Source: Amycolatopsis pithecellobii
Lineage (GTDB): Bacteria; Actinomycetota; Actinomycetes; Mycobacteriales; Pseudonocardiaceae
Direction of reading: 5' to 3'
DNA: 64,000 nucleotides
Assembly: GCF_009707865.1 (NCBI RefSeq)
Contig: NZ_WMBA01000003.1
Coordinates: 1 to 64,000 of the forward strand
This document shows positions 1 to 64,000 of the stretch, one piece after another. The notes under the pieces were generated by a model. That model saw only the letters and a program-made list of their open reading frames with translations, ran no database searches and was not told the origin of the DNA. Every line of letters starts with the position of its first letter. The stretch's first letter is position 1. The translations under genes and the position numbers were made by a program.

Positions 1-326
1 GATCCGTTCTCAGCGGGCGCGGTTCCGCCTTCCGGCGCAGGACCAGGGGCGGAAGCCCGTGCGCCCGCGGTGACGCTGGGGTCCGCCGGGCGGGCCTGCT
101 CCGGCGCGGGCGTGTTCCCGGCGGGCAGCGGCAGCAGAGCCGAAGACGGGATGGGTGCGCCGAGCAGTGCCGCGGTAAGCACCGCCACATACAGCCCGAC
201 CAGAGCACACGCCCCGGCGACGACCCTGCGCAACACCTTCCGCCGCCGCCCGGACGGGTCGACGAAAACCGGGTCCACCGCGGAAAACTCGACGGTGTCC
301 GCGGTGTCGAGCTCGACGCTGCCCAT
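1..326 (-). CDS. N-terminal part of a single-pass membrane protein (cut by window edge)
   Basis: An open frame runs from the ATG at 326 off the left edge, giving at least 108 residues. GGGAG lies just upstream of the ATG. The protein starts with an acidic cytoplasmic stretch, then a basic patch (RRRKVLRR, about residues 27-34), then one hydrophobic helix (about 35-57). A Pro/Ala/Gly-rich linker follows, typical of an extracytoplasmic stalk. This predicts an N-in, C-out membrane anchor. The functional domain is outside the window, so no family can be assigned. It is divergent from nothing and reads away from the TetR gene at 420-1031. Confidence 0.7.
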   Translation of the reverse strand, partial: MGSVELDTADTVEFSAVDPVFVDPSGRRRKVLRRVVAGACALVGLYVAVLTAALLGAPIPSSALLPLPAGNTPAPEQARPADPSVTAGARASAPGPAPEGGTAPAENG

Positions 327-419
327 GATCACTCCCGGATTCCAGGGAGTCAGCCTAAGCGACCCGAAGTCGATCACAGAAGCAGTACCCGGACAGGAAA
401 AGCACTTCACCGGTGCCAT

Positions 420-1031
420 TTATGGGATTTTCCGGCGGCGCGCGCCGCCGCCCGCGGCCGTGACCAGCGCCTGGGCCGCCCATTGCTGGACGCGGAGGAT
501 CTCCGCGGAGTCGAGTCCGCAGATGTCGCGCAGTACGATCGTCGACTCGATGCCGATGACGACGGTGAGGGCGTGGGTCAACCGGTCGAGTTCGTCCTGA
601 TCCAGCGTCCCCTGCAGTGGGGTCAGCGCGCGTTCGACGTACTCCAGGCGCCGGCTCGGCCGCGGCGGCACCCCTGGCTCGATCGCGTCGCGGTCGATGG
701 TGAAGCGGATCATCTGCCGTAACAGCATCTCGTTGTCCAAGGTCATCTGGGACAGGGCGTCGACGAGGCGGGCGACGCGGTCGGACACCGGCTCGTCGAT
801 CGGGCCCGCCTCGATGGACAGTTCCATGTTCTGCCGGGTGGCCTCCAGCGCGGCCTCCACGGATAGCTGTTCCGCGCTGGGGAAGTACCGGTAGGCGGTG
901 CGCCGGGAGATGTCGGCGGCGTCGGCGACCTCGGCGACCGACGGGCGGCGCCCCTCGGCGATCAGCCGGCCGGCCGCCTCGACGAGTGCCTTGCGCGTCC
1001 GGCGCTTCTGACTGTCCCGACCCATCGCCAT
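420..1031 (-). CDS. TetR/AcrR-family transcriptional regulator
   Basis: This 203-residue protein has an N-terminal helix-turn-helix at about residues 28-56 with the TetR signature ISRRTAYRYFPS. An all-helical ligand-binding C-terminal domain follows. The ATG at 1031 is preceded by GAGGTCA. It is transcribed divergently from the cupin gene at 1135 across a 103-bp gap holding an imperfect inverted repeat. Self-regulation and control of the cupin gene are therefore likely by analogy with other TetR pairs. The ligand is unknown. Confidence 0.88.
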   Translation of the reverse strand: MAMGRDSQKRRTRKALVEAAGRLIAEGRRPSVAEVADAADISRRTAYRYFPSAEQLSVEAALEATRQNMELSIEAGPIDEPVSDRVARLVDALSQMTLDNEMLLRQMIRFTIDRDAIEPGVPPRPSRRLEYVERALTPLQGTLDQDELDRLTHALTVVIGIESTIVLRDICGLDSAEILRVQQWAAQALVTAAGGGARRRKIP

Positions 1032-1055
1032 TGACCTCGTTCCCGTTTCGGCTTA

Positions 1056-1081
1056 ATGTCACTCGTGTGCCACGAAGACAT
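1056..1081. promoter_or_regulatory. Imperfect inverted repeat between TetR gene and cupin gene
   Basis: A 26-bp stretch has outer arms ATGTC and GACAT and inner arms CGTG and CACG, with one base of asymmetry between the halves. It lies in the gap between divergent genes, where a TetR operator is expected. Assignment as the operator of the 420-1031 regulator is inference from position and symmetry only. Confidence 0.4.
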
Positions 1082-1134
1082 ATCACTGACAGGATAGCAG
1101 TGGCGTGTCACCAACGAGCTGGAAAGGAACGCCG

Positions 1135-1578
1135 ATGACCGAGCAGCACATGCGGCCCGCGCAGCCACTCGTGATGGGCCCCGACGAGGGCCGGGAGCTT
1201 CCCATGATCGGACGGGTGGCGGTGAGTGGTGCCCAGACCGGCGGCGCCTTCGAGCTGATCGACTTTCGGGGGAACGTCGCTTGCCCGCCTCCGCACATCC
1301 ACCGCGAGCGCGAGGAGTGCATCCAGGTGCTCGAGGGTCTGTTCACCTTCACGATCGGCACGGAGGAGGTCGAGGTGGCGCCCGGAAGCTGGGTGTACGT
1401 CCCGCGCGGTACCCGGCACGGCTTCACCGCGAGCGCCGACGCCCGCGCGCTGATCCTGGTCACGCCCGCCGGGCTGGAGGGCTTCTTCGCCGAACTCGGC
1501 GGCGGCCTCGCGGCCGGAACACCGACCCAAGAGCTGCGGGCCGCCCTCAAAGGCCGCTTCGACTCCGTTCCGGCTTGA
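1135..1578 (+). CDS. Cupin-domain protein
   Basis: This 147-residue single-domain cupin has motif 1 (HIH at 54-56, Glu 60/61, Gly 68) and motif 2 (PGSW, then PRGTRHGF with His 95). These can supply a complete metal-binding set. The ATG at 1135 was chosen because GGAAAGGA lies eight bases upstream; a longer in-frame start has no such site. Small cupins of this kind include dioxygenases, isomerases and ligand-binding proteins, so the reaction cannot be told. It converges on the amidohydrolase gene with a five-base gap and faces the TetR gene upstream. Confidence 0.85.
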   Translation: MTEQHMRPAQPLVMGPDEGRELPMIGRVAVSGAQTGGAFELIDFRGNVACPPPHIHREREECIQVLEGLFTFTIGTEEVEVAPGSWVYVPRGTRHGFTASADARALILVTPAGLEGFFAELGGGLAAGTPTQELRAALKGRFDSVPA

Positions 1579-1583
1579 GACCG

Positions 1584-2975
1584 TCAGTCTGTGAAGTCGA
1601 TTGCGTCGAGTGGCCAGCCGGCGCGTTCGAGCAGGCGCGACTGGGAAGCCAGCACGCGATCTTTGAGCGCCGGGAAGTCGAGGTTCAGGCTTCCCTGCCA
1701 CTTGACGAATCGACCACCGATCATGACGTCGCGGATCGCGCCGGCGTGGGCGGCCTGGACCACGGTGGCGTAGGCATTGTTGATCGGCGACAGGAGCGGG
1801 CTGTTCGTGTCGACGATGACGAGATCGGCGGCTTTTCCGGGGCTCAGCGAGCCCGTGACGTCGCCGAGGCCGCAATTGTCGGCGCCTCGGATGGTGGCTG
1901 CGGCAAGGGTTTCGCGAAGCGTGATTTCCGGGGTGACGCCTTCCCGGTGCCGCTGGGCCCGGCACTGGTTGTACAGGGTGTGCATCTCGGCGAACATGTC
2001 GACCGCGTAGGTAGCCGGGTTGTCATTGCTCAGGCCGGGGTGGACGCCCAGTTCGGTCCACTCCGGATACGGCACGTATCCCCGCCTGAACTGGGTCTCG
2101 ATCCGCGGGCAGACGTTGACGCGTGTGCCGCCGTCGCGCATGAGTTTTCTTTGATCTGCAGACAGGAAACAGGCGTGATTCAGTGTCTCCCGTCCATCGA
2201 ATTCGCCACTCGAATAGAGCTCCGCAAGCGGCTGGGTTTCCAGGCCGCTGTCGAAGGTGACCCACAGGTCGAGTTCACGACGAACCGCCAGGATCTCGCG
2301 AATCTCGTCAAGAGTGTCGCGGCCGAGCGCGTACATCCGCATGGTCGTGAGCTGGTCGTCCGACGAGAAGTAGTCCGCTCGCAACTTCCGTGCGTTCGCA
2401 AGGAAATTGCGGTCGTAGTCCCCGACCCTGGGGCGTCCGTACGCATGCACGCCCCGGATGCCGGAGTCGGCGAGAGCCTGGATCGAGGCGATCGAATGAT
2501 CGATGTTCCGCGTGTTGTGCATGTTGTCGCACACCGTCGTGATGCCACCGTTGATCGCGGTGAGCATTGTGAACAGGGTCCCGATATAGGTGTCTTCGGG
2601 CTCGTAGAGCGGGGCGAATCGGTGATGCAGGACGTTGAAGTAGCTGCGGGTCAGGTGCGAGCGCTCATCGGCGTAGGCCAGGCCCGAGTCCTCTTCCGTG
2701 GTGGTCGTGTTGTGGGGAATCAATCGCGCGAGTGCGCCCTCCCACGAGTGAATGTGCGGGTCACAGAAGCCGGGAAAGATGATGGTGTCGCCGGCGTCCA
2801 CCACACGGGCGTCAGCGTGAATCGACGGGGCGATTTCGGTGATGACGCCGTTCTCGACGAGGATATCCGCGTTCGGGAAATCGCCGACGGACGAATCCAT
2901 CGAGAGGACGCATCCGCCCCGGATGAGGATCCGATCGTCGCTCGGTACCTGTGCGGAAGGGTCTGGAATGGTCAT
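1584..2975 (-). CDS. Amidohydrolase-superfamily protein (Atz/Trz or cytosine-deaminase-like)
   Basis: A 463-residue protein with the small N-terminal beta-sandwich, then a TIM barrel starting at FPGFCDPHIH (His 74 and His 76), and the returning C-terminal sandwich (SPGKAADLVIVD). The strand-6 His is visible in LNHACFLS and the strand-8 Asp in GLSNDNP. The strand-5 His normally seen as HxxE is absent; that place reads VTFDSGLE. The enzyme may thus use fewer metal ligands or act atypically. It is the last gene of an overlapping operon, with its ATG overlapping the stop of the crotonase gene by four bases. Hydrolysis or deamination of a small C-N compound is the family role; the substrate is unknown. 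Confidence 0.85.
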   Translation of the reverse strand: MTIPDPSAQVPSDDRILIRGGCVLSMDSSVGDFPNADILVENGVITEIAPSIHADARVVDAGDTIIFPGFCDPHIHSWEGALARLIPHNTTTTEEDSGLAYADERSHLTRSYFNVLHHRFAPLYEPEDTYIGTLFTMLTAINGGITTVCDNMHNTRNIDHSIASIQALADSGIRGVHAYGRPRVGDYDRNFLANARKLRADYFSSDDQLTTMRMYALGRDTLDEIREILAVRRELDLWVTFDSGLETQPLAELYSSGEFDGRETLNHACFLSADQRKLMRDGGTRVNVCPRIETQFRRGYVPYPEWTELGVHPGLSNDNPATYAVDMFAEMHTLYNQCRAQRHREGVTPEITLRETLAAATIRGADNCGLGDVTGSLSPGKAADLVIVDTNSPLLSPINNAYATVVQAAHAGAIRDVMIGGRFVKWQGSLNLDFPALKDRVLASQSRLLERAGWPLDAIDFTD

Positions 2976-3745
2976 CGCAATTCACTTTCCTGTGCGCTGA
3001 TGGCGGCCAGTGCCTCGAGGTTCAGTCCATATTCGAGGACGTCGAGCAGTTGGATCTTCAGCAGCTGGGTGACCGCCAGGCGGGTGTTTTTCAGTACGAC
3101 GTCACGGTGCTTGGCCAGCTCGCGGGCGACCGCCCACGCACGTTCGAGCACCTGGTCTTGTGGTAGCACCTCGGCGACGAGCCCCAAGGCGTGTGCTTCA
3201 TGGGCGTGGATTTCGCGACCGGTGTAGAGAAAATGGCGACCGCGGTTGAGGCCGAGCAGCAGGGGCATGATCACGTGCATGCCGTCGCCGGGGACGACGT
3301 CGTTGACGAAGTGGGCCGAGTCCTGGAACAGCGCGGTTTCGGAGGCGAGCACGATGTCGGACAGCAGCGGGATCTCGGCGTGACGACGTGCCGGCCCGTT
3401 GACCGCCGCGACGATCGGGACCTCGATGTCGAGCAGGTTCATCAGCAAGTCCTTGCCACCGCTGCGAAACTCGTCCCACTCGTCGAAGGTGCGCTTACCG
3501 AGATGGTTGCTTCCCACGGTGGAGGCCTCGGGACCGGAAAAATCCGGACCGCATCCGGTCAGGATCACGACCCGGTTGTCGCGGTCCTTGGCGATCGCAT
3601 GGAACAGCCGCTCGTACTCGCGATGCGCCGCCGTCTTCCACTGAAGTGGTCCGCCGTCGGTATGCAGGGTGACTTCGATAATGCCGTCCTCGCGGCGCAA
3701 CTTTGCCCGGGAGAACGCGGAGAAGTAGTCAGGGTTGGTCGACAT
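2972..3745 (-). CDS. Enoyl-CoA hydratase/isomerase (crotonase) family protein
   Basis: This 257-residue protein has the crotonase fold, including RDNRVVILTGCGPDFSGPEA and AAVNGPARRHAEIPLLSD. The usual glycine-rich oxyanion loop (ALGGG) is replaced by GPARRHAE, and the second acidic region is modified, so a plain hydratase reaction is not assured. Hydrolase and C-C cleaving crotonases also fit. The ATG at 3745 was chosen over longer starts because GGGAG lies just before it. It overlaps the upstream MBL gene by 17 bases and the downstream amidohydrolase by four, so the set is almost certainly co-translated. Confidence 0.85.
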   Translation of the reverse strand: MSTNPDYFSAFSRAKLRREDGIIEVTLHTDGGPLQWKTAAHREYERLFHAIAKDRDNRVVILTGCGPDFSGPEASTVGSNHLGKRTFDEWDEFRSGGKDLLMNLLDIEVPIVAAVNGPARRHAEIPLLSDIVLASETALFQDSAHFVNDVVPGDGMHVIMPLLLGLNRGRHFLYTGREIHAHEAHALGLVAEVLPQDQVLERAWAVARELAKHRDVVLKNTRLAVTQLLKIQLLDVLEYGLNLEALAAISAQESELR

Positions 3746-4697
3746 AGGACTCCCGTCCATGGATGAGTTTGTGGCCATAGGCCCGCGGATCGAAGCGCAG
3801 CATGTCGGCGAAGATCTCGCGGCTGTCCAACCGCTCTCCCGGCGGCGTGCCGCCGGCTTCGGCCATCGCCCGGTGCAGGTTCAGTACCACGCGCTCGGGG
3901 TGCTGCCAGGCGCCGAACTCGCCGAGGTCGAGCTCCTGTGCGGCTGCCAAGGGGGAAATACCGGCCGCATGTGCCTGTGCCGCCGCTTCGGAGAGGAACG
4001 CGAAGTACGAACGCCACTTCTTGACTTCGGACACGTCGGTGAGCTCACCGTGTCCGGGGACGATGACCTCGGGCTGCAGCGAGGCGATCAGATCCAGCGC
4101 GGCCACCGACCCGGTGACCGAGCCGTCGGTGATGATCGGGGTGGCACACTGGAAAAGGACGTCACCGGCGAAGAGCGTCCGGGACTCGGGCAGCCAGACG
4201 ATGACGTCGTTGCGAGTGTGCGCGGGGCCGACATGGATGAGGTCGAGCCGGGTCGAGCCCAGGTGTAGCCGCAGCCGGTCTTCGAACGTGATGTCGGGGG
4301 CTCGGACCTGGATGTCGCCCCAGGGGACGAAGGGATCACGCCCGATCGGGGCCAGACCGGTCGCCAGCACCTCGTCACGGCACTCGGTATGACCGATGAT
4401 CGCTGCCTCGTCGAACAGGTAGTTGCCGAAGGTGTGGTCGTTGTGATGATGAGTGTTGACGAGGTAGCGAGTGCGCGTGTTCCCGGCAAGTCGCCGGATT
4501 TCTTCTTGAAACTGCCGGGTGCGATCTTCCGTCAGCAGCGTGTCGATGACACCGACCTCGCGGCCGTCACGGACGAACCCCGCATTGCTGAGTCCCCAGC
4601 TTCCGTCCGGCTGGATCGTCGCGAAGACGCCCGCGGCGATTTCCTCCGTGTGGGACGGCGGGACGAAGCCTCGATACAGGTTCTCCGGTTCAGACAT
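3729..4697 (-). CDS. Metallo-beta-lactamase-fold hydrolase
   Basis: A 322-residue protein with the complete dinuclear metal motif HHHNDH (residues 83-88). Later ligands are visible as GPAHTRND, FAGDVLF and VPGHGE. It belongs to the glyoxalase-II-like group of soluble MBL enzymes that hydrolyse esters, thioesters or lactones. It overlaps the MFS gene upstream by eight bases and the crotonase downstream by 17. In this operon it probably opens a lactone or cleaves a thioester made during catabolism of the imported compound, but no substrate is evident. Confidence 0.88.
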   Translation of the reverse strand: MSEPENLYRGFVPPSHTEEIAAGVFATIQPDGSWGLSNAGFVRDGREVGVIDTLLTEDRTRQFQEEIRRLAGNTRTRYLVNTHHHNDHTFGNYLFDEAAIIGHTECRDEVLATGLAPIGRDPFVPWGDIQVRAPDITFEDRLRLHLGSTRLDLIHVGPAHTRNDVIVWLPESRTLFAGDVLFQCATPIITDGSVTGSVAALDLIASLQPEVIVPGHGELTDVSEVKKWRSYFAFLSEAAAQAHAAGISPLAAAQELDLGEFGAWQHPERVVLNLHRAMAEAGGTPPGERLDSREIFADMLRFDPRAYGHKLIHGRESYVDQP

Positions 4698-5976
4698 GGC
4701 GTGACTCCTCGGTGATGGCGGTCGTGCGCGGCGGCGTGGGCGCGAAGTCGGCTTCGATGTCGTCGATGGAACGCCCGCGACCCTCCTTGAAGGCCAACCC
4801 GACGACGGCGAGGATCCCGAACAGCACCGCCGCGCCGAACACGAGCGGCGAATACCCGTAGACCGGGTAGATCGCGGCGGCGATCAGGGGTGGGAAGAAC
4901 GACAGGCCGCGTCCGATCTGCAGCGCCGTCCCGACACCGAGCGAACGCACCCTGGTGGGGAACTGTTCGGAGAAGACGATCCCGAATGCGGCGGCACCAC
5001 TGGTGCCGAAGTACATGACGAAGACCGGGACGAGGCTCCAAGCGCTGGTGATCCGGGCTGTGAAGACCAGCCCGAGCAGGACACTTCCCACGGTGGCGAA
5101 GGAGGCCATCAAAGACCACGTCAGCCTGCGGCCGAGCCGATCCGCCAGCCACCCGCAGGTGATCGAGCCGATGGAGATCGACATTCCGACGACGACGGTG
5201 AACCACGCGGCCTTGCTGAAGCTGAACCCCTGGACCTTGATCAGGTAGGTCGGCAGGAATGCGGCCACGCCGTAGAACCCGAAGAACGAGATGGCGCAGG
5301 CGAACAGGCACAGCAGGAGCGGTTTGAGGAACTTCGGCGACCGCACCAGGGCCCAGTCGGTTTTCGCGACGCGGCCCTGCTTGCTTCCGTCCGTGTGTCG
5401 CGCCCACTTGTCCGACTCCGGAACCGCGAATCGGGCGATGATCGCCAGTGCGATCGGGAAGCACGAGATGGCAAAGACCCAGCGCCACCCGACCACGGGC
5501 AGCAGGTATCCGCCGACCAGTGCAGAGCCGGCCAGGCCGATCCCGGCCCCGCTGTAGAGCGCGGCGCCCCACCAGCCGCGCTTTCCGGTCGGCATCACCT
5601 CACTCACCAGCGACTGTCCGACCCCGAACTCCCCGCCGAGGCCGATCGCGGCGATGACACCGAAGGCGAGCAGGGTGTAGTAGCCGGGTGTGAACGCGCG
5701 AGCGAGGGTGAAGATGCCGAACAGGGCGATGGTGATCATGAGGACCCGCCGGCGTCCGATGCGGTCACCCAGATACCCGAAGATGACCCCGCCGACGGCG
5801 ATTCCGAGCAGCTGCATCGACAGCAGGAACGCTGTCTGACCGGGCGAGAGATGGAACTCCGCGGCGATGGGGACGACCAGGAAGGTCATCAACGAGATTT
5901 CGTAATAGTCGAAAGTCCATCCCGCGAAAGCGGTCAGCCAGGCCATGAATTGAGGTTTGGTCACCTTGTCGCTCAT
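4690..5976 (-). CDS. MFS transporter (aromatic acid/organic acid importer-like)
   Basis: This 428-residue protein has about twelve hydrophobic segments. The MFS signature between helices 2 and 3 reads GYLGDRIGRRR, and WLADRLGRR repeats it in the second half. The acidic helix-1 motif (WTFDYYEIS) resembles aromatic-acid:H+ and metabolite:H+ symporters. It is the first gene of the minus-strand operon MFS, MBL hydrolase, crotonase, amidohydrolase, so it probably imports the substrate of those enzymes. Transcription must start in the 108-bp gap 5977-6084, where I see no convincing operator. Confidence 0.88.
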   Translation of the reverse strand: MSDKVTKPQFMAWLTAFAGWTFDYYEISLMTFLVVPIAAEFHLSPGQTAFLLSMQLLGIAVGGVIFGYLGDRIGRRRVLMITIALFGIFTLARAFTPGYYTLLAFGVIAAIGLGGEFGVGQSLVSEVMPTGKRGWWGAALYSGAGIGLAGSALVGGYLLPVVGWRWVFAISCFPIALAIIARFAVPESDKWARHTDGSKQGRVAKTDWALVRSPKFLKPLLLCLFACAISFFGFYGVAAFLPTYLIKVQGFSFSKAAWFTVVVGMSISIGSITCGWLADRLGRRLTWSLMASFATVGSVLLGLVFTARITSAWSLVPVFVMYFGTSGAAAFGIVFSEQFPTRVRSLGVGTALQIGRGLSFFPPLIAAAIYPVYGYSPLVFGAAVLFGILAVVGLAFKEGRGRSIDDIEADFAPTPPRTTAITEESRHV

Positions 5977-6084
5977 CGTGTCGGTCTCCCTTGACGGACG
6001 GGTGAGAAAGCAATGTGGGCAGGGTTGAACTGACGCGCGACCGCGGGGGACGTGCGGAGCGTTTGAGGTCCGGAGGGCGTCGAA

Positions 6085-6909
6085 TCAGCCTGCCGGAGCA
6101 CAGCCCTCGGCAAGCTCGGTGAGCGCTTGCGCGCCGGGCGTATCGGGGAGCGGCGTATAGACATAAATGCGCTGTCCCGGGGCGCCCGAAATCGACAATG
6201 CCTCGAATTTGACGCGCAGCTCCCCGGCCACGGGGTGGCGAAACACCTTCTCGTCTTCGACGCGGGGACGGACTTCGTGCTCAGCCCACAAGCCGGCGAA
6301 GCATTTCGACTCCAAGCTCAGCTCGCCGATCACCTCCGCGATGCGCGGCTCACGCGGGAACTGAGTCGAGGCGGCGCGCAGGCTGGCAACCGAGGTTCGC
6401 GCGACCGTCTCCCAGTCGGTATAGAAATCGCGGGCCGCGGAATCGAGGAAAACCATCATGGCCAGGTTGTCGACCCGGGCGAACGGACTGTAGAGCGCGG
6501 CCGCGAGGCGGTTGATCGCCAATACATCGGAGGCCGGGCCGACCACCGACGCCGGAACGCGCAGGGAATGCTCAATCAGCAGACGAACCCCGTCGCTGAC
6601 TTCCCGTGGGCTGCAGGTCCGCGCGAAATGCGTGGCCGGCATGACGATTTCGAACAGGTGCCGGGACGCGTGGTCGTCGAGCTGGAGCGCACGTGCCAAC
6701 GACACCAGGACCTGGTGGGAAGGGTGCCGCTCACGCCCCTGCTCCAGCCGCCGGTAGTAGTCGGCGCTGACCCCCGCCAACTCCGCGACCTCCTCCCTGC
6801 GGAGCCCGGCCACCCGCCGGTCACCACCTGGATCCAGGCCGGCCTCCTCCGGGGCCAGCGAGCGCCGCCGAGCCCGGAGGAAATCCGCCAGATCGTTGTC
6901 GTGTACCAC
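6085..6909 (-). CDS. XRE/MmyB-like helix-turn-helix regulator
   Basis: The N-terminus has an XRE-type HTH (VAGLRREEVAELAGVSADYYRRLEQGR). A C-terminal MmyB-like ligand-binding domain (LLEHS-type helix, LAAALYSPFAR, FVAD-like core) follows. Such proteins bind a small hydrophobic ligand and often regulate a neighbouring oxidoreductase. I prefer the GTG at 6909, which gives 274 residues and starts close to the conserved FLRARRRSL as in relatives. The in-frame ATG at 6984 has a poor ribosome site, and a hairpin-like inverted repeat (6949-6978) lies between the two. It may end the operon that contains the quinone-oxidoreductase-like gene. Confidence 0.85.
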   Translation of the reverse strand: MVHDNDLADFLRARRRSLAPEEAGLDPGGDRRVAGLRREEVAELAGVSADYYRRLEQGRERHPSHQVLVSLARALQLDDHASRHLFEIVMPATHFARTCSPREVSDGVRLLIEHSLRVPASVVGPASDVLAINRLAAALYSPFARVDNLAMMVFLDSAARDFYTDWETVARTSVASLRAASTQFPREPRIAEVIGELSLESKCFAGLWAEHEVRPRVEDEKVFRHPVAGELRVKFEALSISGAPGQRIYVYTPLPDTPGAQALTELAEGCAPAG

Positions 6910-6948
6910 GCCGGTAAGGCTACTTTCCCTTTCGACCGCATTGGAGGG

Positions 6949-6978
6949 GTGAGCCGCACCCTCCCTTTGGCGGCTCAC
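6949..6978. promoter_or_regulatory. Inverted repeat upstream of the MmyB-like regulator
   Basis: Perfect 8-bp arms GTGAGCCG and CGGCTCAC are separated by 14 bases. The element sits 40 bases before the preferred GTG start at 6909. It could be an operator or a weak terminator in the 125-bp gap after the oxidoreductase gene. If the longer ATG start at 6984 were real, it would lie inside the coding region. Confidence 0.4.
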
Positions 6979-7034
6979 GCCCATTCCAATTCGTGCAATT
7001 CGTTCTTGCGGATCTCGCCGGTGGAGATCTTGCC

Positions 7035-7985
7035 TCAGCCGATTCGAAGAACGATCTTGCCCCGGTTGTTGCCCGCGTCGATTGCGGCGTGGGCCTTGGC
7101 GGCATCCGCCAGCGTGTATTCGCCGGTGATCCGCGGGCGGACGCGGCCGGCGGTGACATGCTCGTTCAACCGGGCCAGGCGATCCGGGGTGGCCTCCAGG
7201 AACCGGTACAGCAGGGCCTGGTCACGCTCGCCGAACACCGTGCTTCTCGCCGGGTGCACGCATGAGGCGATCCGCCCGCCCTGGCGCACGATGCCGGCCA
7301 GCGACTCCTGGGCCGCTCCGCCGACCGGGTCGACGGCGGAATCCACGCCGTCCGGGGCGAGCTTGCCGATCACGGCCGGCAGGTCGTCCCTCCCATAGTC
7401 GACCACCTCGTGTGCTCCCAGCTCGCGCACGAAGTCGTGATTGGACGAACGCGCGACGCCGATGACGCGGGCACCCGCCGCGACAGCGAGCTGGACAGCG
7501 AAGTGACCGACCCCGCCTGCCGCGCCGAGGACCACGACGGTGTCACCCGGACCGACCCCGAGCAGCTCGTCGACCAGGACCAAAGCCGTCGTGCCGGCAC
7601 ACGCGACGGCCGCCGCATCGCGCAGTGAAACACCGTCCGGGACCGGGATCAGGTTCCGCGAGCGCACCGGTGCGAATTCCGCATACGTCCCGTCGCCCAC
7701 GTAATCGTGCATGAAGAAGCCGTACACGGCTTGCCCCAGCTCGAACGGGGAGCCGGAGATGCCGATCTCCTCGACAGTCCCTGCTCCCTCGAGCCCGAGC
7801 ACGAGGGGGAAGATGTGCCGGCCCCGCGGCACGAACTGCCCCTGCCGGATCCGCGAGTCGCCGGGATTGACCCCGGCGTACGCGAGCCGGACGAGAACAT
7901 TGTTGGGGCCGAGTGGAGGCCGATCCAACTCGCGCACACGAAGTTGCTCGGGACCACCGAAATCGTCGCAGGCGACAGCTCGCAT
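7035..7985 (-). CDS. NADPH:quinone-oxidoreductase-like MDR protein
   Basis: This 316-residue zinc-independent medium-chain dehydrogenase/reductase has a GroES-like N-terminus (LGLEGAGTVEEIG). Its Rossmann motif is VLGAAGGVGHFAVQLA at about residue 150. No structural zinc cysteine cluster is present, which places it with quinone oxidoreductases and enoyl reductases. It follows the PNPOx-like gene after 34 bases in the P450 operon. It may reduce an activated double bond of an intermediate made by the P450 pathway; this is inference. Confidence 0.88.
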   Translation of the reverse strand: MRAVACDDFGGPEQLRVRELDRPPLGPNNVLVRLAYAGVNPGDSRIRQGQFVPRGRHIFPLVLGLEGAGTVEEIGISGSPFELGQAVYGFFMHDYVGDGTYAEFAPVRSRNLIPVPDGVSLRDAAAVACAGTTALVLVDELLGVGPGDTVVVLGAAGGVGHFAVQLAVAAGARVIGVARSSNHDFVRELGAHEVVDYGRDDLPAVIGKLAPDGVDSAVDPVGGAAQESLAGIVRQGGRIASCVHPARSTVFGERDQALLYRFLEATPDRLARLNEHVTAGRVRPRITGEYTLADAAKAHAAIDAGNNRGKIVLRIG

Positions 7986-8019
7986 CGATACCTCTTTTCG
8001 TGGTGCCGGTCCGCCGGGA

Positions 8020-8463
8020 TCAGGAAGGTTCCCCGCTCACCACATCGCTGTAGTCGGCGGTGTTCCAGCGTTCCGGGCGCATGGTGATGACGATGTTGGC
8101 GCTTTGCCGCGGGGTGGCCTTGAGATACGCGATCGCGGCTTCCTCCGGCAGGTAGTTCCGCGCCATCGCCAGCCGTTCCTCTTCGGTGATCGGGTGCATG
8201 CCGGTGACCGGGCCCTCGACGGTCACGTACCGGATGGTGGCCCGGTCCTGCACGCACAGCGCGAACCGGCCGGCGGCTTCGATCAGCTTGAACTTACGAG
8301 TGTTCGGCGAGGTTTCCACGGTGACCTCGCCACCGGGGGTGTAGCGGTGCCAGATCGGGGTGGTGAGCGGGGCGCGGCCGGGTTCGGCGGCCACGCTCAG
8401 CACACCGATGAGGGGTGACGCGAGCAGGGCCTCGCGCTCGGCGGGCGGGATCTTGCTGACCAT
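8020..8463 (-). CDS. Pyridoxamine-5'-phosphate-oxidase-family flavin-binding protein
   Basis: A 147-residue split-barrel protein with the family core APLTTPIWHRYTPGGEVTV followed by RKFKLIEAAGRFALCVQD and RYVTVEGPV. Such proteins bind FMN, F420 or heme. The ATG at 8463 was chosen because AAGGAG lies seven bases upstream; longer in-frame starts run into the reductase gene. It lies 37 bases after the ferredoxin-reductase-like gene. A flavin- or F420-dependent reductase role is possible but unproven. Confidence 0.82.
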   Translation of the reverse strand: MVSKIPPAEREALLASPLIGVLSVAAEPGRAPLTTPIWHRYTPGGEVTVETSPNTRKFKLIEAAGRFALCVQDRATIRYVTVEGPVTGMHPITEEERLAMARNYLPEEAAIAYLKATPRQSANIVITMRPERWNTADYSDVVSGEPS

Positions 8464-8500
8464 GACGGGCTCCTTCATTCGTTGTGCGGACAAGGGATTC

Positions 8501-9457
8501 CTACGCATCGAGGACCAGCCGGGCCGAGCGCGCACGTGACACGCAGATCATCATGCAAGAGCCCGACTGGCGTTCCTGCTCGGTCAGTACCGAGTCGCGG
8601 TGGTCCGGCTCGCCGTCGAGGACGGGCGTCTCGCAAACCCCGCAGGTGCCTTCTTCGCAGTTGTAGATCACCGGGATCCCCGCCTCGTCCGCGATCTCGA
8701 TGATCGACCGGTCGGCCGGGATCGTGAGCGTCACGCCGGACTGGGCGAATTCCACGTCGAACTCGGTGGTCGGGCCGTCGAGCGTCTCGTCCGCCGGGGA
8801 GAACCTCTCCACCTGGAGTGACCCCGCCGGCCAGGAGGCACAGTGCGCCTCCACGGCCCTCAGCAGTGGTTCGGGGCCGCAACAGTAGACGGCGGTGTCC
8901 GGGGTGGGCTCGGCGAGCAGGCCCGCCAGGTCGAGCAGGCCGTACTCGTCCTGCGGGCGCAGGCACACCCGCTGTTGCCCGGCCGCCAGGAGTTCTGTCG
9001 TGAACGCCATCGACGCGGCGGTGCGCCCGCCGTAGAGCAGTGTCCAGTCCGCACCCGCCCGCTGGGCGGCCTCGATCATCGGGAGTATCGGGGTGATGCC
9101 GATACCACCCGCCACGAACACGTAGCGCTTCGCCCCGATCTGCCCGAAGTTGTTGCGCGGCAAGCTCACCTGGAGGGTATCCCCGCGTGACAGTCTATTG
9201 TGGACATACGCAGATCCGCCGCGGCTGTCCGGCTCACGAAGCACCGCCACCTGGTAGTGGTCGCGCCGGGTGGGGGACGAGCACAGCGAGTACTGCCTGA
9301 TCACGGGAGGCTCGCCCAGGTGCAGATCGAGGTGCGCGCCGGGCTGCCACACCGGGAGCTCGCCACGGTCAGGGCGGCCCAGGGTGAGCCGGACGACGTC
9401 GTCGGCCACGGTCTCCTTGCCGAGCACGACCAGTTCGAAGGTCTCGGTGGTGGGCAT
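8501..9457 (-). CDS. Phthalate-dioxygenase-reductase-type FMN/2Fe-2S oxidoreductase
   Basis: A 318-residue electron-transfer protein with the VanB/PDR domain order. The flavin barrel has RQYSLCSSP (about residue 54), the NAD(P)H domain has FVAGGIGITPILPM, and a C-terminal plant-type 2Fe-2S ferredoxin has Cys in CEEGTCGVC and GSCMM. The family passes electrons from NAD(P)H to an oxygenase. The only oxygenase in this operon is the P450 at 13285-14490, so it is the likely partner. The ATG at 9457 has GAGGAAAG upstream; an ATG at 9469 overlapping the ligase stop is also possible. Confidence 0.88.
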   Translation of the reverse strand: MPTTETFELVVLGKETVADDVVRLTLGRPDRGELPVWQPGAHLDLHLGEPPVIRQYSLCSSPTRRDHYQVAVLREPDSRGGSAYVHNRLSRGDTLQVSLPRNNFGQIGAKRYVFVAGGIGITPILPMIEAAQRAGADWTLLYGGRTAASMAFTTELLAAGQQRVCLRPQDEYGLLDLAGLLAEPTPDTAVYCCGPEPLLRAVEAHCASWPAGSLQVERFSPADETLDGPTTEFDVEFAQSGVTLTIPADRSIIEIADEAGIPVIYNCEEGTCGVCETPVLDGEPDHRDSVLTEQERQSGSCMMICVSRARSARLVLDA

Positions 9458-9465
9458 GGCTTTCC

Positions 9466-11373
9466 TCATCTCGTTCGGCGACGGTCCTCGCCGGTCCGCC
9501 GGTAGAACTCCAGGAGTTCGGGCCGGTCGACGGCGTCCTTCCCCACCGCCCCGGTGAAGCCCCGCAGGATGTTCTTGACCGGGACCTCGAGCTTCTTGCC
9601 CGTGCGGGTGTGCGGAATTCCCGGTGCCTGGATCACCTCGTCGGGGACATGTCGCGGCGAGACCCGGTCACGCACCGCGGCCCGGACCGCGGTGGCGAGC
9701 TCCTCGTCGAGGTGCCGTCCGCCGGTGAGGGTGACGAACATCGGCATCCAGTAGCCGCCGTCGGGTTCCTCGATACCGACCACCAGCGCCTCACTGATCT
9801 CGGGCAGATCTTCGGCTGCCTGGCAGATGTCGGCGCTGCCCATGCGGATGCCGTGCCGGTTGAGGGTGGCGTCGGAGCGGCCGTGCACGATCACCGATCC
9901 ACGGCCGGTCACGGTGACCCAGTCGCCGTGCCGCCACACTGCGGGGAACTCCTCGAAGTAAGCGCCGCGATAGCGGCTGCCGTCCGGGTCGTCCCGGAAG
10001 CCGAGCGGCATCGACGGCATCGGCGAGGTGACGACCAGCTCACCCACCTCGTCGATCAGCGGCTCCCGTTCCGGCGACCAGGCGTGGAAATCCACCCCCA
10101 GACAGCGGACGGCGATTTCCCCGGCCCGGATCGGCACCGTGGGCACGGAGCCGGCGAACCCGCTGACCACGTCCGTCCCGCCGGTGGTGGAACCGACCAG
10201 GACCTCCGGCCCGAGTTCCCCGGCCACCCACCGGTGCAACGGGGCGGTCAGCACGGATCCCGTGCACCCGACCACGCGCAGGGCCGCGAGGTCGAAGTCT
10301 TCGGCCGGATGCAGCCCCGCATCGCGGGACGCGCTCAGATAGCCGGGGCTGATTCCGAAGTGGGTCACCCGGCCACGCTCGGCGACCTGCCAGAGGGCGC
10401 CCGCGACCGGAGCCCCGTCGAAGCAGTGCACGGTGGCTCCGCGGAGCAGCCCACCCGCGCGGATGTTCCACATCATCCAGTTCAGCGTCGTATACCAGAA
10501 GAACTGATCACCTGCCTCAAGGTCCAGATGCAGGCTCAGGGTCTTGAGATGCTCGATGACGACCCCGGCGTGACCATGCACGATGCCCTTCGGCGGGCCG
10601 GTCGTACCCGAGGTGAACAGCACCCACAACGGATGCTCCGCGGGCACCGGAACCGGCGCCACCCGACCTGCGGGCAACGACACGGCCTGCGCCCACGCGA
10701 TTCCGTCCGTCAGATGACCGTCGCCGACGAGCACGGTCGCCCGCAGATCCGGCAATCCCTCGCGCAGAGCAACCACATCGCCGGTGCGGTCGATCCAGTG
10801 CCCTCGATGGTGATGGCCCGAGGCGGCGACGAGCACGGCCGGCGCGAGCTGGGCGAGGCGGGCGATGGCGGCGTCCCCCGCGAGGTCGGTGCCGCAGCCG
10901 GCCCACACCGCCCCCAGGCTCGCCGTGGCCAGGAACGCCACGATCGCCTCGGGGCGATCGGGCAGATATCCCACCACCCGATCGCCTGCCCGGACCCCCA
11001 GCCCGGCGAGGGTGGCGGCGAGGCCGGCCACCTGCGCCTCCAACTCCACCCAGGTCAGGGTCTGGCTGATCCCGGTTTCGTCATGGCCCACGACAGCCGC
11101 GCCGGTGCGCGGGGTCCGGAAGACCTGGGCGGCGTAGTTGAGGCGTCCGCCCGGGAACCAGCGAGTTTCCGGCATGGGCGCACCATCGGTGACCGCATCG
11201 GGCGGCGTGTCCCACGCCATTTCGCAGAACCCGGCCACGGCGCTCCAGAACTCCGCGGTCTCCGCGACCGACCACCGCCACAGCTCCTCATAGGAGGCGG
11301 CCGGCCGGCCAACGGCCCGGGCGAACTCGGTGATCGTCGCCTTGGCCGTCGGTGCCCAGACATCGTTGATCAT
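9466..11373 (-). CDS. Acetoacetyl-CoA-synthetase-like acyl-CoA ligase
   Basis: This 635-residue adenylate-forming enzyme is of acetoacetate-CoA ligase length. The P-loop-like motif reads LFTSGTTGPPKGIVHG. The ATP-binding motif YTTLNWMMWN, the hinge region (WRHGDWVTVTGRGSVIVHGRSD) and the catalytic Lys near the C-terminus (TGKKLEVPVK) are present. It probably makes the CoA thioester of acetoacetate or a related 3-oxo or short-chain acid. The ATG at 11373 has GGAG upstream and overlaps the FAH-family stop by four bases. The place in the operon suggests it activates the acid released by the FAH-family enzyme. Confidence 0.88.
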   Translation of the reverse strand: MINDVWAPTAKATITEFARAVGRPAASYEELWRWSVAETAEFWSAVAGFCEMAWDTPPDAVTDGAPMPETRWFPGGRLNYAAQVFRTPRTGAAVVGHDETGISQTLTWVELEAQVAGLAATLAGLGVRAGDRVVGYLPDRPEAIVAFLATASLGAVWAGCGTDLAGDAAIARLAQLAPAVLVAASGHHHRGHWIDRTGDVVALREGLPDLRATVLVGDGHLTDGIAWAQAVSLPAGRVAPVPVPAEHPLWVLFTSGTTGPPKGIVHGHAGVVIEHLKTLSLHLDLEAGDQFFWYTTLNWMMWNIRAGGLLRGATVHCFDGAPVAGALWQVAERGRVTHFGISPGYLSASRDAGLHPAEDFDLAALRVVGCTGSVLTAPLHRWVAGELGPEVLVGSTTGGTDVVSGFAGSVPTVPIRAGEIAVRCLGVDFHAWSPEREPLIDEVGELVVTSPMPSMPLGFRDDPDGSRYRGAYFEEFPAVWRHGDWVTVTGRGSVIVHGRSDATLNRHGIRMGSADICQAAEDLPEISEALVVGIEEPDGGYWMPMFVTLTGGRHLDEELATAVRAAVRDRVSPRHVPDEVIQAPGIPHTRTGKKLEVPVKNILRGFTGAVGKDAVDRPELLEFYRRTGEDRRRTR

Positions 11374-12344
11374 GTGGTGCTCCACGGGCGCGGTCGCCGG
11401 CGCTGTCCCACCCGGGCCTTCGGCACGGCCACCGGCCCGGCCCCGGCCACGATCCGGTTCGACACCGAACCGATGCCCTCGACGACCAGCGTCACGACGT
11501 CACCCGGCCGTAGCGGCGGGGGCTCCTCGGTGCCGGTCCGGCCCCAGTACTCGAGCAGACAGCCGGCACCACAGGTCCCCGAGGCGAGCACGTCGCCGGG
11601 TAGCAGCTCGGCGCCCCGCGAGGCGAACGCGACCATCTCCTCGAAGGACCACGCCATGTTGGCCGAGGTGTCCCCGCCGGCGGGTAGCGCGACGCCGTTG
11701 ATCTCCGCGTGCATGTCCAGCGCCAGCCGGTCGTCGCGACGGTAGGGCGCCAGTTCGTCGGCGGTGACGATCCACGGCCCGAGGGTGTTGGCGAAGTCCT
11801 TGCCCTTCACCGCTCCCATGCCGACCGGGGCCGCGATGGCCTGGAGATCCCGCGCGGACCAGTCGTTGAAAAGCGTGTACCCGGCGATGTGCTCGGCCGC
11901 CTGCTCGGGACTCAGGTCCTTTCCCGGCTTCCCGATGACGGCGGCCAGCTCGAGCTCGAAATCCAGCTTCCGGCTCCCCGGCGGCACCGCGACCGGATCG
12001 TCCGGGCCGAGCACTGCGTTGGTGTTGGTGAAGTAGAACAGGGGCTGGTCGTACCAGGCGGGATGGGGCGCCGCCGCGCCCATCACCTTGAGGCTTCCTT
12101 CCAGGTGCTCCTCGAACGTGAGAAAGTCCCGCAGCGTCCTCGGCTGCACGGGCGCGAGCAGCCGCACCTCGGACAGTGGGCGTGGCTCGCCGTCCTTGGT
12201 CCGTTCGACGAGCTCCGCGCGTTGTGCCGGGATCGCGGCGAGCAGCTCGGACAGGTCGGTCTCCGCGGCGAGCGGCTGGACCCGGTCACCGTCGACGATG
12301 CCCACCCTGGTGGCGTCGCCGATCCCGATACGGGCGATCTTCAT
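11370..12344 (-). CDS. Fumarylacetoacetate-hydrolase-family protein
   Basis: A 324-residue protein with the FAH fold. The core has RDFLTFEEHLEGS and the metal-binding segment LDFELELAAVIG, followed by GYTLFNDWSARDLQ, GKDFANTLGPW and SGTCGAGCLLEYWG. Family members hydrolyse C-C bonds of 1,3-diketones, decarboxylate oxalocrotonate or hydrate dienoates, all typical of ring-cleavage product processing. The ATG at 12344 overlaps the MBL stop by four bases, and its own stop overlaps the ligase start by four. A substrate cannot be named. Confidence 0.9.
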   Translation of the reverse strand: MKIARIGIGDATRVGIVDGDRVQPLAAETDLSELLAAIPAQRAELVERTKDGEPRPLSEVRLLAPVQPRTLRDFLTFEEHLEGSLKVMGAAAPHPAWYDQPLFYFTNTNAVLGPDDPVAVPPGSRKLDFELELAAVIGKPGKDLSPEQAAEHIAGYTLFNDWSARDLQAIAAPVGMGAVKGKDFANTLGPWIVTADELAPYRRDDRLALDMHAEINGVALPAGGDTSANMAWSFEEMVAFASRGAELLPGDVLASGTCGAGCLLEYWGRTGTEEPPPLRPGDVVTLVVEGIGSVSNRIVAGAGPVAVPKARVGQRRRPRPWSTT

Positions 12345-13285
12345 GCGGTCCCTCCGAGTTCGAAAGCGGCGATCCGGCTGAACTGTTCGAGCCGGTCCGA
12401 GCGAGGCCTGCTCGGGTCGAGTTCCTCGTAAACGTTGAGCACATTGGCCGCGATTCGTCCCTGCTCGGACATCGCCGCGAACCGGCCGAGGTCCATCGAC
12501 GCGACGGCTTCCTCGACGGTGAGGCCTTCCTTGAACCGCTTGGTCGCCTCTAGCGCGACGAACGCGAGGTAGTCCCGGACCTGCCGGACGCCGTCCTTGT
12601 CGGTGAGCGGGCCGTGACCGGGCACGATGGCGGTGAGTTCGAGGTCGAGAATCCGCTCGCAGGCGGCGATACACCGCGAGACCGGCCCCGCCCACACCAG
12701 CGGGGCGCCGCCGATGAAGAGGATGTCCCCGGTATAGACCACCTTCGCGTCCGGCACATAGACGAGCACGTCGCCGGGAGTGTGCGCCGGGCCCACCTGA
12801 ATGAGCCGCACCTGCCGCCCGCCGACGTCGAGATCCAGCTCGCCGGTGAAGGTCCGGGTGGGCGGGGTGGCGGTGATCCCGGACAGGTCGAAGCGGCCTC
12901 CGACGGAGCGGATGAACTCGCCGACCTCGCCGTCGCGGTCGTGCAGAGCCGCCATCTCGGACACCGCGGCCGGGGTCATCAGCTCCGTCGCCGCTTCCGA
13001 CGCGACGATCTCCACCCCGGGCCCGGCGACCAGCTGGTTGCCGAACCAGTGATCACCGTCGGAGTGGGTGTTGACCAGGGTCCGGATCGGGTGGTTCGCG
13101 GTCAGCGGGCGGTATGCCTCGAGCATCTCCGCGGTGTGGGGGAGGTCGTAGAGCGTGTCCACCAGGAGTGACACCCCCGCGCCGCGCACCAGCCCGCTGT
13201 TGCTTTCGCCCCAGCCGCCCTGCGGCAGCAGCCACGCGTGGCAGTCGCCGCCGAGGTCGTGGGGTCCTTTCGAGTAGCCGCTCAT
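12341..13285 (-). CDS. Metallo-beta-lactamase-fold hydrolase (HxDxDH variant)
   Basis: A 314-residue MBL-fold protein whose metal motif reads NTHSDGDHWFGN. The second His of HxHxDH is therefore Asp. The other ligands are in place: VGPAHTPGDV, VYTGDILF and VPGHGPL. It resembles the MBL gene at 3729 in length and layout but the two are clearly diverged. The ATG at 13285 shares one base with the P450 stop (TGATG). It probably hydrolyses an ester or lactone produced downstream of the P450. Confidence 0.86.
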   Translation of the reverse strand: MSGYSKGPHDLGGDCHAWLLPQGGWGESNSGLVRGAGVSLLVDTLYDLPHTAEMLEAYRPLTANHPIRTLVNTHSDGDHWFGNQLVAGPGVEIVASEAATELMTPAAVSEMAALHDRDGEVGEFIRSVGGRFDLSGITATPPTRTFTGELDLDVGGRQVRLIQVGPAHTPGDVLVYVPDAKVVYTGDILFIGGAPLVWAGPVSRCIAACERILDLELTAIVPGHGPLTDKDGVRQVRDYLAFVALEATKRFKEGLTVEEAVASMDLGRFAAMSEQGRIAANVLNVYEELDPSRPRSDRLEQFSRIAAFELGGTA

Positions 13286-14490
13286 CACGCCGCTCCCGAC
13301 GCCGGGACCAGCCGCACCGGCAACGAATCGAACTTGCGCATGCTCTGGCTGGCGCTGCGCACGGGTTCGCCGGTGCGCTCGAACCGCAGCACCCGGCGGG
13401 TGAGCTCAGTCAGGATCGACGTGGCTTCCAGCCGCGCCAGCGGCGAGCCGAGGCACAGGTGGATCGACGTCCCGAACGACAGGTGTGTGCGGGCGTTCTC
13501 CCGGGTCACGTCCAGCCGGTCCGGGTCGGGGAACTGCCGGGGATCGCGGTTCGCCGAGGCGAGTATGGCGCACACCGTGGCACCGGCCGGGATCCTGACC
13601 CCGCCGATCTCGGCCTCAGTGCGCGTGCGGCGGTAGAAGACCCGGAACGGAGCCTCGAAGCGCAGCAGCTCCTCGACCGCGTTCGGGATCAGATCCGGAC
13701 GGGCACGCAGCAGCTCCCACTGATCGGGGTGCTCGATGAAGGCGTCGATGGCGTTGCCCAGCATCGCGCCGGTGGAGTCGATACCCGCCAGCCAGATCGA
13801 GGCGAGCGTCATCAGCCGCTCCGGGCCGTCGGCTTCGAGCCCCCCGTTCGCGCCACCGGACTCCGTGATCAGCCGGCCGAGGCAGTGCGCAGGCAGGCCC
13901 GGGACACCCACTTCGGTCAGCCAGTTCAGTGCTTCGATGAGAAGCTCGGAGTGGCGCGGGCTGGCCGCCGGTTCTTGGGCGCGAACGACCGCGTCGCTCC
14001 AGTCGGCCAGCTTCTGAGGGCTCGGTGGGGTCAGCCCGGTCAGCAGTTCCATGGCCCGGTCGGGCATCGGCTGGGCCACCATCTGGACGGCGTCGATCTC
14101 ACCGAGCGCGGCTGCTTTCTCGGCGATCGACTTCGCCGCGGACTCGACGCCGGGCCGCAGCTGTTCGATCGGGCCCTTGGTGAACGCCGGCTGGACCGCC
14201 CGGCGGATGCGGGTGTGCACCGGCGGGTCGTTTTCGATCAGCGGATACCGTTCGAGCCGGTCGCCGACGCCCTCGTAAGTGACGCCGTCGCCGGAGACGA
14301 ACTCCTTGTGGTTGCGCAGCACACCGGACGCCTCGGCGTAGCCGGGCACCAGCCAGATTTCGCGCTCCGGCTCGAAGACCGCCGGTCCGAGCTCGCGCAG
14401 TTTCGCGTAGTGCGGGTACGGATCGAGCAGCGCTTCCGGCTGGTAGAGGTCAAGGTCACTGGGCCGCATCGAGGACGTTATGTTTGACAT
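13285..14490 (-). CDS. Cytochrome P450
   Basis: This 401-residue class-I-type bacterial P450 has the ExxR motif in EELLRFEAP, the heme loop FGTSIHLCLGSPLAR with the Cys ligand near residue 350, and the I-helix AGIDST. In that helix the usual acid-Thr pair appears as Asp-Ser. The ATG at 14490 has AAGGGAG upstream. It heads a seven-gene overlapping operon that also supplies a PDR-type reductase but no separate ferredoxin. The operon is divergent from a TetR gene across two 14-bp operators. Monooxygenation of a small imported compound is the likely role; the substrate is unknown. Confidence 0.93.
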   Translation of the reverse strand: MSNITSSMRPSDLDLYQPEALLDPYPHYAKLRELGPAVFEPEREIWLVPGYAEASGVLRNHKEFVSGDGVTYEGVGDRLERYPLIENDPPVHTRIRRAVQPAFTKGPIEQLRPGVESAAKSIAEKAAALGEIDAVQMVAQPMPDRAMELLTGLTPPSPQKLADWSDAVVRAQEPAASPRHSELLIEALNWLTEVGVPGLPAHCLGRLITESGGANGGLEADGPERLMTLASIWLAGIDSTGAMLGNAIDAFIEHPDQWELLRARPDLIPNAVEELLRFEAPFRVFYRRTRTEAEIGGVRIPAGATVCAILASANRDPRQFPDPDRLDVTRENARTHLSFGTSIHLCLGSPLARLEATSILTELTRRVLRFERTGEPVRSASQSMRKFDSLPVRLVPASGAA

Positions 14491-14514
14491 GGTCACTCCC
14501 TTGTGACGAGTCGT

Positions 14515-14528
14515 TGCACCCGAGTACA
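14515..14528. promoter_or_regulatory. TetR operator half of a paired site (site 1)
   Basis: The sequence TGCACCCGAGTACA is a 14-bp near-palindrome (TGCAC and GTACA arms). Read on the other strand it is TGTACTCGGGTGCA, differing by one base from site 2 at 14549-14562. The two sites face each other in the gap between the P450 operon and the divergent TetR gene. This is the usual place for a self-regulating TetR operator. Confidence 0.7.
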
Positions 14529-14548
14529 GTGGCTATGCGAGGGATGCT

Positions 14549-14562
14549 TGCACTCGGGTGCA
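14549..14562. promoter_or_regulatory. TetR operator of a paired site (site 2)
   Basis: TGCACTCGGGTGCA has perfect 5-bp arms around a 4-bp centre. Together with site 1 it forms a larger perfect 11-bp inverted repeat (arms 14515-14525 and 14552-14562). It lies 31 bases before the GTG of the TetR gene, so it is likely to overlap the promoter or the transcript start of that gene. Confidence 0.7.
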
Positions 14563-14593
14563 GGTGGTGTCAAGCATCAGGAAGGGGGCGACG

Positions 14594-15190
14594 GTGACCG
14601 CAACAGAGCAGGGCGCAGCGGGCCGGCGCGCTCCGGCTACCCGCGACCTCCTTTACGAGGCCGCGGCGGCCTTGTTCGTGGAGCGTGGCTACGAGGACAC
14701 CACGATGGCGGACATCGCCGAGCGGGCAGGCACCTCGCGCCGCACCGCGTTCAACCACTTCCCCAGCAAGGGCGATATCCCGATGCTGTGGACCCGGCGG
14801 ATGGCCGACCGCGCGGTGGAAGTGATCACCGACTCGGCGGACGACGAGGCACCGGAACGGGTCCGCGCCTACTTCCGGCTCATCAGCCGGATGGTGGCGG
14901 CGGAGCCCGAGCTGAGCAGGCAGATGATGCTGGGCTGGACCGCGGCGATCGGCCCCATCCGGTACGAGTCACAGCTCCTGACGGACTTGACGCCCCTGCT
15001 CAGGGATGGCCAGAAACGCGGAGAAGTCGATCCGGGGGTGGACGTCGCCGAGGCCGCACGCACCCTCAGCGACGTCTACATGGGGGTGATCTTCCGGTGG
15101 GTGCGCGACCAGGAGAAGTCCCGGACGCTGCAAACCGTGACGGGTAGCGCGATCGACCTCGTCCTGTCGGCCATCCGGCCGCGGGCCTGA
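14594..15190 (+). CDS. TetR-family regulator, divergent from the P450 operon
   Basis: A 198-residue protein with the HTH at about residues 32-60 (TMADIAERAGTSRRTAFNHFPSK) and a helical effector domain of the TetR_C type. The GTG at 14594 was chosen because GGAAGGGGG lies upstream; upstream in-frame codons would put the operator inside the gene. The paired 14-bp sites in the intergenic region are the natural targets, giving control of both the P450 operon and itself. Its stop codon overlaps the next operator at 15188. Confidence 0.9.
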   Translation: MTATEQGAAGRRAPATRDLLYEAAAALFVERGYEDTTMADIAERAGTSRRTAFNHFPSKGDIPMLWTRRMADRAVEVITDSADDEAPERVRAYFRLISRMVAAEPELSRQMMLGWTAAIGPIRYESQLLTDLTPLLRDGQKRGEVDPGVDVAEAARTLSDVYMGVIFRWVRDQEKSRTLQTVTGSAIDLVLSAIRPRA

Positions 15191-15209
15191 TGTCACCAGA
15201 GTGTCATCA
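15188..15209. promoter_or_regulatory. TetR-type operator upstream of the 15237 regulator (site 4 of a set)
   Basis: A 22-bp inverted repeat with outer arms TGATG and CATCA and inner CAC and GTG. It starts at the stop codon of the previous gene and ends 27 bases before the ATG of the TetR gene. It shares the half-site TGATGTCAC with the three sites at 16774-16854, so the same regulator probably binds all four. Confidence 0.65.
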
Positions 15210-15236
15210 GCTGCGCCGGCCGGGTATCTTGACGAC

Positions 15237-15833
15237 ATGCCGCGCTGGGAACCCGGCAGCACGGAGCGCATGCAGCGGGCCGCTCTTGAGCTCTTCGCCG
15301 AGCAGGGATTCGAGAAAACGACCGTCAACGAGATCGCCGCACGTGCCGGGGTGACCAGGCGGACGTTCTTCCGGCATTTCTCGGACAAGCGCGAAGTTCT
15401 GTTCTCGGCCTCGGTGACCGACTTTCCCGAAACGGCGCTGGTCGAGGGGATCGCCCGCGCGGACGGCAGCCTGATGCCCCTCCAGATGATCATGTCGGCG
15501 AGTGCAGCTTATGACTGGGACACGCTGGGGCCCCGTGACTTGCATCGCCAGCGTCACGCCGTCATCGCCGCCAATCCGGAGCTCATGGAGCGTCAGCTGA
15601 TCAAGTACGAGGCGTCCAGGGTCGCCTTCGCCGAGGCGCTGCTGCGGCGAGGTTTCGATGCCGACGCGGCCAATCTGGCCGCCGATGTCGGCGGCGCCCT
15701 CGTCCGCTCCGCATATGAGCGCTGGCTCGACGCCGGCGACGACACAACGATGGCGCAGATCATCGAAGACATCGTCGCCACGCTGAGGACCGCCCTCGCC
15801 GCTGACGTCGGCGGCCGGTTCCTGGTGTTCTGA
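15237..15833 (+). CDS. TetR-family regulator
   Basis: A 198-residue protein with the HTH at about residues 29-57 (TTVNEIAARAGVTRRTFFRHFSDK). The ATG at 15237 lies close to the conserved start of such proteins; no strong ribosome site precedes it, so the mRNA may have a very short leader. An inverted repeat just upstream matches three repeats in front of the esterase/YciI-like gene pair 1 kb away. That points to autoregulation and control of those genes. It converges on the esterase gene. Confidence 0.9.
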   Translation: MPRWEPGSTERMQRAALELFAEQGFEKTTVNEIAARAGVTRRTFFRHFSDKREVLFSASVTDFPETALVEGIARADGSLMPLQMIMSASAAYDWDTLGPRDLHRQRHAVIAANPELMERQLIKYEASRVAFAEALLRRGFDADAANLAADVGGALVRSAYERWLDAGDDTTMAQIIEDIVATLRTALAADVGGRFLVF

Positions 15834-15859
15834 CCACCCGTGGCAACCCCGGCGGATCG

Positions 15860-16753
15860 TCAGGCGACGACGTGCCGGGTGAGGAAGAACGCCGCGAGAT
15901 CCAGCGCCTGGCCGGCTTCGTCCAAGACGCCTGCGAAGTTCTGGAAGGCGTGCGGCACGTCCGCTGTGACATCGAGAATCACGTCCACGCCCGCCCCGAT
16001 CGCGCGGCTCGCCAGCCGGGTCGAGTCATCCAACAGCACCTCGTTGGTGCCGGCCTGTAACAGCATCGGGGGGAACCCACTGAAGTCGGCGGAGATCGCG
16101 GGGCTCAACAGCGGCTGTCGCAGATCCTGGCCGTCGCAATACATCCGGAGCGCGGCGCCGAGGCTCTCGCGGGTGAACAGCGGATCGATGCCCGCCTTCG
16201 AATCCATGCTCGGCGCGCTGAGGGTGGCGTCGAAGCCCCCGGAAAACGCGACGACGGCGGCCGGCATCGGCAGGCCTTCGTCGCGTGCCGCCAGCAGCGA
16301 CGTGACGCTCAGCCCGCCTCCGGCCGAGTCGCCGACGACGGCGATTCCCGCCGGGTTCTCGCCGTTGTCGAGCAGGGCCCGGTACGCGGCCACCGTGTCG
16401 TGGTTCGCGGCCGGGAACGGGTTCTCGGGCGCGAGCCGGTAGTCCAGCGAGAGCGCCCGCATACCGGTCCGGACCACGAGGTGCGCGGTCAGGGCAAGCG
16501 AGGTCTCCGGCGATCCGAGTGCCCAGGCGCCACCGTGCAGGTACAAAATCGTGCCCGGCCGTTGCCGATCGGCAGGCTCGACCAGCAGGGCCCGGCGTCC
16601 GCCGAGCGTTGTCTCGGTGGTCCGGATCCCGGACGGCACGGTCGTCGTCGCCCTGCTCGCCGCGAACCCCGCCCGCATCTCCGCCACGGTCCGGGCCTCG
16701 GGCCGTGGCCGGCGCATGATCGCGTCGATCTGCGCGCGCTGCTGCCTACTCAT
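15860..16753 (-). CDS. HSL-type alpha/beta-hydrolase (esterase)
   Basis: A 297-residue esterase of the hormone-sensitive-lipase group. It has the oxyanion motif LYLHGGAW (about 71-78) and the nucleophile in VVGDSAGGG. The acid lies near LLDDS and the catalytic His is in VPHAFQNF. Family members hydrolyse short-chain esters in the cytoplasm. It is divergent from the YciI-like gene and shares with it a 147-bp region containing three copies of the same operator. It is therefore probably induced by the substrate sensed by the 15237 regulator. Confidence 0.92.
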   Translation of the reverse strand: MSRQQRAQIDAIMRRPRPEARTVAEMRAGFAASRATTTVPSGIRTTETTLGGRRALLVEPADRQRPGTILYLHGGAWALGSPETSLALTAHLVVRTGMRALSLDYRLAPENPFPAANHDTVAAYRALLDNGENPAGIAVVGDSAGGGLSVTSLLAARDEGLPMPAAVVAFSGGFDATLSAPSMDSKAGIDPLFTRESLGAALRMYCDGQDLRQPLLSPAISADFSGFPPMLLQAGTNEVLLDDSTRLASRAIGAGVDVILDVTADVPHAFQNFAGVLDEAGQALDLAAFFLTRHVVA

Positions 16754-16773
16754 CGACTTCGCCTCTCGTCCAG

Positions 16774-16794
16774 TGATGTCTCATGGTGTCGTCA
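16774..16794. promoter_or_regulatory. Operator copy 1 between esterase and YciI-like gene
   Basis: A 21-bp degenerate inverted repeat starting TGATGTC and ending GTCGTCA. It lies 21 bases before the esterase start. It belongs to a set of three in this gap with consensus half-site TGATGTC. Confidence 0.6.
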
Positions 16795-16806
16795 CGCTAA
16801 CACGGT

Positions 16807-16827
16807 TGACGTCACCATGTGACATCG
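16807..16827. promoter_or_regulatory. Operator copy 2 between esterase and YciI-like gene
   Basis: A 21-bp site with arms TGACGTC and GACATCG around a 7-bp centre ACCATGT. It is two mismatched pairs from perfect symmetry and sits 33 bases after copy 1. Confidence 0.6.
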
Positions 16828-16833
16828 CTAGAG

Positions 16834-16854
16834 TGATGTCACCACGAGACATCA
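16834..16854. promoter_or_regulatory. Operator copy 3 between esterase and YciI-like gene (perfect)
   Basis: A 21-bp site with perfect 7-bp arms TGATGTC and GACATCA around ACCACGA. It is the best copy of the set and lies 46 bases before the ATG of the YciI-like gene, so it probably controls that rightward transcript. Confidence 0.7.
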
Positions 16855-16900
16855 TCTCAGGGCTAGCCGCCGTCGCTTGCCACTATCGAAAGGAAAGAAC

Positions 16901-17227
16901 ATGTCAACGAACCCGGATCCCGCCACGGCACAGACGTTCATGGTGGTCGGAATCCTCCGCGACGATACGGATCTCGCGGAATTCGCCGCGCTGCGAGATG
17001 CTGAGCACAAGCAGCTGGAGGTGCTGCGCGCGGAGGGGAAGATCGGCGCCCACTACGTTTCCCCGGCCCGGCGGGCAACCTTCATCGAGATGATCGCCGC
17101 CGACGAGAAGGAGGTCGCGGAGACGCTGGCGAGTCTGCCTTTCGGCCGGTTCTTCGATGCCGATGTCTACCCGACCGCGCCCCCGGACGCCGCGGAGGTC
17201 GCCCACCGAACGCGGTCATGGTCGTGA
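16901..17227 (+). CDS. YciI/muconolactone-isomerase-like small protein
   Basis: A 108-residue protein with a ferredoxin-like alpha+beta pattern. It has an N-terminal strand (TFMVVGILRD), a helix with LRDAEHKQLEVLRAEGKI and a C-terminal strand (LPFGRFFDADVYPT). This resembles YciI-like proteins and muconolactone isomerases. The ATG at 16901 follows AAGGAAAG closely. It is the first gene after the triple operator, with the oxidoreductase gene 40 bases downstream. A catalytic role in isomerisation or removal of a by-product is possible; the similarity is weak. Confidence 0.75.
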   Translation: MSTNPDPATAQTFMVVGILRDDTDLAEFAALRDAEHKQLEVLRAEGKIGAHYVSPARRATFIEMIAADEKEVAETLASLPFGRFFDADVYPTAPPDAAEVAHRTRSWS

Positions 17228-17267
17228 ACCGGGACCTGACCTCGTTGACGCACAACGAAAGGATGTC

Positions 17268-18170
17268 GTGAAAGCGATCCGATTCGAGCGGTACGGCGCC
17301 CCGGAGGTGCTCGCCCTCCTCGACGTCGATGAGCCGCACCCGCAGGCCGGGCAGGTCCGCATCAAGGTCCGCGCGGTGGGCGTCAACGGCATCGACTGGA
17401 AGATCCGTGCGGGGCAGCTACGCGAGATGCTCGATCCGCCGATGCCCGCCGGCACCGGATCCGACGCGGCGGGCATCGTCGACGAGGTGGGCGATGGCGT
17501 GACCGGCGTCCAGGCCGGCGACGCCGTGTTCGGCTTCGGCGCCGGAGTCCTCGCCGAGTACGCCGTGCTGGAGGCGTGGGCCGGCATGCCGGACGGCTTG
17601 TCCTTCGAGGAAGCGGCCGGATATCCGATCCCGGTGGAGACGGCGTTTCGCATCCTCGACGAGGTCGGCATCCAGCGAGGCCAGACCCTGTTCGTCAGCG
17701 GCGCCTCGGGAGGAGTGGGCACCGCCGTCATCCAGATCGCCGGCGACCGGGGGATTACCGTCATCGGCACGGCCAGTGCCGCCAACCAGGACTACCTCCG
17801 AGCCCTCGGCGCGGTGCCGACGACCTACGGCGACGGATTCGCCGACCGGGTCCGTGCGCTGGCGCCGGACGGCATCGACGCCGCCCTGGACATCTCCGGT
17901 TCGGGCGTCATCGCGGACTGCATCGCGCTCACCGGCGACCCGTCGCGGGTGCTGTCCATTGCGGACTTCACCGCCACCCAGCAGGGCGCCAAGGTGTCCT
18001 TCCAGCCCGGCGACAAGGCCGCCGCACTGCGCCGCGCCGCCGCGCTGTATGCCAAGGGCGCCCTGCACATTCCCGTCGAGAAAACGTTCACGCTGGCCGA
18101 CGTGGCCGCCGCACACGCCTACAGCGAAGCGGGCCACGCCGCGGGGCGAACGGTCATCACCGTGGCCTGA
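17268..18170 (+). CDS. NADP-dependent MDR oxidoreductase
   Basis: A 300-residue quinone-oxidoreductase-like protein with the GroES-like domain (VGVNGIDWKIRAG, GTGSDAAGIVDEVG) and the nucleotide motif VSGASGGVGTAVIQIA at about residue 145. No zinc-binding cluster is seen. The GTG at 17268 is preceded by GAAAGGA. It is co-transcribed with the YciI-like gene and under the same triple operator. It converges on the 3-hydroxyacyl-CoA dehydrogenase gene. Confidence 0.9.
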   Translation: MKAIRFERYGAPEVLALLDVDEPHPQAGQVRIKVRAVGVNGIDWKIRAGQLREMLDPPMPAGTGSDAAGIVDEVGDGVTGVQAGDAVFGFGAGVLAEYAVLEAWAGMPDGLSFEEAAGYPIPVETAFRILDEVGIQRGQTLFVSGASGGVGTAVIQIAGDRGITVIGTASAANQDYLRALGAVPTTYGDGFADRVRALAPDGIDAALDISGSGVIADCIALTGDPSRVLSIADFTATQQGAKVSFQPGDKAAALRRAAALYAKGALHIPVEKTFTLADVAAAHAYSEAGHAAGRTVITVA

Positions 18171-18195
18171 TCCGGCCGGGGACAGCGCCGCTGAG

Positions 18196-19077
18196 CTACA
18201 CCGCCAGTTGTGAAGAGCCGTTTTCGTAGAATCCGGCTCCCGACTTGTTGCCATAGCGACTCTGTTCGACCAGCTGCGCCAAGATCGGCGGCGGGGTGAA
18301 GCGGTCTCCGCCGTAGTGCTCGCTGAGGGCGGTGGACACTCTGAGTGCGGTGTCGAGCCCCGCGAGGTCGAGGGTGGCGATCGGTCCCATCTTGTGTCCG
18401 TACATGAGCCGGGCCACCTTGTCGACATCCTCGGGTGTCGCGATGCCTTCATCGACCAGGCGCGCCGCCTCCATGCACAGGGCAGTGCTGAGCCGGTTCG
18501 AGATGAAACCGGGGACATCCTTGCGGCACAACACGATCTCCCGATCGCACGCCGCCAGGAACTCCCTGGTCACCTCCAGTGCCGCCTCGCTCGTGTGGTC
18601 GCCGAGGATGACTTCGACGAGCGTCATCAGCGGTGGGGGGTTCGAGAAGTGAACCCCGATGACTCGTTCCGGTCGCTCACAGGGCTCGGCGATCCTGCTG
18701 ATCTGAAACTGCGAGGTGTTGGTGGCCAGCACGACATCGGGCCGGCAGGAGTCGCCGAGCTTGGCGAACAGGGCTTGTTTGGCGTCGAGATCTTCGACGA
18801 TCGCCTCGATGACGAGGTCGGCTCCCCGGGCCGCTTCCACCAGGTCGGTCGTCGTCCCGATCCGTGCTCGGGCATCCGCCGCGGCCACCTCGCCGAGGCG
18901 ACCGGAACGGACCAACCGGGTCAGACTGTCCTCGATGCGGGCGAGTCCGCGGGCGAGCACTTCCTCCCCGGTATCGACGAGGGTGACCTGGAACCCGCCC
19001 TGTGCGGCGACCTGGGCGATTCCGCTGCCCATCAGGCCGGCGCCCACCACGAGCACCTCACGTATCTCAGCACTCAT
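18196..19077 (-). CDS. 3-hydroxyacyl-CoA dehydrogenase
   Basis: A 293-residue single-domain FadB2/PaaH-like enzyme with the NAD motif VVGAGLMGSGIAQVAA at the N-terminus. The catalytic region reads VIGVHFSNPPPLMTLVEV (His of the His-Glu pair), followed by DVPGFISNRL. It oxidises (S)-3-hydroxyacyl-CoA to 3-oxoacyl-CoA with NAD. It is the last gene of a three-gene operon and overlaps the thiolase stop by four bases. The thiolase would then cleave its product. Confidence 0.94.
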   Translation of the reverse strand: MSAEIREVLVVGAGLMGSGIAQVAAQGGFQVTLVDTGEEVLARGLARIEDSLTRLVRSGRLGEVAAADARARIGTTTDLVEAARGADLVIEAIVEDLDAKQALFAKLGDSCRPDVVLATNTSQFQISRIAEPCERPERVIGVHFSNPPPLMTLVEVILGDHTSEAALEVTREFLAACDREIVLCRKDVPGFISNRLSTALCMEAARLVDEGIATPEDVDKVARLMYGHKMGPIATLDLAGLDTALRVSTALSEHYGGDRFTPPPILAQLVEQSRYGNKSGAGFYENGSSQLAV

Positions 19078-20258
19078 CGATCCAGCTCCGGGCCGAACAG
19101 CGCAATGAAGCTCACGAACTCCCCGGGGAGACCACCCATGTTGTGGGCGAGTCCCAGTCTCGGATTGTCGAGTTGCCGCGGGCCTGCCTCACCACGGAAC
19201 TGCAGCCAGAGCTCGAACATCATCCGCAACCCGCTGGCACCCACGGGATGGCCGAACGACTTGAGTCCGCCATCGGGATTCACCGGCAGGTCCCCGTCGA
19301 GATCGTAACGCCCGTTCAGGATGTCTTCCCAGGCCTTGCCTCGCTCGGAAAACCCGAGATCCTCCATGAGGATCAGCTCCGTGGGCGTGAAGCAGTCATG
19401 CACCTCGGCCATCGAGATCTGCGTGGCGGGATCGGTCACGCCCGCTTCGCTGTAGGCGACCTTCGCGCAGGCGGCAACCTCGGGGAAACTGGAGTGACGC
19501 CGGCCGGCGGTGGCCGCGCCGTCGCTGGACCCGGCGTGCAGTGACATTCCCTTGAGGAACATCGGCTTGTCGGTGTACTTGTACGCATCCTCAGCGCGCA
19601 CGATGATCGCCGCGGCGCCGCCATCGGCGACCCCCGAGCAGTCGAAGACGCTCAAATTCCCCGCGACGCGGGGCGCCTTGTCGATGGTTTCCTTCGGCAC
19701 GACAGAGGTGTACTGAGCCCGGCTGTTGCGTGCCCCGTTGCTGTGGTTCTTCCACGCGATATGGGTCATCGCCTGACGCAACTTCGCCGGGTCGACCGCA
19801 TAGTGATCGCTGTAGGCATCGGGCAACATCGCATAAGAGGCCGGGGCACTGACCTCGGGGACCGTGTTGTCGCTGGGCGGATTGTCGACGGTCAGCCCGG
19901 AATATCCGGAGTCCTTCAACTTCTCGACACCGACCGCCATCGCGACGTCGTAAACCCCGGCGGCCACGGCGAACGCCGCGTTGCGGAAGGCGTCCGAGCC
20001 GCTGGCGCAAAAGTTCTCGACCCGCGTCACCGGACGCTCGACCTTCAGCGCCTTGGCCAACGGCAGTCCCGCATGACCGGTCGCCAGCGTCGAGTACCAG
20101 TAGGCGTCGATGTCGTCCTTCGTCAGCCCGGGGACCGAGGCCAATGCCGCCTGAGCCGCGTCGACCACGAGATCGTCGCCCGAGGTGTCCCACAGCTCGC
20201 CGAAATTGGTGCAGCCCATGCCGATGACGGCGATCCTGTCGTGCAGACCCTTGCTCAT
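19074..20258 (-). CDS. SCP-x-type thiolase
   Basis: A 394-residue thiolase with the nucleophilic Cys in VENFCASGSDAFRNA (about residue 89) and the His motif SFGHPVGASGLRM. The second catalytic Cys (CGGG motif) is absent; the matching place reads AHNMGGLPGEF, as in SCP-x/lipid-transfer thiolases. These often act with DUF35 partners on branched, steroid or aromatic-ketone acyl-CoAs. It overlaps the DUF35-fusion gene upstream and the dehydrogenase downstream by four bases each. The three are thus made in fixed ratio. Confidence 0.92.
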   Translation of the reverse strand: MSKGLHDRIAVIGMGCTNFGELWDTSGDDLVVDAAQAALASVPGLTKDDIDAYWYSTLATGHAGLPLAKALKVERPVTRVENFCASGSDAFRNAAFAVAAGVYDVAMAVGVEKLKDSGYSGLTVDNPPSDNTVPEVSAPASYAMLPDAYSDHYAVDPAKLRQAMTHIAWKNHSNGARNSRAQYTSVVPKETIDKAPRVAGNLSVFDCSGVADGGAAAIIVRAEDAYKYTDKPMFLKGMSLHAGSSDGAATAGRRHSSFPEVAACAKVAYSEAGVTDPATQISMAEVHDCFTPTELILMEDLGFSERGKAWEDILNGRYDLDGDLPVNPDGGLKSFGHPVGASGLRMMFELWLQFRGEAGPRQLDNPRLGLAHNMGGLPGEFVSFIALFGPELDR

Positions 20259-21637
20259 CGCGCGGCTCCATTCACTCGACGTGCTTTCCAGAAGTAGTTG
20301 GGCACGCCCGCGGCCTCGTAGGTGCGCCGGAAGACCGGCTCGACGAGATCTCCCAGCCCGGTCCCGGCACCGCTGGAGTCGGCGATCTCCATCGTCAACC
20401 GCCCGCCCCCCTCGAAATCGACCATGGCCGCGACCGCGGGCGGCGCGGGCGTGTCCGTGACCGCGTCAGTGCTGATCGCCGCTATCCGGCCGTGACGACC
20501 GGCGACGGAATGGGGAACCTGGCTGTCGGTTGCTCCGCAATCGCCGCAGACGCGATGGGCCGGCAGATAGACCTTGCCGCACTCGGTGCAACGACCGCCG
20601 GTCAAGGCGTACTTCCAGTCCGCGTTGCGGGCTGCCGGGGGAGCGGCGACCCCGGGTTTGTCCGGACGGCGCGCCGGCTCGCGCTGGATCCGGCCACTCC
20701 AGGTGAGGAACTCGACGTAGCTGAGCGACCGCCGGTCCGACAGCTGCTCGCTCCATCGCCGGTCGCCAGGTCCGTCTCGCAGGACGTTGAGCAGCAGCGC
20801 ATCGACACTGCCGACGGCGTTGACGAGCAGGATCGTGTCCCCCGACCGTGCCGAATCCAGTGCACGGGCCAGCAAGACGCCGATGTCGGCGGCTGCGCAG
20901 TACCCGACGCGGGACCGGTGCGCCGCCAGCACACCGGACTCGTCCTTCGAGCCGATGGCACTCGCGCTACGAAGGGCGAACCGGCGCTGCGGCGTCGACA
21001 CCAGTGTGACGGTCGGCGGCTCGACAACCCCGCTGCTCTTGCCGACCTCGGAGACCACCCGGTGAATCGCGCGGGACAAGGCGTGCTGGGAGAAGCGCTC
21101 CTCCCACACCTGGGCGTAGTCCGATCCCGGGGCGCGCCACACATCCATGAGTTCGGTCGAGACCGAGGCAGTACCGAGCACCGTGGCCACCGGGTCCGGC
21201 CCGTCACCGAAGGCAAAAGCGGCTCCGGCGTCACCACCGTCGGCTTCGTCCGCCGAACCGCTACGGCCGCTCCGATGGTCGCCCATGACGGCGATACCGC
21301 CCATGGCCGCCGCCACGCTCAGCGCGCCGAAACCGCCGCGGAGCCCGGCAACGTCAACGGTCAGCCGCCCGTCATCCCAGCCGAGCGCGGCACGGACGAC
21401 GGTCGCATTGGTCTTGTCCATGAACGGTGGGGACGCGGTGGCGAAGAACAGGGGAGCGTCCCGCGGAACGCCGGTGAGCCGGCCGGCGGCGGCGACACCC
21501 ATGGTGACCGCATCTTCGTCGTAGCCGGCGACAGAGCGGCCCCCTGACCCCGGGGGACCGCCGACCGCGTCGGCAAGCGTGGACTGCTCGAGCACGTTGC
21601 CCGGCAGGTACGCGGCATACGACAACAGGGGCTTCAC
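20255..21637 (-). CDS. HMG-CoA-synthase/KAS III-like protein fused to a DUF35 zinc-ribbon/OB domain
   Basis: A 460-residue fusion. The first about 330 residues have the thiolase-superfamily fold of HMG-CoA synthase or KAS III, but the nucleophile Cys is missing: the site reads VAGLRGGFGAL. The rest is a DUF35 module with a four-Cys zinc ribbon (CTECGKVYLPAHRVCGDCG) and an OB-fold with FRRTYEAAG at the end. The GTG at 21637 was chosen because GGAAAGGA precedes it. DUF35 proteins scaffold thiolase and HMGS-like subunits, as in PhlACB acetyltransferase and archaeal HMGS complexes. This protein probably forms a complex with the SCP-x thiolase next door. Confidence 0.85.
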   Translation of the reverse strand: MKPLLSYAAYLPGNVLEQSTLADAVGGPPGSGGRSVAGYDEDAVTMGVAAAGRLTGVPRDAPLFFATASPPFMDKTNATVVRAALGWDDGRLTVDVAGLRGGFGALSVAAAMGGIAVMGDHRSGRSGSADEADGGDAGAAFAFGDGPDPVATVLGTASVSTELMDVWRAPGSDYAQVWEERFSQHALSRAIHRVVSEVGKSSGVVEPPTVTLVSTPQRRFALRSASAIGSKDESGVLAAHRSRVGYCAAADIGVLLARALDSARSGDTILLVNAVGSVDALLLNVLRDGPGDRRWSEQLSDRRSLSYVEFLTWSGRIQREPARRPDKPGVAAPPAARNADWKYALTGGRCTECGKVYLPAHRVCGDCGATDSQVPHSVAGRHGRIAAISTDAVTDTPAPPAVAAMVDFEGGGRLTMEIADSSGAGTGLGDLVEPVFRRTYEAAGVPNYFWKARRVNGAAR

Positions 21638-21698
21638 GAGGGTCCTTTCCGAGACCGGAGACGCCTGATCAGACTGAGACGTCGTCGGCGCAGATTCA

Positions 21699-21710
21699 GT
21701 ATGGCCATAC
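21699..21710. promoter_or_regulatory. Palindrome GTATGGCCATAC upstream of the thiolase operon
   Basis: A perfect 12-bp palindrome 62 bases before the GTG of the DUF35 fusion gene. It is close to where the transcript start is expected on the minus strand. It may be bound by a GntR- or TetR-type repressor; no regulator gene is adjacent. Confidence 0.5.
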
Positions 21711-21712
21711 AA

Positions 21713-22729
21713 TCACCGACCGCTCGTTCGGTCAAGTACGTCCAGCCCGATCGAACGTTCTGTCGTGAATTCAATCGGCTTGTCCGGAGGCCGGAGGCGG
21801 AGCGCGATCACGACACCGACGATCGTCAGCGCGCCGCCCACGACACCGAGAACGCCGACGTGCGAGTCGGAGCCCAGGACATCGATCAGTTCGGCGGTGA
21901 TGACCTGGCCCGCGATGGTGCACAGACCGAGCACGAGCACCCCGTGGATCCGTACCGTCCACGAGGCGAGCCAGATGAAGGTCATCCCGCACAGCCCGCC
22001 GAGATAGAGCCACCAGGTGTGGGGGAGTCCGTCAATCCGTCCATGCACGATGAAACTGACCGCAAGGAATCCTGCCAACGCGGTGCAGCCGACCACGAAG
22101 TTGTTCCAGGTGGTGGCGAGCGGGCCGCCGGCGGCGGCAACCCGGCCGTTCAGCGCCTGCTGGAGTGCGGAAAGGCTGCCGGCCACCAGGGCCAGTGCCG
22201 TGAAGAACGCGGCAAGCAGACTTGCGTCGCTCGCCAGACGTTCCGCGGCGGTCAGGAACACCGCCACCACGGCAAAGGCCGCTGCGACGACCCGCGGCGT
22301 GGTGATCGCCTGCTTGCCGTGCGGGGAGATGCCGAGATAGTCGACCGCAAGAGAGGTCCCGGCCTGTCCGGCCGTGAACGCGACGATGAACAGCGCCACC
22401 CCGATCGTGCCGACGGTGATGCCCTGACAGGCTGCGAAGAAGGCGCCACACAGCCCACCGACGAGCTCGACCGGCCGCAACCGGTGGGTCCGCAGGCCTT
22501 CACGCAACTGGCGCGCGCCCCGGCGTCCGGCCGGCGACAGCGTGACGATGATGCTGAGCAGCACCAATCCGCTGCCGAAACTGATCACCGCGGCCAGCGC
22601 ACCCGACCGCAGGCCGCTGCCCAGTCCATGGGCCAGCCGGCTGTTGATCTGCGATTGGCATGCCACCAGTGCGCCACCCAGCACCATGAGCGGGACCGAG
22701 GAAGTTCGACGGAGGGACGACCGCCTCAT
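21713..22729 (-). CDS. DMT-superfamily transporter (YdcZ/DUF606-like)
   Basis: A 338-residue protein with about ten membrane helices in two similar halves, each starting with VLGGALVACQSQINSRL-like or ATTWNNFVVGC-like segments typical of the YdcZ group. The ATG at 22729 overlaps the stop of the CocE-type hydrolase gene by four bases, supporting this start over longer frames. The direction of transport is unknown. Being coupled to a hydrolase, it may export or take up a substrate or product of that enzyme. Its 3' end contains a palindrome of the next operon's promoter. Confidence 0.82.
   Translation of the reverse strand: MRRSSLRRTSSVPLMVLGGALVACQSQINSRLAHGLGSGLRSGALAAVISFGSGLVLLSIIVTLSPAGRRGARQLREGLRTHRLRPVELVGGLCGAFFAACQGITVGTIGVALFIVAFTAGQAGTSLAVDYLGISPHGKQAITTPRVVAAAFAVVAVFLTAAERLASDASLLAAFFTALALVAGSLSALQQALNGRVAAAGGPLATTWNNFVVGCTALAGFLAVSFIVHGRIDGLPHTWWLYLGGLCGMTFIWLASWTVRIHGVLVLGLCTIAGQVITAELIDVLGSDSHVGVLGVVGGALTIVGVVIALRLRPPDKPIEFTTERSIGLDVLDRTSGR
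21718..21733. promoter_or_regulatory. Inverted repeat GACCGCTCGTTCGGTC at the thiolase-operon promoter
   Basis: Perfect 5-bp arms GACCG and CGGTC flank a 6-bp centre. On the minus strand a TTGACC -35-like box (21730-21735 on the plus numbering) overlaps it, so a bound protein would block the promoter. The half-site TCGTTCGG also occurs in the palindrome at 27304-27327. One regulator could bind both, possibly the XRE-TetR fusion protein. Confidence 0.5.
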
Positions 22730-24477
22730 GCGGCCGGAATGACGGGGAGCAGCACGTAAGGGCGCGACCCCTCGTCGAAATGAATCGTCGTCGTACCGCC
22801 GAAAATTTCCTTCGGACGATAGAATTCGTTCGTATGCGTGAACGGGCCGCACCCCTTCATCGAGAATTTGACGTTCGACATGGAATTCTGTTCCTCACCA
22901 TGCTCGAAATCGCGCCCGAGAACGGTGAAGACGAGCCGATAGCCGACCGGCACCACGATCGACGTCGGGTGGAATTCGATGTCCAGCGGGACCGGCACAC
23001 CGGGCTCGAGCGGCTGTGTCTCGTCCATGGTGTGGTGTGGCCGGTAGGGGGTGCTGAGTTCGGGATCGAGCTTGCGCATCGAGGCCCGCAGCCAGCCCTG
23101 CGCGACCGGCGTCTTGGGATCCATGGAACCGCGGAACAGCACTTCCTTGCCCTGCGGATCGAACACCCGGAGGACCAGGAACAGATCGGCATCCGTCGTC
23201 GTCGACGACACCACCATCTTCGCGGCGGCCTGGCCGGTGATCTCCAGTGGCTCTTCCAGCGGCGGTGTGGTGAAGTTCAGCCCTTCCCCCAGCGCCTCGA
23301 AGCTGACCGCCTCCGTCGTGGACGGCTCCTGCGTCGAAAGGCCCATGCCGTCGGGATCAAGGTAGAACTTCGTCCACTGTGTACGCGCGATCGGCCATTC
23401 GTTTTCCATCCGCAGCACGAATTTCTCACCCGGGTGGCGGATGTGGAGCTGCACGCGGGGCTCTTTGTCCCAGCCGTTGTCCGCACCCTTGAGGAAGTGG
23501 TCGAAAAACCGCTGCTGCAAAGCGATGCCGGCATCCGTGTAGAAGCTCGTCCAATGTTCGAAGCCGTGCATCTCGAGCCATTTCTGCTCGGCCGGTGCAC
23601 GCACGAAACCTTCCACGTTGCCGCGCGGGTGCTGCGGCTGGCCGCCCCAGTTTCCGGCGCTCAGGAAGGGCACCGTCATCTTCGACAGATCGGCCGTCCG
23701 CGCGCGATAGTATTCGTCGTCGAACGGATGGTCACGCTGCAACGAACTGGGATTGAACCGGTTGGCGGCGAGCTCTTCCTCGGACAAAGTGACGTCACCG
23801 GTGACCAGCTGACCCGTTACCGGATTGCGCGGTCCGTTCTCACCACGGCCATATTGCAGCCGTGCGCCCTGCATCTCGAAGGTGTTCGGCCCGAAGTCGT
23901 TCGCGATTCCGCCGTTGAACCAGACCTCGCGGTAGAGGTCGGAGAAACCCTCCCAGATGCAGCATGCCTTCAGCGACGGCGGGCTGTGCTTGGCCACCAT
24001 CCACTGATTGACCGCGAAATAGGAGATGCCGTTCATCCCGATGTTGCCGGTGCTCCACGACTGGACCGCCGCCCACTCGATGCATTCGGCGACGTCCTCG
24101 GTCTCGCGAGGCTGCCAGTAATCCAGGAAACCCGGCGACCGGCCGGAACCGCGCGAGTCGATGCGCAGACAGGCATAGCCCTTCGGTACCCATTTCTCCG
24201 GATCGACCACTTCCCAGCTCTGGTATTTGTTGGTCGATCCCTCGGCCACCTCCGGATAGTATTTGATCATCAGCTCCCAGGCGGACGGCCAGCCTTCCTG
24301 GATGAGATAGCCTTTGCCATAAGGTCCCATGCTCAGGATCACCGGATACCGGCCGTCCCCGATCGGCCTGAACAGATCGGCCCGCAAGACGATTCCGTCG
24401 CTCATTTCGATGGGGATGTCCCATTCGATATGCATGCCATCGGCAATGACGGGGGTTTCTGGCTGGATTTTGTCCAT
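22726..24477 (-). CDS. CocE/NonD-family hydrolase (S15 X-Pro dipeptidyl-peptidase-like)
   Basis: A 583-residue enzyme with the S15 alpha/beta-hydrolase domain. The early motif reads VILSMGPYGKG, then YACLRIDSRGSGRSPGF and the nucleophile in NIGMNGISYFA. A C-terminal jelly-roll domain follows (LDIEFHPTSIVVPVGYRLVF). The family includes cocaine esterase and acyl/amide hydrolases. There is no signal peptide, so it acts in the cytoplasm. The ATG at 24477 was chosen as it starts the conserved region. It is coupled to the DMT transporter downstream and follows the MFS gene. Confidence 0.9.
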   Translation of the reverse strand: MDKIQPETPVIADGMHIEWDIPIEMSDGIVLRADLFRPIGDGRYPVILSMGPYGKGYLIQEGWPSAWELMIKYYPEVAEGSTNKYQSWEVVDPEKWVPKGYACLRIDSRGSGRSPGFLDYWQPRETEDVAECIEWAAVQSWSTGNIGMNGISYFAVNQWMVAKHSPPSLKACCIWEGFSDLYREVWFNGGIANDFGPNTFEMQGARLQYGRGENGPRNPVTGQLVTGDVTLSEEELAANRFNPSSLQRDHPFDDEYYRARTADLSKMTVPFLSAGNWGGQPQHPRGNVEGFVRAPAEQKWLEMHGFEHWTSFYTDAGIALQQRFFDHFLKGADNGWDKEPRVQLHIRHPGEKFVLRMENEWPIARTQWTKFYLDPDGMGLSTQEPSTTEAVSFEALGEGLNFTTPPLEEPLEITGQAAAKMVVSSTTTDADLFLVLRVFDPQGKEVLFRGSMDPKTPVAQGWLRASMRKLDPELSTPYRPHHTMDETQPLEPGVPVPLDIEFHPTSIVVPVGYRLVFTVLGRDFEHGEEQNSMSNVKFSMKGCGPFTHTNEFYRPKEIFGGTTTIHFDEGSRPYVLLPVIPAA

Positions 24478-24517
24478 GGAGTCTTCCGATCTGTTCAGGC
24501 AAAGTGTTCGATTTGTT

Positions 24518-25972
24518 TCAGCTGACGGCGTGCCGGTCTTCGAGCTTCTTCGGGACCACGAAGAGTCCGAAGAGGACGAAGAACACCAGCGCGACGATCG
24601 CGACGCCGGCGAACAGCCAGCCGATGACCGACGCGGTTGGCAGTGTGCCCGACCCCAGATTGAGGACCGACAGAATTACGGCGTTGACTATCGAGGCGAT
24701 GATGCCCTGCCCGGCGCTCGATACGCCGAACATGATGGACGTGTTGTCCTTTCGCGCGGCGGCGGCCACCATCGACCAGCCGAGGTTGTAACACGTGACG
24801 GCGCCGATCCCGTAAATGAACACCCACAGGTAGGGCAGCCACAGTGCATCGTGGAAAAGGCTCAGCCCGAGGAACGCGACCGTGGTCGCCAGCCCGCCGA
24901 CCACCATCGGCACCCGCGGGCCCCACCGCACCAGCAAAGCCTTGCCGAGTGGCGCGGCGATGAGTGACCCGGGCAGCATCATGATCAGCGGCAGAGAGGA
25001 CGCCAAGAGGCCTGCCTGGTGACCGTATCCGGTCTCCACCGGTGCCTGCAGCATGACCGGTACCAGGATGTAGAGGCCGAACGACACGGCGATCATGCCG
25101 AGAATGGCGACGAAGCCGGAAACCATCTGCCGCACATCCATGTTCCTGAAGTCCATCAGGGGGGCCGGCGCCCGGCGCTGCTGGATCAGCCAGCCTGCGA
25201 ACACGACCACGGACACGGCCAGCAACGTCAGGATGTAGGGCGACCCCCATCCCGCGCTACCGCCCTCGCTGATCGCGAGCAGCAGTGCGGCCAGCCAGAT
25301 CCCGAGTCCGATCGCGCCGGGCCAGTCCAGCTTGACCCGGGCACGCACGGTTGCCGGCGTCTCGGGCGCCGGCAGCGCGAGCAGGAACATGGCGGCGTAG
25401 GCGGCGGCAGTGATCCAGAAGATGGCATGCCAGTTCGCGCCGAGCGTGACCAGCACCCCGCCGAGCAGGAGCAGGAGCGGTGTCGCGATCGCGATCGCCG
25501 TCCCCAGTGACATCCCCGCCGACTGGATCTGTTTCGCGGTCGCGCGGGCCCTCAGCAGACCCCATCCCAGTCCGGGGGCGATCGCCAAGCCCGTCAGGCA
25601 CCGGGCGATCACGAGCATGAGAAAACCGTTCGCGAACGCCCCGATCACGGCGCCGAGCAGACCTACCGTGAGGATCGGCAGCAGTACCTTGCGGTGCCCG
25701 ATCAGGTCTCCGAGCCGGGAGGTAAGGCCGACGCCGATCGCACTCGCGACCAGGTACGCGTTCAATATCCAACTGACCTGGCTGCTGCTCAGCGACAGGT
25801 CGGTGGTTATGGTCGTCACCATCGGAGACAACGACACGCTCTGAATATCGGAAGCGACGGCCGTGCTCACCAGCAGCGCCACGAGCAACGGAACCCGATC
25901 CGCTTTCGCCCGCTGCGGGGAGACTTGAGTGGTGGTAGACCGAGTTGATCCAACGTCTTTGTTGGAGACCAT
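24518..25972 (-). CDS. MFS transporter of the DHA2 (14-helix) type
   Basis: A 484-residue protein with about fourteen hydrophobic segments. It has the loop motif RLGDLIGHRKVLLPI and the motif C-like helix GLAIAPGLGWGLL of drug:H+ antiporters. Members export drugs, dyes or toxic intermediates. The stop is 40 bases before the CocE-type gene and the start 40 bases after the SDR gene. It therefore appears to be part of the group read leftward from the XRE-TetR intergenic region. Confidence 0.88.
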   Translation of the reverse strand: MVSNKDVGSTRSTTTQVSPQRAKADRVPLLVALLVSTAVASDIQSVSLSPMVTTITTDLSLSSSQVSWILNAYLVASAIGVGLTSRLGDLIGHRKVLLPILTVGLLGAVIGAFANGFLMLVIARCLTGLAIAPGLGWGLLRARATAKQIQSAGMSLGTAIAIATPLLLLLGGVLVTLGANWHAIFWITAAAYAAMFLLALPAPETPATVRARVKLDWPGAIGLGIWLAALLLAISEGGSAGWGSPYILTLLAVSVVVFAGWLIQQRRAPAPLMDFRNMDVRQMVSGFVAILGMIAVSFGLYILVPVMLQAPVETGYGHQAGLLASSLPLIMMLPGSLIAAPLGKALLVRWGPRVPMVVGGLATTVAFLGLSLFHDALWLPYLWVFIYGIGAVTCYNLGWSMVAAAARKDNTSIMFGVSSAGQGIIASIVNAVILSVLNLGSGTLPTASVIGWLFAGVAIVALVFFVLFGLFVVPKKLEDRHAVS

Positions 25973-26012
25973 GGAAGTGTCCTTAATTTCGTGGACGAAG
26001 GGTGTCTCTGCG

Positions 26013-26825
26013 TCACACCATCGTTTGCCCGGCGCTGACGTTCACGGCCTCACCGGTCACGCCCGCCGCGTCCTCGGAAAGCAGCCAGCCGATCGCGGAG
26101 GCGATCTCCTCAGGGGTTTGTATCCGCCTGAGGGGAATCTCGCGTTCGATGTACTCGCGCACTCCTTCCGGGCCGCCCGTGAGGTGCTGCGCGACGAAGC
26201 GGGTGGCCTCGGTGTCCACCGTCCCCGGACAGACGGCGTTGACCGAGATTCCTTGCGGCCCCAGCTCTTTCGCGAGCACCTGGGTGAGCAGGTTGATGCC
26301 GGCCTTCGCGGCGCTGTACGCGCCCATGTGCACGAAGCCCGCTTTCGAAGCCTGACTTGAGGTGTTGCAGATACGCCCGCGGATCCCGGCGGAAATCATC
26401 CGGTTGGCGCAGGCTCGCGAGACCAGCCAGGTCCCGATCAGGTTGACCTCGAGCACCCGCCGGAACTCGTCGGCGGGGATGCTCACGAGCGGGCCGATAC
26501 CGAAGCCGAATCCGGAGCCGCCCGCCACGTTGGCGACGAGCCCGATCGGTCCCAGCTCGTCGCTTGCCGTCTGCACGGCGGCTTCGACCTGCGCTTCATC
26601 GGAGACGTCGGCGCGCAGCGCCAGCGCGCGGCGTCCCAGAGACTTGATCTCCGCGACGACCTCGTCGAGATCACTTCCGGTTGCTGTGGCGTGCCCGCCC
26701 CCGCCCGGCAAGGGACGGGCGATATCCAGGCACGCGACGTCGTGTCCGCTGCGCGCCAGCTGCAACGCCACGGCACGACCGATACCCCGTGGCCGAGCGG
26801 CCCCGGTGACGAATGCGATAGCCAT
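26013..26825 (-). CDS. Short-chain dehydrogenase/reductase
   Basis: A 270-residue classical SDR with the cofactor loop FVTGAARPRGIG, the NVAG segment and the active-site YSAAK (Tyr-x-x-x-Lys) after NTSSQ. It probably oxidises or reduces a hydroxy/keto group with NAD(P). I chose the ATG at 26825. A GTG at 26834, closer to the AAGGAA site, is equally possible. It follows the Dabb-like gene by 37 bases. Confidence 0.9.
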   Translation of the reverse strand: MAIAFVTGAARPRGIGRAVALQLARSGHDVACLDIARPLPGGGGHATATGSDLDEVVAEIKSLGRRALALRADVSDEAQVEAAVQTASDELGPIGLVANVAGGSGFGFGIGPLVSIPADEFRRVLEVNLIGTWLVSRACANRMISAGIRGRICNTSSQASKAGFVHMGAYSAAKAGINLLTQVLAKELGPQGISVNAVCPGTVDTEATRFVAQHLTGGPEGVREYIEREIPLRRIQTPEEIASAIGWLLSEDAAGVTGEAVNVSAGQTMV

Positions 26826-26862
26826 GCTGGTCACCATTTCCTTATGGCTCAACGAAGTTGGT

Positions 26863-27267
26863 TCAGGCAGGCCCGATACCGCTGCCGCTGTAGGACAGGT
26901 TGTTGACCAGCTCGAGGACGTCGGGATCGCGCTCGAAACGGACGCGGTGGATCTCGTGAATTTTTTCGGCGATTTCGGGATCCGGGTCGTCGGTGAGATC
27001 CATCGAGACGATGTTCTGCACCAGGGGCAGGCCGACCAGGTCCGTCTCCCGGCCGGCGGGATGCATCACGAACTCTTTATAGCCTTCGATGTCCTTCAGT
27101 GCGAACATCGCGCCGTATTCATACTCCCCACCGATATCGCGCCCAATGCAGTAAAACTGCACGGCCGGAATCTCCTTCGCCATCTTGTGCCACTGATCGA
27201 AAGCGGCCTTGGTCTTTTCCGCCGAGACTCCCGGCTTAAAGGACAAACGAATTGAGTGGTAAATCAT
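26863..27267 (-). CDS. Dabb-type (stress-responsive alpha/beta-barrel) protein
   Basis: A 134-residue protein beginning MIYHSIRLSFKPGVSAEK and containing FYCIGRDIGGEYEYGAMFALKDIEGYKEFVMHP. This pattern is typical of Dabb dimeric ferredoxin-like proteins, which include small decarboxylases, cyclases and proteins of unknown role. The ATG at 27267 has GGGAGGCACC upstream. It is the first gene of the minus-strand group and is preceded by a clear promoter (TTGACA and CATACT) and palindrome. Confidence 0.85.
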   Translation of the reverse strand: MIYHSIRLSFKPGVSAEKTKAAFDQWHKMAKEIPAVQFYCIGRDIGGEYEYGAMFALKDIEGYKEFVMHPAGRETDLVGLPLVQNIVSMDLTDDPDPEIAEKIHEIHRVRFERDPDVLELVNNLSYSGSGIGPA

Positions 27268-27303
27268 GGGGTGGTGCCTCCCTGACGTTCGCTTCGATCT
27301 GTT

Positions 27304-27327
27304 CAGACAGAACGATCGTTCGGACTG
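27304..27327. promoter_or_regulatory. Operator palindrome in front of the Dabb operon
   Basis: The core GAACGATCGTTC (27310-27321) is a perfect 12-bp palindrome, and flanking CAG and CTG extend the symmetry to 24 bp with two mismatched pairs. It lies downstream of the predicted -10 box of the leftward promoter (27341-27346) and 37 bases before the Dabb ATG. A repressor bound here would block transcription. The divergent XRE-TetR protein is the obvious candidate. Confidence 0.65.
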
Positions 27328-27340
27328 GTTCAGCCTCCGC

Positions 27341-27370
27341 AGTATGCAGGCCGGTGCGAGGTGGTGTCAA
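27341..27370 (-). promoter_or_regulatory. Promoter of the Dabb/SDR/MFS/CocE group
   Basis: On the minus strand a perfect TTGACA box (27365-27370) is followed by 18 bases and CATACT (27341-27346), matching 4 of 6 -10 bases. The predicted start site falls just upstream of the 27304-27327 palindrome. This is the best housekeeping-type promoter in the gap. Confidence 0.55.
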
Positions 27371-27506
27371 TCACAAGCTGGGAAATGGCCCCAGCTCTGC
27401 AGGTTGCTGGTGATGGTGGGGCTGTACTCCCAGGCACCGATCGATGGTGTAAGTTGTTTGATCTAGCCGAACAGCGGGTCGTGAGTTGACGTCAAGGAGG
27501 TGCGAC

Positions 27507-28418
27507 ATGCCGGGGGCAGGCCGAAACCGCGCACATGATCAGGACGAGCTGGCAGTCGCGATCGGGGAACGGATCCGTCGAGCGCGCAACGACCAGAGGG
27601 TGACTCTCCGCGACCTCGCGGCCGATCTGGGGGTGTCGCCGTCGACGATGAGTGCGGTCGAGAACGGCCATACCACCGTCAGTGCGGTTCGGCTCACCGA
27701 AATCGCCTCCGTGCTCGACGTCCCGGTGGAAGTCCTGCTCGTGGACGGCCACCTCGGTGAGTCGGAGCTGCGAAGCGCGGGCGGTGGACGGGCCCGTAAG
27801 CGCGGTGACTGGCGTGTCTTCGAGCCCGCTCCGTTCGACGCCCCTCTGCAGGCCGCACTCGAGGCCTTCATGGACATCGGCTACCACGGCGCGACGATGC
27901 GGGACATCGCTCGCCGCGCGGACCTCTCCGTGCCGGGCGTCTACCACCACTACGCCAGCAAGCAGGACATGCTCGTCACGATTCTCAACGGCTCGCTGGA
28001 CGACTTGATCTGGCGTTACGAGGCCGCCGTGGCCGAGGCCGACGACACCTACGGTCGCTTCACCCAAGCAGTCGAGTGCCTGGTGCTGTTCCACACGCGC
28101 CGACGTGACTGGGCCTTTCTCGGTCGCAGCGAGCAGCGGAGCCTCGAGGGCGACGCGGCCGTACTGACCCGTGAGAAGCGCGTCCTCGCCGAGCGTTCGC
28201 TGATCGCGATCATCGAAGAGGGGCGCAACGCAGGGATCTTCGCGACGAAATCCTCCCGGGTCTCGGGACGTGCGGTGATCATGATGTGTGTCGGCACCGT
28301 CTACTGGTTCCGCGAGGACGGACCGGACACGCCCGAGACGATTGCCCGCCAGTACGTGGATCTGGCCCTGCGGATGGTCGAGTACGTCGGGACTGCCCCG
28401 ACGGCGAGCACCCCATGA
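27507..28418 (+). CDS. XRE-TetR fusion transcriptional regulator
   Basis: A 303-residue protein with two DNA-binding domains. Residues about 17-75 form an XRE/Cro-type HTH (VTLRDLAADLGVSPSTMSAVENG). Residues about 105-165 form a TetR HTH (ATMRDIARRADLSVPGVYHHYASK), followed by a TetR ligand-binding domain. The ATG at 27507 follows AAGGAGGTGCGAC closely, so the fusion is not an artefact of start choice; the frame is open throughout. It is divergent from the Dabb operon and 31 bases from the CoA ligase gene, which it likely regulates. Confidence 0.92.
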   Translation: MPGAGRNRAHDQDELAVAIGERIRRARNDQRVTLRDLAADLGVSPSTMSAVENGHTTVSAVRLTEIASVLDVPVEVLLVDGHLGESELRSAGGGRARKRGDWRVFEPAPFDAPLQAALEAFMDIGYHGATMRDIARRADLSVPGVYHHYASKQDMLVTILNGSLDDLIWRYEAAVAEADDTYGRFTQAVECLVLFHTRRRDWAFLGRSEQRSLEGDAAVLTREKRVLAERSLIAIIEEGRNAGIFATKSSRVSGRAVIMMCVGTVYWFREDGPDTPETIARQYVDLALRMVEYVGTAPTASTP

Positions 28419-28449
28419 AACACACACCCCGACCTGAGGGAAAACGACC

Positions 28450-29958
28450 ATGAATCCTTGGAACGCGTTCCGGCGGTCTCTCGCCTGCAACGGCGACCGG
28501 CCGGCGGTGAGCACTTCTGAGCAAACCTGGACCTACCGCGAACTGGGACATGTCGTGGCGCACGTCTCGGGCTTGCTGGAGCAGGCCGGCGTCGATATCG
28601 GAGATCGGGTCGTGCTGCTGCTCGGGAACGACATCGGCTATGTGGCCGCCGATCTCGCGATCTTTTCCCGCGGTGCGGTCAAAACCCCACTCAACATGAT
28701 GATGTCGGCGCCGGAAGTGTTGCGCGCCTTGGAGTTCGTCGAGCCCACGGCCATCGTCCTCGATGCGGCGGGCCGGGAGCGATGCCCGCGAGTACCCGAG
28801 GGCATCGCGGTGATCGAGCTGGCCGGCGGATGGGCGAGCGAGGTGAGGCAACTTCCGCTGCCGCCGGAGTCGCCGGTGACCGGCTCCGATCCGGCGGGCA
28901 TTTTTCTGTCCGGCGGGACGACCGGGCTGCCGAAAGGCATCATCCATTCCCAGGACACGATCATGCACAATCTCTGGGCACATCTGATCGATGCCGGTAT
29001 CGATGCCGATGCGAAGTTGTTGCTCACGACGCCGCTGCCGCATTCGGCTGGTCTCTTCACCGAGAGCGCGTTATCGGCCGGCGCTCACGTCTGGATCGAG
29101 CCGGGGTTCGACGCGGCGCGGTGGGTCTCGTTGGTCGAAGAACATCAGATCACGTGGTCCTACGGTGTGCCGACGATGCTCAAGCGGATCCTTGATCTCA
29201 CCGAGGGTTCTGGCTGGTCCCCGAAGAGCATACGGACCTTCCAGTACGGCTCCGCCCCGATGTCGCCGGGCCTTCTCCGCCGGGCGCTGGAATCCTTCGG
29301 ACCCGTTTTGCAGCAGTTGTACGCCCAGACCGAATGCCCGCAGTACGCCACTTTGCTGCGCAAGTCCGATCACGTGACGGCGGCCGACCGTCCTGAGCTC
29401 CTGGCGTCGGCAGGCCGCCCGTCGACGATGTGCGAGGTCTCGGTTCGAGACCCCGAGGGCCGGCGTCTCGGTGACGACGAGATCGGTGAGGTGTGCCTGC
29501 GCAGCCCCTACGTGATGGTCGGATACTGGAAGAATCCCGAGGCGTTCGCGGATCGCTTTCACGGTGAGTGGCTCAGGACCGGTGACGTCGGCAGGATCGA
29601 CGCCGAGGGATACCTTTTCCTGGTGGACCGGCTGGCCGACATGGTGGTCAGCGGCGGAATGAACGTGTTCAGCATCGAGGTCGAGGCGGCGCTGTCCTTA
29701 CACCCTTCGGTCGCTCAAGCCGCCGTGATCGGCGTGCCGGATGAGGAGTGGGGCGAGCGAGTGCACGCCGTCGTGGTGCTTCGAGACTCTGCTGCCGATG
29801 TCGATCTGGAAAGTCATTGCCGGGAGCACCTCGCGGCCTATAAGCGGCCCAAGAGCTATGACCTCGTCGAGGCCTTGCCGCTCACGACTTACGGCAAAGT
29901 CGACAAGAAAGCGCTTCGCGCACCTTACTGGGCCGGCAGCGCTCGAGGCGTCAACTGA
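28450..29958 (+). CDS. Acyl-CoA synthetase (class I adenylate-forming)
   Basis: A 502-residue enzyme with the AMP-binding motif LSGGTTGLPKGIIHS, the adenylate motif LYAQTECPQ, the hinge DRLADMVVSGGMNVF and the catalytic Lys in TTYGKVDKK. It makes a CoA thioester of a carboxylic acid via an acyl-AMP. The ATG at 28450 follows GAGGGAAAACGACC. It lies just downstream of the XRE-TetR gene and probably forms an operon with it. The acid is unknown. It converges on the permease gene at 29971. Confidence 0.92.
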   Translation: MNPWNAFRRSLACNGDRPAVSTSEQTWTYRELGHVVAHVSGLLEQAGVDIGDRVVLLLGNDIGYVAADLAIFSRGAVKTPLNMMMSAPEVLRALEFVEPTAIVLDAAGRERCPRVPEGIAVIELAGGWASEVRQLPLPPESPVTGSDPAGIFLSGGTTGLPKGIIHSQDTIMHNLWAHLIDAGIDADAKLLLTTPLPHSAGLFTESALSAGAHVWIEPGFDAARWVSLVEEHQITWSYGVPTMLKRILDLTEGSGWSPKSIRTFQYGSAPMSPGLLRRALESFGPVLQQLYAQTECPQYATLLRKSDHVTAADRPELLASAGRPSTMCEVSVRDPEGRRLGDDEIGEVCLRSPYVMVGYWKNPEAFADRFHGEWLRTGDVGRIDAEGYLFLVDRLADMVVSGGMNVFSIEVEAALSLHPSVAQAAVIGVPDEEWGERVHAVVVLRDSAADVDLESHCREHLAAYKRPKSYDLVEALPLTTYGKVDKKALRAPYWAGSARGVN

Positions 29959-29970
29959 TCATCCTCGGCG

Positions 29971-31044
29971 CTACGCTTCGGCGGTCACGCTGTCCGCTTC
30001 GCTGACCGGCACCGGCTCGTCCGGTTTCGGTACCACTGCCACGGCGTGGCCGGCGCGGCGGCGGCCCACGACGGTCGAGATGAACACCGCCACGATCAGG
30101 ACACCGCCGTCGAACACCGGCGTCACCCACGCATCGGCGCCGATCAGCGTGAAACCGGTGACCCCGACGGCGACGAAGAAGATGCCGAGGATCGTGCCCC
30201 ACACGTTGTACTTGCCCGGCCGGATCGTGGTCGCGCCCAGGAATACGGCGGCGAGAGCGGGGAAGAGGTAGGACGGCCCCGCGGTCGGATCAGCCCCACC
30301 GGAGCGTGACGTGAGCAGAATTCCCGCGATCCCGGCGATCAAGCCGGCCAGGACGAAGCTGCAGAACACCAGCCGTTCGACGCGGATACCCACCAGCCGG
30401 GCCGCCGCTTCGTTCGAGCCGACCGCCTCGAACTGGCGGCCGAACGGGGTGTGCATCAGTCCGTACCAGATGATCAGCCCCACCACGGCGAGCAACCAGA
30501 ATGGCCGGGGAATGCCGAGCCACTTCTCTGATCCCCAGTTGCCCAGCGAACCCGGCACGCCGCTGATGCTCGCGCCCTTCGTATACCAGGTCACCACACC
30601 GCCGAGGACGGTGTAACTGCCGAGGGTGACGATGAGGCCGTTCACCTTGAAGTAGGCCACCAGGACGCCGTTGACCGCACCGATCAGTCCGCCCAAAACC
30701 AGCGCGGCCAGCATTCCGGTCCAGATCGACTGCCCGTGTTCGACGATGATGCTGCCCGCGGCCACGTTCGTCACGCCGGCAATCGCCGCGATCGAAACGT
30801 CGAAATACCCGGCCGCCAACGGAATGACCATTCCCAGCGCGATGATGCCGGTGACCGACTGCCCGGCCAGGATGTTGTTGATGTTCTCGCTCGAGGTGAA
30901 CGCACGCCGGCTCATCGAATACGTCGCAAAGAAGAGAACCATCAATGCGAACAGGACGGGCAATCCGAACTGTTCCGTCGAGCGGGTCACGATCCGCGCC
31001 GTTCTTCCGTGCCCGCTTGCTCGATTCTTCGTCGCAGCCGCCAT
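29971..31044 (-). CDS. ABC transporter permease, RbsC/ribose type
   Basis: A 357-residue membrane protein with about nine or ten helices. The family landmarks include IALGMVIPLAAGYFDVSIAAIAG, NGLIVTLGS, GSNEAAARLVGIRVERL and AVFLGATTI. The last two match the BPD_transp_2 signature (GSNxxAARLSGI). It forms the channel of the importer encoded with the two upstream genes. The start lies three bases after the ATPase stop, so translation is coupled. Confidence 0.93.
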   Translation of the reverse strand: MAAATKNRASGHGRTARIVTRSTEQFGLPVLFALMVLFFATYSMSRRAFTSSENINNILAGQSVTGIIALGMVIPLAAGYFDVSIAAIAGVTNVAAGSIIVEHGQSIWTGMLAALVLGGLIGAVNGVLVAYFKVNGLIVTLGSYTVLGGVVTWYTKGASISGVPGSLGNWGSEKWLGIPRPFWLLAVVGLIIWYGLMHTPFGRQFEAVGSNEAAARLVGIRVERLVFCSFVLAGLIAGIAGILLTSRSGGADPTAGPSYLFPALAAVFLGATTIRPGKYNVWGTILGIFFVAVGVTGFTLIGADAWVTPVFDGGVLIVAVFISTVVGRRRAGHAVAVVPKPDEPVPVSEADSVTAEA

Positions 31045-31047
31045 CTT

Positions 31048-32583
31048 CTAGCCTGCCTTCCTCGGGCTCGCCCCGCTGTAGGCCGCCGCCACCAAGGCGT
31101 GTGCGGTCAGCCGCGACCCCGCGAGTTCGTCGACGATGCGACCACCGCTCAGCACGATCGCGCGGTCGCAGTTGTGGGCCAGCTCTTCCATGTCGGATGC
31201 CACCAGGACGACTCCCATGCCCGCATCGGTCGCCTTCCTGACCATGTCGTAGATCTCGCGCCGGGCACCCACGTCCACACCCTGCGTCGGCTCGTCGAGC
31301 AGGAGCAGCTTCGGGTTCAGGCCAAGGCAGCGGCCGAGCACGACTTTCTGTTGATTACCGCCGGACAGCACGTTGGCCGGGCGACGTTCGCTTGCTGCTT
31401 TCACTCCGAAAGTTGCGATATCCTGCCTGGCTCGCAGCCTCATGAGCCGTTCGCTGAGCCACATCCGTCGCGAATACTGCGGCAATCTCGCGACCGCGAG
31501 ATTCATCGAGACAGGCAGGTCGTAGAACACGGAATTCGCGCGGCTTTCGGGCACCAGCGCAATGCCGCCGTCGATCGCGTCTCGTGGATGCCTGAACCGG
31601 ACGGGAGCGCCATCGAGAACTACTGTGCCCGATTCGATCGGGAGGTCGCCGTAGATGCAGCGCAACAGTTCGCTTCGCCCCGAACCGAGCAGTCCGGCCA
31701 CGCCGACGACTTCTCCACTTCGGACGGTCAGATTGATCGAGTGCAACGGTGTCGCCACGACATCGGAGAGTTCGAGCAGGACGGGGTTTGCCCGGCGATC
31801 AACGCGTTCGCCCGCGGTCTGCGAGATCGGCCGGCCGGCGATCAACTCGGCCAATGCCGCTTCGGAGAGAGTCGGGGTGCGGTACGTGCCGACTCCGGTT
31901 CCATCACGAAACACCGTGACGTTGTCGGCCAGATCCAGGATTTCATCCAGCCGGTGGCTGACGAACAACACGGCTTGCCCCGCTGCGACGTGGCGCCGCA
32001 GCGAAGCGAACAACAACTCGACCTCGTGTGACGGGAGAGCCGCCGTCGGCTCGTCCAGGATCAACAGGCCCTGCCCGCCCTGTTCGTCCTCGGCTTGCAG
32101 GGCACGGGCAATGGCGATCTGAGCCTGCACCGCCCGCGGCGTGTCACGAACGAGCGACGAGGGGGTCGTGCTGATCTCGAACTTGTCGATGAGCGCCGCG
32201 GCCCGCTTCCGCACCGTTCGCCACCGCACCCGGCCGGCCGGTCCGGTCGGAAATCCGAAGCCCAGCGCGAAATTCTCGGCGACCGTCATAGCGGGGAACA
32301 GGCCGAAATCCTGGTGGACGACGTACACACCACCGGCGTGGGCGAGTTCCGGCGAGGTGTGTGCGGCTGCCAGCGGGCTTCCGGTCGCGTACTGAATGGT
32401 TCCGTCGTCGCCGTGCTGCACGCCGGTGATGATCTTGATGAGCGTCGATTTGCCGGAGCCGTTGCCGCCGGCCAGTGCGTGGATCTCACCGCGGGCGACC
32501 GACAGGTCGACCCCCTTGAGCGCCTGCACCCCGGGGAAGGACTTGGTCAGGCCCCGGACCTCCAGGGCAGCATTTTCGGGCAC
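31048..32583 (-). CDS. ABC transporter ATP-binding protein with two ATPase domains, RbsA type
   Basis: A 511-residue double ATPase. The first domain has Walker A GGNGSGKST (39-47) and Walker B LLILDEPTAALP, but its signature is degenerate (TPRAVQAQ). The second has the variant GLLGSGRS and a full signature (LSGGNQQKV) and Walker B LLLLDEPTQGVD. This is typical of RbsA/MglA proteins. The GTG at 32583 was chosen because AAGGAGG precedes it. It energises import together with the permease and lipoprotein. Confidence 0.93.
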   Translation of the reverse strand: MPENAALEVRGLTKSFPGVQALKGVDLSVARGEIHALAGGNGSGKSTLIKIITGVQHGDDGTIQYATGSPLAAAHTSPELAHAGGVYVVHQDFGLFPAMTVAENFALGFGFPTGPAGRVRWRTVRKRAAALIDKFEISTTPSSLVRDTPRAVQAQIAIARALQAEDEQGGQGLLILDEPTAALPSHEVELLFASLRRHVAAGQAVLFVSHRLDEILDLADNVTVFRDGTGVGTYRTPTLSEAALAELIAGRPISQTAGERVDRRANPVLLELSDVVATPLHSINLTVRSGEVVGVAGLLGSGRSELLRCIYGDLPIESGTVVLDGAPVRFRHPRDAIDGGIALVPESRANSVFYDLPVSMNLAVARLPQYSRRMWLSERLMRLRARQDIATFGVKAASERRPANVLSGGNQQKVVLGRCLGLNPKLLLLDEPTQGVDVGARREIYDMVRKATDAGMGVVLVASDMEELAHNCDRAIVLSGGRIVDELAGSRLTAHALVAAAYSGASPRKAG

Positions 32584-32615
32584 CTTTGCCTCCTTCTGCC
32601 ATCTGATGCGAGCCG

Positions 32616-33830
32616 CTACCCGCCGAGGCCCCACAGCTTCGAATAGGCCGCCTTGAGGTCGTACGGCGCCGAGGCAACGGTGTTGTTCGCGCCGATGCCG
32701 TGGTGCGCATCGACGACGATCGCCCCGATGCCCTGGTTGACCGTGGGCACCTTGGCCAGCACCCGGACCACCGTGTCCATTGCGCCGTAACCGATCCACT
32801 GGGGTGACTGCACCGAGGTCAGCGCCGAGATGTCACCGCTCTTCGCAAGGGCGACGACAGCCGGATCGGCCCCCTGCCCGCCGACCACCATGATGTTGCG
32901 CCCGGTCTGCTTCACGATCCTGGCGCCGCCACCGTTCTGCAGCTCCGAGTCGAGAGCCAGATAGACGACGTTGGCGTCCGGGTTCTTGACCAGCGCGGCC
33001 TGTAGGGCTTGACCGAACGGGCCGCCGGCCGTCGTATCAGCCGGCTGGAAAGTGAAAGACCCGACTATGGAACAGTCCGCGCACTTCTTGATCTCGGACT
33101 TGAAGCCATTGTCGATCGCGCCGCCGAGCGGAGCCTGGATCACCGCGTCGATGATCTTCGCGTGCCCGCCTGTCTTGTTGATGATGTACGCCGCACCGGC
33201 GGTGCCCGCTGCCGTGATGTAGTCGCCGGCCGTCGGAGCGCCGGCTGAGAACTTCGTCGGGCCGGAGAAGAGGGCCGACCCGCCGTTGCCGCCGATCGCG
33301 CTGTCGCAGTCGTTCGCCAGTGCGGCAATCACCGGAATGCCGGCGGCTTGGGCTTCCTTCAACGGCTGCTCGATGAGCGAGCAGTCGATGGCGGAGTCGA
33401 CGATCGCATCCGGCTTCGCCGTGATCGCCTGGCGCATCGCGGTCTGGTAGCCGCCGTTCGCGTTCAGGTTGCCGTCGGCGACCGTGAACGTCCACCCGAG
33501 CATGCCGGCGGCCTCACGACCAGCGGCCGTCAGTGTCGAGCAGGCGGGAATCTTTTCGCCACACGACACCCACCAGATCGTCTTGTTCTTCGGGGGAGTG
33601 GGACCGCCGGCCGGTGGCGCTTCGCCGAGACCCTGGTACAGCTGATCCATTGTGGACACACCGGGCGTCGCGGTGCCGGAAGTCGTCGCCGGGCCGGTGC
33701 CGTTGCTCGATCCATCGCTGGAGCTGCACGCGCTGACCAGCACGGTCACCGCGGCCAGGGCTCCGGCTGCGAGGACGCGCGTTCTTCGGGGAGCGGGGAG
33801 TGGGTAAATGGTCTTGTCCTTTCGCCGCAC
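32616..33830 (-). CDS. Substrate-binding lipoprotein of the RbsB-type ABC importer
   Basis: A 404-residue protein with a signal peptide and lipobox VSAC (Cys 35), a Ser/Thr/Gly linker, then a two-lobe periplasmic-binding fold (QTAMRQAITAKPDAIVDSAID, IPVIAALAND, VVYLALDSEL). It is anchored outside the membrane and delivers the solute to the permease. The GTG at 33830 is the longest start but has no ribosome site. A GAAAGGA motif sits seven bases before an ATT codon at 33809, which would give a more usual signal peptide. Which codon starts translation is unclear. The divergent enzymes suggest an organic acid rather than a sugar. Confidence 0.9.
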   Translation of the reverse strand: MRRKDKTIYPLPAPRRTRVLAAGALAAVTVLVSACSSSDGSSNGTGPATTSGTATPGVSTMDQLYQGLGEAPPAGGPTPPKNKTIWWVSCGEKIPACSTLTAAGREAAGMLGWTFTVADGNLNANGGYQTAMRQAITAKPDAIVDSAIDCSLIEQPLKEAQAAGIPVIAALANDCDSAIGGNGGSALFSGPTKFSAGAPTAGDYITAAGTAGAAYIINKTGGHAKIIDAVIQAPLGGAIDNGFKSEIKKCADCSIVGSFTFQPADTTAGGPFGQALQAALVKNPDANVVYLALDSELQNGGGARIVKQTGRNIMVVGGQGADPAVVALAKSGDISALTSVQSPQWIGYGAMDTVVRVLAKVPTVNQGIGAIVVDAHHGIGANNTVASAPYDLKAAYSKLWGLGG

Positions 33831-33831
33831 T

Positions 33832-33854
33832 TACTGACGTCGTTATCATCAAGT
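33832..33854. promoter_or_regulatory. Operator-like element A at the lipoprotein gene start
   Basis: The sequence beginning TACTGACGTC and ending ATCATCAAGT repeats, with a few changes, the element B at 33949-33968 in the same direction. It lies right next to the GTG 33830, after a leftward promoter with a perfect TTGACA (33888-33893 on plus numbering). Binding here would block transcript elongation or translation of the importer genes. Confidence 0.5.
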
Positions 33855-33923
33855 GGACGCCGTGAGCATGAGCACGAGCCGCGGTGATGTCAAGAAAAAG
33901 CCGGCGAGACCCGCAGGCGCCGT

Positions 33924-33952
33924 TTGACACCTCTTGGCGATTCCGAGATACT
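33924..33952 (+). promoter_or_regulatory. Promoter of the 34044-40375 operon
   Basis: A perfect TTGACA (33924-33929), a 17-base spacer and GATACT (33947-33952, 4 of 6 consensus) form a strong vegetative-type promoter. The -10 box overlaps the operator palindrome that starts at 33949. The leader to the ATG at 34044 would be about 85 bases. Confidence 0.65.
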
Positions 33953-33968
33953 GACATCATCATCAGTA
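33949..33968. promoter_or_regulatory. Operator palindrome TACTGACATCATCATCAGTA
   Basis: Perfect 6-bp arms TACTGA and TCAGTA flank an 8-bp centre. It overlaps the -10 box and transcription start of the rightward promoter, as expected for a repressor site. A related copy is at 33832. The TetR gene at the end of the operon (39746) is the likely regulator. Confidence 0.65.
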
Positions 33969-34043
33969 AGTGGAGGCGCACCGATGGGCGAGCCCGCCGC
34001 AGCCTCGTGTGAGCAACGAAGCAAGCACTGAAGGGAGATCCTC

Positions 34044-35708
34044 ATGGCCATCACGCGCGCCGACACGCTCCTCACGCCAGAGTTGATCGAGAAATACACC
34101 GCCGCCGGCTACTGGACGGACACCACCCTCGCCGATGTCTTCAGGCGCAATGCCCGCGAAGTTCCCGGCAAGACTGCCTATATCGACGACCGCTCCGAGG
34201 TCACGTGGGGCGAGCTGTGGCAAATCAGCGGCGAGGTGGCGTCCGGTCTCGCCCACCGCGGAGTCCGGCGTGGAGATGTCGTCGCGGTTCAACTCCCGAA
34301 CCGTCTGGAATTCGTCTACGTGCTGGCCGCCGTCGTTCGATTGGGCGCCGTGTTCTGCCAGTTCCCGCCGGACTATCGGGCCCGCGAGATCGAGTTCATC
34401 CTCCGGTTCTCCGAGGCGCACACCTTGGTCGTGCCGGACCGGTTCCGGGGCTTCGACTACGCCGAGATGATCGACGGCATCCGGTCCCGCCTCCCGCAGC
34501 TGGTCAACACCGTCGCCGTCCTCACCGGCGAGTCACCGACCGCGCTCGATCGAGGCACGTGGGTCACGCTCGACCAGCTCCGCGGCGACCTGGACCCCGC
34601 CGACCTGGCACCGGACCGGCCCAGCGAGGCCAACGATGTCATGCGCATCGCGTTCACCTCCGGCACAACCGGAGAACCCAAGGCGGTGATGCACACGGCG
34701 AACACCACTTTGTTCACCATTCAGCGGGAGATCGAAGAGCGCGGAATTGACGACGATTCCACCCTCCTCGTGCTCCTGCCCGTCGGATTGAACGCCGGCT
34801 TCTTCGTGATCATTCAGACCGCGATTGCCCAGGCCCGCGCCGTCCTGATGGAGAGGTTCCAGGCAGCTGCCGCACTGGACCTCGTGGAACGGTACAAGGT
34901 GACGACGTTCCTGGCCGCACCCAGCGCGCTGATCGCAATCCTGGCTGAGGACAGCCTCGGCGACCGGGATCTGTCGTCCTTGAGTGTCGTGCAAACCGGC
35001 GGGGCATCGACACCCATGAAGGTGCTGAGAGAGGCCAACGAGCGGCTGGGCTGCCCCGTGGTCGACCTGTACGGCATGCTCGAATCCGGTCTTACCTCCT
35101 GCACTTCCCAGGAAAACCCCTATGAGGATGTGGGCACCGTCGGCCGGCCCTATCCGTGGATGCACGTGCGAATCCTCGATTCCGACGATCGGGATGTGCC
35201 TGCCGGCACCGAGGGCGAAATTGTGAAGACGGGCCCGGCGATCACGGTGGGGTATTACCGCAACCCGGCCAAAAACCAGGAGAGCTGGACCTCCGACGGG
35301 TGGTTTCGCTCCGGGGACCGCGGTTACTTCGATTCGGCCGGCAGGCTCACCATATCGGGCCGGTCCAAGGACATGATCATCCACGGCGGCGCCAACATCT
35401 GGCCCCGGGAACTCGAGGAAGTGCTGTCGAAACACCCGGAAGTCGCGGAAGTCGCGGTGGTCGGTATTCGCGACGACTATTTCGGCGAAAACGTGTGCGC
35501 CTGTGTGATACCTCGACCCGGTGCCAGGCTCACGCTGGACGACCTCATCACTTTCATGAAGACCGAGGTAGCCAAGTACAAGCTTCCTCAGCACCTCGAA
35601 CTGTTCGAGTCATTTCCGCTGGGACCAACGGGAAAGGTCCTCAAGCGTGAGCTCGCCGAACAGGTCGAGCTACGCCGCACGGCGGCCACATCCCATGTCA
35701 ACCTATGA
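34044..35708 (+). CDS. Acyl-CoA synthetase (class I adenylate-forming)
   Basis: A 554-residue ligase with AMP-binding motif AFTSGTTGEPKAVMH, DLYGMLESGLTS, the hinge GRSKDMIIHGGANIWP and the catalytic Lys in GPTGKVLKRE. This is the layout of cyclohexanecarboxylate or aryl/fatty-acid CoA ligases. The ATG at 34044 follows AAGGGAG. It is the first gene of a six-gene operon opposite the RbsABC-type importer. It probably activates the imported acid, trapping it in the cell. Confidence 0.93.
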   Translation: MAITRADTLLTPELIEKYTAAGYWTDTTLADVFRRNAREVPGKTAYIDDRSEVTWGELWQISGEVASGLAHRGVRRGDVVAVQLPNRLEFVYVLAAVVRLGAVFCQFPPDYRAREIEFILRFSEAHTLVVPDRFRGFDYAEMIDGIRSRLPQLVNTVAVLTGESPTALDRGTWVTLDQLRGDLDPADLAPDRPSEANDVMRIAFTSGTTGEPKAVMHTANTTLFTIQREIEERGIDDDSTLLVLLPVGLNAGFFVIIQTAIAQARAVLMERFQAAAALDLVERYKVTTFLAAPSALIAILAEDSLGDRDLSSLSVVQTGGASTPMKVLREANERLGCPVVDLYGMLESGLTSCTSQENPYEDVGTVGRPYPWMHVRILDSDDRDVPAGTEGEIVKTGPAITVGYYRNPAKNQESWTSDGWFRSGDRGYFDSAGRLTISGRSKDMIIHGGANIWPRELEEVLSKHPEVAEVAVVGIRDDYFGENVCACVIPRPGARLTLDDLITFMKTEVAKYKLPQHLELFESFPLGPTGKVLKRELAEQVELRRTAATSHVNL

Positions 35709-35724
35709 AGAGAGGTGCTCCGCG

Positions 35725-36612
35725 TTGAGCGCACTGTCACCCCGATTGCTGGATTTCCATTCTCACTGGGGTACCGAGCAAGGCTGGAAGGGCAGCCCGT
35801 ACGAGACCCCGGAGGCCCGAGAGGCACTGCGCGGTTATTTCAAATGGGAGATGAGCTTTGTCAGTGAGGAGGAGCAGGCGGCTCAGTTCCGTCAGGCCAA
35901 TGCCAAGGTGATGCTCGATTTCGCGCAGACCTACAAAATGGATGTGGGTGCGGTGCGGGACCAGCACGACTACGCGTTCGACTACGCCCGCAAGTACCCC
36001 GACGTGGTGCTCGGCAACTGGATCGGTATCGATCCGACGCGGCCAGGACATGTCAAGGAGTTCGAACGCTGCCTGAGTGACGGGCCGGGGCTGGTCGGGC
36101 TGTCGGTGCACCCGTTCTCTCCGGCAGCCGGCCTGCCGGACGAGCCGGCCTGGGAGGCGTGCCTGAACCTGTGCGTCGAGGCCAATCGGCCGGTGCTGAT
36201 GTTCGTGGGGATGACGGCAGCCGGCGCCGGAACCCGTGGGGGCATGGGCATCACGCTCGAAGGCTGCCACCCCCGCTACGTCGACCGCATCGCGGCCCGG
36301 TACCCGGATCTGAATGTGATCGCGGCTCGGGTGGCGTGGCCGTGGCAGTCGGAGATGATCGCCATCGCGCTGCACAAGGCGAACGTGTGGATGGAGCTGC
36401 ACGGGTGGTCTCCGCGTTATTTCTCCGACGAGCTCAAACGCGAGATCGGCAAGCGACTTCGCAAGAAAGTGTTCTTCGGGGCCGACTACCCGATGCTCGG
36501 CCACGAACGTCTGGTGAACGAATGGCGTGAACAGGGCTTCGCCTCGGACGTGCTCGACGGCGTGTTTTCGGGCAATGCCGAATCGTTTCTTGCCTCGATG
36601 GGAGTCGAGTGA
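35725..36612 (+). CDS. Amidohydrolase-2/ACMSD-family metal-dependent hydrolase
   Basis: A protein of about 295 residues with the barrel entry LLDFHSHWG (HxH), then VLGNWIGIDP, GPGLVGLSVHPF and FFGADYPMLGHERL with the late Asp. The end, GVFSGNAESFLASMG, is characteristic of the family, which includes decarboxylases and hydrolases of ring or acid substrates. I prefer the TTG at 35725, nine bases after AGAGAGG. An ATG at 35695 has no such site and overlaps the ligase gene. Confidence 0.88.
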   Translation: MSALSPRLLDFHSHWGTEQGWKGSPYETPEAREALRGYFKWEMSFVSEEEQAAQFRQANAKVMLDFAQTYKMDVGAVRDQHDYAFDYARKYPDVVLGNWIGIDPTRPGHVKEFERCLSDGPGLVGLSVHPFSPAAGLPDEPAWEACLNLCVEANRPVLMFVGMTAAGAGTRGGMGITLEGCHPRYVDRIAARYPDLNVIAARVAWPWQSEMIAIALHKANVWMELHGWSPRYFSDELKREIGKRLRKKVFFGADYPMLGHERLVNEWREQGFASDVLDGVFSGNAESFLASMGVE

Positions 36613-37415
36613 TGGACCTGGGTCTGACCGACAAGGTCGCCATTGTCGGCGGCGGCAGCGATGGCTTGGGATATGCCATCGCCGATCGTCTGCTGAGTGA
36701 AGGTGCTTTCGTCACGATCTTCGCGCGGCGCGCCGAGAAGATCGCCGCTGCCACGGAACGCCTTGCCGGCAAATACGGGGAGAAGCGGGTCCTGGGCCTG
36801 GCCGGTGATTGTTCGGACGCCGCCGATCTCGACCGGGTCACGGCCTCGACGGTCGAGCGGTTCGGCCCGGCCGTGCACGTTCTGGTCACCAACGACGGGG
36901 GACCGCCGATCCGCCGGATCTCGGAGCTCACCGACGAGGTGTGGACGCAAGCCCTCGCCCGCCACTTCTTCTACGTGGTCAGGTCCGTACGGGCGACGAT
37001 GCCGTACATGACGGCTGAGGGTGGCAGCATCCTCAACGTGGTCTCGGGCATCGTTGAGCGCCCCGCCGTCGGGATGGCCGCATCCGTGGCGGTGTGGTCC
37101 GCGGTGATCGGCTACGCCAAGACCCTGGCCTTGGAGGTCGGAAAGGACGACATCACCGTGAACACCCTGTTGTCCGGGTTCTTCGACACCCCACTGCTGG
37201 GCAAAACGCTTGACAGGCAACCGGAACTGTCGAAGGCCGGGCTGGGGAGCGGGCTGCCGATGGGCCGCATCGGCGAGCCTCGCGAGTTCGCCGATCTGGT
37301 CGCGACGCTCGTGTCACCGCAGCTGAAGTTCGTGACCGGCGCGGTGGTCCCGATCGACGGCGGGGCCGGCATCGGGATGAGCGGGAGCTTGACCACGCCG
37401 GCCAAATCGGCCTGA
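36612..37415 (+). CDS. SDR-family protein lacking the Tyr-x-x-x-Lys motif
   Basis: A 267-residue Rossmann protein of SDR length with cofactor loop VGGGSDGLGYAIA, the DxxD-like GDCSDAADL and a VTNDGG in place of the NNAG motif. After VVSGIVERP the catalytic region reads SVAVWSAVIG, so Tyr and Lys of the active site are replaced by Ser and Trp. It matches the described BKR-like SDR subgroup with imperfect motifs. The ATG at 36612 shares one base with the stop of the amidohydrolase gene. It may be a non-canonical enzyme or a binding protein. Confidence 0.88.
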   Translation: MDLGLTDKVAIVGGGSDGLGYAIADRLLSEGAFVTIFARRAEKIAAATERLAGKYGEKRVLGLAGDCSDAADLDRVTASTVERFGPAVHVLVTNDGGPPIRRISELTDEVWTQALARHFFYVVRSVRATMPYMTAEGGSILNVVSGIVERPAVGMAASVAVWSAVIGYAKTLALEVGKDDITVNTLLSGFFDTPLLGKTLDRQPELSKAGLGSGLPMGRIGEPREFADLVATLVSPQLKFVTGAVVPIDGGAGIGMSGSLTTPAKSA

Positions 37416-37469
37416 GGTCCGTGACCGGCACCCCTGCCATTCCAGGTCATCATCGCAAGGAGGCTTTGA

Positions 37470-39062
37470 GTGGACCTGACCGAGGCTTCAGTTCTCGGCG
37501 CGCTCGACCATTGGGCTTCGACGACCCCCGAAAACGCCTTCATCCAATGGAAGAACGAGCCGGCCCAGACGTATGGGGAGTTCCACAAACGAACGCGCCG
37601 GCTTGCCGGCGGGCTGCGGGAACTCGGAGTCTCCGCGGGCGACACCGTTCTGGTGATGCTTCCCAACGGACTCGAAATCGTTCATGCCTGGCTGGCCTGC
37701 AACGCGCTGGGCGCCGTCGAGGTTCCGGTCAATACGTTCCTTCGTGGCGTCTTCCTGGAACACATACTCGAGGATTCACAGGCATCCGTGATGATCGTTG
37801 ACGCGGCGTCCTTGCCGCATTTGGCGTCTGTGGAGTTGCCGAAGCGATTGCGCACCCTTGTGGTAGTCGGAGAAGAAGCCCCCGCCGTGGTCGGTCACGC
37901 TTCGGTCGTCGCCTACGACACTGTGCTCGCATCCGCCCCGATAGCGAGTCTGCGTAAAGCCGAGTTCAGTGACCTGAGCGCGATCTTCTACACGTCCGGA
38001 ACCACCGGTCCCGCCAAGGGAATCATGTTCACCTACGGCCAGGGATGCGTGGCGGCGCGCAACTACCTGCGTGCCGCCGGCGCCGGTCACGATGACGTCT
38101 TTTTCTGTTGTATGCCACTGTTCCACAGCAATGCCCAGATCCTGCAGATCGGTGCGCCGTTGATGGCCGGCGCCCGGATCTCGATCTGGCCGGAGTTCAG
38201 CGCCTCACAGTGGCTGAACCAGGTGCGATCGGTCGGCGCGACGGTATCGAACATGCTCGGGGTGATGACCGAGTTCGTCCACCGGCAACCCGTCCGCGAC
38301 GACGACGCCGACAATCCCTTGCGAGTCCTGCAAACCGTGCCCGCTCCGGCGACGATCGTCGGGGACTTCGAACGACGGTTCGGGGTGACGTGCATCGACG
38401 GATACGGCTTGACGGACGCCGGCATGGTCGCCTTCCGCCGCCACGACGAGCCGCTCGTTCCGGGAAGCAGTGGCCGCCCGGTCGACGATTTCGAGGTCGT
38501 CATCGCCGACCCCGACACGGACGTCCCGCTGCCGGCCGGCACGGTAGGGGAGATCCTGATACGCCCTCGGGTGCCGTTCGGTTTCATGCGCGGATACTGG
38601 CGACGTCCCGAGGTGACGGTCAAAGCGTGGCGAAACCTGTGGTTCCACACCGGCGATGCGGGCATGATCGACGAGGACGGAAATCTCTACTTCCGGGACC
38701 GGATGGGCGATTCCATCCGTGTCCGCGGCGAGAACATTTCGTCGAGCGAAATCGAGGCGGTGCTCAACGCGCACCCGAGCGTGGGCCAGTGCGCCGCGGT
38801 GGCGGTGCCGGCTGAGGTCGGTGACTACGACATCCTCATCGCGGTGGTTCCCGCGCCGGGCGCATCGATTGATCCGAGCGCGCTTCTTCGCCACTGCGAA
38901 GGGCGAATGCCTTACTACGCGGTCCCGCGTTACGTCGACATCGTGCCCAGCCTCCCCATGACGGCTACACAGAAGGTCCGGAAGGTCGAGCTGCGGCAGC
39001 GAGGCATGAGCCCGTCGACGTGGGATCGGCTGAAGGAGGGTTACTCGGTGTCCCGGGCTTGA
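37470..39062 (+). CDS. Acyl-CoA synthetase (class I adenylate-forming), second of the operon
   Basis: A 530-residue ligase with FYTSGTTGPAKGIMFTYG, DGYGLTDAGM, the hinge DRMGDSIRVRGENIS and the Lys in MTATQKVRK. The overall shape resembles crotonobetaine/carnitine-CoA ligases (CaiC-like). The GTG at 37470 follows AAGGAGG. It lies 54 bases after the SDR-like gene. Two distinct ligases in one operon suggest that either two acids are handled or one compound is activated twice during degradation. Confidence 0.93.
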   Translation: MDLTEASVLGALDHWASTTPENAFIQWKNEPAQTYGEFHKRTRRLAGGLRELGVSAGDTVLVMLPNGLEIVHAWLACNALGAVEVPVNTFLRGVFLEHILEDSQASVMIVDAASLPHLASVELPKRLRTLVVVGEEAPAVVGHASVVAYDTVLASAPIASLRKAEFSDLSAIFYTSGTTGPAKGIMFTYGQGCVAARNYLRAAGAGHDDVFFCCMPLFHSNAQILQIGAPLMAGARISIWPEFSASQWLNQVRSVGATVSNMLGVMTEFVHRQPVRDDDADNPLRVLQTVPAPATIVGDFERRFGVTCIDGYGLTDAGMVAFRRHDEPLVPGSSGRPVDDFEVVIADPDTDVPLPAGTVGEILIRPRVPFGFMRGYWRRPEVTVKAWRNLWFHTGDAGMIDEDGNLYFRDRMGDSIRVRGENISSSEIEAVLNAHPSVGQCAAVAVPAEVGDYDILIAVVPAPGASIDPSALLRHCEGRMPYYAVPRYVDIVPSLPMTATQKVRKVELRQRGMSPSTWDRLKEGYSVSRA

Positions 39063-39121
39063 CCGCATCGGCGTCGGTCATACTCGAGATCACGAACTGA
39101 ATGCTTGGGGAAAGGAAGAGC

Positions 39122-39742
39122 GTGACCGACCTACTGCCACTCACGCCGGACGAACTACTCACCACCACGCGTGCGGTACGGAAACGGCTGGACCTGAGCC
39201 GGCCGGTCCCGGTCGAAGTGGTCCGCGAGGCGCTGGCGGTGGCATTGCAAGCGCCTTCCGGGAGCAACAGGCAGCGCTGGCATTGGATCGTGCTCACCGA
39301 CCCGGCGGTCAAAGCCACCGTCGCGAAGTACTACCAGCAGGCCTACTCCGCCTACAGCCAGGCACAGGTCTACCCGCCGGACTCGACAGCCGCCCGGGTC
39401 GCGTCCAGTGCGTCGTACCTCAGCGAGATCCTCGCCGAGGTTCCGGTCCTGGTGATCGGAGCCATCGAAGCCGGTGAACTGCCGGACGGCAACCAGGCCG
39501 GCGTGTGGGGTTCGCTGCTGCCGGCCGCGTGGAGTCTGGCGCTGGCGCTGCGAGCACGCGGACTGGGCACAACCTGGACCACCCTGCATCTCCAGTACGA
39601 GCATGAGGTCGCGGCTGCCCTCGGTATTCCCTCGCAGGTGCGCCAGGGCGTGTTACTTCCGGTCGCGTACACCAAAGGCACCGATTTCCGGCCGGCCGGA
39701 CGGATCGACCTCGAGTCCGTCGTCCATCTCAACGGCTGGTGA
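39122..39742 (+). CDS. Nitroreductase-family FMN protein
   Basis: A 206-residue protein with the family core TTRAVRKRLDLSRPVPVEVVREAL and LQAPSGSNRQRWHWIV, which binds FMN, followed by the dimer helices and RARGLGTTWT. It uses NAD(P)H to reduce nitro groups, enones or related compounds. The GTG at 39122 follows GGAAAGGAAG. It is followed directly by the TetR gene. Confidence 0.9.
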   Translation: MTDLLPLTPDELLTTTRAVRKRLDLSRPVPVEVVREALAVALQAPSGSNRQRWHWIVLTDPAVKATVAKYYQQAYSAYSQAQVYPPDSTAARVASSASYLSEILAEVPVLVIGAIEAGELPDGNQAGVWGSLLPAAWSLALALRARGLGTTWTTLHLQYEHEVAAALGIPSQVRQGVLLPVAYTKGTDFRPAGRIDLESVVHLNGW

Positions 39743-39745
39743 CCG

Positions 39746-40375
39746 GTGCCGCGTACGCAGAAAGAACGAAACGAAGAGACCCGCCGGGCACTCTTGGAGG
39801 CGGGGAGCTCACTGCTGCGCGAAGTCGGCTACGCCCGCACCTCGGTCGCCCAGATCACCCAGCGAGCGGGCCGGGCGCACGGGACGTTCTACCTTCATTT
39901 CGAGAACAAGCGACATCTGGTGTCGGTCCTGCTCGACGACATGGCCGAGGAGGCCCGGCGGCATGCTCGTGAGATCTGGCGCGCCGCACCCAGGGTCGAT
40001 GCGATCTGGTTGGGGCTCCGGGACTTCCTCGCACTGATCACACCCGAGCGCAGTCTGTGGTTGTTGGTCGAGGAGGTGGTGGCGCTCGAAGAGGACGCGG
40101 CGCCGTTGAGGTCGAGACTCCGGCATCTCTACGTCGAGCCGATCCTGCGGGGTCTCAAGGAGCGCCCGGACGGACTCGTCTCCCGCGCGCCCAACATCGA
40201 GCTGCTGGCGGACCTGCTGGCTTCGATGGGCCTGCACTTCGCCCGGACCGGGAACCTCCCTGCCTCCCCGGACGTCACCGCGCTGCACATGACGGTCGTC
40301 TGGTGCAACGCCGTCGGGCAGCCGATCACCGAAAAAGATCTCGACAATCTGCGCGGCATGTTCGCGGCAAGCTAG
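39746..40375 (+). CDS. TetR-family regulator whose 3' end is duplicated
   Basis: A 209-residue protein with the HTH at about residues 26-54 (TSVAQITQRAGRAHGTFYLHFENK). The GTG start lies three bases after the nitroreductase stop. It closes the operon and may repress it through the TACTGA palindrome at 33949. The last part of the gene (40305-40359) recurs almost unchanged 19.5 kb away, so this gene end may have been the target of an insertion or recombination event. The reading frame is intact. Confidence 0.92.
   Translation: MPRTQKERNEETRRALLEAGSSLLREVGYARTSVAQITQRAGRAHGTFYLHFENKRHLVSVLLDDMAEEARRHAREIWRAAPRVDAIWLGLRDFLALITPERSLWLLVEEVVALEEDAAPLRSRLRHLYVEPILRGLKERPDGLVSRAPNIELLADLLASMGLHFARTGNLPASPDVTALHMTVVWCNAVGQPITEKDLDNLRGMFAAS
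40305..40359 (+). repeat. 55-bp direct repeat, left copy (TetR 3' end)
   Basis: This 55-bp stretch inside the TetR gene matches 59863-59917 with one difference (A versus G). It begins GCAACGCCGTCGGGCAGC and ends TCTGCGCGGCAT. Flanking sequences on both sides differ between the copies. The orientation is the same, so the copies bracket a 19.5-kb segment. Confidence 0.93.
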
Positions 40376-40412
40376 TCCCGCGCGACCGGCGGTTCGCCAA
40401 GGTTGTCCCGGT

Positions 40413-40520
40413 CGCGACCGCCGCAGCCCGGCCAAGACGCCGCAGGACGTGGTACGCAAGATCGTGGCGTTGCGCCGGCGGCATCGCCTCGGCCCGGTGC
40501 AGGTCGCCGGCCAGCTCGGT
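40413..40520 (+). mobile_element. Remnant of an IS481-family transposase
   Basis: A frame from about 40413 reads RDRRSPAKTPQDVVRKIVAL followed by RRRHRLGPVQVAGQLGI. This is the second HTH segment typical of IS481-type transposases and integrases. It has no start codon, no DDE core and no terminal repeats, so it is a dead fragment. It begins 38 bases after the TetR stop, in a 767-bp region without intact genes. Confidence 0.6.
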
Positions 40521-40523
40521 ATT

Positions 40524-40885
40524 CGTGCACGCCACCCCAGCCGCCGGACTGCTCGAGAAGACCGGAATCGGCAGCTGTCTGCATGACTTCCTGGTCCCAC
40601 CACGGCCGCGTTCGCCTGTCTCACCGGGGTCAACCCCGTCCCCGCTCACTGGGAAATACCGTCCGCCACCGCCTCAACCGCGGCGGAGACCGGCGCGGTG
40701 AGCCGTGCCCTGCACATGGCCACCACCACCCGCACGATCGGCGTGCCCACCACGCGCGAGTACCTCCAACGCCGGGCCGCCGAAGGACGCACCACCAAGG
40801 AAATCCGCCGTTGCCTCAAGCCCGACCTCGACACCGCCAACGGCATCCCGAACCCAGCCTGACAGTCATAGGAGCATCCACCGAG
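40524..40885 (+). mobile_element. Decayed C-terminal part of an IS110-family transposase
   Basis: Pieces of the IS110 C-terminal half occur in order but in different frames. They are TPAAGLLEKTGIGS (from about 40531), SWSHHGRVR, AFACLTGVNPVPA, GNTVRHRLNRGGDRR, and SRALHMATTTR then EYLQRRAAEGRTTKEIRRC (to about 40860). At least three frameshifts are needed, and the N-terminal RuvC-like DEDD domain is missing. After the stop, CATAGGAGCATC resembles the 3' flank of such elements. It is an inactive fossil at the left border of the segment bounded by the 55-bp repeats. Confidence 0.75.
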
Positions 40886-40975
40886 CCCACAGCGCAATCG
40901 GGGATCACCACCGATCACCTGGGTGTCCGCGGCGTTTGGCAAGCACAGAAGTAGTTTCGTGAGCCGCGCCGGGGG

Positions 40976-41005
40976 TTGTCACGAGGGCTTCGGTCGCCTT
41001 ACAGT
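40976..41005 (+). promoter_or_regulatory. Promoter of the 41143 operon
   Basis: TTGTCA (40976-40981), 18 bases, then TACAGT (41000-41005), both near consensus. The palindrome CCTAACGTTAGG starts three bases after the -10 box. The same arrangement is found in front of the ThDP enzyme gene. The rest of the 41021-41142 leader shows no further signal apart from the ribosome site. Confidence 0.65.
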
Positions 41006-41008
41006 GAA

Positions 41009-41020
41009 CCTAACGTTAGG
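41009..41020. promoter_or_regulatory. Operator CCTAACGTTAGG, copy 1
   Basis: A perfect 12-bp palindrome just after the -10 box. The context GAACCTAACGTTAGG is identical at 46665-46679, and TCGG follows one base later in both. Position over the transcription start suggests repression by a TetR-type protein, most likely the double TetR at 45243. Confidence 0.75.
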
Positions 41021-41142
41021 CTCGGTCAACGGTGCGGGGACCTGGATCTCTCCGCCATCGCGAGCCACGTGTCCACCCGCCCCCGGCAGGGCTGAGTCCG
41101 TGGTGGAGCGTTGATCCCTTTGGCTCAAGGAGGCGGGCGCAC

Positions 41143-42552
41143 GTGAGTGCTGGGCAGCTTGCGAGACGACTGATCGACGACTTCGAGGGCGACCTCGTCG
41201 GTCCGGACCATCCCGGGTACGAACGGCTGCGAAGGATCTGGAACGGGGACATCGATCGCCGGCCGGCGCTGATCGCGATGTGCCGGTCGGCCGGAGACGT
41301 GGCGCTGGCCGTTCGGTACGCCCGCGAGGCCGGGCTCATGATCGCGGTGCGCAGTGGCGGGCACAGCTACCCGGGGCATTCGGTGTGCGAGGGCGGCGTG
41401 GTCATCGACGTCTCGAGCATGAACCACGTGGATTTCGCTGAGGACGGAACGACGGTCCGCGTGGGTGCCGGGGCTCTGCTGGGTGCGGTCGACACGGCAA
41501 CGGTGGCGCGCGGCCGGGTCGTGCCCGCGGGCATCGTGTCCCATACGGGCTTCGCCGGGCTGGCGCTCGGCGGCGGGATGGGGTACCTGACGCGGTCGCA
41601 CGGCATGACCTGTGATCACCTCACGGGATTCACCGTCGTCACCGCCGATGGAGCGATCATCCGTGCCGACGCGGACAACCATCCGGACCTGTTCTGGGCG
41701 CTGCGCGGCGGTGGCGGGAACTTCGGCGTCGTGACGGAGTTCGAATGTGACAGTTCCCCGATGCCTCCGGTGAGTGTGGGACATCTGCTCTACCCGGCCG
41801 ATCGCGCGCTGGAGATCTTCGAGGGTGTGCGCGATTTCGTCGACGCGGGGCCCCGAGCCTTGAGCGTTCGGCTCGTGGCCGGATTGACCATGCCCGGGCA
41901 GGACGGCGTGGACGAGCGGAACGTCGTGGGCGTAAGGGTGATCTACCAGGGGCAGCCCGACGGCGCGGCGCTCAGCGAGCTGCGACGTTTCGGCGATCCG
42001 GTGCTCGACACCATCGAGGTCTCGAGCTATCTCCAGCTCCAGCGCGAGTTCGACGAGTTCTCGCAGCGTGGCATCGGCTGGTACATGAAGTCAGGACACA
42101 CCCGGAAACTCACCCGGGATGGGCTCGCCGCGATGATCGAGGCGACGCACTCCCACCAGCGGGTGGCGTCCGACCGGGTACTGCGATCGGTCCACTCGAT
42201 CGCGTCTCTCGGGGGCGCGGCGTCCGACGTGCCTGAGATGGCCACGGCCTACAGCGGGCGGGACGCCGGCTGGCATTTCGCCGTCGAGGTCGGTTTCACC
42301 ACCGAGGCGGAGCGTAAGCGCATCGTCGGGAACACGCGGCAGGCGTGGGCGAATATCGAGCCGAACCTCGACATGGCGACGTCCTACGTCAACATGCTGT
42401 TCGAGGAACAGCTGGCGAGCATGGAAAAGGTCTACGGGGCCGAGAAGTTCGCGATGCTGCGCAGGATCAAGACGGCCTACGACCCGGCGAACGTCTTCCG
42501 GCACAACGCCAACATCCCGCCCCTGGAGACCGCGCCCGGAGAATCGCGGTGA
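41143..42552 (+). CDS. FAD-binding oxidoreductase of the berberine-bridge (BBE) family
   Basis: A 469-residue flavoprotein with the FAD_binding_4 domain. RSGGHSYPGHS carries the His expected to bind FAD covalently, and GFAGLALGGGMGYL follows. The C-terminal BBE tail reads YDPANVFRHNANIPP. The second covalent link (Cys) of many relatives is absent; the place reads GIVSHTG. It oxidises an alcohol, aldehyde or ring compound with O2. The GTG at 41143 follows AAGGAGG. The stop overlaps the GMC gene by four bases. Confidence 0.92.
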   Translation: MSAGQLARRLIDDFEGDLVGPDHPGYERLRRIWNGDIDRRPALIAMCRSAGDVALAVRYAREAGLMIAVRSGGHSYPGHSVCEGGVVIDVSSMNHVDFAEDGTTVRVGAGALLGAVDTATVARGRVVPAGIVSHTGFAGLALGGGMGYLTRSHGMTCDHLTGFTVVTADGAIIRADADNHPDLFWALRGGGGNFGVVTEFECDSSPMPPVSVGHLLYPADRALEIFEGVRDFVDAGPRALSVRLVAGLTMPGQDGVDERNVVGVRVIYQGQPDGAALSELRRFGDPVLDTIEVSSYLQLQREFDEFSQRGIGWYMKSGHTRKLTRDGLAAMIEATHSHQRVASDRVLRSVHSIASLGGAASDVPEMATAYSGRDAGWHFAVEVGFTTEAERKRIVGNTRQAWANIEPNLDMATSYVNMLFEEQLASMEKVYGAEKFAMLRRIKTAYDPANVFRHNANIPPLETAPGESR

Positions 42553-44075
42553 AACCACACTACGACGTCATCGTCGTCGGTTCGGGATCAGCCGGGGGAG
42601 TCGTCGCTTCCCGCCTCAGCGACGATCCATCCCGGACAGTTCTCCTCCTGGAGGCCGGCGAAGCGTACGGATCCCAGGACGAGTTCCCGGAGCGGCTCCT
42701 CGACCCACGTCAGTCCGCCGTCATGCCTGGACAGCCCGGGGTCTGGCGCCGGGTCACGACCTTGCGGCCGGGATCGACGGCGCACAGCGGGACGGGCAAG
42801 GTCCTGGGCGGCACGAGCTCGGTCAACGCCGCCTACTTCATCCGGGGCTTGCGGGCCGACTTCGACGGCTGGGCGAAGCTGGGAAACACGGAATGGTCCT
42901 ACGACAAGGTCTTGCCGTCCTTCACGAAATCCGAGAACGACGCGGACTTCCATGACCGGTGGCACGGCTCCGGCGGACCGATCCCGGTCCGCCGAGAGGC
43001 CGAGGACCGGGCGCCGGAGTTCATCGCCGCCTTCCGGGAAGCGTGTCTGGGGCACGGTTTTCCCGAAGAGGCCGACAAGAACGGCGATCAGGCACCGGGA
43101 GTCGGCCCGGTTCCGCTCAACATCGGCGGGGGAGTACGTGTCGGCAGCGCGCTCGGATATGTGCTGCCCCGTCTCGGCCGGGAGAACTTCGACGTGCGTG
43201 GCAACGCGCACGTGGTGCGGCTGCTGGTGTCAGGCGGCCGGGCAACTGGCGCGGAACTGCTCCTCGATGGCACACGGACGACCGTCCACGGCGAGGAGAT
43301 CATCGTCGCGTGCGGCGCATTCCGGTCGCCGCAGCTCCTCCTGTTGTCCGGGATCGGGAGGGCTGAACAGCTTGCGGCGCACGGGATTGACGTCCGGGCC
43401 GACCTGCCGGGCGTGGGACGAGGACTGCACGCACACCCCGGCGTTGTCGCGCCGTTCTCCCTGCGGAACCCGATCGAGAGCCCTGCGGGCCGGGGTGCCA
43501 TGGCGTCTGTGCTCCACTGGTCTGCCGATGGCTCGAAAGGACTCGACGACCTGGAGATCCTCCCGTTCATGAGGACGACAGTCGAGGCAGGCGACGCGCT
43601 CGGCTCGGCCGTGCTCGCCGTCATGAACGAGGACTCTCGAGGCTGCGTCACGCTCGCCTCGGCCGATCCCGAGGACGAACCGAACGTCGACTTCGACTTC
43701 CTCCGGACGCAGCATGACGTGAAACGAGGCCGAGAGCTCGTGCGCACGTTCTTCGACCTGTTCAATTCACCGTCGATGCGCGGTATCGGCGCCGCAACGA
43801 TAGGTCTGGACCGGGAAGACGTGCGAGACGCCCAGCTGCTCGACGCCTGGGTCAAGACACATCTCACGCACGGTGCCCACGAGGCCGCCACCTGCCGGAT
43901 GGGGCCCGATTCCGATCCCATGGCCGTCGTGGACCAGTTCGGACGTGTCAAGGGCGTCGAAGGCCTTCGCGTCTGCGACACCTCGATCTGGCCGACGACT
44001 CCCTCGCGGGGCCCGGCCGCCACGGCGATCATGACGGGCGAGCACATCGCCGCCTTCATCGAGGCCGGGCAGTGA
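42549..44075 (+). CDS. GMC-family oxidoreductase resembling MftG
   Basis: A 508-residue FAD protein with VIVVGSGSAGGVVASRLS at the start, LLLEAGEAYG, and the GMC signature KVLGGTSSVNAAYFIRG. GSGGPIPVRR, VGPVPLNIGGGVRVGSALGY and the C-terminal HEAATCRMG follow. The order and wording recall the mycofactocin-associated GMC protein MftG (Rv0697 type), though I cannot run the comparison. As there, the residue before the second Pro of the active site is Gly (SRGPAAT). MftG-like enzymes re-oxidise mycofactocin. A mycofactocin-type SDR is 4.5 kb downstream. Start is GTG at 42549. Confidence 0.9.
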   Translation: MKPHYDVIVVGSGSAGGVVASRLSDDPSRTVLLLEAGEAYGSQDEFPERLLDPRQSAVMPGQPGVWRRVTTLRPGSTAHSGTGKVLGGTSSVNAAYFIRGLRADFDGWAKLGNTEWSYDKVLPSFTKSENDADFHDRWHGSGGPIPVRREAEDRAPEFIAAFREACLGHGFPEEADKNGDQAPGVGPVPLNIGGGVRVGSALGYVLPRLGRENFDVRGNAHVVRLLVSGGRATGAELLLDGTRTTVHGEEIIVACGAFRSPQLLLLSGIGRAEQLAAHGIDVRADLPGVGRGLHAHPGVVAPFSLRNPIESPAGRGAMASVLHWSADGSKGLDDLEILPFMRTTVEAGDALGSAVLAVMNEDSRGCVTLASADPEDEPNVDFDFLRTQHDVKRGRELVRTFFDLFNSPSMRGIGAATIGLDREDVRDAQLLDAWVKTHLTHGAHEAATCRMGPDSDPMAVVDQFGRVKGVEGLRVCDTSIWPTTPSRGPAATAIMTGEHIAAFIEAGQ

Positions 44076-44124
44076 CCACTTGGAACTACACGGCAATCCA
44101 CACCGGTTCAGTTGAGGAGTTCGC

Positions 44125-45159
44125 ATGTATTCAGGGAGAAGGATCGCGGTCGAAGAGGGCTATCTGACGCAGCGGGCCAGCGATCTGGCACGCCAGGTTT
44201 ATGCCTCGGAAGAGGCGCGGCAGCTGGGGACGGCTGATGCCCTCAGCCAGGTTTTCCTGCCGGGCATCACGGAGGAACGCTGGGCGCGCAACATGGACCT
44301 CGGCGAGGGGCGCATCGCTGTGATGGACGAGGCGCGGCTCGACATGCAACTCCTGGTTCTGTCGTATCAGGGCAGCCAGATGCTGGACCCGGCCCACGCG
44401 GTGGCGGAGGCCCGGGGCATCAACGACGAGCTTGCGGCCGCGGTCCGTCGTTATCCGAGCCGACTGGCGGGACTGGCTTCGCTGCCGACTTCGCATCCGG
44501 AGGCGGCGGCGGTGGAGCTGGAGCGTGCCGTGCGGTCACTCGGTCTGCGGGGCACGGTCATCCACTCCCACACTCGGGGCGACGAGTGGCCCCAGCGCGG
44601 CATCTACCTGGACGAGCCCGAGATGTGGCCGATCTTCGAGGCGGCGGAATCGCTGCGCGTCCCGGTCTACCTCCACCCGAGCCAGCCTTCCCCGCAACTG
44701 GTCCGGGCCTTCACGCAGTACGGCATGATGGGCCCGATCTGGGGTTACAACGTGGAGGCCTCGACCCACCTGGTGCGCGTCATCCTGTCCGGGGTCTTCG
44801 ACATCTTCCCGGAGCTCACCCTCGTGGTCGGCCACCTCGGCGAAGGCATTCCCTTCTACTTCGAGCGGCTCGACGCGGCGTATGCGCAGTCCAACCCGAA
44901 GCAGCGGCTGAAGATGCCCCCCAGCGAGTACTTCCGGCGCAACATCTATCTGACCACCTCCGGGATGAACTCCGCGGCAGCCCTTCCGTTCTGCATCGAT
45001 GTGCTGTCGGCTGACCGCATCATGTTCGCCGCCGACTACCCGCAGGACCCGAGTCCGCTGGCCGACGAAGTCGCCGCGATGGATCGGCTCGAGATCACCG
45101 ACGCGGAGAAGGCGGCCATCTTCAGCGGCAACGCCGAGAAGGTCTTCGGGCTCGTATAA
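44125..45159 (+). CDS. Amidohydrolase-2 (ACMSD/gamma-resorcylate-decarboxylase-like)
   Basis: A 344-residue TIM-barrel protein starting RRIAVEEGYLT, the place where resorcylate decarboxylases have ALEEH. Further landmarks are RLAGLASLPTSHPEAA, VPVYLHPSQPS, LVVGHLGEGIPFYFERLDAA and IMFAADYPQDP, with the metal ligands. The family decarboxylates aromatic acids or hydrolyses related compounds without oxygen. The change of His to Gly in EEGY may remove one metal ligand. It lies 49 bases after the GMC gene and precedes the double TetR. Confidence 0.9.
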   Translation: MYSGRRIAVEEGYLTQRASDLARQVYASEEARQLGTADALSQVFLPGITEERWARNMDLGEGRIAVMDEARLDMQLLVLSYQGSQMLDPAHAVAEARGINDELAAAVRRYPSRLAGLASLPTSHPEAAAVELERAVRSLGLRGTVIHSHTRGDEWPQRGIYLDEPEMWPIFEAAESLRVPVYLHPSQPSPQLVRAFTQYGMMGPIWGYNVEASTHLVRVILSGVFDIFPELTLVVGHLGEGIPFYFERLDAAYAQSNPKQRLKMPPSEYFRRNIYLTTSGMNSAAALPFCIDVLSADRIMFAADYPQDPSPLADEVAAMDRLEITDAEKAAIFSGNAEKVFGLV

Positions 45160-45196
45160 CATCGCTCAGCAAAGGCACGATCCGGAAAGGCGGCAA

Positions 45197-45250
45197 ATGA
45201 ACGGTCTCGACCTCGAATGCCGCCCTGGGCCTGGCAGTATCGATGACTAA
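45197..45250 (+). CDS. Possible 17-codon upstream ORF overlapping the double-TetR start
   Basis: ATG at 45197 follows GGAAAGG and encodes MNGLDLECRPGPGSIDD, ending TAA at 45250. The ATG of the TetR gene at 45243 lies inside the last codons in another frame. The ribosome site of the small frame is better than that of the regulator, so translation of the regulator may depend on termination of the small frame. No homologues are known to me; it may be fortuitous. Confidence 0.35.
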   Translation: MNGLDLECRPGPGSIDD

Positions 45251-46559
45251 GCGACTCTCGCAACCTCGCGAGGTCAGCGACAGGGTCCGCGGGGTGCGTA
45301 GTGCCCGGGGGCAGCGGACGATCGACGAGATCACCCGGTCAGCGGACAAACTCTTTGCCAGTCAGGGATACTTCAGTACGACCGTCGAGGACATCGCCAA
45401 AGAGGCGGGTCGTTCGTCCGCCGCGGTGTATCAGTACTTCGACAACAAGGCCGCAATTCTGGAATTGCTGAGCGAGCGGTTGGTGGATTTCGCCGGCCCG
45501 CGTGCGCTGGAACGTATTCCGCTCCCTGAGAACGAGTACGACCACGCGGCTTTCGTCCGGGCGGCGGCGGGCTTTTGGCAGACCTACCTGACCTTCAAAG
45601 GGGTCATGGTCGCACTCTTTCAGCTGTCCACGGTGGACGAGCGATTCGCCGGGATCGAAAAGAAAGTGCGCGCGGTCGGCCACCAGGTCTTCGGCATTTT
45701 CCTGGCCCGGGCCCGAGAGCACGGTTTCGCGAATGACGTCGACCAGAAGCTGACCCCCGTTCTGATCGACGTCATGAACGAGCATTACCGATTCATCTCC
45801 TCGGGTCACCTGATCAGCCCTGATCGACAGCCCGAGAGCTTCGACGAGGTTTCCGTGCTCGCCGCGATCTGGTATCGGGCGTTTTACGCCGTGCCCCGCG
45901 AGCCGATCGTCCATGTTCCCCTCAAGCGCTCCAGAAAGGCACGCAAACCTGCCCGGTCCGAGGGCAAGGAGCTCTGGGCCGCGGCCGGCCGGCACGTATT
46001 CGAGCAGAAGAGCTTCCTCACGGCCGGAGTCAGGGACATCGCCGAGGAAGCCGGCATGTCCCTCGGCGCGTTCTACAACTACTTCGACACCAAAGAAGAT
46101 CTGCTGCTTCATCTGGCCGAGGAGTTCAACGACACCATCCTGCAAGGCCTCCGGTTCCCTGACGAGCCGGGGTCGATGCGGATCAGTCGCCTGGTGACCA
46201 CACTGTGGCGGACTTACACGGAGAACCGGGCCGTCGTGCACGGCATTTTCCAGTTGTCGATGCTCGACAGCGAGTTCGCGGCCGACTGGCGTCGCACCCG
46301 CCGGCCGGTGGTCAAGCTGATTGAAGACCACGTGATCCAGGCGGAGGCGGACCGCGGCGGAAATGACCTCGATGCCGCGGGGGTCGCCGAGGCGCTGTGG
46401 TCGATGCTCGAACACTGCGCGTATCTGTGGGGTACGCGACGGTCGGATCTGATGGTGGGCGCGGTATCGGAGGCCGAGCTTTGCCGCGCCATGTCGGACT
46501 TGTGGTACCGAGTTCTCCACGGAGTGCTCCCGCCTGACGGGTTGCTATCTGTGCTCTGA
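45243..46559 (+). CDS. Tandem (double) TetR-family regulator
   Basis: A 438-residue protein made of two complete TetR units. The first HTH is at about 46-70 (TTVEDIAKEAGRSSAAVYQYFDNK). The second is at about 258-282 (AGVRDIAEEAGMSLGAFYNYFDTK). Each has its own helical effector domain, including the paired FQLS motifs (ALFQLSTVD and GIFQLSMLD). The linker is basic (KRSRKARKPARSEG). One chain could bind one palindrome. The likely targets are the two CCTAACGTTAGG sites in front of this operon and the next. Confidence 0.93.
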   Translation: MTKRLSQPREVSDRVRGVRSARGQRTIDEITRSADKLFASQGYFSTTVEDIAKEAGRSSAAVYQYFDNKAAILELLSERLVDFAGPRALERIPLPENEYDHAAFVRAAAGFWQTYLTFKGVMVALFQLSTVDERFAGIEKKVRAVGHQVFGIFLARAREHGFANDVDQKLTPVLIDVMNEHYRFISSGHLISPDRQPESFDEVSVLAAIWYRAFYAVPREPIVHVPLKRSRKARKPARSEGKELWAAAGRHVFEQKSFLTAGVRDIAEEAGMSLGAFYNYFDTKEDLLLHLAEEFNDTILQGLRFPDEPGSMRISRLVTTLWRTYTENRAVVHGIFQLSMLDSEFAADWRRTRRPVVKLIEDHVIQAEADRGGNDLDAAGVAEALWSMLEHCAYLWGTRRSDLMVGAVSEAELCRAMSDLWYRVLHGVLPPDGLLSVL

Positions 46560-46633
46560 CGGTGGCACCGGGCGACGCCGCAATGCGGCTGTGACCACTC
46601 CTTATGGCACTCCTGGGTGATGCCGGACCGCTC

Positions 46634-46662
46634 TTGCATCGCGGTGTGATGGCGGTTATAGT
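46634..46662 (+). promoter_or_regulatory. Promoter of the ThDP enzyme / SDR / ABC importer operon
   Basis: TTGCAT (46634-46639), a 17-base spacer and TATAGT (46657-46662) form a near-consensus vegetative promoter. It is followed five bases later by the CCTAACGTTAGG palindrome. It faces the operon 46801-59630, where gaps between genes are short, so it may drive all of it. Confidence 0.7.
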
Positions 46663-46667
46663 CCGAA

Positions 46668-46679
46668 CCTAACGTTAGG
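46668..46679. promoter_or_regulatory. Operator CCTAACGTTAGG, copy 2
   Basis: A perfect 12-bp palindrome at the expected transcription start, identical to copy 1 at 41009. The identical 15-base context GAACCTAACGTTAGG makes chance very unlikely. It links the two promoters into one regulon. Confidence 0.78.
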
Positions 46680-46800
46680 ATCGGACGTGGCGGCGGCGCG
46701 CCGCTTGGTCCCGATAACGACTCACTCTTCGCCCCCAGGGGCAGGACCCTCGGGCCGCCCTCGGCGGCTGAAAATGTGGCACTGCAAGGGAAAGGCTGCA

Positions 46801-48573
46801 ATGGACACCGAAGTGACGGACGTGCAGGAGACGATCGCCGCTGCCCAGGACGGGCGGGAAGCGATCGGTGTGGCGCTGCGCGACGCCGGCGTCGAACTCG
46901 TCTTCGGCTACCCCGGGGGCGGTGCCTATCAGATCCTGGACGGGATCCTGAGCGCGGGAATCCCGAATATTTCGGCACGCACCGAGCTGAGCGCGGCCTG
47001 GATGTCGTACGGATACAACCGCATGCGCCGGCGTGCTTCCTCGGCGTGCTTGTTCCACGTCGTGGGCACCCTGCACGCCGTCCCCGCGCTCTACGCGGCC
47101 AAACAGGACTCCAACCCGCTGCTGGTCATCGACGCGAACCTCGCCAGCGCTCTGGATATGCGGGAGGCCCTCCAGGAAGGCGAGGAGGTGTACTCGTCGA
47201 TGAAGCCGCTCACGAAGTACATCCGGCGCGTGGTCACGGCCGATGACTTGCCGCTGGCCGTCCGGCAAGCCGTCACGGCGGCCAGCACGGGACGCTTCGG
47301 CGCGGCGGTTCTCGACGTGTACTCCCAGGTGATGACGCAGCCGATCGTCGCCGCGATCGAGCCTCTCGTCCTGCCTGAGCCGCCCCAGGCGGCATCGGCG
47401 GGTATCGACGACGTCATCGAACTGCTGAATTCGAGCGAGCGGCCGGTGATCATCGCCGGCGCGGGCGTCCATCTCGCCGATGGCACGGCACAGCTCGCGG
47501 AGCTCGCCGAGAAAACCGGTGTGCCTGTCGTCTCGACGGGACGGGGTGGGCGAGGTGTCCTGTCCGACGACCATCCGCTGTATGCCGGGCCCATCGGTTC
47601 CTTCGGCTGGACATCCGCGAACGAAGTCGTCCAGCGTGCCGACCTCTGGATCGCGGTCGGCACGTCCTTCTCGCAGATCAGCACAGCCGCCTGGACGCTG
47701 GACAAGCCGTCGAAGATCGTCCATATCGACATCGATCCCGGTCAGCCCGGCAAGATCGTCCAGCCGACGATCGGCCTCGTCGCTGACGCACGGTCGGCCT
47801 TGGCGCAGCTGAACAGTGCGGCCCAAAAGCGAGACCTGCGTCAGCGCACCGAGGGCCGCTCGATGGTCGCCGCGGCAAAGCAGGCGTGGTACGAGGCCTA
47901 CCGGTCGCGCTACGACGGGTCCGAAAAGCCGATGACCCAAATGCACCTGATCGACGTGCTCAATGCGGAACTGCCGGCTGACGCCATCTGTATCGGCGAC
48001 TCGGGAAGCAATGCCTTCTTCATTTCCCGTGGCCGCCACTTCGGCGCCGATTGCCCGCCGGTTCCCAACGGACCGAGATATCAGTCGCTGGGCGCGAGCC
48101 TGCCCATTGCCATCGGCACCAAGCTCGCGCTTCCGGACAAGACTGTCGTGAGCTTCCACGGTGACGGCGGGTTCTACTACGACCTGATGGAACTGGCCAC
48201 GCTGACCCACCACGGCATCAAGGTCATCATCGTGATCGACAACAACGGGTGCCTGATGGCCAACCGTTCAGGCATGGCAAGCCTGGGTATGCGGGAAGAA
48301 GTGGCCGCCTGGACCGAACTGCCGCCGACCGACTTCGTCGGCGTGGCCGCCGGAATGGGGGTCGACGGCGAGCGGGTCGAACATCCGGAGGATTTGGCCG
48401 CTGCTGTGCGTCGCGCGCTCGATGCCCCGGGTTCCTACCTCATCGACGTGGCGACCGATCCGGACACGCGGCTCCATCGAGCCGTGCCCAATGTCGTTCC
48501 GATTCTGTCGGATCGTCCGGCCAAGAAAGGCCAGCACACCTCGATCGGTCTCGAGGGATCTTGGCCATGGTGA
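46801..48573 (+). CDS. Thiamine-diphosphate-dependent enzyme (acetolactate-synthase/benzoylformate-decarboxylase-like)
   Basis: A 590-residue protein with the three ThDP domains. The Pyr domain has FGYPGGGAYQ and the catalytic Glu 62 in ARTELS. The middle domain (RPVIIAGAGVHLADG) has the fold of the FAD or ADP-binding region. The PP domain has GDGGFYYD and DNNGCLM, the ThDP/Mg motif. The family carries out 2-oxoacid decarboxylation, carboligation or C-C cleavage. The ATG at 46801 follows AAGGGAAAGG. As first gene of the repressed operon it probably acts early in the pathway; the substrate is unknown. Confidence 0.9.
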   Translation: MDTEVTDVQETIAAAQDGREAIGVALRDAGVELVFGYPGGGAYQILDGILSAGIPNISARTELSAAWMSYGYNRMRRRASSACLFHVVGTLHAVPALYAAKQDSNPLLVIDANLASALDMREALQEGEEVYSSMKPLTKYIRRVVTADDLPLAVRQAVTAASTGRFGAAVLDVYSQVMTQPIVAAIEPLVLPEPPQAASAGIDDVIELLNSSERPVIIAGAGVHLADGTAQLAELAEKTGVPVVSTGRGGRGVLSDDHPLYAGPIGSFGWTSANEVVQRADLWIAVGTSFSQISTAAWTLDKPSKIVHIDIDPGQPGKIVQPTIGLVADARSALAQLNSAAQKRDLRQRTEGRSMVAAAKQAWYEAYRSRYDGSEKPMTQMHLIDVLNAELPADAICIGDSGSNAFFISRGRHFGADCPPVPNGPRYQSLGASLPIAIGTKLALPDKTVVSFHGDGGFYYDLMELATLTHHGIKVIIVIDNNGCLMANRSGMASLGMREEVAAWTELPPTDFVGVAAGMGVDGERVEHPEDLAAAVRRALDAPGSYLIDVATDPDTRLHRAVPNVVPILSDRPAKKGQHTSIGLEGSWPW

Positions 48574-48600
48574 CGCGAAGCTACACCTGAAAGGAAGCTC

Positions 48601-49401
48601 ATGACTCGACTCGAGGGCAAAGTGGCCCTCATTTCCGGAGCCGCACGCGGGCAAGGGCGTGCGCACGCGATTCGGCTCGCGAAGGAAGGCGCCGACATCA
48701 TCGCCTTCGATGTTTGCCAGCCGCTCCCGACCATTCAGTACCCCCTGGCGACTCCCGAGGATTTGGCGGTCACCGCACGCGAGGTCGGGAAACTCGGCCG
48801 CCGCATCCTGACCTTCGAGGCCGACGTCCGGGACCTCAAGGCGCTGAACCAGATCGTTGGCACGGGCGTCCGAGAACTGGGCCGGCTGGACATCGTGTGT
48901 GCGAATGCCGGAACCGTGAACTACGCCACGAACGGCTGGGCGCTGGACGAAGAGGCGTGGGACGAGAGCATCGGCATCAATCTCACCGGTGTGTGGAAGA
49001 CGCTCAAGGCTTCGATCCCGGCCATGATCGAGGCCGGCAACGGCGGGTCCATCATCATCACGAGCTCGCTGGCCGGTTTGAAGGGCTGGCCGCGGTTGGC
49101 GTCCTACGCTGCCGCGAAGCACGGTGTTGTCGGCTTGATGCGAACGCTGGCGATCGAACTCGCGCAGTACTCGATTCGCGTGAACACGGTGCATCCCGGA
49201 AACACCCAGACGCCCATGGTCGACGGCATCCGCGAACTGTTCGCCCACGAATCGAGTGGCGCCAACATGCAGAACCTGCTGCCCGTCGAGCTGCTCGAGG
49301 CGGAAGACATCGCGAATGCGGTGCTGTGGCTCGCCTCAGACGAGACGAGGTACGTCACGGGTATCTCCGTCCCGGTCGATGCGGGCTTCCTGCAGATGTA
49401 G
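48601..49401 (+). CDS. Mycofactocin-type short-chain dehydrogenase
   Basis: A 266-residue SDR with GKVALISGAARGQGRAHAIRL and a long insertion after the second strand (IIAFDVCQPLPTIQYPLATP). That insertion is the hallmark of the mycofactocin-coupled SDR group, which holds NAD tightly. It also has NAGTVNYATNGW, the catalytic SYAAAK and HPGNTQTPMV. Such enzymes oxidise alcohols with a bound, non-exchangeable NAD that is regenerated through mycofactocin. The ATG at 48601 follows GAAAGGAAGC. The mycofactocin biosynthesis genes are not in this window. Confidence 0.9.
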   Translation: MTRLEGKVALISGAARGQGRAHAIRLAKEGADIIAFDVCQPLPTIQYPLATPEDLAVTAREVGKLGRRILTFEADVRDLKALNQIVGTGVRELGRLDIVCANAGTVNYATNGWALDEEAWDESIGINLTGVWKTLKASIPAMIEAGNGGSIIITSSLAGLKGWPRLASYAAAKHGVVGLMRTLAIELAQYSIRVNTVHPGNTQTPMVDGIRELFAHESSGANMQNLLPVELLEAEDIANAVLWLASDETRYVTGISVPVDAGFLQM

Positions 49402-49453
49402 CTCGAGCGGATGTCGTCACCGAGGCCGACGTGTCAGTAAGGGAGTAAATGCA

Positions 49454-50536
49454 ATGGAGCAGCAGAACGCGCGGACCGATGTGAAGCGGCGGTCGAAACG
49501 CGGCGCGCTCAACCGATTCGCGCCGATCGTGGTCTTCGGCCTTGCCGGCGTTCTGCTGGCGGCCTGCGGCAGCGCCGGCGGCAGCCGGGCAGCCGGCGAG
49601 TCCGTCTCGCAGCTCAGAGTGGGCGTCATGAACCCCGGGCCTGCCTACGCGCTCCTGTACTGGGCGAAGGCGAAGGGCTACTTCCAGAACGCGGGGCTGG
49701 ACTTGACGATCAGTGCGGATGGGGCAGGGATGCCGGCCAACTTCGTGGCCGGAAAGTCCGACACCATCTACACCTCTCAAGGTTCCTCCTTCGCGGCGAT
49801 CAATCAGGGCAAACCCGTCGTGAGCATTTACGGCACGGAGGCGGGTGGCAGCGGTTACGTCGTCACGTCCGATCCAGCCGTGAAGTCCCCGCTGGACTGC
49901 AAGACCGTGTCCACCGGAACGGCCGGTCAAGCCATCTACGCGTGGACCAAGCAGCTGGAAAAGGTGTACAAGACGAAATGGGAGCTGACCCAGTTGTCGG
50001 GAGACGTGTCGGCACTGACGGCCAATGTCGTGGGTGGACGGACCAAATGTGCCGTCGGAAGCATCGCCTATTTTCAGGCAGGAATCCAAAAAGGACAGTT
50101 GAGGGTCGTCTTCGATCCGGTGGACAAGGCCAAGCTGCCCGCCGATTGGCCGATCCTGGGGATCGAGGGTGTCTTCGCGGCACTCCCCGGCACGCTCAAC
50201 GAGAAACGCCCAGCCTTCGAGAAGCTGCTGAAGGGCTACAACAACGCCCTGACCGACTACCTGGCCGCCCAGCCGAAGGACATTGCCCAGACCCTGATCG
50301 CGTTCGACAAAGGTTTCTCGGCGATCGGATCCGTGGACGCCCTTGCCCTGACGATCGAACAGGCCAGGCCGAACCTGAGCCCGAACAGGGGGTACATCCC
50401 GCAGAACGTCTGGCCCAGCACGCTGTCGTTCTACGAGTCGGGCGGGCTGGATTTCCTCGCCAAGGACCCGGGCAGATTCGACTACGGCAAGGTCGTGGAC
50501 ATGTCCGTCTACGACGCGGCCATCGGGCGGCCATGA
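49454..50536 (+). CDS. Substrate-binding lipoprotein of a NitT/TauT-type ABC importer
   Basis: A 360-residue lipoprotein with a signal peptide and lipobox LAAC (Cys 38). The NMT1/SsuA-like fold follows: LYWAKAKGYFQNAGLDLTI, NFVAGKSDTIYTSQGSSFAAI and FAALPGTLNEKRPAFEKLLKGY. Members bind sulfonates, nitrate, thiamine precursors or small aromatic acids such as phthalate. The ATG at 49454 follows AAGGGAG. It overlaps the ATPase gene by four bases. Confidence 0.92.
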   Translation: MEQQNARTDVKRRSKRGALNRFAPIVVFGLAGVLLAACGSAGGSRAAGESVSQLRVGVMNPGPAYALLYWAKAKGYFQNAGLDLTISADGAGMPANFVAGKSDTIYTSQGSSFAAINQGKPVVSIYGTEAGGSGYVVTSDPAVKSPLDCKTVSTGTAGQAIYAWTKQLEKVYKTKWELTQLSGDVSALTANVVGGRTKCAVGSIAYFQAGIQKGQLRVVFDPVDKAKLPADWPILGIEGVFAALPGTLNEKRPAFEKLLKGYNNALTDYLAAQPKDIAQTLIAFDKGFSAIGSVDALALTIEQARPNLSPNRGYIPQNVWPSTLSFYESGGLDFLAKDPGRFDYGKVVDMSVYDAAIGRP

Positions 50537-51426
50537 TGCATCCGACCTCGGAAGACTCGATCCAGTCGGGACGCGGTGTCACCGCTGCTCCCGGCGGAGC
50601 CGCTGTCGAGTTCCGCAATGTCAGCTACCGCTACCCGAGCGGATTGCAGGTGATCGCGGACCTCAATTTGAGCGTCTGCCGCGGGGAAAGCGTCGGCATC
50701 GTCGGCCCCAGCGGATGCGGAAAGAGCACACTGCTGAGCCTCATCGCGGGCCTCGCCGAAGCTCAGGCCGGCGACGTGGAGGTGGTTCCGGATCAATCGG
50801 GCCGGCACCTGCTGAGCATGATGTTCCAGAAGGACACCGTCCTGCCCTGGTTGACAGTGGAGCAGAACATTCGCCTGCACTACTCGTTCAAGAAAGGCCG
50901 CGCCAGAGGTGGCCAGGGGCGGGCCGCACGGCGAGCCACCGACGAGAAAATCCGGGAACTCATTTCCATGGTCCATCTCGGCGGATTCGAGCAGGCGTAT
51001 CCGTACCAGCTCTCGGGTGGCATGCGGCGCCGTGTCGCGGTGCTGGCGAGTGTTGCGGCGTTCCCGCAGGTCTTGTTGCTCGACGAACCGTTCTCCGCGA
51101 TCGACGAACCGACCAGGGTGACGATTCATCAGGATGTTTTCACCATCGTTCGCGAGCTCGGTATCACGACCGTCCTGGTGACGCACGACCTTGCCGAAGC
51201 CGCAAGTATGTGCGACAAGGTCTACATCCTTGGTCCCCGGCCCACGTTCGTTTTCAGCGAGCACGAGGTTCCGTTCGGGACCGGGCGCGACATGATGTCT
51301 CTCCGGGAGACCCCTGCCTTTCTCGATCTGTACAGCCGTCTCTGGCGTGATCTTCACCTTCAGATCAACGCGTCGCACACCGTGGAGCCGGCGAGCATCC
51401 ACCCCGAAGGGACGGGGCGACGATGA
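50533..51426 (+). CDS. ABC importer ATP-binding protein, NitT/TauT type
   Basis: A 297-residue ATPase with Walker A GPSGCGKST (58-66), Q-loop MMFQKDTVLPWL, signature LSGGMRRRV and Walker B VLLLDEPFSAID, followed by the switch His in VTHDLAEA. It powers the permease encoded next. The start is the ATG at 50533 (or 50536), overlapping the lipoprotein stop. Its own stop overlaps the permease start by four bases. Confidence 0.94.
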   Translation: MMHPTSEDSIQSGRGVTAAPGGAAVEFRNVSYRYPSGLQVIADLNLSVCRGESVGIVGPSGCGKSTLLSLIAGLAEAQAGDVEVVPDQSGRHLLSMMFQKDTVLPWLTVEQNIRLHYSFKKGRARGGQGRAARRATDEKIRELISMVHLGGFEQAYPYQLSGGMRRRVAVLASVAAFPQVLLLDEPFSAIDEPTRVTIHQDVFTIVRELGITTVLVTHDLAEAASMCDKVYILGPRPTFVFSEHEVPFGTGRDMMSLRETPAFLDLYSRLWRDLHLQINASHTVEPASIHPEGTGRR

Positions 51427-52310
51427 GCAACACACTCGGTGGCACAGACGTCGTTTCCCGGCGGCTCAATCCTCGCAACGGGAAGACGAGGAAGCCGGGC
51501 CGGCAGCAGAGCGGCGCACGAGGGAAAATCACCGTGACCGCGATGCAGTTCTTCGTGGCCCTCGCCTTCGTGGCGGCTTGGCAGTTCGTTCCGCAGATCG
51601 GTGGTCTGTCCCGGTGGAAGCTTCTCGATCCCTACTTCATCAGTTCTCCCGCGCAGCTGGGGGAGACCCTGGTGGACCTGCTGCTCGGCCGCAATGGTGT
51701 CCCGCCGGTCTGGAACTATCTGTGGCCGACGCTCGAGGCCTCGGCCATCGGTCTGGTCCTTGCGATGAGTGCGGGCGGGTTGGCGGGCCTGGTTCTGGGC
51801 AGCTTCAAGGTCCTCGGCGCGGTGTTGCGGCCCTTCGTCGTCGCCTTCAACGCGGTGCCGCGGGTCGCGCTCATCCCGATCGTGATCGTGTTGTTCGGCA
51901 GTGGATTGCTGACATCGGTCGTCGTCGCCTTCATGGTCGTGTTCTTCGTTGCGCTCTTCAACGCGTACGAGGGTGCCAGGACTGTCGAATCCCATGTGCT
52001 GCACAACGTGCGGCTCCTCGGCGCTACACGATGGGATGTCATGTGGCGGGTCCGGTTTCCGTACGCCTTGGCATGGACGCTTTCCGCGCTTCCGGTGGCC
52101 GTCAGTTTCGCGATCGTCTCCGTGGTGACGGGCGAGATTCTCACCGGAACCTCCGGCATGGGCCTGCTGATCCTTACGGCGACCACGCAAGCCAATTCCA
52201 CCATGACATTCGCCGTTATCGTCGTCCTGTCGGCTTGCGCGTTGCTGCTGCTGTGGATCTCGGATCTGTTCCGGCGCCGCGCCCTGCACTGGTGGACCCA
52301 AGGAGGCTGA
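51423..52310 (+). CDS. ABC importer permease, NitT/TauT type
   Basis: A 295-residue protein with about six helices and the cytoplasmic coupling helix EAA motif (VLHNVRLLGATRWDVMWRV). It has a basic, probably unstructured N-terminus of about 35 residues before the first helix. It forms the channel of the importer. The importer lies inside the catabolic operon, so the solute is probably the growth substrate. The CoA ligase gene begins five bases after the stop. Confidence 0.93.
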   Translation: MSNTLGGTDVVSRRLNPRNGKTRKPGRQQSGARGKITVTAMQFFVALAFVAAWQFVPQIGGLSRWKLLDPYFISSPAQLGETLVDLLLGRNGVPPVWNYLWPTLEASAIGLVLAMSAGGLAGLVLGSFKVLGAVLRPFVVAFNAVPRVALIPIVIVLFGSGLLTSVVVAFMVVFFVALFNAYEGARTVESHVLHNVRLLGATRWDVMWRVRFPYALAWTLSALPVAVSFAIVSVVTGEILTGTSGMGLLILTATTQANSTMTFAVIVVLSACALLLLWISDLFRRRALHWWTQGG

Positions 52311-52315
52311 CAGCT

Positions 52316-53983
52316 ATGTCGATCGACCCGTGGGAAGGACGTTTTCCACGCCATGACCCGTCGGCGGCGGAAACCTACGTCAAAGCGGGGGCCTGGACTG
52401 ACGCCACCGTATCGCAGCGATTCCGCGGCATCGCGGAGCGTTATCCGGCACGCCTCGCCGTCGTCGGACGCGACACGTCCTACACCTACGCCGAGCTTGA
52501 CCGGCGAAGCGATCAGGTAGCGGCTGCGCTTCGTGAAATCGGCCTCGGCCCCGGAGATGCGGTCCTCCTGCAACTCGGCAACACCGCCGAAGGGGTGCTG
52601 GCCTTCTACTCCCTGCTCAAGGCGGGGACGGTGCCGGTCGCCACGTTGGCGTCGCATCGGACCCACGAGCTGCGGCATATCGGGACTGTCGCCGGTGCTC
52701 GTGGCCATCTGGTAGACACGAGCGTCAGCAATGGCGAGCTCGTCGGCCTCTCACATGCGGCGTCCTCGTACCTGCCGGCCCTCGAACACCGGCTCTGTGT
52801 TGGTGAAGCGGCACCGGGTTTCCCCCGCATCGGCGAAGCGGGTCTGTCCATTCCGGACGAGGTCGTTCGCGCCACGGTCGACGACATTCAGGCGCGGATC
52901 GATCCGCGATCGGTCGCGGTGCTCCAGCTTTCCGGTGGCACCACGGGAACCCCCAAAGTCATTCCCCGGCTGCACGCCGAGTACTGGAACAACGGTCTGG
53001 ATGTCGCGAAGACATTGCGGCGCGACCATCGGTCGGTCGTTGCGCATGCGATGCCGTTCGTGCACAACGCCGGCGTGGTGCACGCGTTGTTCGGTGCGCA
53101 CGCGGTCGGCGGTTGTTTCGTCGCGGTGCCTTTCGGCCCCGCGGAGTCATCGCTGGATTTCCTCACCGAAAGCGGTGTCACCGACATGATGATCGGCGGC
53201 CCGATGCTTCCGTGGATCGACGACCCGCGGTGGGAGAAACTGTCGGAGACGCTCAAGACAGTGGCCTGGTCCGGCTCGAAACTTCCACCGCGAATCTTCG
53301 ACCGGTGCTCGTCCCTGGGCATGTGGGTCGGGCAGAACTGGGGGATGGCCGAAGGGCCGTATATGACCTCCGAGCGTGACGCGCCGGAGCTTTCCCGGCG
53401 CGACACCGTGGGCAACCCCAACAACCGGCTCGACGAGTTCCGCGTGGTCGATGCCGTGACCGGTGAGGACCTCCCCGACGGCGAGACGGGACGCCTGCTC
53501 TATCGCGGACCGTCGACGATCGCCGGTTATCTCGATGCGGGGCAACACAACGCGGTGGCGGTGAACGGCGACGGCTTCCTCGACACCGGGGATTTGGTGC
53601 GAGTCCTGACGGTCGAGGGCCACCGGTGCCTCTCCTTCGAAGGACGCATGAAGGATGTCATCAGCCGTGGCGGGGAGAAAATCAGCGCGGCGGAAGTGGA
53701 AGAACTACTTCTGCGGCACCCGGATATCGGGGAGGCCGCGGTCGTCGCCATGCCGGACGAGCGGTTGGGGGAACGGGCCTGCGCGTGCGTCGTGCCCTCG
53801 TCGCCCGATTCGGTGCTGACGCTCTCGGTCGTCCTCGAGCACTTCGCGAGGCTCGGTGTCGCCAAGTTCAAGTGGCCCGAGCGCCTTGAACTCGTGCCCG
53901 CGTTGCCAAGGACCCCGACCTTGAAGGTCGACAAAATGCGGCTGCGTGAGCAATTCCGTCCTCTCGAAAGGCAGGAGCCATGA
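52316..53983 (+). CDS. Acyl-CoA/aryl-CoA synthetase (class I adenylate-forming)
   Basis: A 555-residue ligase with LQLSGGTTGTPKVIPRLH, NWGMAEGPYM, the hinge GRMKDVISRGGEKIS and the Lys in TPTLKVDKM. Motifs resemble 2,3-dihydroxybenzoate-AMP ligases and other aryl-acid ligases. It would activate an aromatic or alicyclic acid. The ATG at 52316 follows AAGGAGG. It overlaps the KstD-like flavoprotein gene by four bases, and dehydrogenation of the CoA ester by that protein is a plausible next step. Confidence 0.92.
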   Translation: MSIDPWEGRFPRHDPSAAETYVKAGAWTDATVSQRFRGIAERYPARLAVVGRDTSYTYAELDRRSDQVAAALREIGLGPGDAVLLQLGNTAEGVLAFYSLLKAGTVPVATLASHRTHELRHIGTVAGARGHLVDTSVSNGELVGLSHAASSYLPALEHRLCVGEAAPGFPRIGEAGLSIPDEVVRATVDDIQARIDPRSVAVLQLSGGTTGTPKVIPRLHAEYWNNGLDVAKTLRRDHRSVVAHAMPFVHNAGVVHALFGAHAVGGCFVAVPFGPAESSLDFLTESGVTDMMIGGPMLPWIDDPRWEKLSETLKTVAWSGSKLPPRIFDRCSSLGMWVGQNWGMAEGPYMTSERDAPELSRRDTVGNPNNRLDEFRVVDAVTGEDLPDGETGRLLYRGPSTIAGYLDAGQHNAVAVNGDGFLDTGDLVRVLTVEGHRCLSFEGRMKDVISRGGEKISAAEVEELLLRHPDIGEAAVVAMPDERLGERACACVVPSSPDSVLTLSVVLEHFARLGVAKFKWPERLELVPALPRTPTLKVDKMRLREQFRPLERQEP

Positions 53984-55668
53984 GCACACCCAAGTCCGTG
54001 GAAGAACTCGCCGGTCCCTACGACTTCATCGTGCTCGGGAGCGGGGCGTCAGGGCTGACCGGTGCCCTTGTCGCTGCCATCGGCGGGGCGCATGTCCTGG
54101 TGCTGGAGAAGTCCGGACTTGTCGGTGGCACCACCTCGATGTCCGGTGGTGGCGTGTGGATCCCCGGCAATCGGCACATGGGTGAAGTCGGGGTCGAGGA
54201 CAGCCGGGAGGAGGCGCTGGCCTATCTCCGCGCGTGTGCCGGGCCGACGGGCGACGACGAACACATTGTGGCACTGGTCGATCACGGTCCCAGGATGATC
54301 GAGCTTCTCGAGGACCAAGGGGGTGTCGCCTTCGAGGCGTGGCCCGCGATCGGCGGAACGATCGACTACCGCCCCTGGCTTCCCGGCGCCAAACATGGTG
54401 GCCGGGCTTTGAACAGTCTCCGGATCCCGCTGGCCGAACTGGGGGAGTGGGGTGCCAGGCTGCGCAAGGAACCCGCATCGCGGTGGCGCGTCAATCCCCT
54501 CGACTATTACTCGAAGGAAATGCACCTGATGCGCCCGGTTCCCGAGTCCGGGGGAGGAGGCGGATGGGGGGCGATCAACGCGCTTTCCCTCGGCGCGGCC
54601 GACGAACAGGAAGAGGCGTACGGGCGCGGCACGGGGCTCATCGCCCACCTGCTTCGCGGTGCCCTGAACCATGGCGTTCACGTCCTCACCGGCACCCCGG
54701 CGACGCGGCTCGTGGTCCAGGGCAATCGGGTGGTGGGTGTTGGCGTTGGTGAGACGGAAATCGAAGTCCGCCACGGCGTGCTGATCGCCACCGGCGGGTT
54801 CACCAACAACGAGGAACTGAAGCGGATGTGGCTTTCGCGGCCACTGGAGTTCACCTGCGACATCGAGTCGAACCAAGGAGACGGTCACCTGATGGGCGCC
54901 GGTATCGGGGCTCAGCTGGCCGGCCTCGGTGACGCGTGGTGGATGCCCCATCTGCAGCTCGGCGGCGAGGCCGGGGTCGTGAACGCCGGCGGCAGCCGCG
55001 AAGACCGGATCCTGCCGCACACGCTCATCGTCAACAGCATGGGCCGGCGGTTCATGAACGAGGCGACGAACTACTACGACGCCGGCGAATACTTCGGCAA
55101 CAGGGTAGGAGCCGCACCCCGGAACTTCCCCGCCTGGTTCATCTTCGACCAGCAAGGTGTGGAGCGATACGCGCTGTTGGCTTGGAAACTGCCGCAGGCC
55201 GGGCAGCCCGCCGAGTTCCTGAAGGTCGGCGAGACGGTTGAGGACCTGGCGCGGCAAATCGGACTGGACCCAGGCGTTCTGCGGGGCACGATCGATCGGT
55301 TCAACGGATTCGCCAGAACGGGTGTCGACGAGGAGTTCCAGCGCGGGGGCAACCCGTGGGACCTCGCCTGGGGAGACCCCGAATGCAGGCCGAATCCCTG
55401 CTTGGGAACGCTGGAGAAAGGCCCGTTCTACGCCATCCAGGTGCTGACCGGCGCCTTGGCGACCCGGGGAGGGCTCCGCGTGAATGCGCGTGCCGAGGTG
55501 CTGGCTGCCCAAGACGGCAACCCCATCCCTGGACTCTATGCCGCCGGCAACTGTTCGAACGGCGGCCCGGCCGGCACCTACGCGGGCCCGGGCTCGACCC
55601 TGGGCGCAGGGATGACCTTCGGCTACCTCGCGGCCCAGCAGGTTGTTGCCGAGATCGCCGCGACCTGA
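53980..55668 (+). CDS. FAD-dependent dehydrogenase, 3-ketosteroid-delta1-dehydrogenase/fumarate-reductase-like
   Basis: A 562-residue flavoprotein with FIVLGSGASGLTGALVAA at the N-terminus, VLEKSGLVGGTTSMSGGGVWIP, and the C-terminal GLYAAGNCSNGGPAGTYAGPGSTLGAGMTFG in parts. This layout is typical of KstD and related enzymes that introduce a ring double bond next to a ketone. It may dehydrogenate an alicyclic ketone. It starts inside the stop of the ligase gene and precedes the Gfo/Idh gene by 15 bases. Confidence 0.92.
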   Translation: MSTPKSVEELAGPYDFIVLGSGASGLTGALVAAIGGAHVLVLEKSGLVGGTTSMSGGGVWIPGNRHMGEVGVEDSREEALAYLRACAGPTGDDEHIVALVDHGPRMIELLEDQGGVAFEAWPAIGGTIDYRPWLPGAKHGGRALNSLRIPLAELGEWGARLRKEPASRWRVNPLDYYSKEMHLMRPVPESGGGGGWGAINALSLGAADEQEEAYGRGTGLIAHLLRGALNHGVHVLTGTPATRLVVQGNRVVGVGVGETEIEVRHGVLIATGGFTNNEELKRMWLSRPLEFTCDIESNQGDGHLMGAGIGAQLAGLGDAWWMPHLQLGGEAGVVNAGGSREDRILPHTLIVNSMGRRFMNEATNYYDAGEYFGNRVGAAPRNFPAWFIFDQQGVERYALLAWKLPQAGQPAEFLKVGETVEDLARQIGLDPGVLRGTIDRFNGFARTGVDEEFQRGGNPWDLAWGDPECRPNPCLGTLEKGPFYAIQVLTGALATRGGLRVNARAEVLAAQDGNPIPGLYAAGNCSNGGPAGTYAGPGSTLGAGMTFGYLAAQQVVAEIAAT

Positions 55669-55683
55669 GCAGCGGGAGGGAAA

Positions 55684-56781
55684 ATGACGGAACCTCTCCG
55701 CCTTGGGGTCATCGGTGCGAATCCGGAAGCAGGCTGGGCATCAAGGGCCCACCTGCCCGCGGTGCAGGCCCTGGCCGAGATCGACCTCGTCGCCGTCGCC
55801 ACGACCCGCACGGAAACGGCCGAGGCCGTCCGCGAGGCGTACGGCGCGCGGCGAGCCTATGCCGGCGCCCTGCTGCTGCTGAAAGATCCCGACGTCGAGG
55901 CGGTGACCATCGCCGTCAGGGCACCAAGCCACCGCGACCTGGTGGAGCAGGCACTCATGGCCGGCAAACACGTCTACTGCGAATGGCCTTTGACGACCGA
56001 CACCTCCTCCGCTTCGGCGCTGCAACGGCTCGCGACCGACCGCGGCCTGGCGACGATGATCGGCCTTCAAGGCGCGCGAGCATCGCCGATCCGGGCGGTG
56101 GCGGCCATGATCGCCCGGGGTGAGCTCGGCAGGCTCCTGTCCGTCAGCGTGCACGCTTCCCACGCGCTGGGTGGCCTCCGGCTGCCATTGTCGAAGACCT
56201 ATCAGGCCGATGCCGCCAATGGCGCGAACGTGCTGATGATCACCGCTGGGCACTCGCTCGACACCATGTGCGCGGTTGCCGGCGAGATCGCGGAGCTGTC
56301 CGCGACCGTGGCGACGCGGCTACCGGATATCACGGTCGTCGAAACCGGTGAGACCATCCGGGCGACGAGCCCCGACGAGGTCTCGATCACGGGAACCCTC
56401 GAGAACGGCGCGGTGCTGACGGCCCACGTCCAGCGCGCGCTGGCGCACGACCCGAAGGGGTTCACGCTCGACGTGCGCGGGGAGCTCGGCGCCATCTGCA
56501 TCTTCGCCAGCCCCGGTGTCCACAGTGGAACGATCGAGGTCCTCCATGTCGACGGGACCGGCGAACACCGGGTCCTGTCGCCGTCCTCGCCGGCAGATGT
56601 GCCGACCGGGCCGCCGAGGTTCATTGTCCCGATGTACCTCGACTTCGTCGAAGCCGTTCGGACCGGCGAACGGGTGGGCCCGGACTTCGCCCATGCGGTT
56701 CGCCGTCATCGGTTGCTGGACTCGATCCTCGCCGCGGCGGCAACAGGTGTCCGGCAGCCGGTTCGCGTCCCGTCTCACTGA
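55684..56781 (+). CDS. Gfo/Idh/MocA-family protein with EWP in place of EKP
   Basis: A 365-residue protein with the Rossmann motif LGVIGANPEAGWASRAHL and the C-terminal alpha/beta domain (LLSVSVHASHALGG). The conserved EKP motif, whose Lys is catalytic in most members, reads CEWPL. That form is also known from the Gal80-like branch, which binds NAD(P) but is not always an enzyme. A role in binding or in an atypical redox step is possible. The start follows GGGAGGGAAA. Confidence 0.88.
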   Translation: MTEPLRLGVIGANPEAGWASRAHLPAVQALAEIDLVAVATTRTETAEAVREAYGARRAYAGALLLLKDPDVEAVTIAVRAPSHRDLVEQALMAGKHVYCEWPLTTDTSSASALQRLATDRGLATMIGLQGARASPIRAVAAMIARGELGRLLSVSVHASHALGGLRLPLSKTYQADAANGANVLMITAGHSLDTMCAVAGEIAELSATVATRLPDITVVETGETIRATSPDEVSITGTLENGAVLTAHVQRALAHDPKGFTLDVRGELGAICIFASPGVHSGTIEVLHVDGTGEHRVLSPSSPADVPTGPPRFIVPMYLDFVEAVRTGERVGPDFAHAVRRHRLLDSILAAAATGVRQPVRVPSH

Positions 56782-56789
56782 GGAGAAAC

Positions 56790-57566
56790 ATGGTGCAGCA
56801 CAGAGTGGGACTGATCGTCCCGAGTTCCAACGTGACGGTGGAGACCGAGTTGCCGGCGCTGCTGCGTCGCCAGCCGGGCACGGAATTCACCTTCCACGCC
56901 TCACGGATGCGGATGACCGCGGTCACGCCCGCCGGACTGGCGGCGATGAATGTGCAGCGGGAGCGCTGCGTCATCGAGGTCGCCGACACTGGCCCCGACG
57001 TGATCCTCTACGCCTGCCTCGTCGCCTTGATGGCCGGTGAAGCCGGCGAGCACCACCGCGTTGAAGCCCTCATCGCCGAGCAGCTCGCGACGGGCGAGTC
57101 GCGCTCTCTTGTGCGATCGAGTGCCGGTGCCCTGGTCGAGGCCGTCAAGGTACTGGGGGCGAAGCGCATCGCCGTTGTCACACCCTATCTGAATCCGCTG
57201 GCCGAAAAGGTCGTCCGATACCTGGAGCACGAGGGCGTCGAAGTGGCGGATTTCCGTGCGCTCGGTGTCGAGGACAACCGTGAAGTCGCTTGTATCCCCG
57301 GAGACCGGGTCATCGGAGCGGCTCGGTCACTCGACCTCACCGGCGTGGACGCACTCGTTCTCTCCGCGTGCGTCCAGATGCCATCGCTGGACCTGATTCA
57401 GCAGGTAGAACACGAGTTCGGCCTGCCCGTGTTGAGCGCAGCCACCGCAGGAGCCTTCAGCATCCTGCGGAGCCTGGGTATCCCGTCCAACATCGCCGGC
57501 GCGGGAAGTCTCCTGGCGTCCGGGGACCGTCACTACACCAGCGCCGAGTTGGAGTCCGCACGATGA
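56790..57566 (+). CDS. maiA: Maleate cis-trans isomerase
   Basis: A 258-residue Asp/Glu-racemase-superfamily protein. The N-terminal RVGLIVPSSNVTVETELP and Cys 76 (LYACLVALM) and Cys 194 (LSACVQMPSL) agree in number and setting with the two catalytic Cys described for Nocardia maleate isomerase. It converts maleate to fumarate without a cofactor. Its presence suggests that the pathway makes maleate or a substituted maleate, as in nicotinate or gentisate degradation. It starts eight bases after the Gfo/Idh stop and overlaps the VOC gene by four bases. Related arylmalonate decarboxylases are an alternative. Confidence 0.85.
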   Translation: MVQHRVGLIVPSSNVTVETELPALLRRQPGTEFTFHASRMRMTAVTPAGLAAMNVQRERCVIEVADTGPDVILYACLVALMAGEAGEHHRVEALIAEQLATGESRSLVRSSAGALVEAVKVLGAKRIAVVTPYLNPLAEKVVRYLEHEGVEVADFRALGVEDNREVACIPGDRVIGAARSLDLTGVDALVLSACVQMPSLDLIQQVEHEFGLPVLSAATAGAFSILRSLGIPSNIAGAGSLLASGDRHYTSAELESAR

Positions 57567-58201
57567 AGCACCTCGTCCAGGGCGTCGACCACGCCGCATT
57601 CCCGACGTTCGATCCTGCCGGGACAGTCAAGTTCTACCGGGACGTCCTGGGTTTCCCGGTTGTCCATTCGATCTGCGCCGCCGGCTGGGGACCGGAGAAG
57701 CACCCGGACTTCATCCACTTCTTCTTCGACATCGGTAACAGCGACCGCATCGCGTTCTTCTACTACTTTGGTCTGGACCAGCCTGGCCCGGACCGGCGGG
57801 GAGACGCCTACGCTCGCTTTGACGACAGCGTGCCCGGGTTCTTCATCGGTTCGAGGCACCTCGCCCTGCACGTGGGTTCTGAGGACGATCTCAACGAATA
57901 CCAGCGCCGGCTCGACGCGAGCGAATGGCCGACCGAGATGCGCGTTCAGCACGAGACGATCGAGTCGATCTACACGCACGATCCGAACGGGTACATCCTG
58001 GAGATCACCCGTGCACTGCGTCCCGTCACGGTCGAGGAGGACATCGACGCCGCACTGACGATCGACGCTCTGGTCGATATCGCCGCCGGTCCGGCTCCGT
58101 CCTTGGATGCGCTCCTCACGCGCAAGGCCGAGCTCATCGTCGAGCGTGGCGACCGTTGGGACGAGCTGCTCGTCCCCGCCCCGGAGGAAGGCAGCCGCTG
58201 A
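57563..58201 (+). CDS. VOC-family (glyoxalase/extradiol-dioxygenase-like) protein
   Basis: A 212-residue protein with a VOC fold. It has an N-terminal VDHAAFPTFDPAGTVKFYRDVLGFPVV with the metal His 10, then HLALHV and YTHDPNGYILEIT with the matching His and Glu. The extra C-terminal 60 residues are helical. It may be a dioxygenase, isomerase or lyase with a divalent metal. The ATG at 57563 overlaps the isomerase stop. The next gene shares one base with its stop. Confidence 0.88.
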   Translation: MKHLVQGVDHAAFPTFDPAGTVKFYRDVLGFPVVHSICAAGWGPEKHPDFIHFFFDIGNSDRIAFFYYFGLDQPGPDRRGDAYARFDDSVPGFFIGSRHLALHVGSEDDLNEYQRRLDASEWPTEMRVQHETIESIYTHDPNGYILEITRALRPVTVEEDIDAALTIDALVDIAAGPAPSLDALLTRKAELIVERGDRWDELLVPAPEEGSR

Positions 58202-58446
58202 TGCCGTCGCTCTTCGTGCTCGCCACTCCCGAAAACCGTCCCGTGGTCGAGGTCGCCGAACGGGACGCCGACGTCTCGGTCCATCGCTCCGGGCCGTATT
58301 TCGTGCTGGCCTCTGCCGAAGGATTCTCCATCGACAGGCGGGCGACCGGCTGCCGGCACGCGGTGTGGTACAGCTGCGTGGCCGGCCTGTCCGGGTTCCG
58401 CATCGAAGGCTGGGACAAGGACTCACTACGGCTGGCGGTGCGGTGA
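58201..58446 (+). CDS. Small conserved-looking protein of unknown function (81 aa)
   Basis: The frame from the ATG at 58201 (TGATG overlap with the VOC stop) encodes 81 residues, ending in another TGATG overlap with the hydrolase gene. It has short beta-rich segments (LFVLATPENRPVVEVAERD, PYFVLASAEGFSIDRRATGC) and a C-terminal strand (GWDKDSLRLAV). No cofactor motif is visible. Tight coupling on both sides argues that it is real, perhaps a partner subunit of the VOC protein or the hydrolase. Confidence 0.75.
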   Translation: MPSLFVLATPENRPVVEVAERDADVSVHRSGPYFVLASAEGFSIDRRATGCRHAVWYSCVAGLSGFRIEGWDKDSLRLAVR

Positions 58447-59630
58447 TGACTTCGTTCCAGACCGAGGCTCTGCGACTCAGGACGGCAGACGGAGCCTTCG
58501 TCGCGGGACTGCTGCGAACGCCCGAGGGCGGGGCCGGGACGGTGGTCAGCATCGTGCATCCGCGTGAGGACCCGAGCCACCATCCCTTCGCGTTCGAACT
58601 CCTCGAGCGCGGGTTCGCGGTGTGGGTCCAGGGGACGAGATCCGTCAACAACGATCTGCGGCTCCTGCACGAGCAGGCGCTGCTCGATGTGGCGGCTGGG
58701 CAAGCGATGTTGCGCGATCGGGGATTCGAAGCACACGTGACGTTAGGGCACTCTGGTGGCGCGACGCTTTACGCGTACTACCAGGAACAGGCCCGCCTGG
58801 CACCCGAAGATCGTCACACTGCGGCCCCTGACGGAACCAAGGTCGATCTCGGTTCAGCCGACATGCCGATCCCGGACGGCGCGGTTTTCGTGGCGCCCCA
58901 CCCGGGTCAGGGTGTGTTGCTTCAGCGACTGATCGACCCGTCCGTCACCGACGAGTCGGATCCGTGGTCGACGGACCCGGGCCTCGACCCGTACGCCCTG
59001 GGCAACGGCTTCCGGCCGGCGCCAGAGCCGTCGTGCTATTCGCCGGACTTCGTCGAACGGTATCGCGCGGCGCAGATCGAGCGCGTGCGGCGTATCGATG
59101 CCGTCGCCGCGACGGCCGTGGCCACCGCGCGCGAGCACGGCGAGCGGTACCGGGCAACAAAGGACGATTATCACCGGCGCCACTGGCTGGCCGCCAACAT
59201 CATGGTCGTGCACCGCACAGACGCCGACCTGCGTTCCGTTGACCTGTCGATGGATCCGAACGACCGGCCGTACGGTTCCTTGTTCGGCAGCCGGCCGGAT
59301 CTCGGGAACTTCGGGTTCCCCGGCTTCTGCCGGGTCACGACGGCGCAAGCCTGGATGTCGACGTGGTCGGCGACGACCTCGCGGGCGAACTTCGTCCAGA
59401 ATGCCGTCGGCGTCCACTCCCCGGCATTGCTCGTCGAACTCACCGGCGACCAGGGTTGCTTCCCCGCCGACGCACGGGAGATGTACAAAGCCCTCGGCGC
59501 GGACGACAAGAAACACGTCCGCGTCGCCGGCACGCATTTCGGCGGTTCGATCTCGAAAGGTGCACCGACGGGTACCAAGCTCGCCGCCCAGCAGTTCAGC
59601 CGCTGGCTCGAAGAACGCTTTGCTCTCTGA
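58446..59630 (+). CDS. Alpha/beta-hydrolase-fold protein
   Basis: A 394-residue protein with a hydrolase core. It has the early VVSIVHPREDPSHHPF, FAVWVQGTRSV and the nucleophile in LGHSGGATLYAYYQEQ. The long middle insert is rich in charged residues, and the C-terminal part has LLVELTGDQGCFPADAREMY with the acid and RVAGTHFGGS with the His. It has no signal peptide. It ends the catabolic operon and is followed by a strong hairpin. The substrate is unknown; an ester or C-C bond is likely. Confidence 0.85.
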   Translation: MTSFQTEALRLRTADGAFVAGLLRTPEGGAGTVVSIVHPREDPSHHPFAFELLERGFAVWVQGTRSVNNDLRLLHEQALLDVAAGQAMLRDRGFEAHVTLGHSGGATLYAYYQEQARLAPEDRHTAAPDGTKVDLGSADMPIPDGAVFVAPHPGQGVLLQRLIDPSVTDESDPWSTDPGLDPYALGNGFRPAPEPSCYSPDFVERYRAAQIERVRRIDAVAATAVATAREHGERYRATKDDYHRRHWLAANIMVVHRTDADLRSVDLSMDPNDRPYGSLFGSRPDLGNFGFPGFCRVTTAQAWMSTWSATTSRANFVQNAVGVHSPALLVELTGDQGCFPADAREMYKALGADDKKHVRVAGTHFGGSISKGAPTGTKLAAQQFSRWLEERFAL

Positions 59631-59640
59631 ACGGTCCGGC

Positions 59641-59681
59641 CACAACGCGAGGGCGGCGCGATGCGCCGTCCTCGCGTTGTG
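59641..59681 (+). terminator. Strong hairpin after the catabolic operon
   Basis: Arms of 19 bases (59641-59659 and 59663-59681) start CACAACGCGAGG and end CCTCGCGTTGTG, with a single mismatch and a 3-base loop. There is no U-run, as is common for actinomycete terminators. It lies ten bases after the hydrolase stop, and marks the end of the long transcript from 46.7 kb. Confidence 0.85.
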
Positions 59682-59703
59682 CCATGTGCTAGGGGACGGC
59701 ACC

Positions 59704-59862
59704 GTGGACAGCCCTACTGTGATCGACCATGACCTCGACGGCGTGTTCGTGCGAGAAGTGTCGCCGGCGGCCCGGCGGCGAACCGGACATCCACTCGTGT
59801 TCATCCACGGCGGATTCCATGGCTGGTGGGCGTGGGAAAGCTGGCAGTCGTACTTCGCCGGC
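59704..59862 (+). pseudogene. Truncated alpha/beta-hydrolase gene
   Basis: From a GTG at 59704 (AGGGGAC upstream) the frame encodes VDSPTVIDHDLDG, then HPLVFIHGGFHGWWAWESW, the N-terminal strand and HGG oxyanion motif of an alpha/beta hydrolase. Homology stops after about 53 residues exactly where the 55-bp repeat begins. The rest of the enzyme, including the nucleophile, is missing. The frame runs on through unrelated sequence, so it is a broken gene at a recombination junction. Confidence 0.7.
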
Positions 59863-59917
59863 GCAACGCCGTCGGGCAGCCGATCACCGAAAAAGATCTC
59901 GGCAATCTGCGCGGCAT
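59863..59917 (+). repeat. 55-bp direct repeat, right copy
   Basis: 54 of 55 bases match 40305-40359. In the TetR frame it would read RNAVGQPITEKDLGNLRG and then stop after IRN. It sits between the broken hydrolase and the SRPBCC gene, with no TetR gene attached. Region 59631-59964 holds nothing else apart from the hairpin, the hydrolase remnant and an unassigned leader for the SRPBCC gene. Confidence 0.93.
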
Positions 59918-59964
59918 TCGGAATTGAGTGTGTACTCGTTGGTGGATCGACGTACTTTACTCGT

Positions 59965-60324
59965 GTGATTGAGATCGGTTCGCGGGCGCGCACGCTGCCG
60001 GCACCCCCGTTTGCCGTCTGGGACTCACTCGTGGAGCCTCGTCGGCCAGGAGCCCGTCCGTGGCTCCACTTGCTGGCCGACGAAGTCGATCCCGGAGTCC
60101 TGGCCGCCGAGAAGCCCAGCCAGGTGGTGTGGTCATCGTTGTGGCCAAGCCGGCCCAATGATCAGGTACGTTTCGCGCTGACGGCCTCGCGCGACGGCGG
60201 GACCTTACTGAGGTTTACCTTGCTCGCCGCCGACGAAGCCCCCGACCAGAGCAAGACCGGACACCTGCGGCGACGGCTCAACCAACTGCTGTTCGCTGAT
60301 CTTCGTTTTTCCTATGGCCAGTGA
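59965..60324 (+). CDS. SRPBCC (START-like) family protein
   Basis: A 119-residue protein with AVWDSLVEPRRPGARPWL, VVWSSLWPSRPNDQVRF, GGTLLRFTLLA and a C-terminal GHLRRRLNQLLFADLRFSYGQ, a pattern of actinobacterial SRPBCC proteins that bind a small lipophilic ligand in a helix-grip fold. I prefer the GTG at 59965, next to the conserved IEIGSRA. A longer open frame exists upstream only because it reads through the repeat and the broken hydrolase. No clear ribosome site precedes the GTG. Confidence 0.75.
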   Translation: MIEIGSRARTLPAPPFAVWDSLVEPRRPGARPWLHLLADEVDPGVLAAEKPSQVVWSSLWPSRPNDQVRFALTASRDGGTLLRFTLLAADEAPDQSKTGHLRRRLNQLLFADLRFSYGQ

Positions 60325-60372
60325 GCGGCGACTTCCTCGGACCTTCTCCGACATTGACGGCTCGCTCGCCGC

Positions 60373-60578
60373 GTGCTGAGCTTTGTCATGCTGGGCCTGG
60401 TCGCGATCGGCGGCACCGTGGTGGTGCTCACGTCCGATCCCAGGCGGCAGGCCATCACATTGTCGGTGTACGGCGTGTTGCTCAGCGTCCTGTTCCTCAT
60501 TCTGCCGCGCCCGACGTCGCGCTGATGGTCCTGCTCACCGTCCGCAGTGTACAGTCCACAAAGGACAAAAGGCGGTGA
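60373..60578 (+). pseudogene. Frameshifted remnant of a DUF4040 (Mrp-antiporter-like) membrane protein
   Basis: From a GTG at 60373 the frame encodes MLSFVMLGLVAIGGTVVV and LTSDPRRQAITLSVYGVLLS, then LFLIL. This matches the two-helix start of DUF4040/MbhD proteins. The expected continuation APDVAL occurs in the next frame (SAAPDVALMVLLTV), ending at 60578. One frameshift and loss of about a dozen residues are needed. It is therefore a dead gene. The rest of 60325-60680 shows nothing else that I can support. Confidence 0.6.
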
Positions 60579-60680
60579 ACACGACCAGCACGCCTATCAC
60601 GCCGACGCGCTCGCGCAACCAGCCCAGCCCGCGCCGGTCGCGCCTGAGACGGCGTGGACTCCGGCCGGTGTTTTGCTGTG

Positions 60681-63560
60681 TCATGCGTCGGTGGCCGTGC
60701 CGGCGAGGACCTGCGCCAGGTGCAGGGCCTGGCGTCCGGTGCCGGCGGCGATCTGGGTGCGGCAGCTGAACCCGTCGGCGAGGATCAGGGTGTCCTCGTC
60801 GGTGGCGCGGACGTCGGGAAGCAGCACCCGTTCACCGGCGGCCATGGACACCCGGTAGCGATCGCCGGGTTCGTAGCCGAAGCTGCCGGCCATCCCGCAG
60901 CAACCGGAGTCAGGGCGCGCCAGGTCGAGCCCCATCGCCTCCATCAGCCGCAGATCGGCATCGGTACCGATGACGGCCTGCTGGTGGCAGTGCAACTGCA
61001 GCAGGGCCTTGCTGTGCACCACGGGCGGTGTGTACCCGTCGCTGGCAACCAGCACTTCCGCCAGTGAGTGGGCTTGCTGCGCCAGCCGCCGGGCGGCGGT
61101 GCTGTGCGGCAGGAGGTTGCGCAGCTCGTCGCGGAAGACGGCGAGGCAACTCGGTTCCAGCACGACGATGGGAGTACCGGCGGTGAGCGCGGGCTCCAGT
61201 TCATCGAGAATGCGCCGGAGCCAGCGTTTCGCGGTGCGAAGCATGCCGTAGTCGTAGAGCGGCCGGCCGCAGCACAGCACTTTGCCGGGAATTTCGACGG
61301 TGAAACCCGCGGCTTCGAGGACGCTGACGGCGGCGATTCCGACGCTGGGGGAGAAGTAATTGGTGAACGTGTCCGGCCACAACAGGACCGGCCGGCCGCG
61401 GGGCCGGCCCTGGTGTTCGGCGAAGGCGGCGCGGAAGGTGTGGGCGGCGAAGCGCGGCGCCTGCCGTTGCGGCGCGATCCCCGCGGCCCGGCGGGCGAGC
61501 CTGCCGAGCCCTGGCGCGGCGAGAGTCGCGTTCACCAGGTGCGGGGCTCGTGTGGCGAGGCGCGCCCAGACGGGGATGAGGCCGAGTGTGTAGGCGGATC
61601 GTGGGCGGAGCCGGCCCTGGTAGTAGTGGGCCAGGAACTCGGCCTTGTAGGTGGCTATGTCGACCCCGACAGGGCAGTCGCCCTTGCAGCCTTTGCAGGC
61701 CAGGCACAGGTCGAGGGCGTCCTTGACGTGCTCGTCGTGCCAGCCTTTGCCGTGGGCGTCGGGCGCGAGGTGGCCGCCCATCATCTCGAACAGCAGCCGG
61801 GCACGGCCGCGGGTGGAATGCTTCTCCTCGCGGGTGACCATGAAGCTGGGGCACATGGTGCCGCCGGAGGTGTGCCGGCAGATGCCGACGCCGAAGCATC
61901 GGTTGGCGGCGTCGGCGAAGCCCATTTCGTCGTCGGGGTAGGCGAAAAAGGTGCGGACCGGCCTCGGCTGGTAGGCGGGCCCGGTCGCGAGGTTCTCTTC
62001 TGGCGAGTAGGGGTGTACCACCTTGCCAGGGTTCATCCGGCCCGTCGGGTCCCAGATCCGTTTGAACTCGGCGAACGCGTCCACGAGTTCGGGCCCGAAG
62101 ATCTTGATGAGCTGGTTCGCGCGCAGCTGCCCGTCGCCGTGCTCACCGGACAGCGAACCACCGTAGCGGGCGACGAGGTCGCCGGCTTCGTCGATGAACG
62201 TGCGGAAGTTGCCGACCCCGGCGGCGGTCGTCAGGTCCGGGTCGAGCCGGTTGTGCATGCAACCCTGGCCGAAGTGTCCGAAAAGGACGGTGTGGTAGCC
62301 GTGTTTCGTGACGAGGGCGCAATAGTCGCGGATATAGTCGCCGAGCCGTTCCGGCGGCACTCCGGCGTCCTCCCACAACGCCAGTCCCGCGTGCTCGCCC
62401 GGGATCCGGGTGTATTCGATGGTGGAGCGGCGGATTTCCCAGATCTCGCTCTGTCGTCTGGGGTCCTCCACGACAGCCGGGACTCCCGGTTCGGAGACCT
62501 TTGCGGCGGCGTGTCGCACCTGCTCGTCGACCTCGTGACCGGTGTCGCCGCCGTACTCGGCGAGCAGCCATGCCGCGCCTTGCGGGAGTTCGTCCATGCC
62601 GGGCAGGTGAATATTGTGTTTGTGCAGATTGTCGATGACCCCGGCATCGAAGCATTCCAGGCCGATGACGCCGGTGTCGGCGAGTTCGGGCACGTGGTCG
62701 GCCGCGGTCGCGGCGTCCGGGAATCCCGTGACCAGCAGCCGGCGGCGCGGCGGGTCGGGCAACAACCGCACGGTCGCCGCGAGCACGAGCACGCACGTCG
62801 ATTCGCTGCCCACCAGGGCCCTGGCGACGTCGAAGCCCCGCTCGTCGAGCAACTCCTCCAGGTTGAACCCGGACACCCGGCGGGGGACCGTGGGGTAGCG
62901 GAGCCGGATCGCATCCTCGTGCCGCTCGGCCAGTTCCCGCAGACGACGGTAGATATCGGCCTGCCTCCCGCCCGCGGCAAGGATGCGCTGGTATTGCTCC
63001 CATGACGTCGGGCCGACGGTCATGCGAAGCCCGTCGTAGGTGATGATGTCCAGCGAGAGCACATTGTCGACGGTCTTACCCGCACGCTGGGAATGCGTGC
63101 CGCAGGAGTTGTTGCCGATCATGCCGCCGAGCGTGCAGCGTGCGTGGGTGGCCGGGTCGACGGAGAAGGTCAGCCCGTGCGCAGCCGCGGCGTCGCGCAG
63201 GTGGTCCAGGATCAGACCGGGCTGGACCCGTGCGGTGCGGGCCTGCGGGTCGATCTCCAGCACGCGGTTCATGTACTTGGAGAAGTCGAATGCCACCGCA
63301 TCGTTGACGCTCTGCCCCGCCAGTCCCGTGCCGCCGCCCCTGGCCATGACCGGCGCGCCGTGCCGGTGGCATACGGCGAGCGCGGCGGCGACATCGTCGG
63401 CGTCGCGCGGAATCACCACCCCGATGGGGACCTGGCGATAGATCGAGGCATCGTTGGCGTACAGCGCACGGGAGCCCTCGTCGAAGCGCACCTCGCCGGC
63501 GACCGCCGCGGCCAGTTCCTGGGCTAGTGCGCCCCGGTTGAGCACACCTGCAGTGGGCAT
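60681..63560 (-). CDS. FAD-linked oxidase fused to an Fe-S (CCG-domain) protein; D-2-hydroxyacid dehydrogenase type
   Basis: A 959-residue fusion. The N-terminal half is a GlcD-like flavoprotein with MARGGGTGLAGQSVN and GMIGNNSCGTHS for FAD and the FAD-oxidase C domain with LFGHFGQGCMHNRLD and SGEHGDGQLR. The second half has a ferredoxin region (CLACKGCKGDCPVG) and two CCG repeats (VLCCGRPLYDYG, GCCGMAGSFGYE). It oxidises D-2-hydroxyacids such as D-lactate or D-2-hydroxyglutarate and passes electrons to the membrane chain. The ATG at 63560 follows GGGGAAGCCGG. It is divergent from the ThDP gene at 63628. Confidence 0.93.
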   Translation of the reverse strand: MPTAGVLNRGALAQELAAAVAGEVRFDEGSRALYANDASIYRQVPIGVVIPRDADDVAAALAVCHRHGAPVMARGGGTGLAGQSVNDAVAFDFSKYMNRVLEIDPQARTARVQPGLILDHLRDAAAAHGLTFSVDPATHARCTLGGMIGNNSCGTHSQRAGKTVDNVLSLDIITYDGLRMTVGPTSWEQYQRILAAGGRQADIYRRLRELAERHEDAIRLRYPTVPRRVSGFNLEELLDERGFDVARALVGSESTCVLVLAATVRLLPDPPRRRLLVTGFPDAATAADHVPELADTGVIGLECFDAGVIDNLHKHNIHLPGMDELPQGAAWLLAEYGGDTGHEVDEQVRHAAAKVSEPGVPAVVEDPRRQSEIWEIRRSTIEYTRIPGEHAGLALWEDAGVPPERLGDYIRDYCALVTKHGYHTVLFGHFGQGCMHNRLDPDLTTAAGVGNFRTFIDEAGDLVARYGGSLSGEHGDGQLRANQLIKIFGPELVDAFAEFKRIWDPTGRMNPGKVVHPYSPEENLATGPAYQPRPVRTFFAYPDDEMGFADAANRCFGVGICRHTSGGTMCPSFMVTREEKHSTRGRARLLFEMMGGHLAPDAHGKGWHDEHVKDALDLCLACKGCKGDCPVGVDIATYKAEFLAHYYQGRLRPRSAYTLGLIPVWARLATRAPHLVNATLAAPGLGRLARRAAGIAPQRQAPRFAAHTFRAAFAEHQGRPRGRPVLLWPDTFTNYFSPSVGIAAVSVLEAAGFTVEIPGKVLCCGRPLYDYGMLRTAKRWLRRILDELEPALTAGTPIVVLEPSCLAVFRDELRNLLPHSTAARRLAQQAHSLAEVLVASDGYTPPVVHSKALLQLHCHQQAVIGTDADLRLMEAMGLDLARPDSGCCGMAGSFGYEPGDRYRVSMAAGERVLLPDVRATDEDTLILADGFSCRTQIAAGTGRQALHLAQVLAGTATDA

Positions 63561-63627
63561 GTTTCCGGCTTCCCCGGGTAGCCGAACTGAAACACGTCGG
63601 CCGCCTCGGCGAGGAAACGGATATCTC

Positions 63628-64000
63628 ATGGCAAAGACGACTTCTGATCTTATTGTGGAGCGGCTCCTCGACTGGGGAATTGACACCTGCTTCGGCCTCA
63701 ACGGGGACGCGATCAACGGGTTTTTCGAAGCCCTGCGTACCCACGCCGACCGGATGCGGTTCGTGCACGTCCGGCACGAGGAGAACGCCGCGCTCGCCGC
63801 TGTCGGATACGCCAAGTTCACCGGGCGCCCTGCCGCGTGCGTCGCCACGGCCGGACCGGGGGCGGTGCACCTGCTCAACGGGCTCTACGACGCGGAGATG
63901 GACGGCGTCCCGGTCATCGCCATCACAGGCATGACCTACCACGACGTGATCGGCGCGCACCTGCTGCAGGACCTGAACTCCGATTACCTGTTCCGCGACG
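63628..64000 (+). CDS. ThDP-dependent pyruvate-oxidase-like enzyme (5' part; cut by window edge)
   Basis: The first 124 residues are present. MAKTTSDLIVERLLDWGIDT and CFGLNGDAINGFFEAL open the Pyr domain, RHEENAALAAVGYA carries the catalytic Glu, and ATAGPGAVHLLNGLYDA follows. These features fit pyruvate oxidase/dehydrogenase (PoxB-like) and acetolactate-synthase-like enzymes. The ATG at 63628 follows GAGGAAACGG. It faces the D-2-hydroxyacid dehydrogenase across a 67-bp gap, so both may be regulated together around lactate and pyruvate. Confidence 0.9.
   Translation, partial: MAKTTSDLIVERLLDWGIDTCFGLNGDAINGFFEALRTHADRMRFVHVRHEENAALAAVGYAKFTGRPAACVATAGPGAVHLLNGLYDAEMDGVPVIAITGMTYHDVIGAHLLQDLNSDYLFRD

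Follow-up and report, generated by a model that had tools for sequence, protein, structure and literature searches.

The 64-kb window (the whole stretch of DNA that was analysed, 64,000 nucleotides) carries two directly repeated copies of a sequence from the 3′ part of a TetR-family regulator gene (Table 1). The left copy lies inside the coding region of an intact TetR gene. The right copy, 19,558 nt further along, lies between the 5′ remnant of a hydrolase-like gene and a small gene, with TetR sequence on neither side, and most of the interval between the two is taken up by a cluster of catabolic genes.

Table 1. Features at and between the two repeat copies, with their positions in the window
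Feature	Position	Strand	Basis or remark
TetR-family regulator gene, intact, donor	39746..40375	+	TetR_N by Pfam
Left repeat copy, inside the TetR coding region, donor copy	40302..40359	+	Both flanks match the G007 orthologue
IS110-family transposase-like fragment, downstream of TetR	40604..40828	+	blastn
Catabolic gene cluster	41143..59630	+	Pfam and NCBIfam
Long hairpin past the last cluster gene, possible terminator	59641..59681	.	Self-complementary, 88% over 41 bp
Hydrolase-like gene, 5′ remnant of 52 codons, cut at the putative scar	59704..59859	+	53% identity to a 296-aa G015 protein
Right repeat copy, probable filler in a scar	59860..59917	+	Derived base at the sole core mismatch; TetR sequence on neither side
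Small gene, 119 aa, right of the putative scar, 47 bp past the repeat	59965..60324	+	Pfam family not recognised

The repeat is 58 nt long and 97% identical. In the TetR gene its last base lies 16 nt before the final base of the stop codon (40375). A 55-bp core (40305–40359 and 59863–59917) had been reported in the first-pass annotation, and its copies are indeed 98.18% identical with a single mismatch. When direct repeats of at least 28 nt were listed using a seed of 15, the 64-kb window contained four families in all, the other three only 66–83% alike. A wider scan covered 484 kb of the 7.9-Mb genome (224 kb of contig 78 and 260 kb of contig 56) and produced three pairs that were 35 bp or longer and 92% or more identical, one of them the TetR-end repeat. 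The remaining two have their copies much closer together, one being an overlapping tandem repeat of 96 bp (97% identical, spacing 74 bp) at 99178–99347 in contig 78 of the same genome (G000) and the other a direct repeat of 209 bp (99% identical) at 33816–34024 and 35518–35726 in contig 56, 1,702 bp apart. When the whole genome was searched with the left copy as query (E ≤ 0.001) only the two places were found and there was no third copy, and the right-hand region used in the same way gave 15 matches at E ≤ 0.5, none of which was an additional copy of the repeat. The pair is not due to chance. An assembly error was also considered, and a simple misassembly is disfavoured by the right copy having a base change of its own.

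The product of the intact TetR gene has its nearest relative in G007, a genome of the same genus, where the orthologue is 88% identical. The rest of the genus (17 of the 18 other genomes searched) contained distant TetR matches only. Among the 16 loci recovered in a genome_contigs search, three were close, with orthologues that are 76–79% identical in Streptomyces pseudovenezuelae, Catenulispora pinistramenti and Umezawaea tangerina, and no relative was found in viral_contigs. The operon next to the TetR gene (34030–39069) is an 86% match to G007. The orientation of the TetR gene relative to this operon varies. In G007 the two lie side by side and divergent, in Streptomyces and Catenulispora they are divergent and 3.7–3.9 kb apart, and in Umezawaea the TetR gene converges with the first gene, whereas in the window (34030–40375) it is codirectional and downstream, behind a nitroreductase gene. 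Elsewhere in the window, 27486–28418 encodes a 310-aa protein in which an HTH_3-type domain precedes TetR_N and TetR_C_24. Downstream of the TetR gene, the IS110-like fragment matched 10 plasmid records at approximately 70–80% identity in blastn, and 8 of the 10 are annotated with an IS110 family transposase under the match.

The enzymes of the catabolic cluster, as assigned by Pfam and NCBIfam, include FAD oxidases, mycofactocin-linked dehydrogenases, a TPP enzyme and an AMP-ligase. An NMT1/ABC importer, an arylmalonate-decarboxylase-like protein, a glyoxalase-like protein and a 507-aa protein with no Pfam match are also encoded. The gene at 42585–44075 was identified as an MftG-type mycofactocin dehydrogenase (417.5 bits, cut-off 387.45) and that at 48601–49401 as a mycofactocin-coupled SDR (370.9 bits, cut-off 300), and the presence of this pair suggests mycofactocin-dependent oxidation. 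A 438-aa double TetR regulator with two TetR_N stretches is encoded at 45243–46559. The hairpin that follows the last cluster gene was not reported by the terminator scan.

The core of the cluster is found elsewhere. In 11 of 11 relatives' loci, selected from the top Amdase hits (a match was present in 54 other genomes of 396 searched) and so not a random sample, the genes for the Amdase-like, glyoxalase-like and 507-aa proteins followed the window's order inside roughly 5 kb, and an AMP-ligase gene was within the same 20 kb. At E ≤ 1e-6 neither the cut gene nor the small gene had a match in these 11 loci, and no TetR there scored above 70 bits. A twelfth locus is from the window's own genome, where another Amdase gene is near a contig end and is without the rest of the module. 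At the DNA level, the segment 40376–49400 had only distant matches in the 18 other genomes of the genus, the best at 71% identity (E ≤ 1e-20). The region is a mosaic. The possibility of relatives sharing the gene order in a form free of the repeats had been raised beforehand, and it is borne out in a weak form only, in that the core module occurs without the TetR gene or the flanking genes.

To the right of the cluster, the start of the cut gene is near 59704. A homologue was found in one of 248 other genomes of the order at E ≤ 1e-6, namely the protein in G015, and Pfam did not recognise the 52-codon remnant. The first-pass annotation described the right copy as cutting a hydrolase gene. The cut, after approximately 52 codons, is present, while the name hydrolase comes from the one 53% match in G015, the fold being named by eye. 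The small gene beyond the repeat had been labelled SRPBCC, which Pfam did not confirm. Its homologues, with 47–58% identity, were found in 4 of 60 other genomes searched, and no TetR orthologue was detected in those four loci (3.3 kb each) at E ≤ 1e-8.

To determine which copy is in its original setting, the sequence on each side of the repeat was compared with the G007 locus. Over the 30 nt past the repeat the left copy matched G007 at 24/30 positions and the right copy at 5/30, and among 63,900 window positions only one reaches 24/30, which is the left copy's own. Over the 30 nt ahead of the repeat the left copy matched at 30/30 and the right at 10/30. At the single core mismatch the left base is the G007 base and the right base is derived. 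The left copy encodes a C-terminus, MFAAS, that resembles those of all four orthologues (MFATN, MFAAG, MFAAGSA and KFAAG), where the protein continues beyond the repeat and ends as it does at the left copy; the right copy would end IRN. G007 is the sole orthologue close enough for comparison of the DNA flanks, and the other three lend their support at the protein end only. Because the flank matches, the mismatch base and the C-termini all side with the left copy, it is, on these sequence comparisons, the donor, and the right copy the recipient, an isolated fragment. The two copies in the window differ at 1 of the 55 core positions, whereas the window and G007 differ at 8 of 55, so that the copying looks to be later than the split between them.

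This result bears directly on the suggestion in the first-pass annotation that a segment had been inserted into the 3′ end of the TetR gene in the manner of an att duplication. The duplication of an att site by an integrative element leaves direct repeats at the ends of a segment, one of them at the 3′ end of a gene. The repeats in the window are of att-like length and likewise bracket a segment, with one copy within a gene 3′ end. However, an insertion would displace the native flank to the right copy and, as it is found at the left, the att-like reading is not supported. A target-site duplication and a displaced native gene end are rejected by the same comparison with G007. Moreover, the repeat stops before the stop codon and the C-terminus at the right copy is unlike those of the four orthologues. 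The earlier statement that no integrase is present agrees with our finding of none among the 39 proteins given to Pfam, which cover the main interior genes rather than every ORF. Site-specific integration into the TetR 3′ end is thus very improbable, and the 19.5 kb between the copies is, on this evidence, not an inserted unit. The evidence points to the other possibility named at that time, a recombination scar, in which the right copy received the sequence. If the scar reading is right, the case also carries a caution, namely that direct repeats around a gene cluster, even where one lies within the 3′ end of a gene, are not necessarily the marks of an insertion. An inserted element and a scar can be separated by comparing the sequence past each repeat with an orthologue.

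A search for an empty site covered the loci of all four TetR orthologues, with 80 kb from G007 and 20.6 kb from each of the other three, and found none. At E ≤ 0.01 the small gene, the cut gene and the Amdase, glyoxalase and 507-aa genes were all without a match in these loci. Joined flanks were absent from every locus fetched in the TetR, small-gene and cut-gene searches and in the searches of the genus with the DNA of 59640–64000 and 40376–49400. This outcome proves neither reading, and the flank comparison is independent of it. The G+C content per 2 kb is alike inside (0.633–0.684) and elsewhere in the window (0.632–0.716) and is uninformative.

The explanation that we consider probable is a scar left by end-joining repair of DNA, in which the right copy would be 58 bp of filler copied out of the nearby TetR gene. 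A break or a collapsed fork would have occurred in the stretch that separates the hydrolase-like gene from the small gene after it, and most of the hydrolase-like gene would have been lost (about 220 codons, judged against the G015 protein). End joining would then have sealed the ends and set between them a 58-bp copy of TetR sequence from 19.5 kb upstream. We infer end joining as the agent, a single step and the extent of the loss. The copied locus remains intact, the left TetR gene being in its native flanks, and both junctions of the right copy are foreign to the donor, as the low scores against G007 on its two sides indicate. Sequence has been lost at the recipient, where the gene is cut after 52 codons and the one homologue found is 296 aa long. 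The genome also contains predicted homologues of end-joining genes, with Ku at two loci and six matches to the LigD polymerase domain, five of them over the curated cut-off. Relatives of the LigD polymerase need not all be repair enzymes.

Scars of this type have been recovered from Streptomyces ambofaciens after induced breaks (PMC5869714). Three scars contained insertions, of which two (42 and 83 bp) came from near the break and the third was 30 bp out of a transposase gene. Five insertion events were counted in all, ranging from 30 bp to 18.8 kb, the deletions were estimated at 191 to 23,591 bp, and half of the scars had 1–6 nt of microhomology. The structure in the window is similar in having a short insertion of genomic sequence, 58 bp here, together with loss of neighbouring sequence, in the nearby origin of the insertion (as in two of the three there) and in the presence of Ku and LigD-type homologues in the genome. 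It differs in that the S. ambofaciens scars were induced with I-SceI and sequenced (PMC5869714), whereas here the scar would be natural.

Several observations weigh against a filler scar. Insertions are a small minority in the precedent, three clones where 82 Kan-sensitive clones are reported (PMC5869714). No relative showed an unbroken right-hand site, so that microhomology at the junctions is unreadable, and the scar yielded no second piece of filler, the strongest other match of the region being 26 bp at 92% (E 0.009). In addition, a collapsed tandem duplication accounts at least as well for the direct orientation and for a donor less than 20 kb away.

Such a duplication is the main rival, an unlikely one that we weight at roughly one third of the filler scar. 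A tandem duplication with a short joint can later be shrunk by deletion. Here the unit from 40302 to 59859 would have been doubled, so that at the new joint the hydrolase-like gene ran into TetR at position 40302. Nearly all of the second unit would afterwards have been deleted, with 58 bp left. Template switching in replication, backwards and then forwards, would give the same product. The two copies are on the same strand with the donor upstream of the recipient and less than 20 kb away in a 7.9-Mb genome, as the model requires, and the direct orientation and the novel joint between unrelated genes are also those of a shrunken tandem duplication. However, the second deletion must end only 58 bp past the joint. 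Apart from those 58 bp the second unit is missing, and the whole-genome search with the scar region shows no other trace of it.

Less probable still is that the whole 19.5 kb was captured by end joining, as foreign linear DNA, just downstream of the TetR gene, with the far junction patched using 58 bp from the near break end. The donor sequence ends 30 bp before the blastn similarity to the G007 locus stops (40389) and 245 bp ahead of the IS110-like fragment, and 40376–49400 is without a close DNA match in the 18 other genomes of the genus. Intergenic sequence diverges anyway, however, which makes the similarity boundary weak evidence, and both the four TetR loci, with no empty site, and the uniform G+C content count against a capture. 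If true, this would be a natural case of gene acquisition that is integrase-free and homology-free, a process raised as speculation by the S. ambofaciens authors in the discussion of their paper (PMC5869714).

It is also highly doubtful that the right copy is the leftover of a separate full TetR duplicate. Strong erosion from both sides would leave an internal fragment of 58 bp, but with 1 difference in 55 positions the two-sided erosion must be recent, and it would have to stop at the gene break.

The repeat is genuine, and the structure is in all likelihood a repair scar of an ordinary kind, a modest example from nature. If this is right, it is a small actinobacterial instance from nature of an end-joining scar with filler. 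The repeats make the 19.5 kb deletable, in principle, by rare recombination. An open frame of 206 codons (59704–60324) joins the hydrolase-like remnant to the small gene, passing through the TetR piece in another frame, and this continuity across the scar is probably due to chance.
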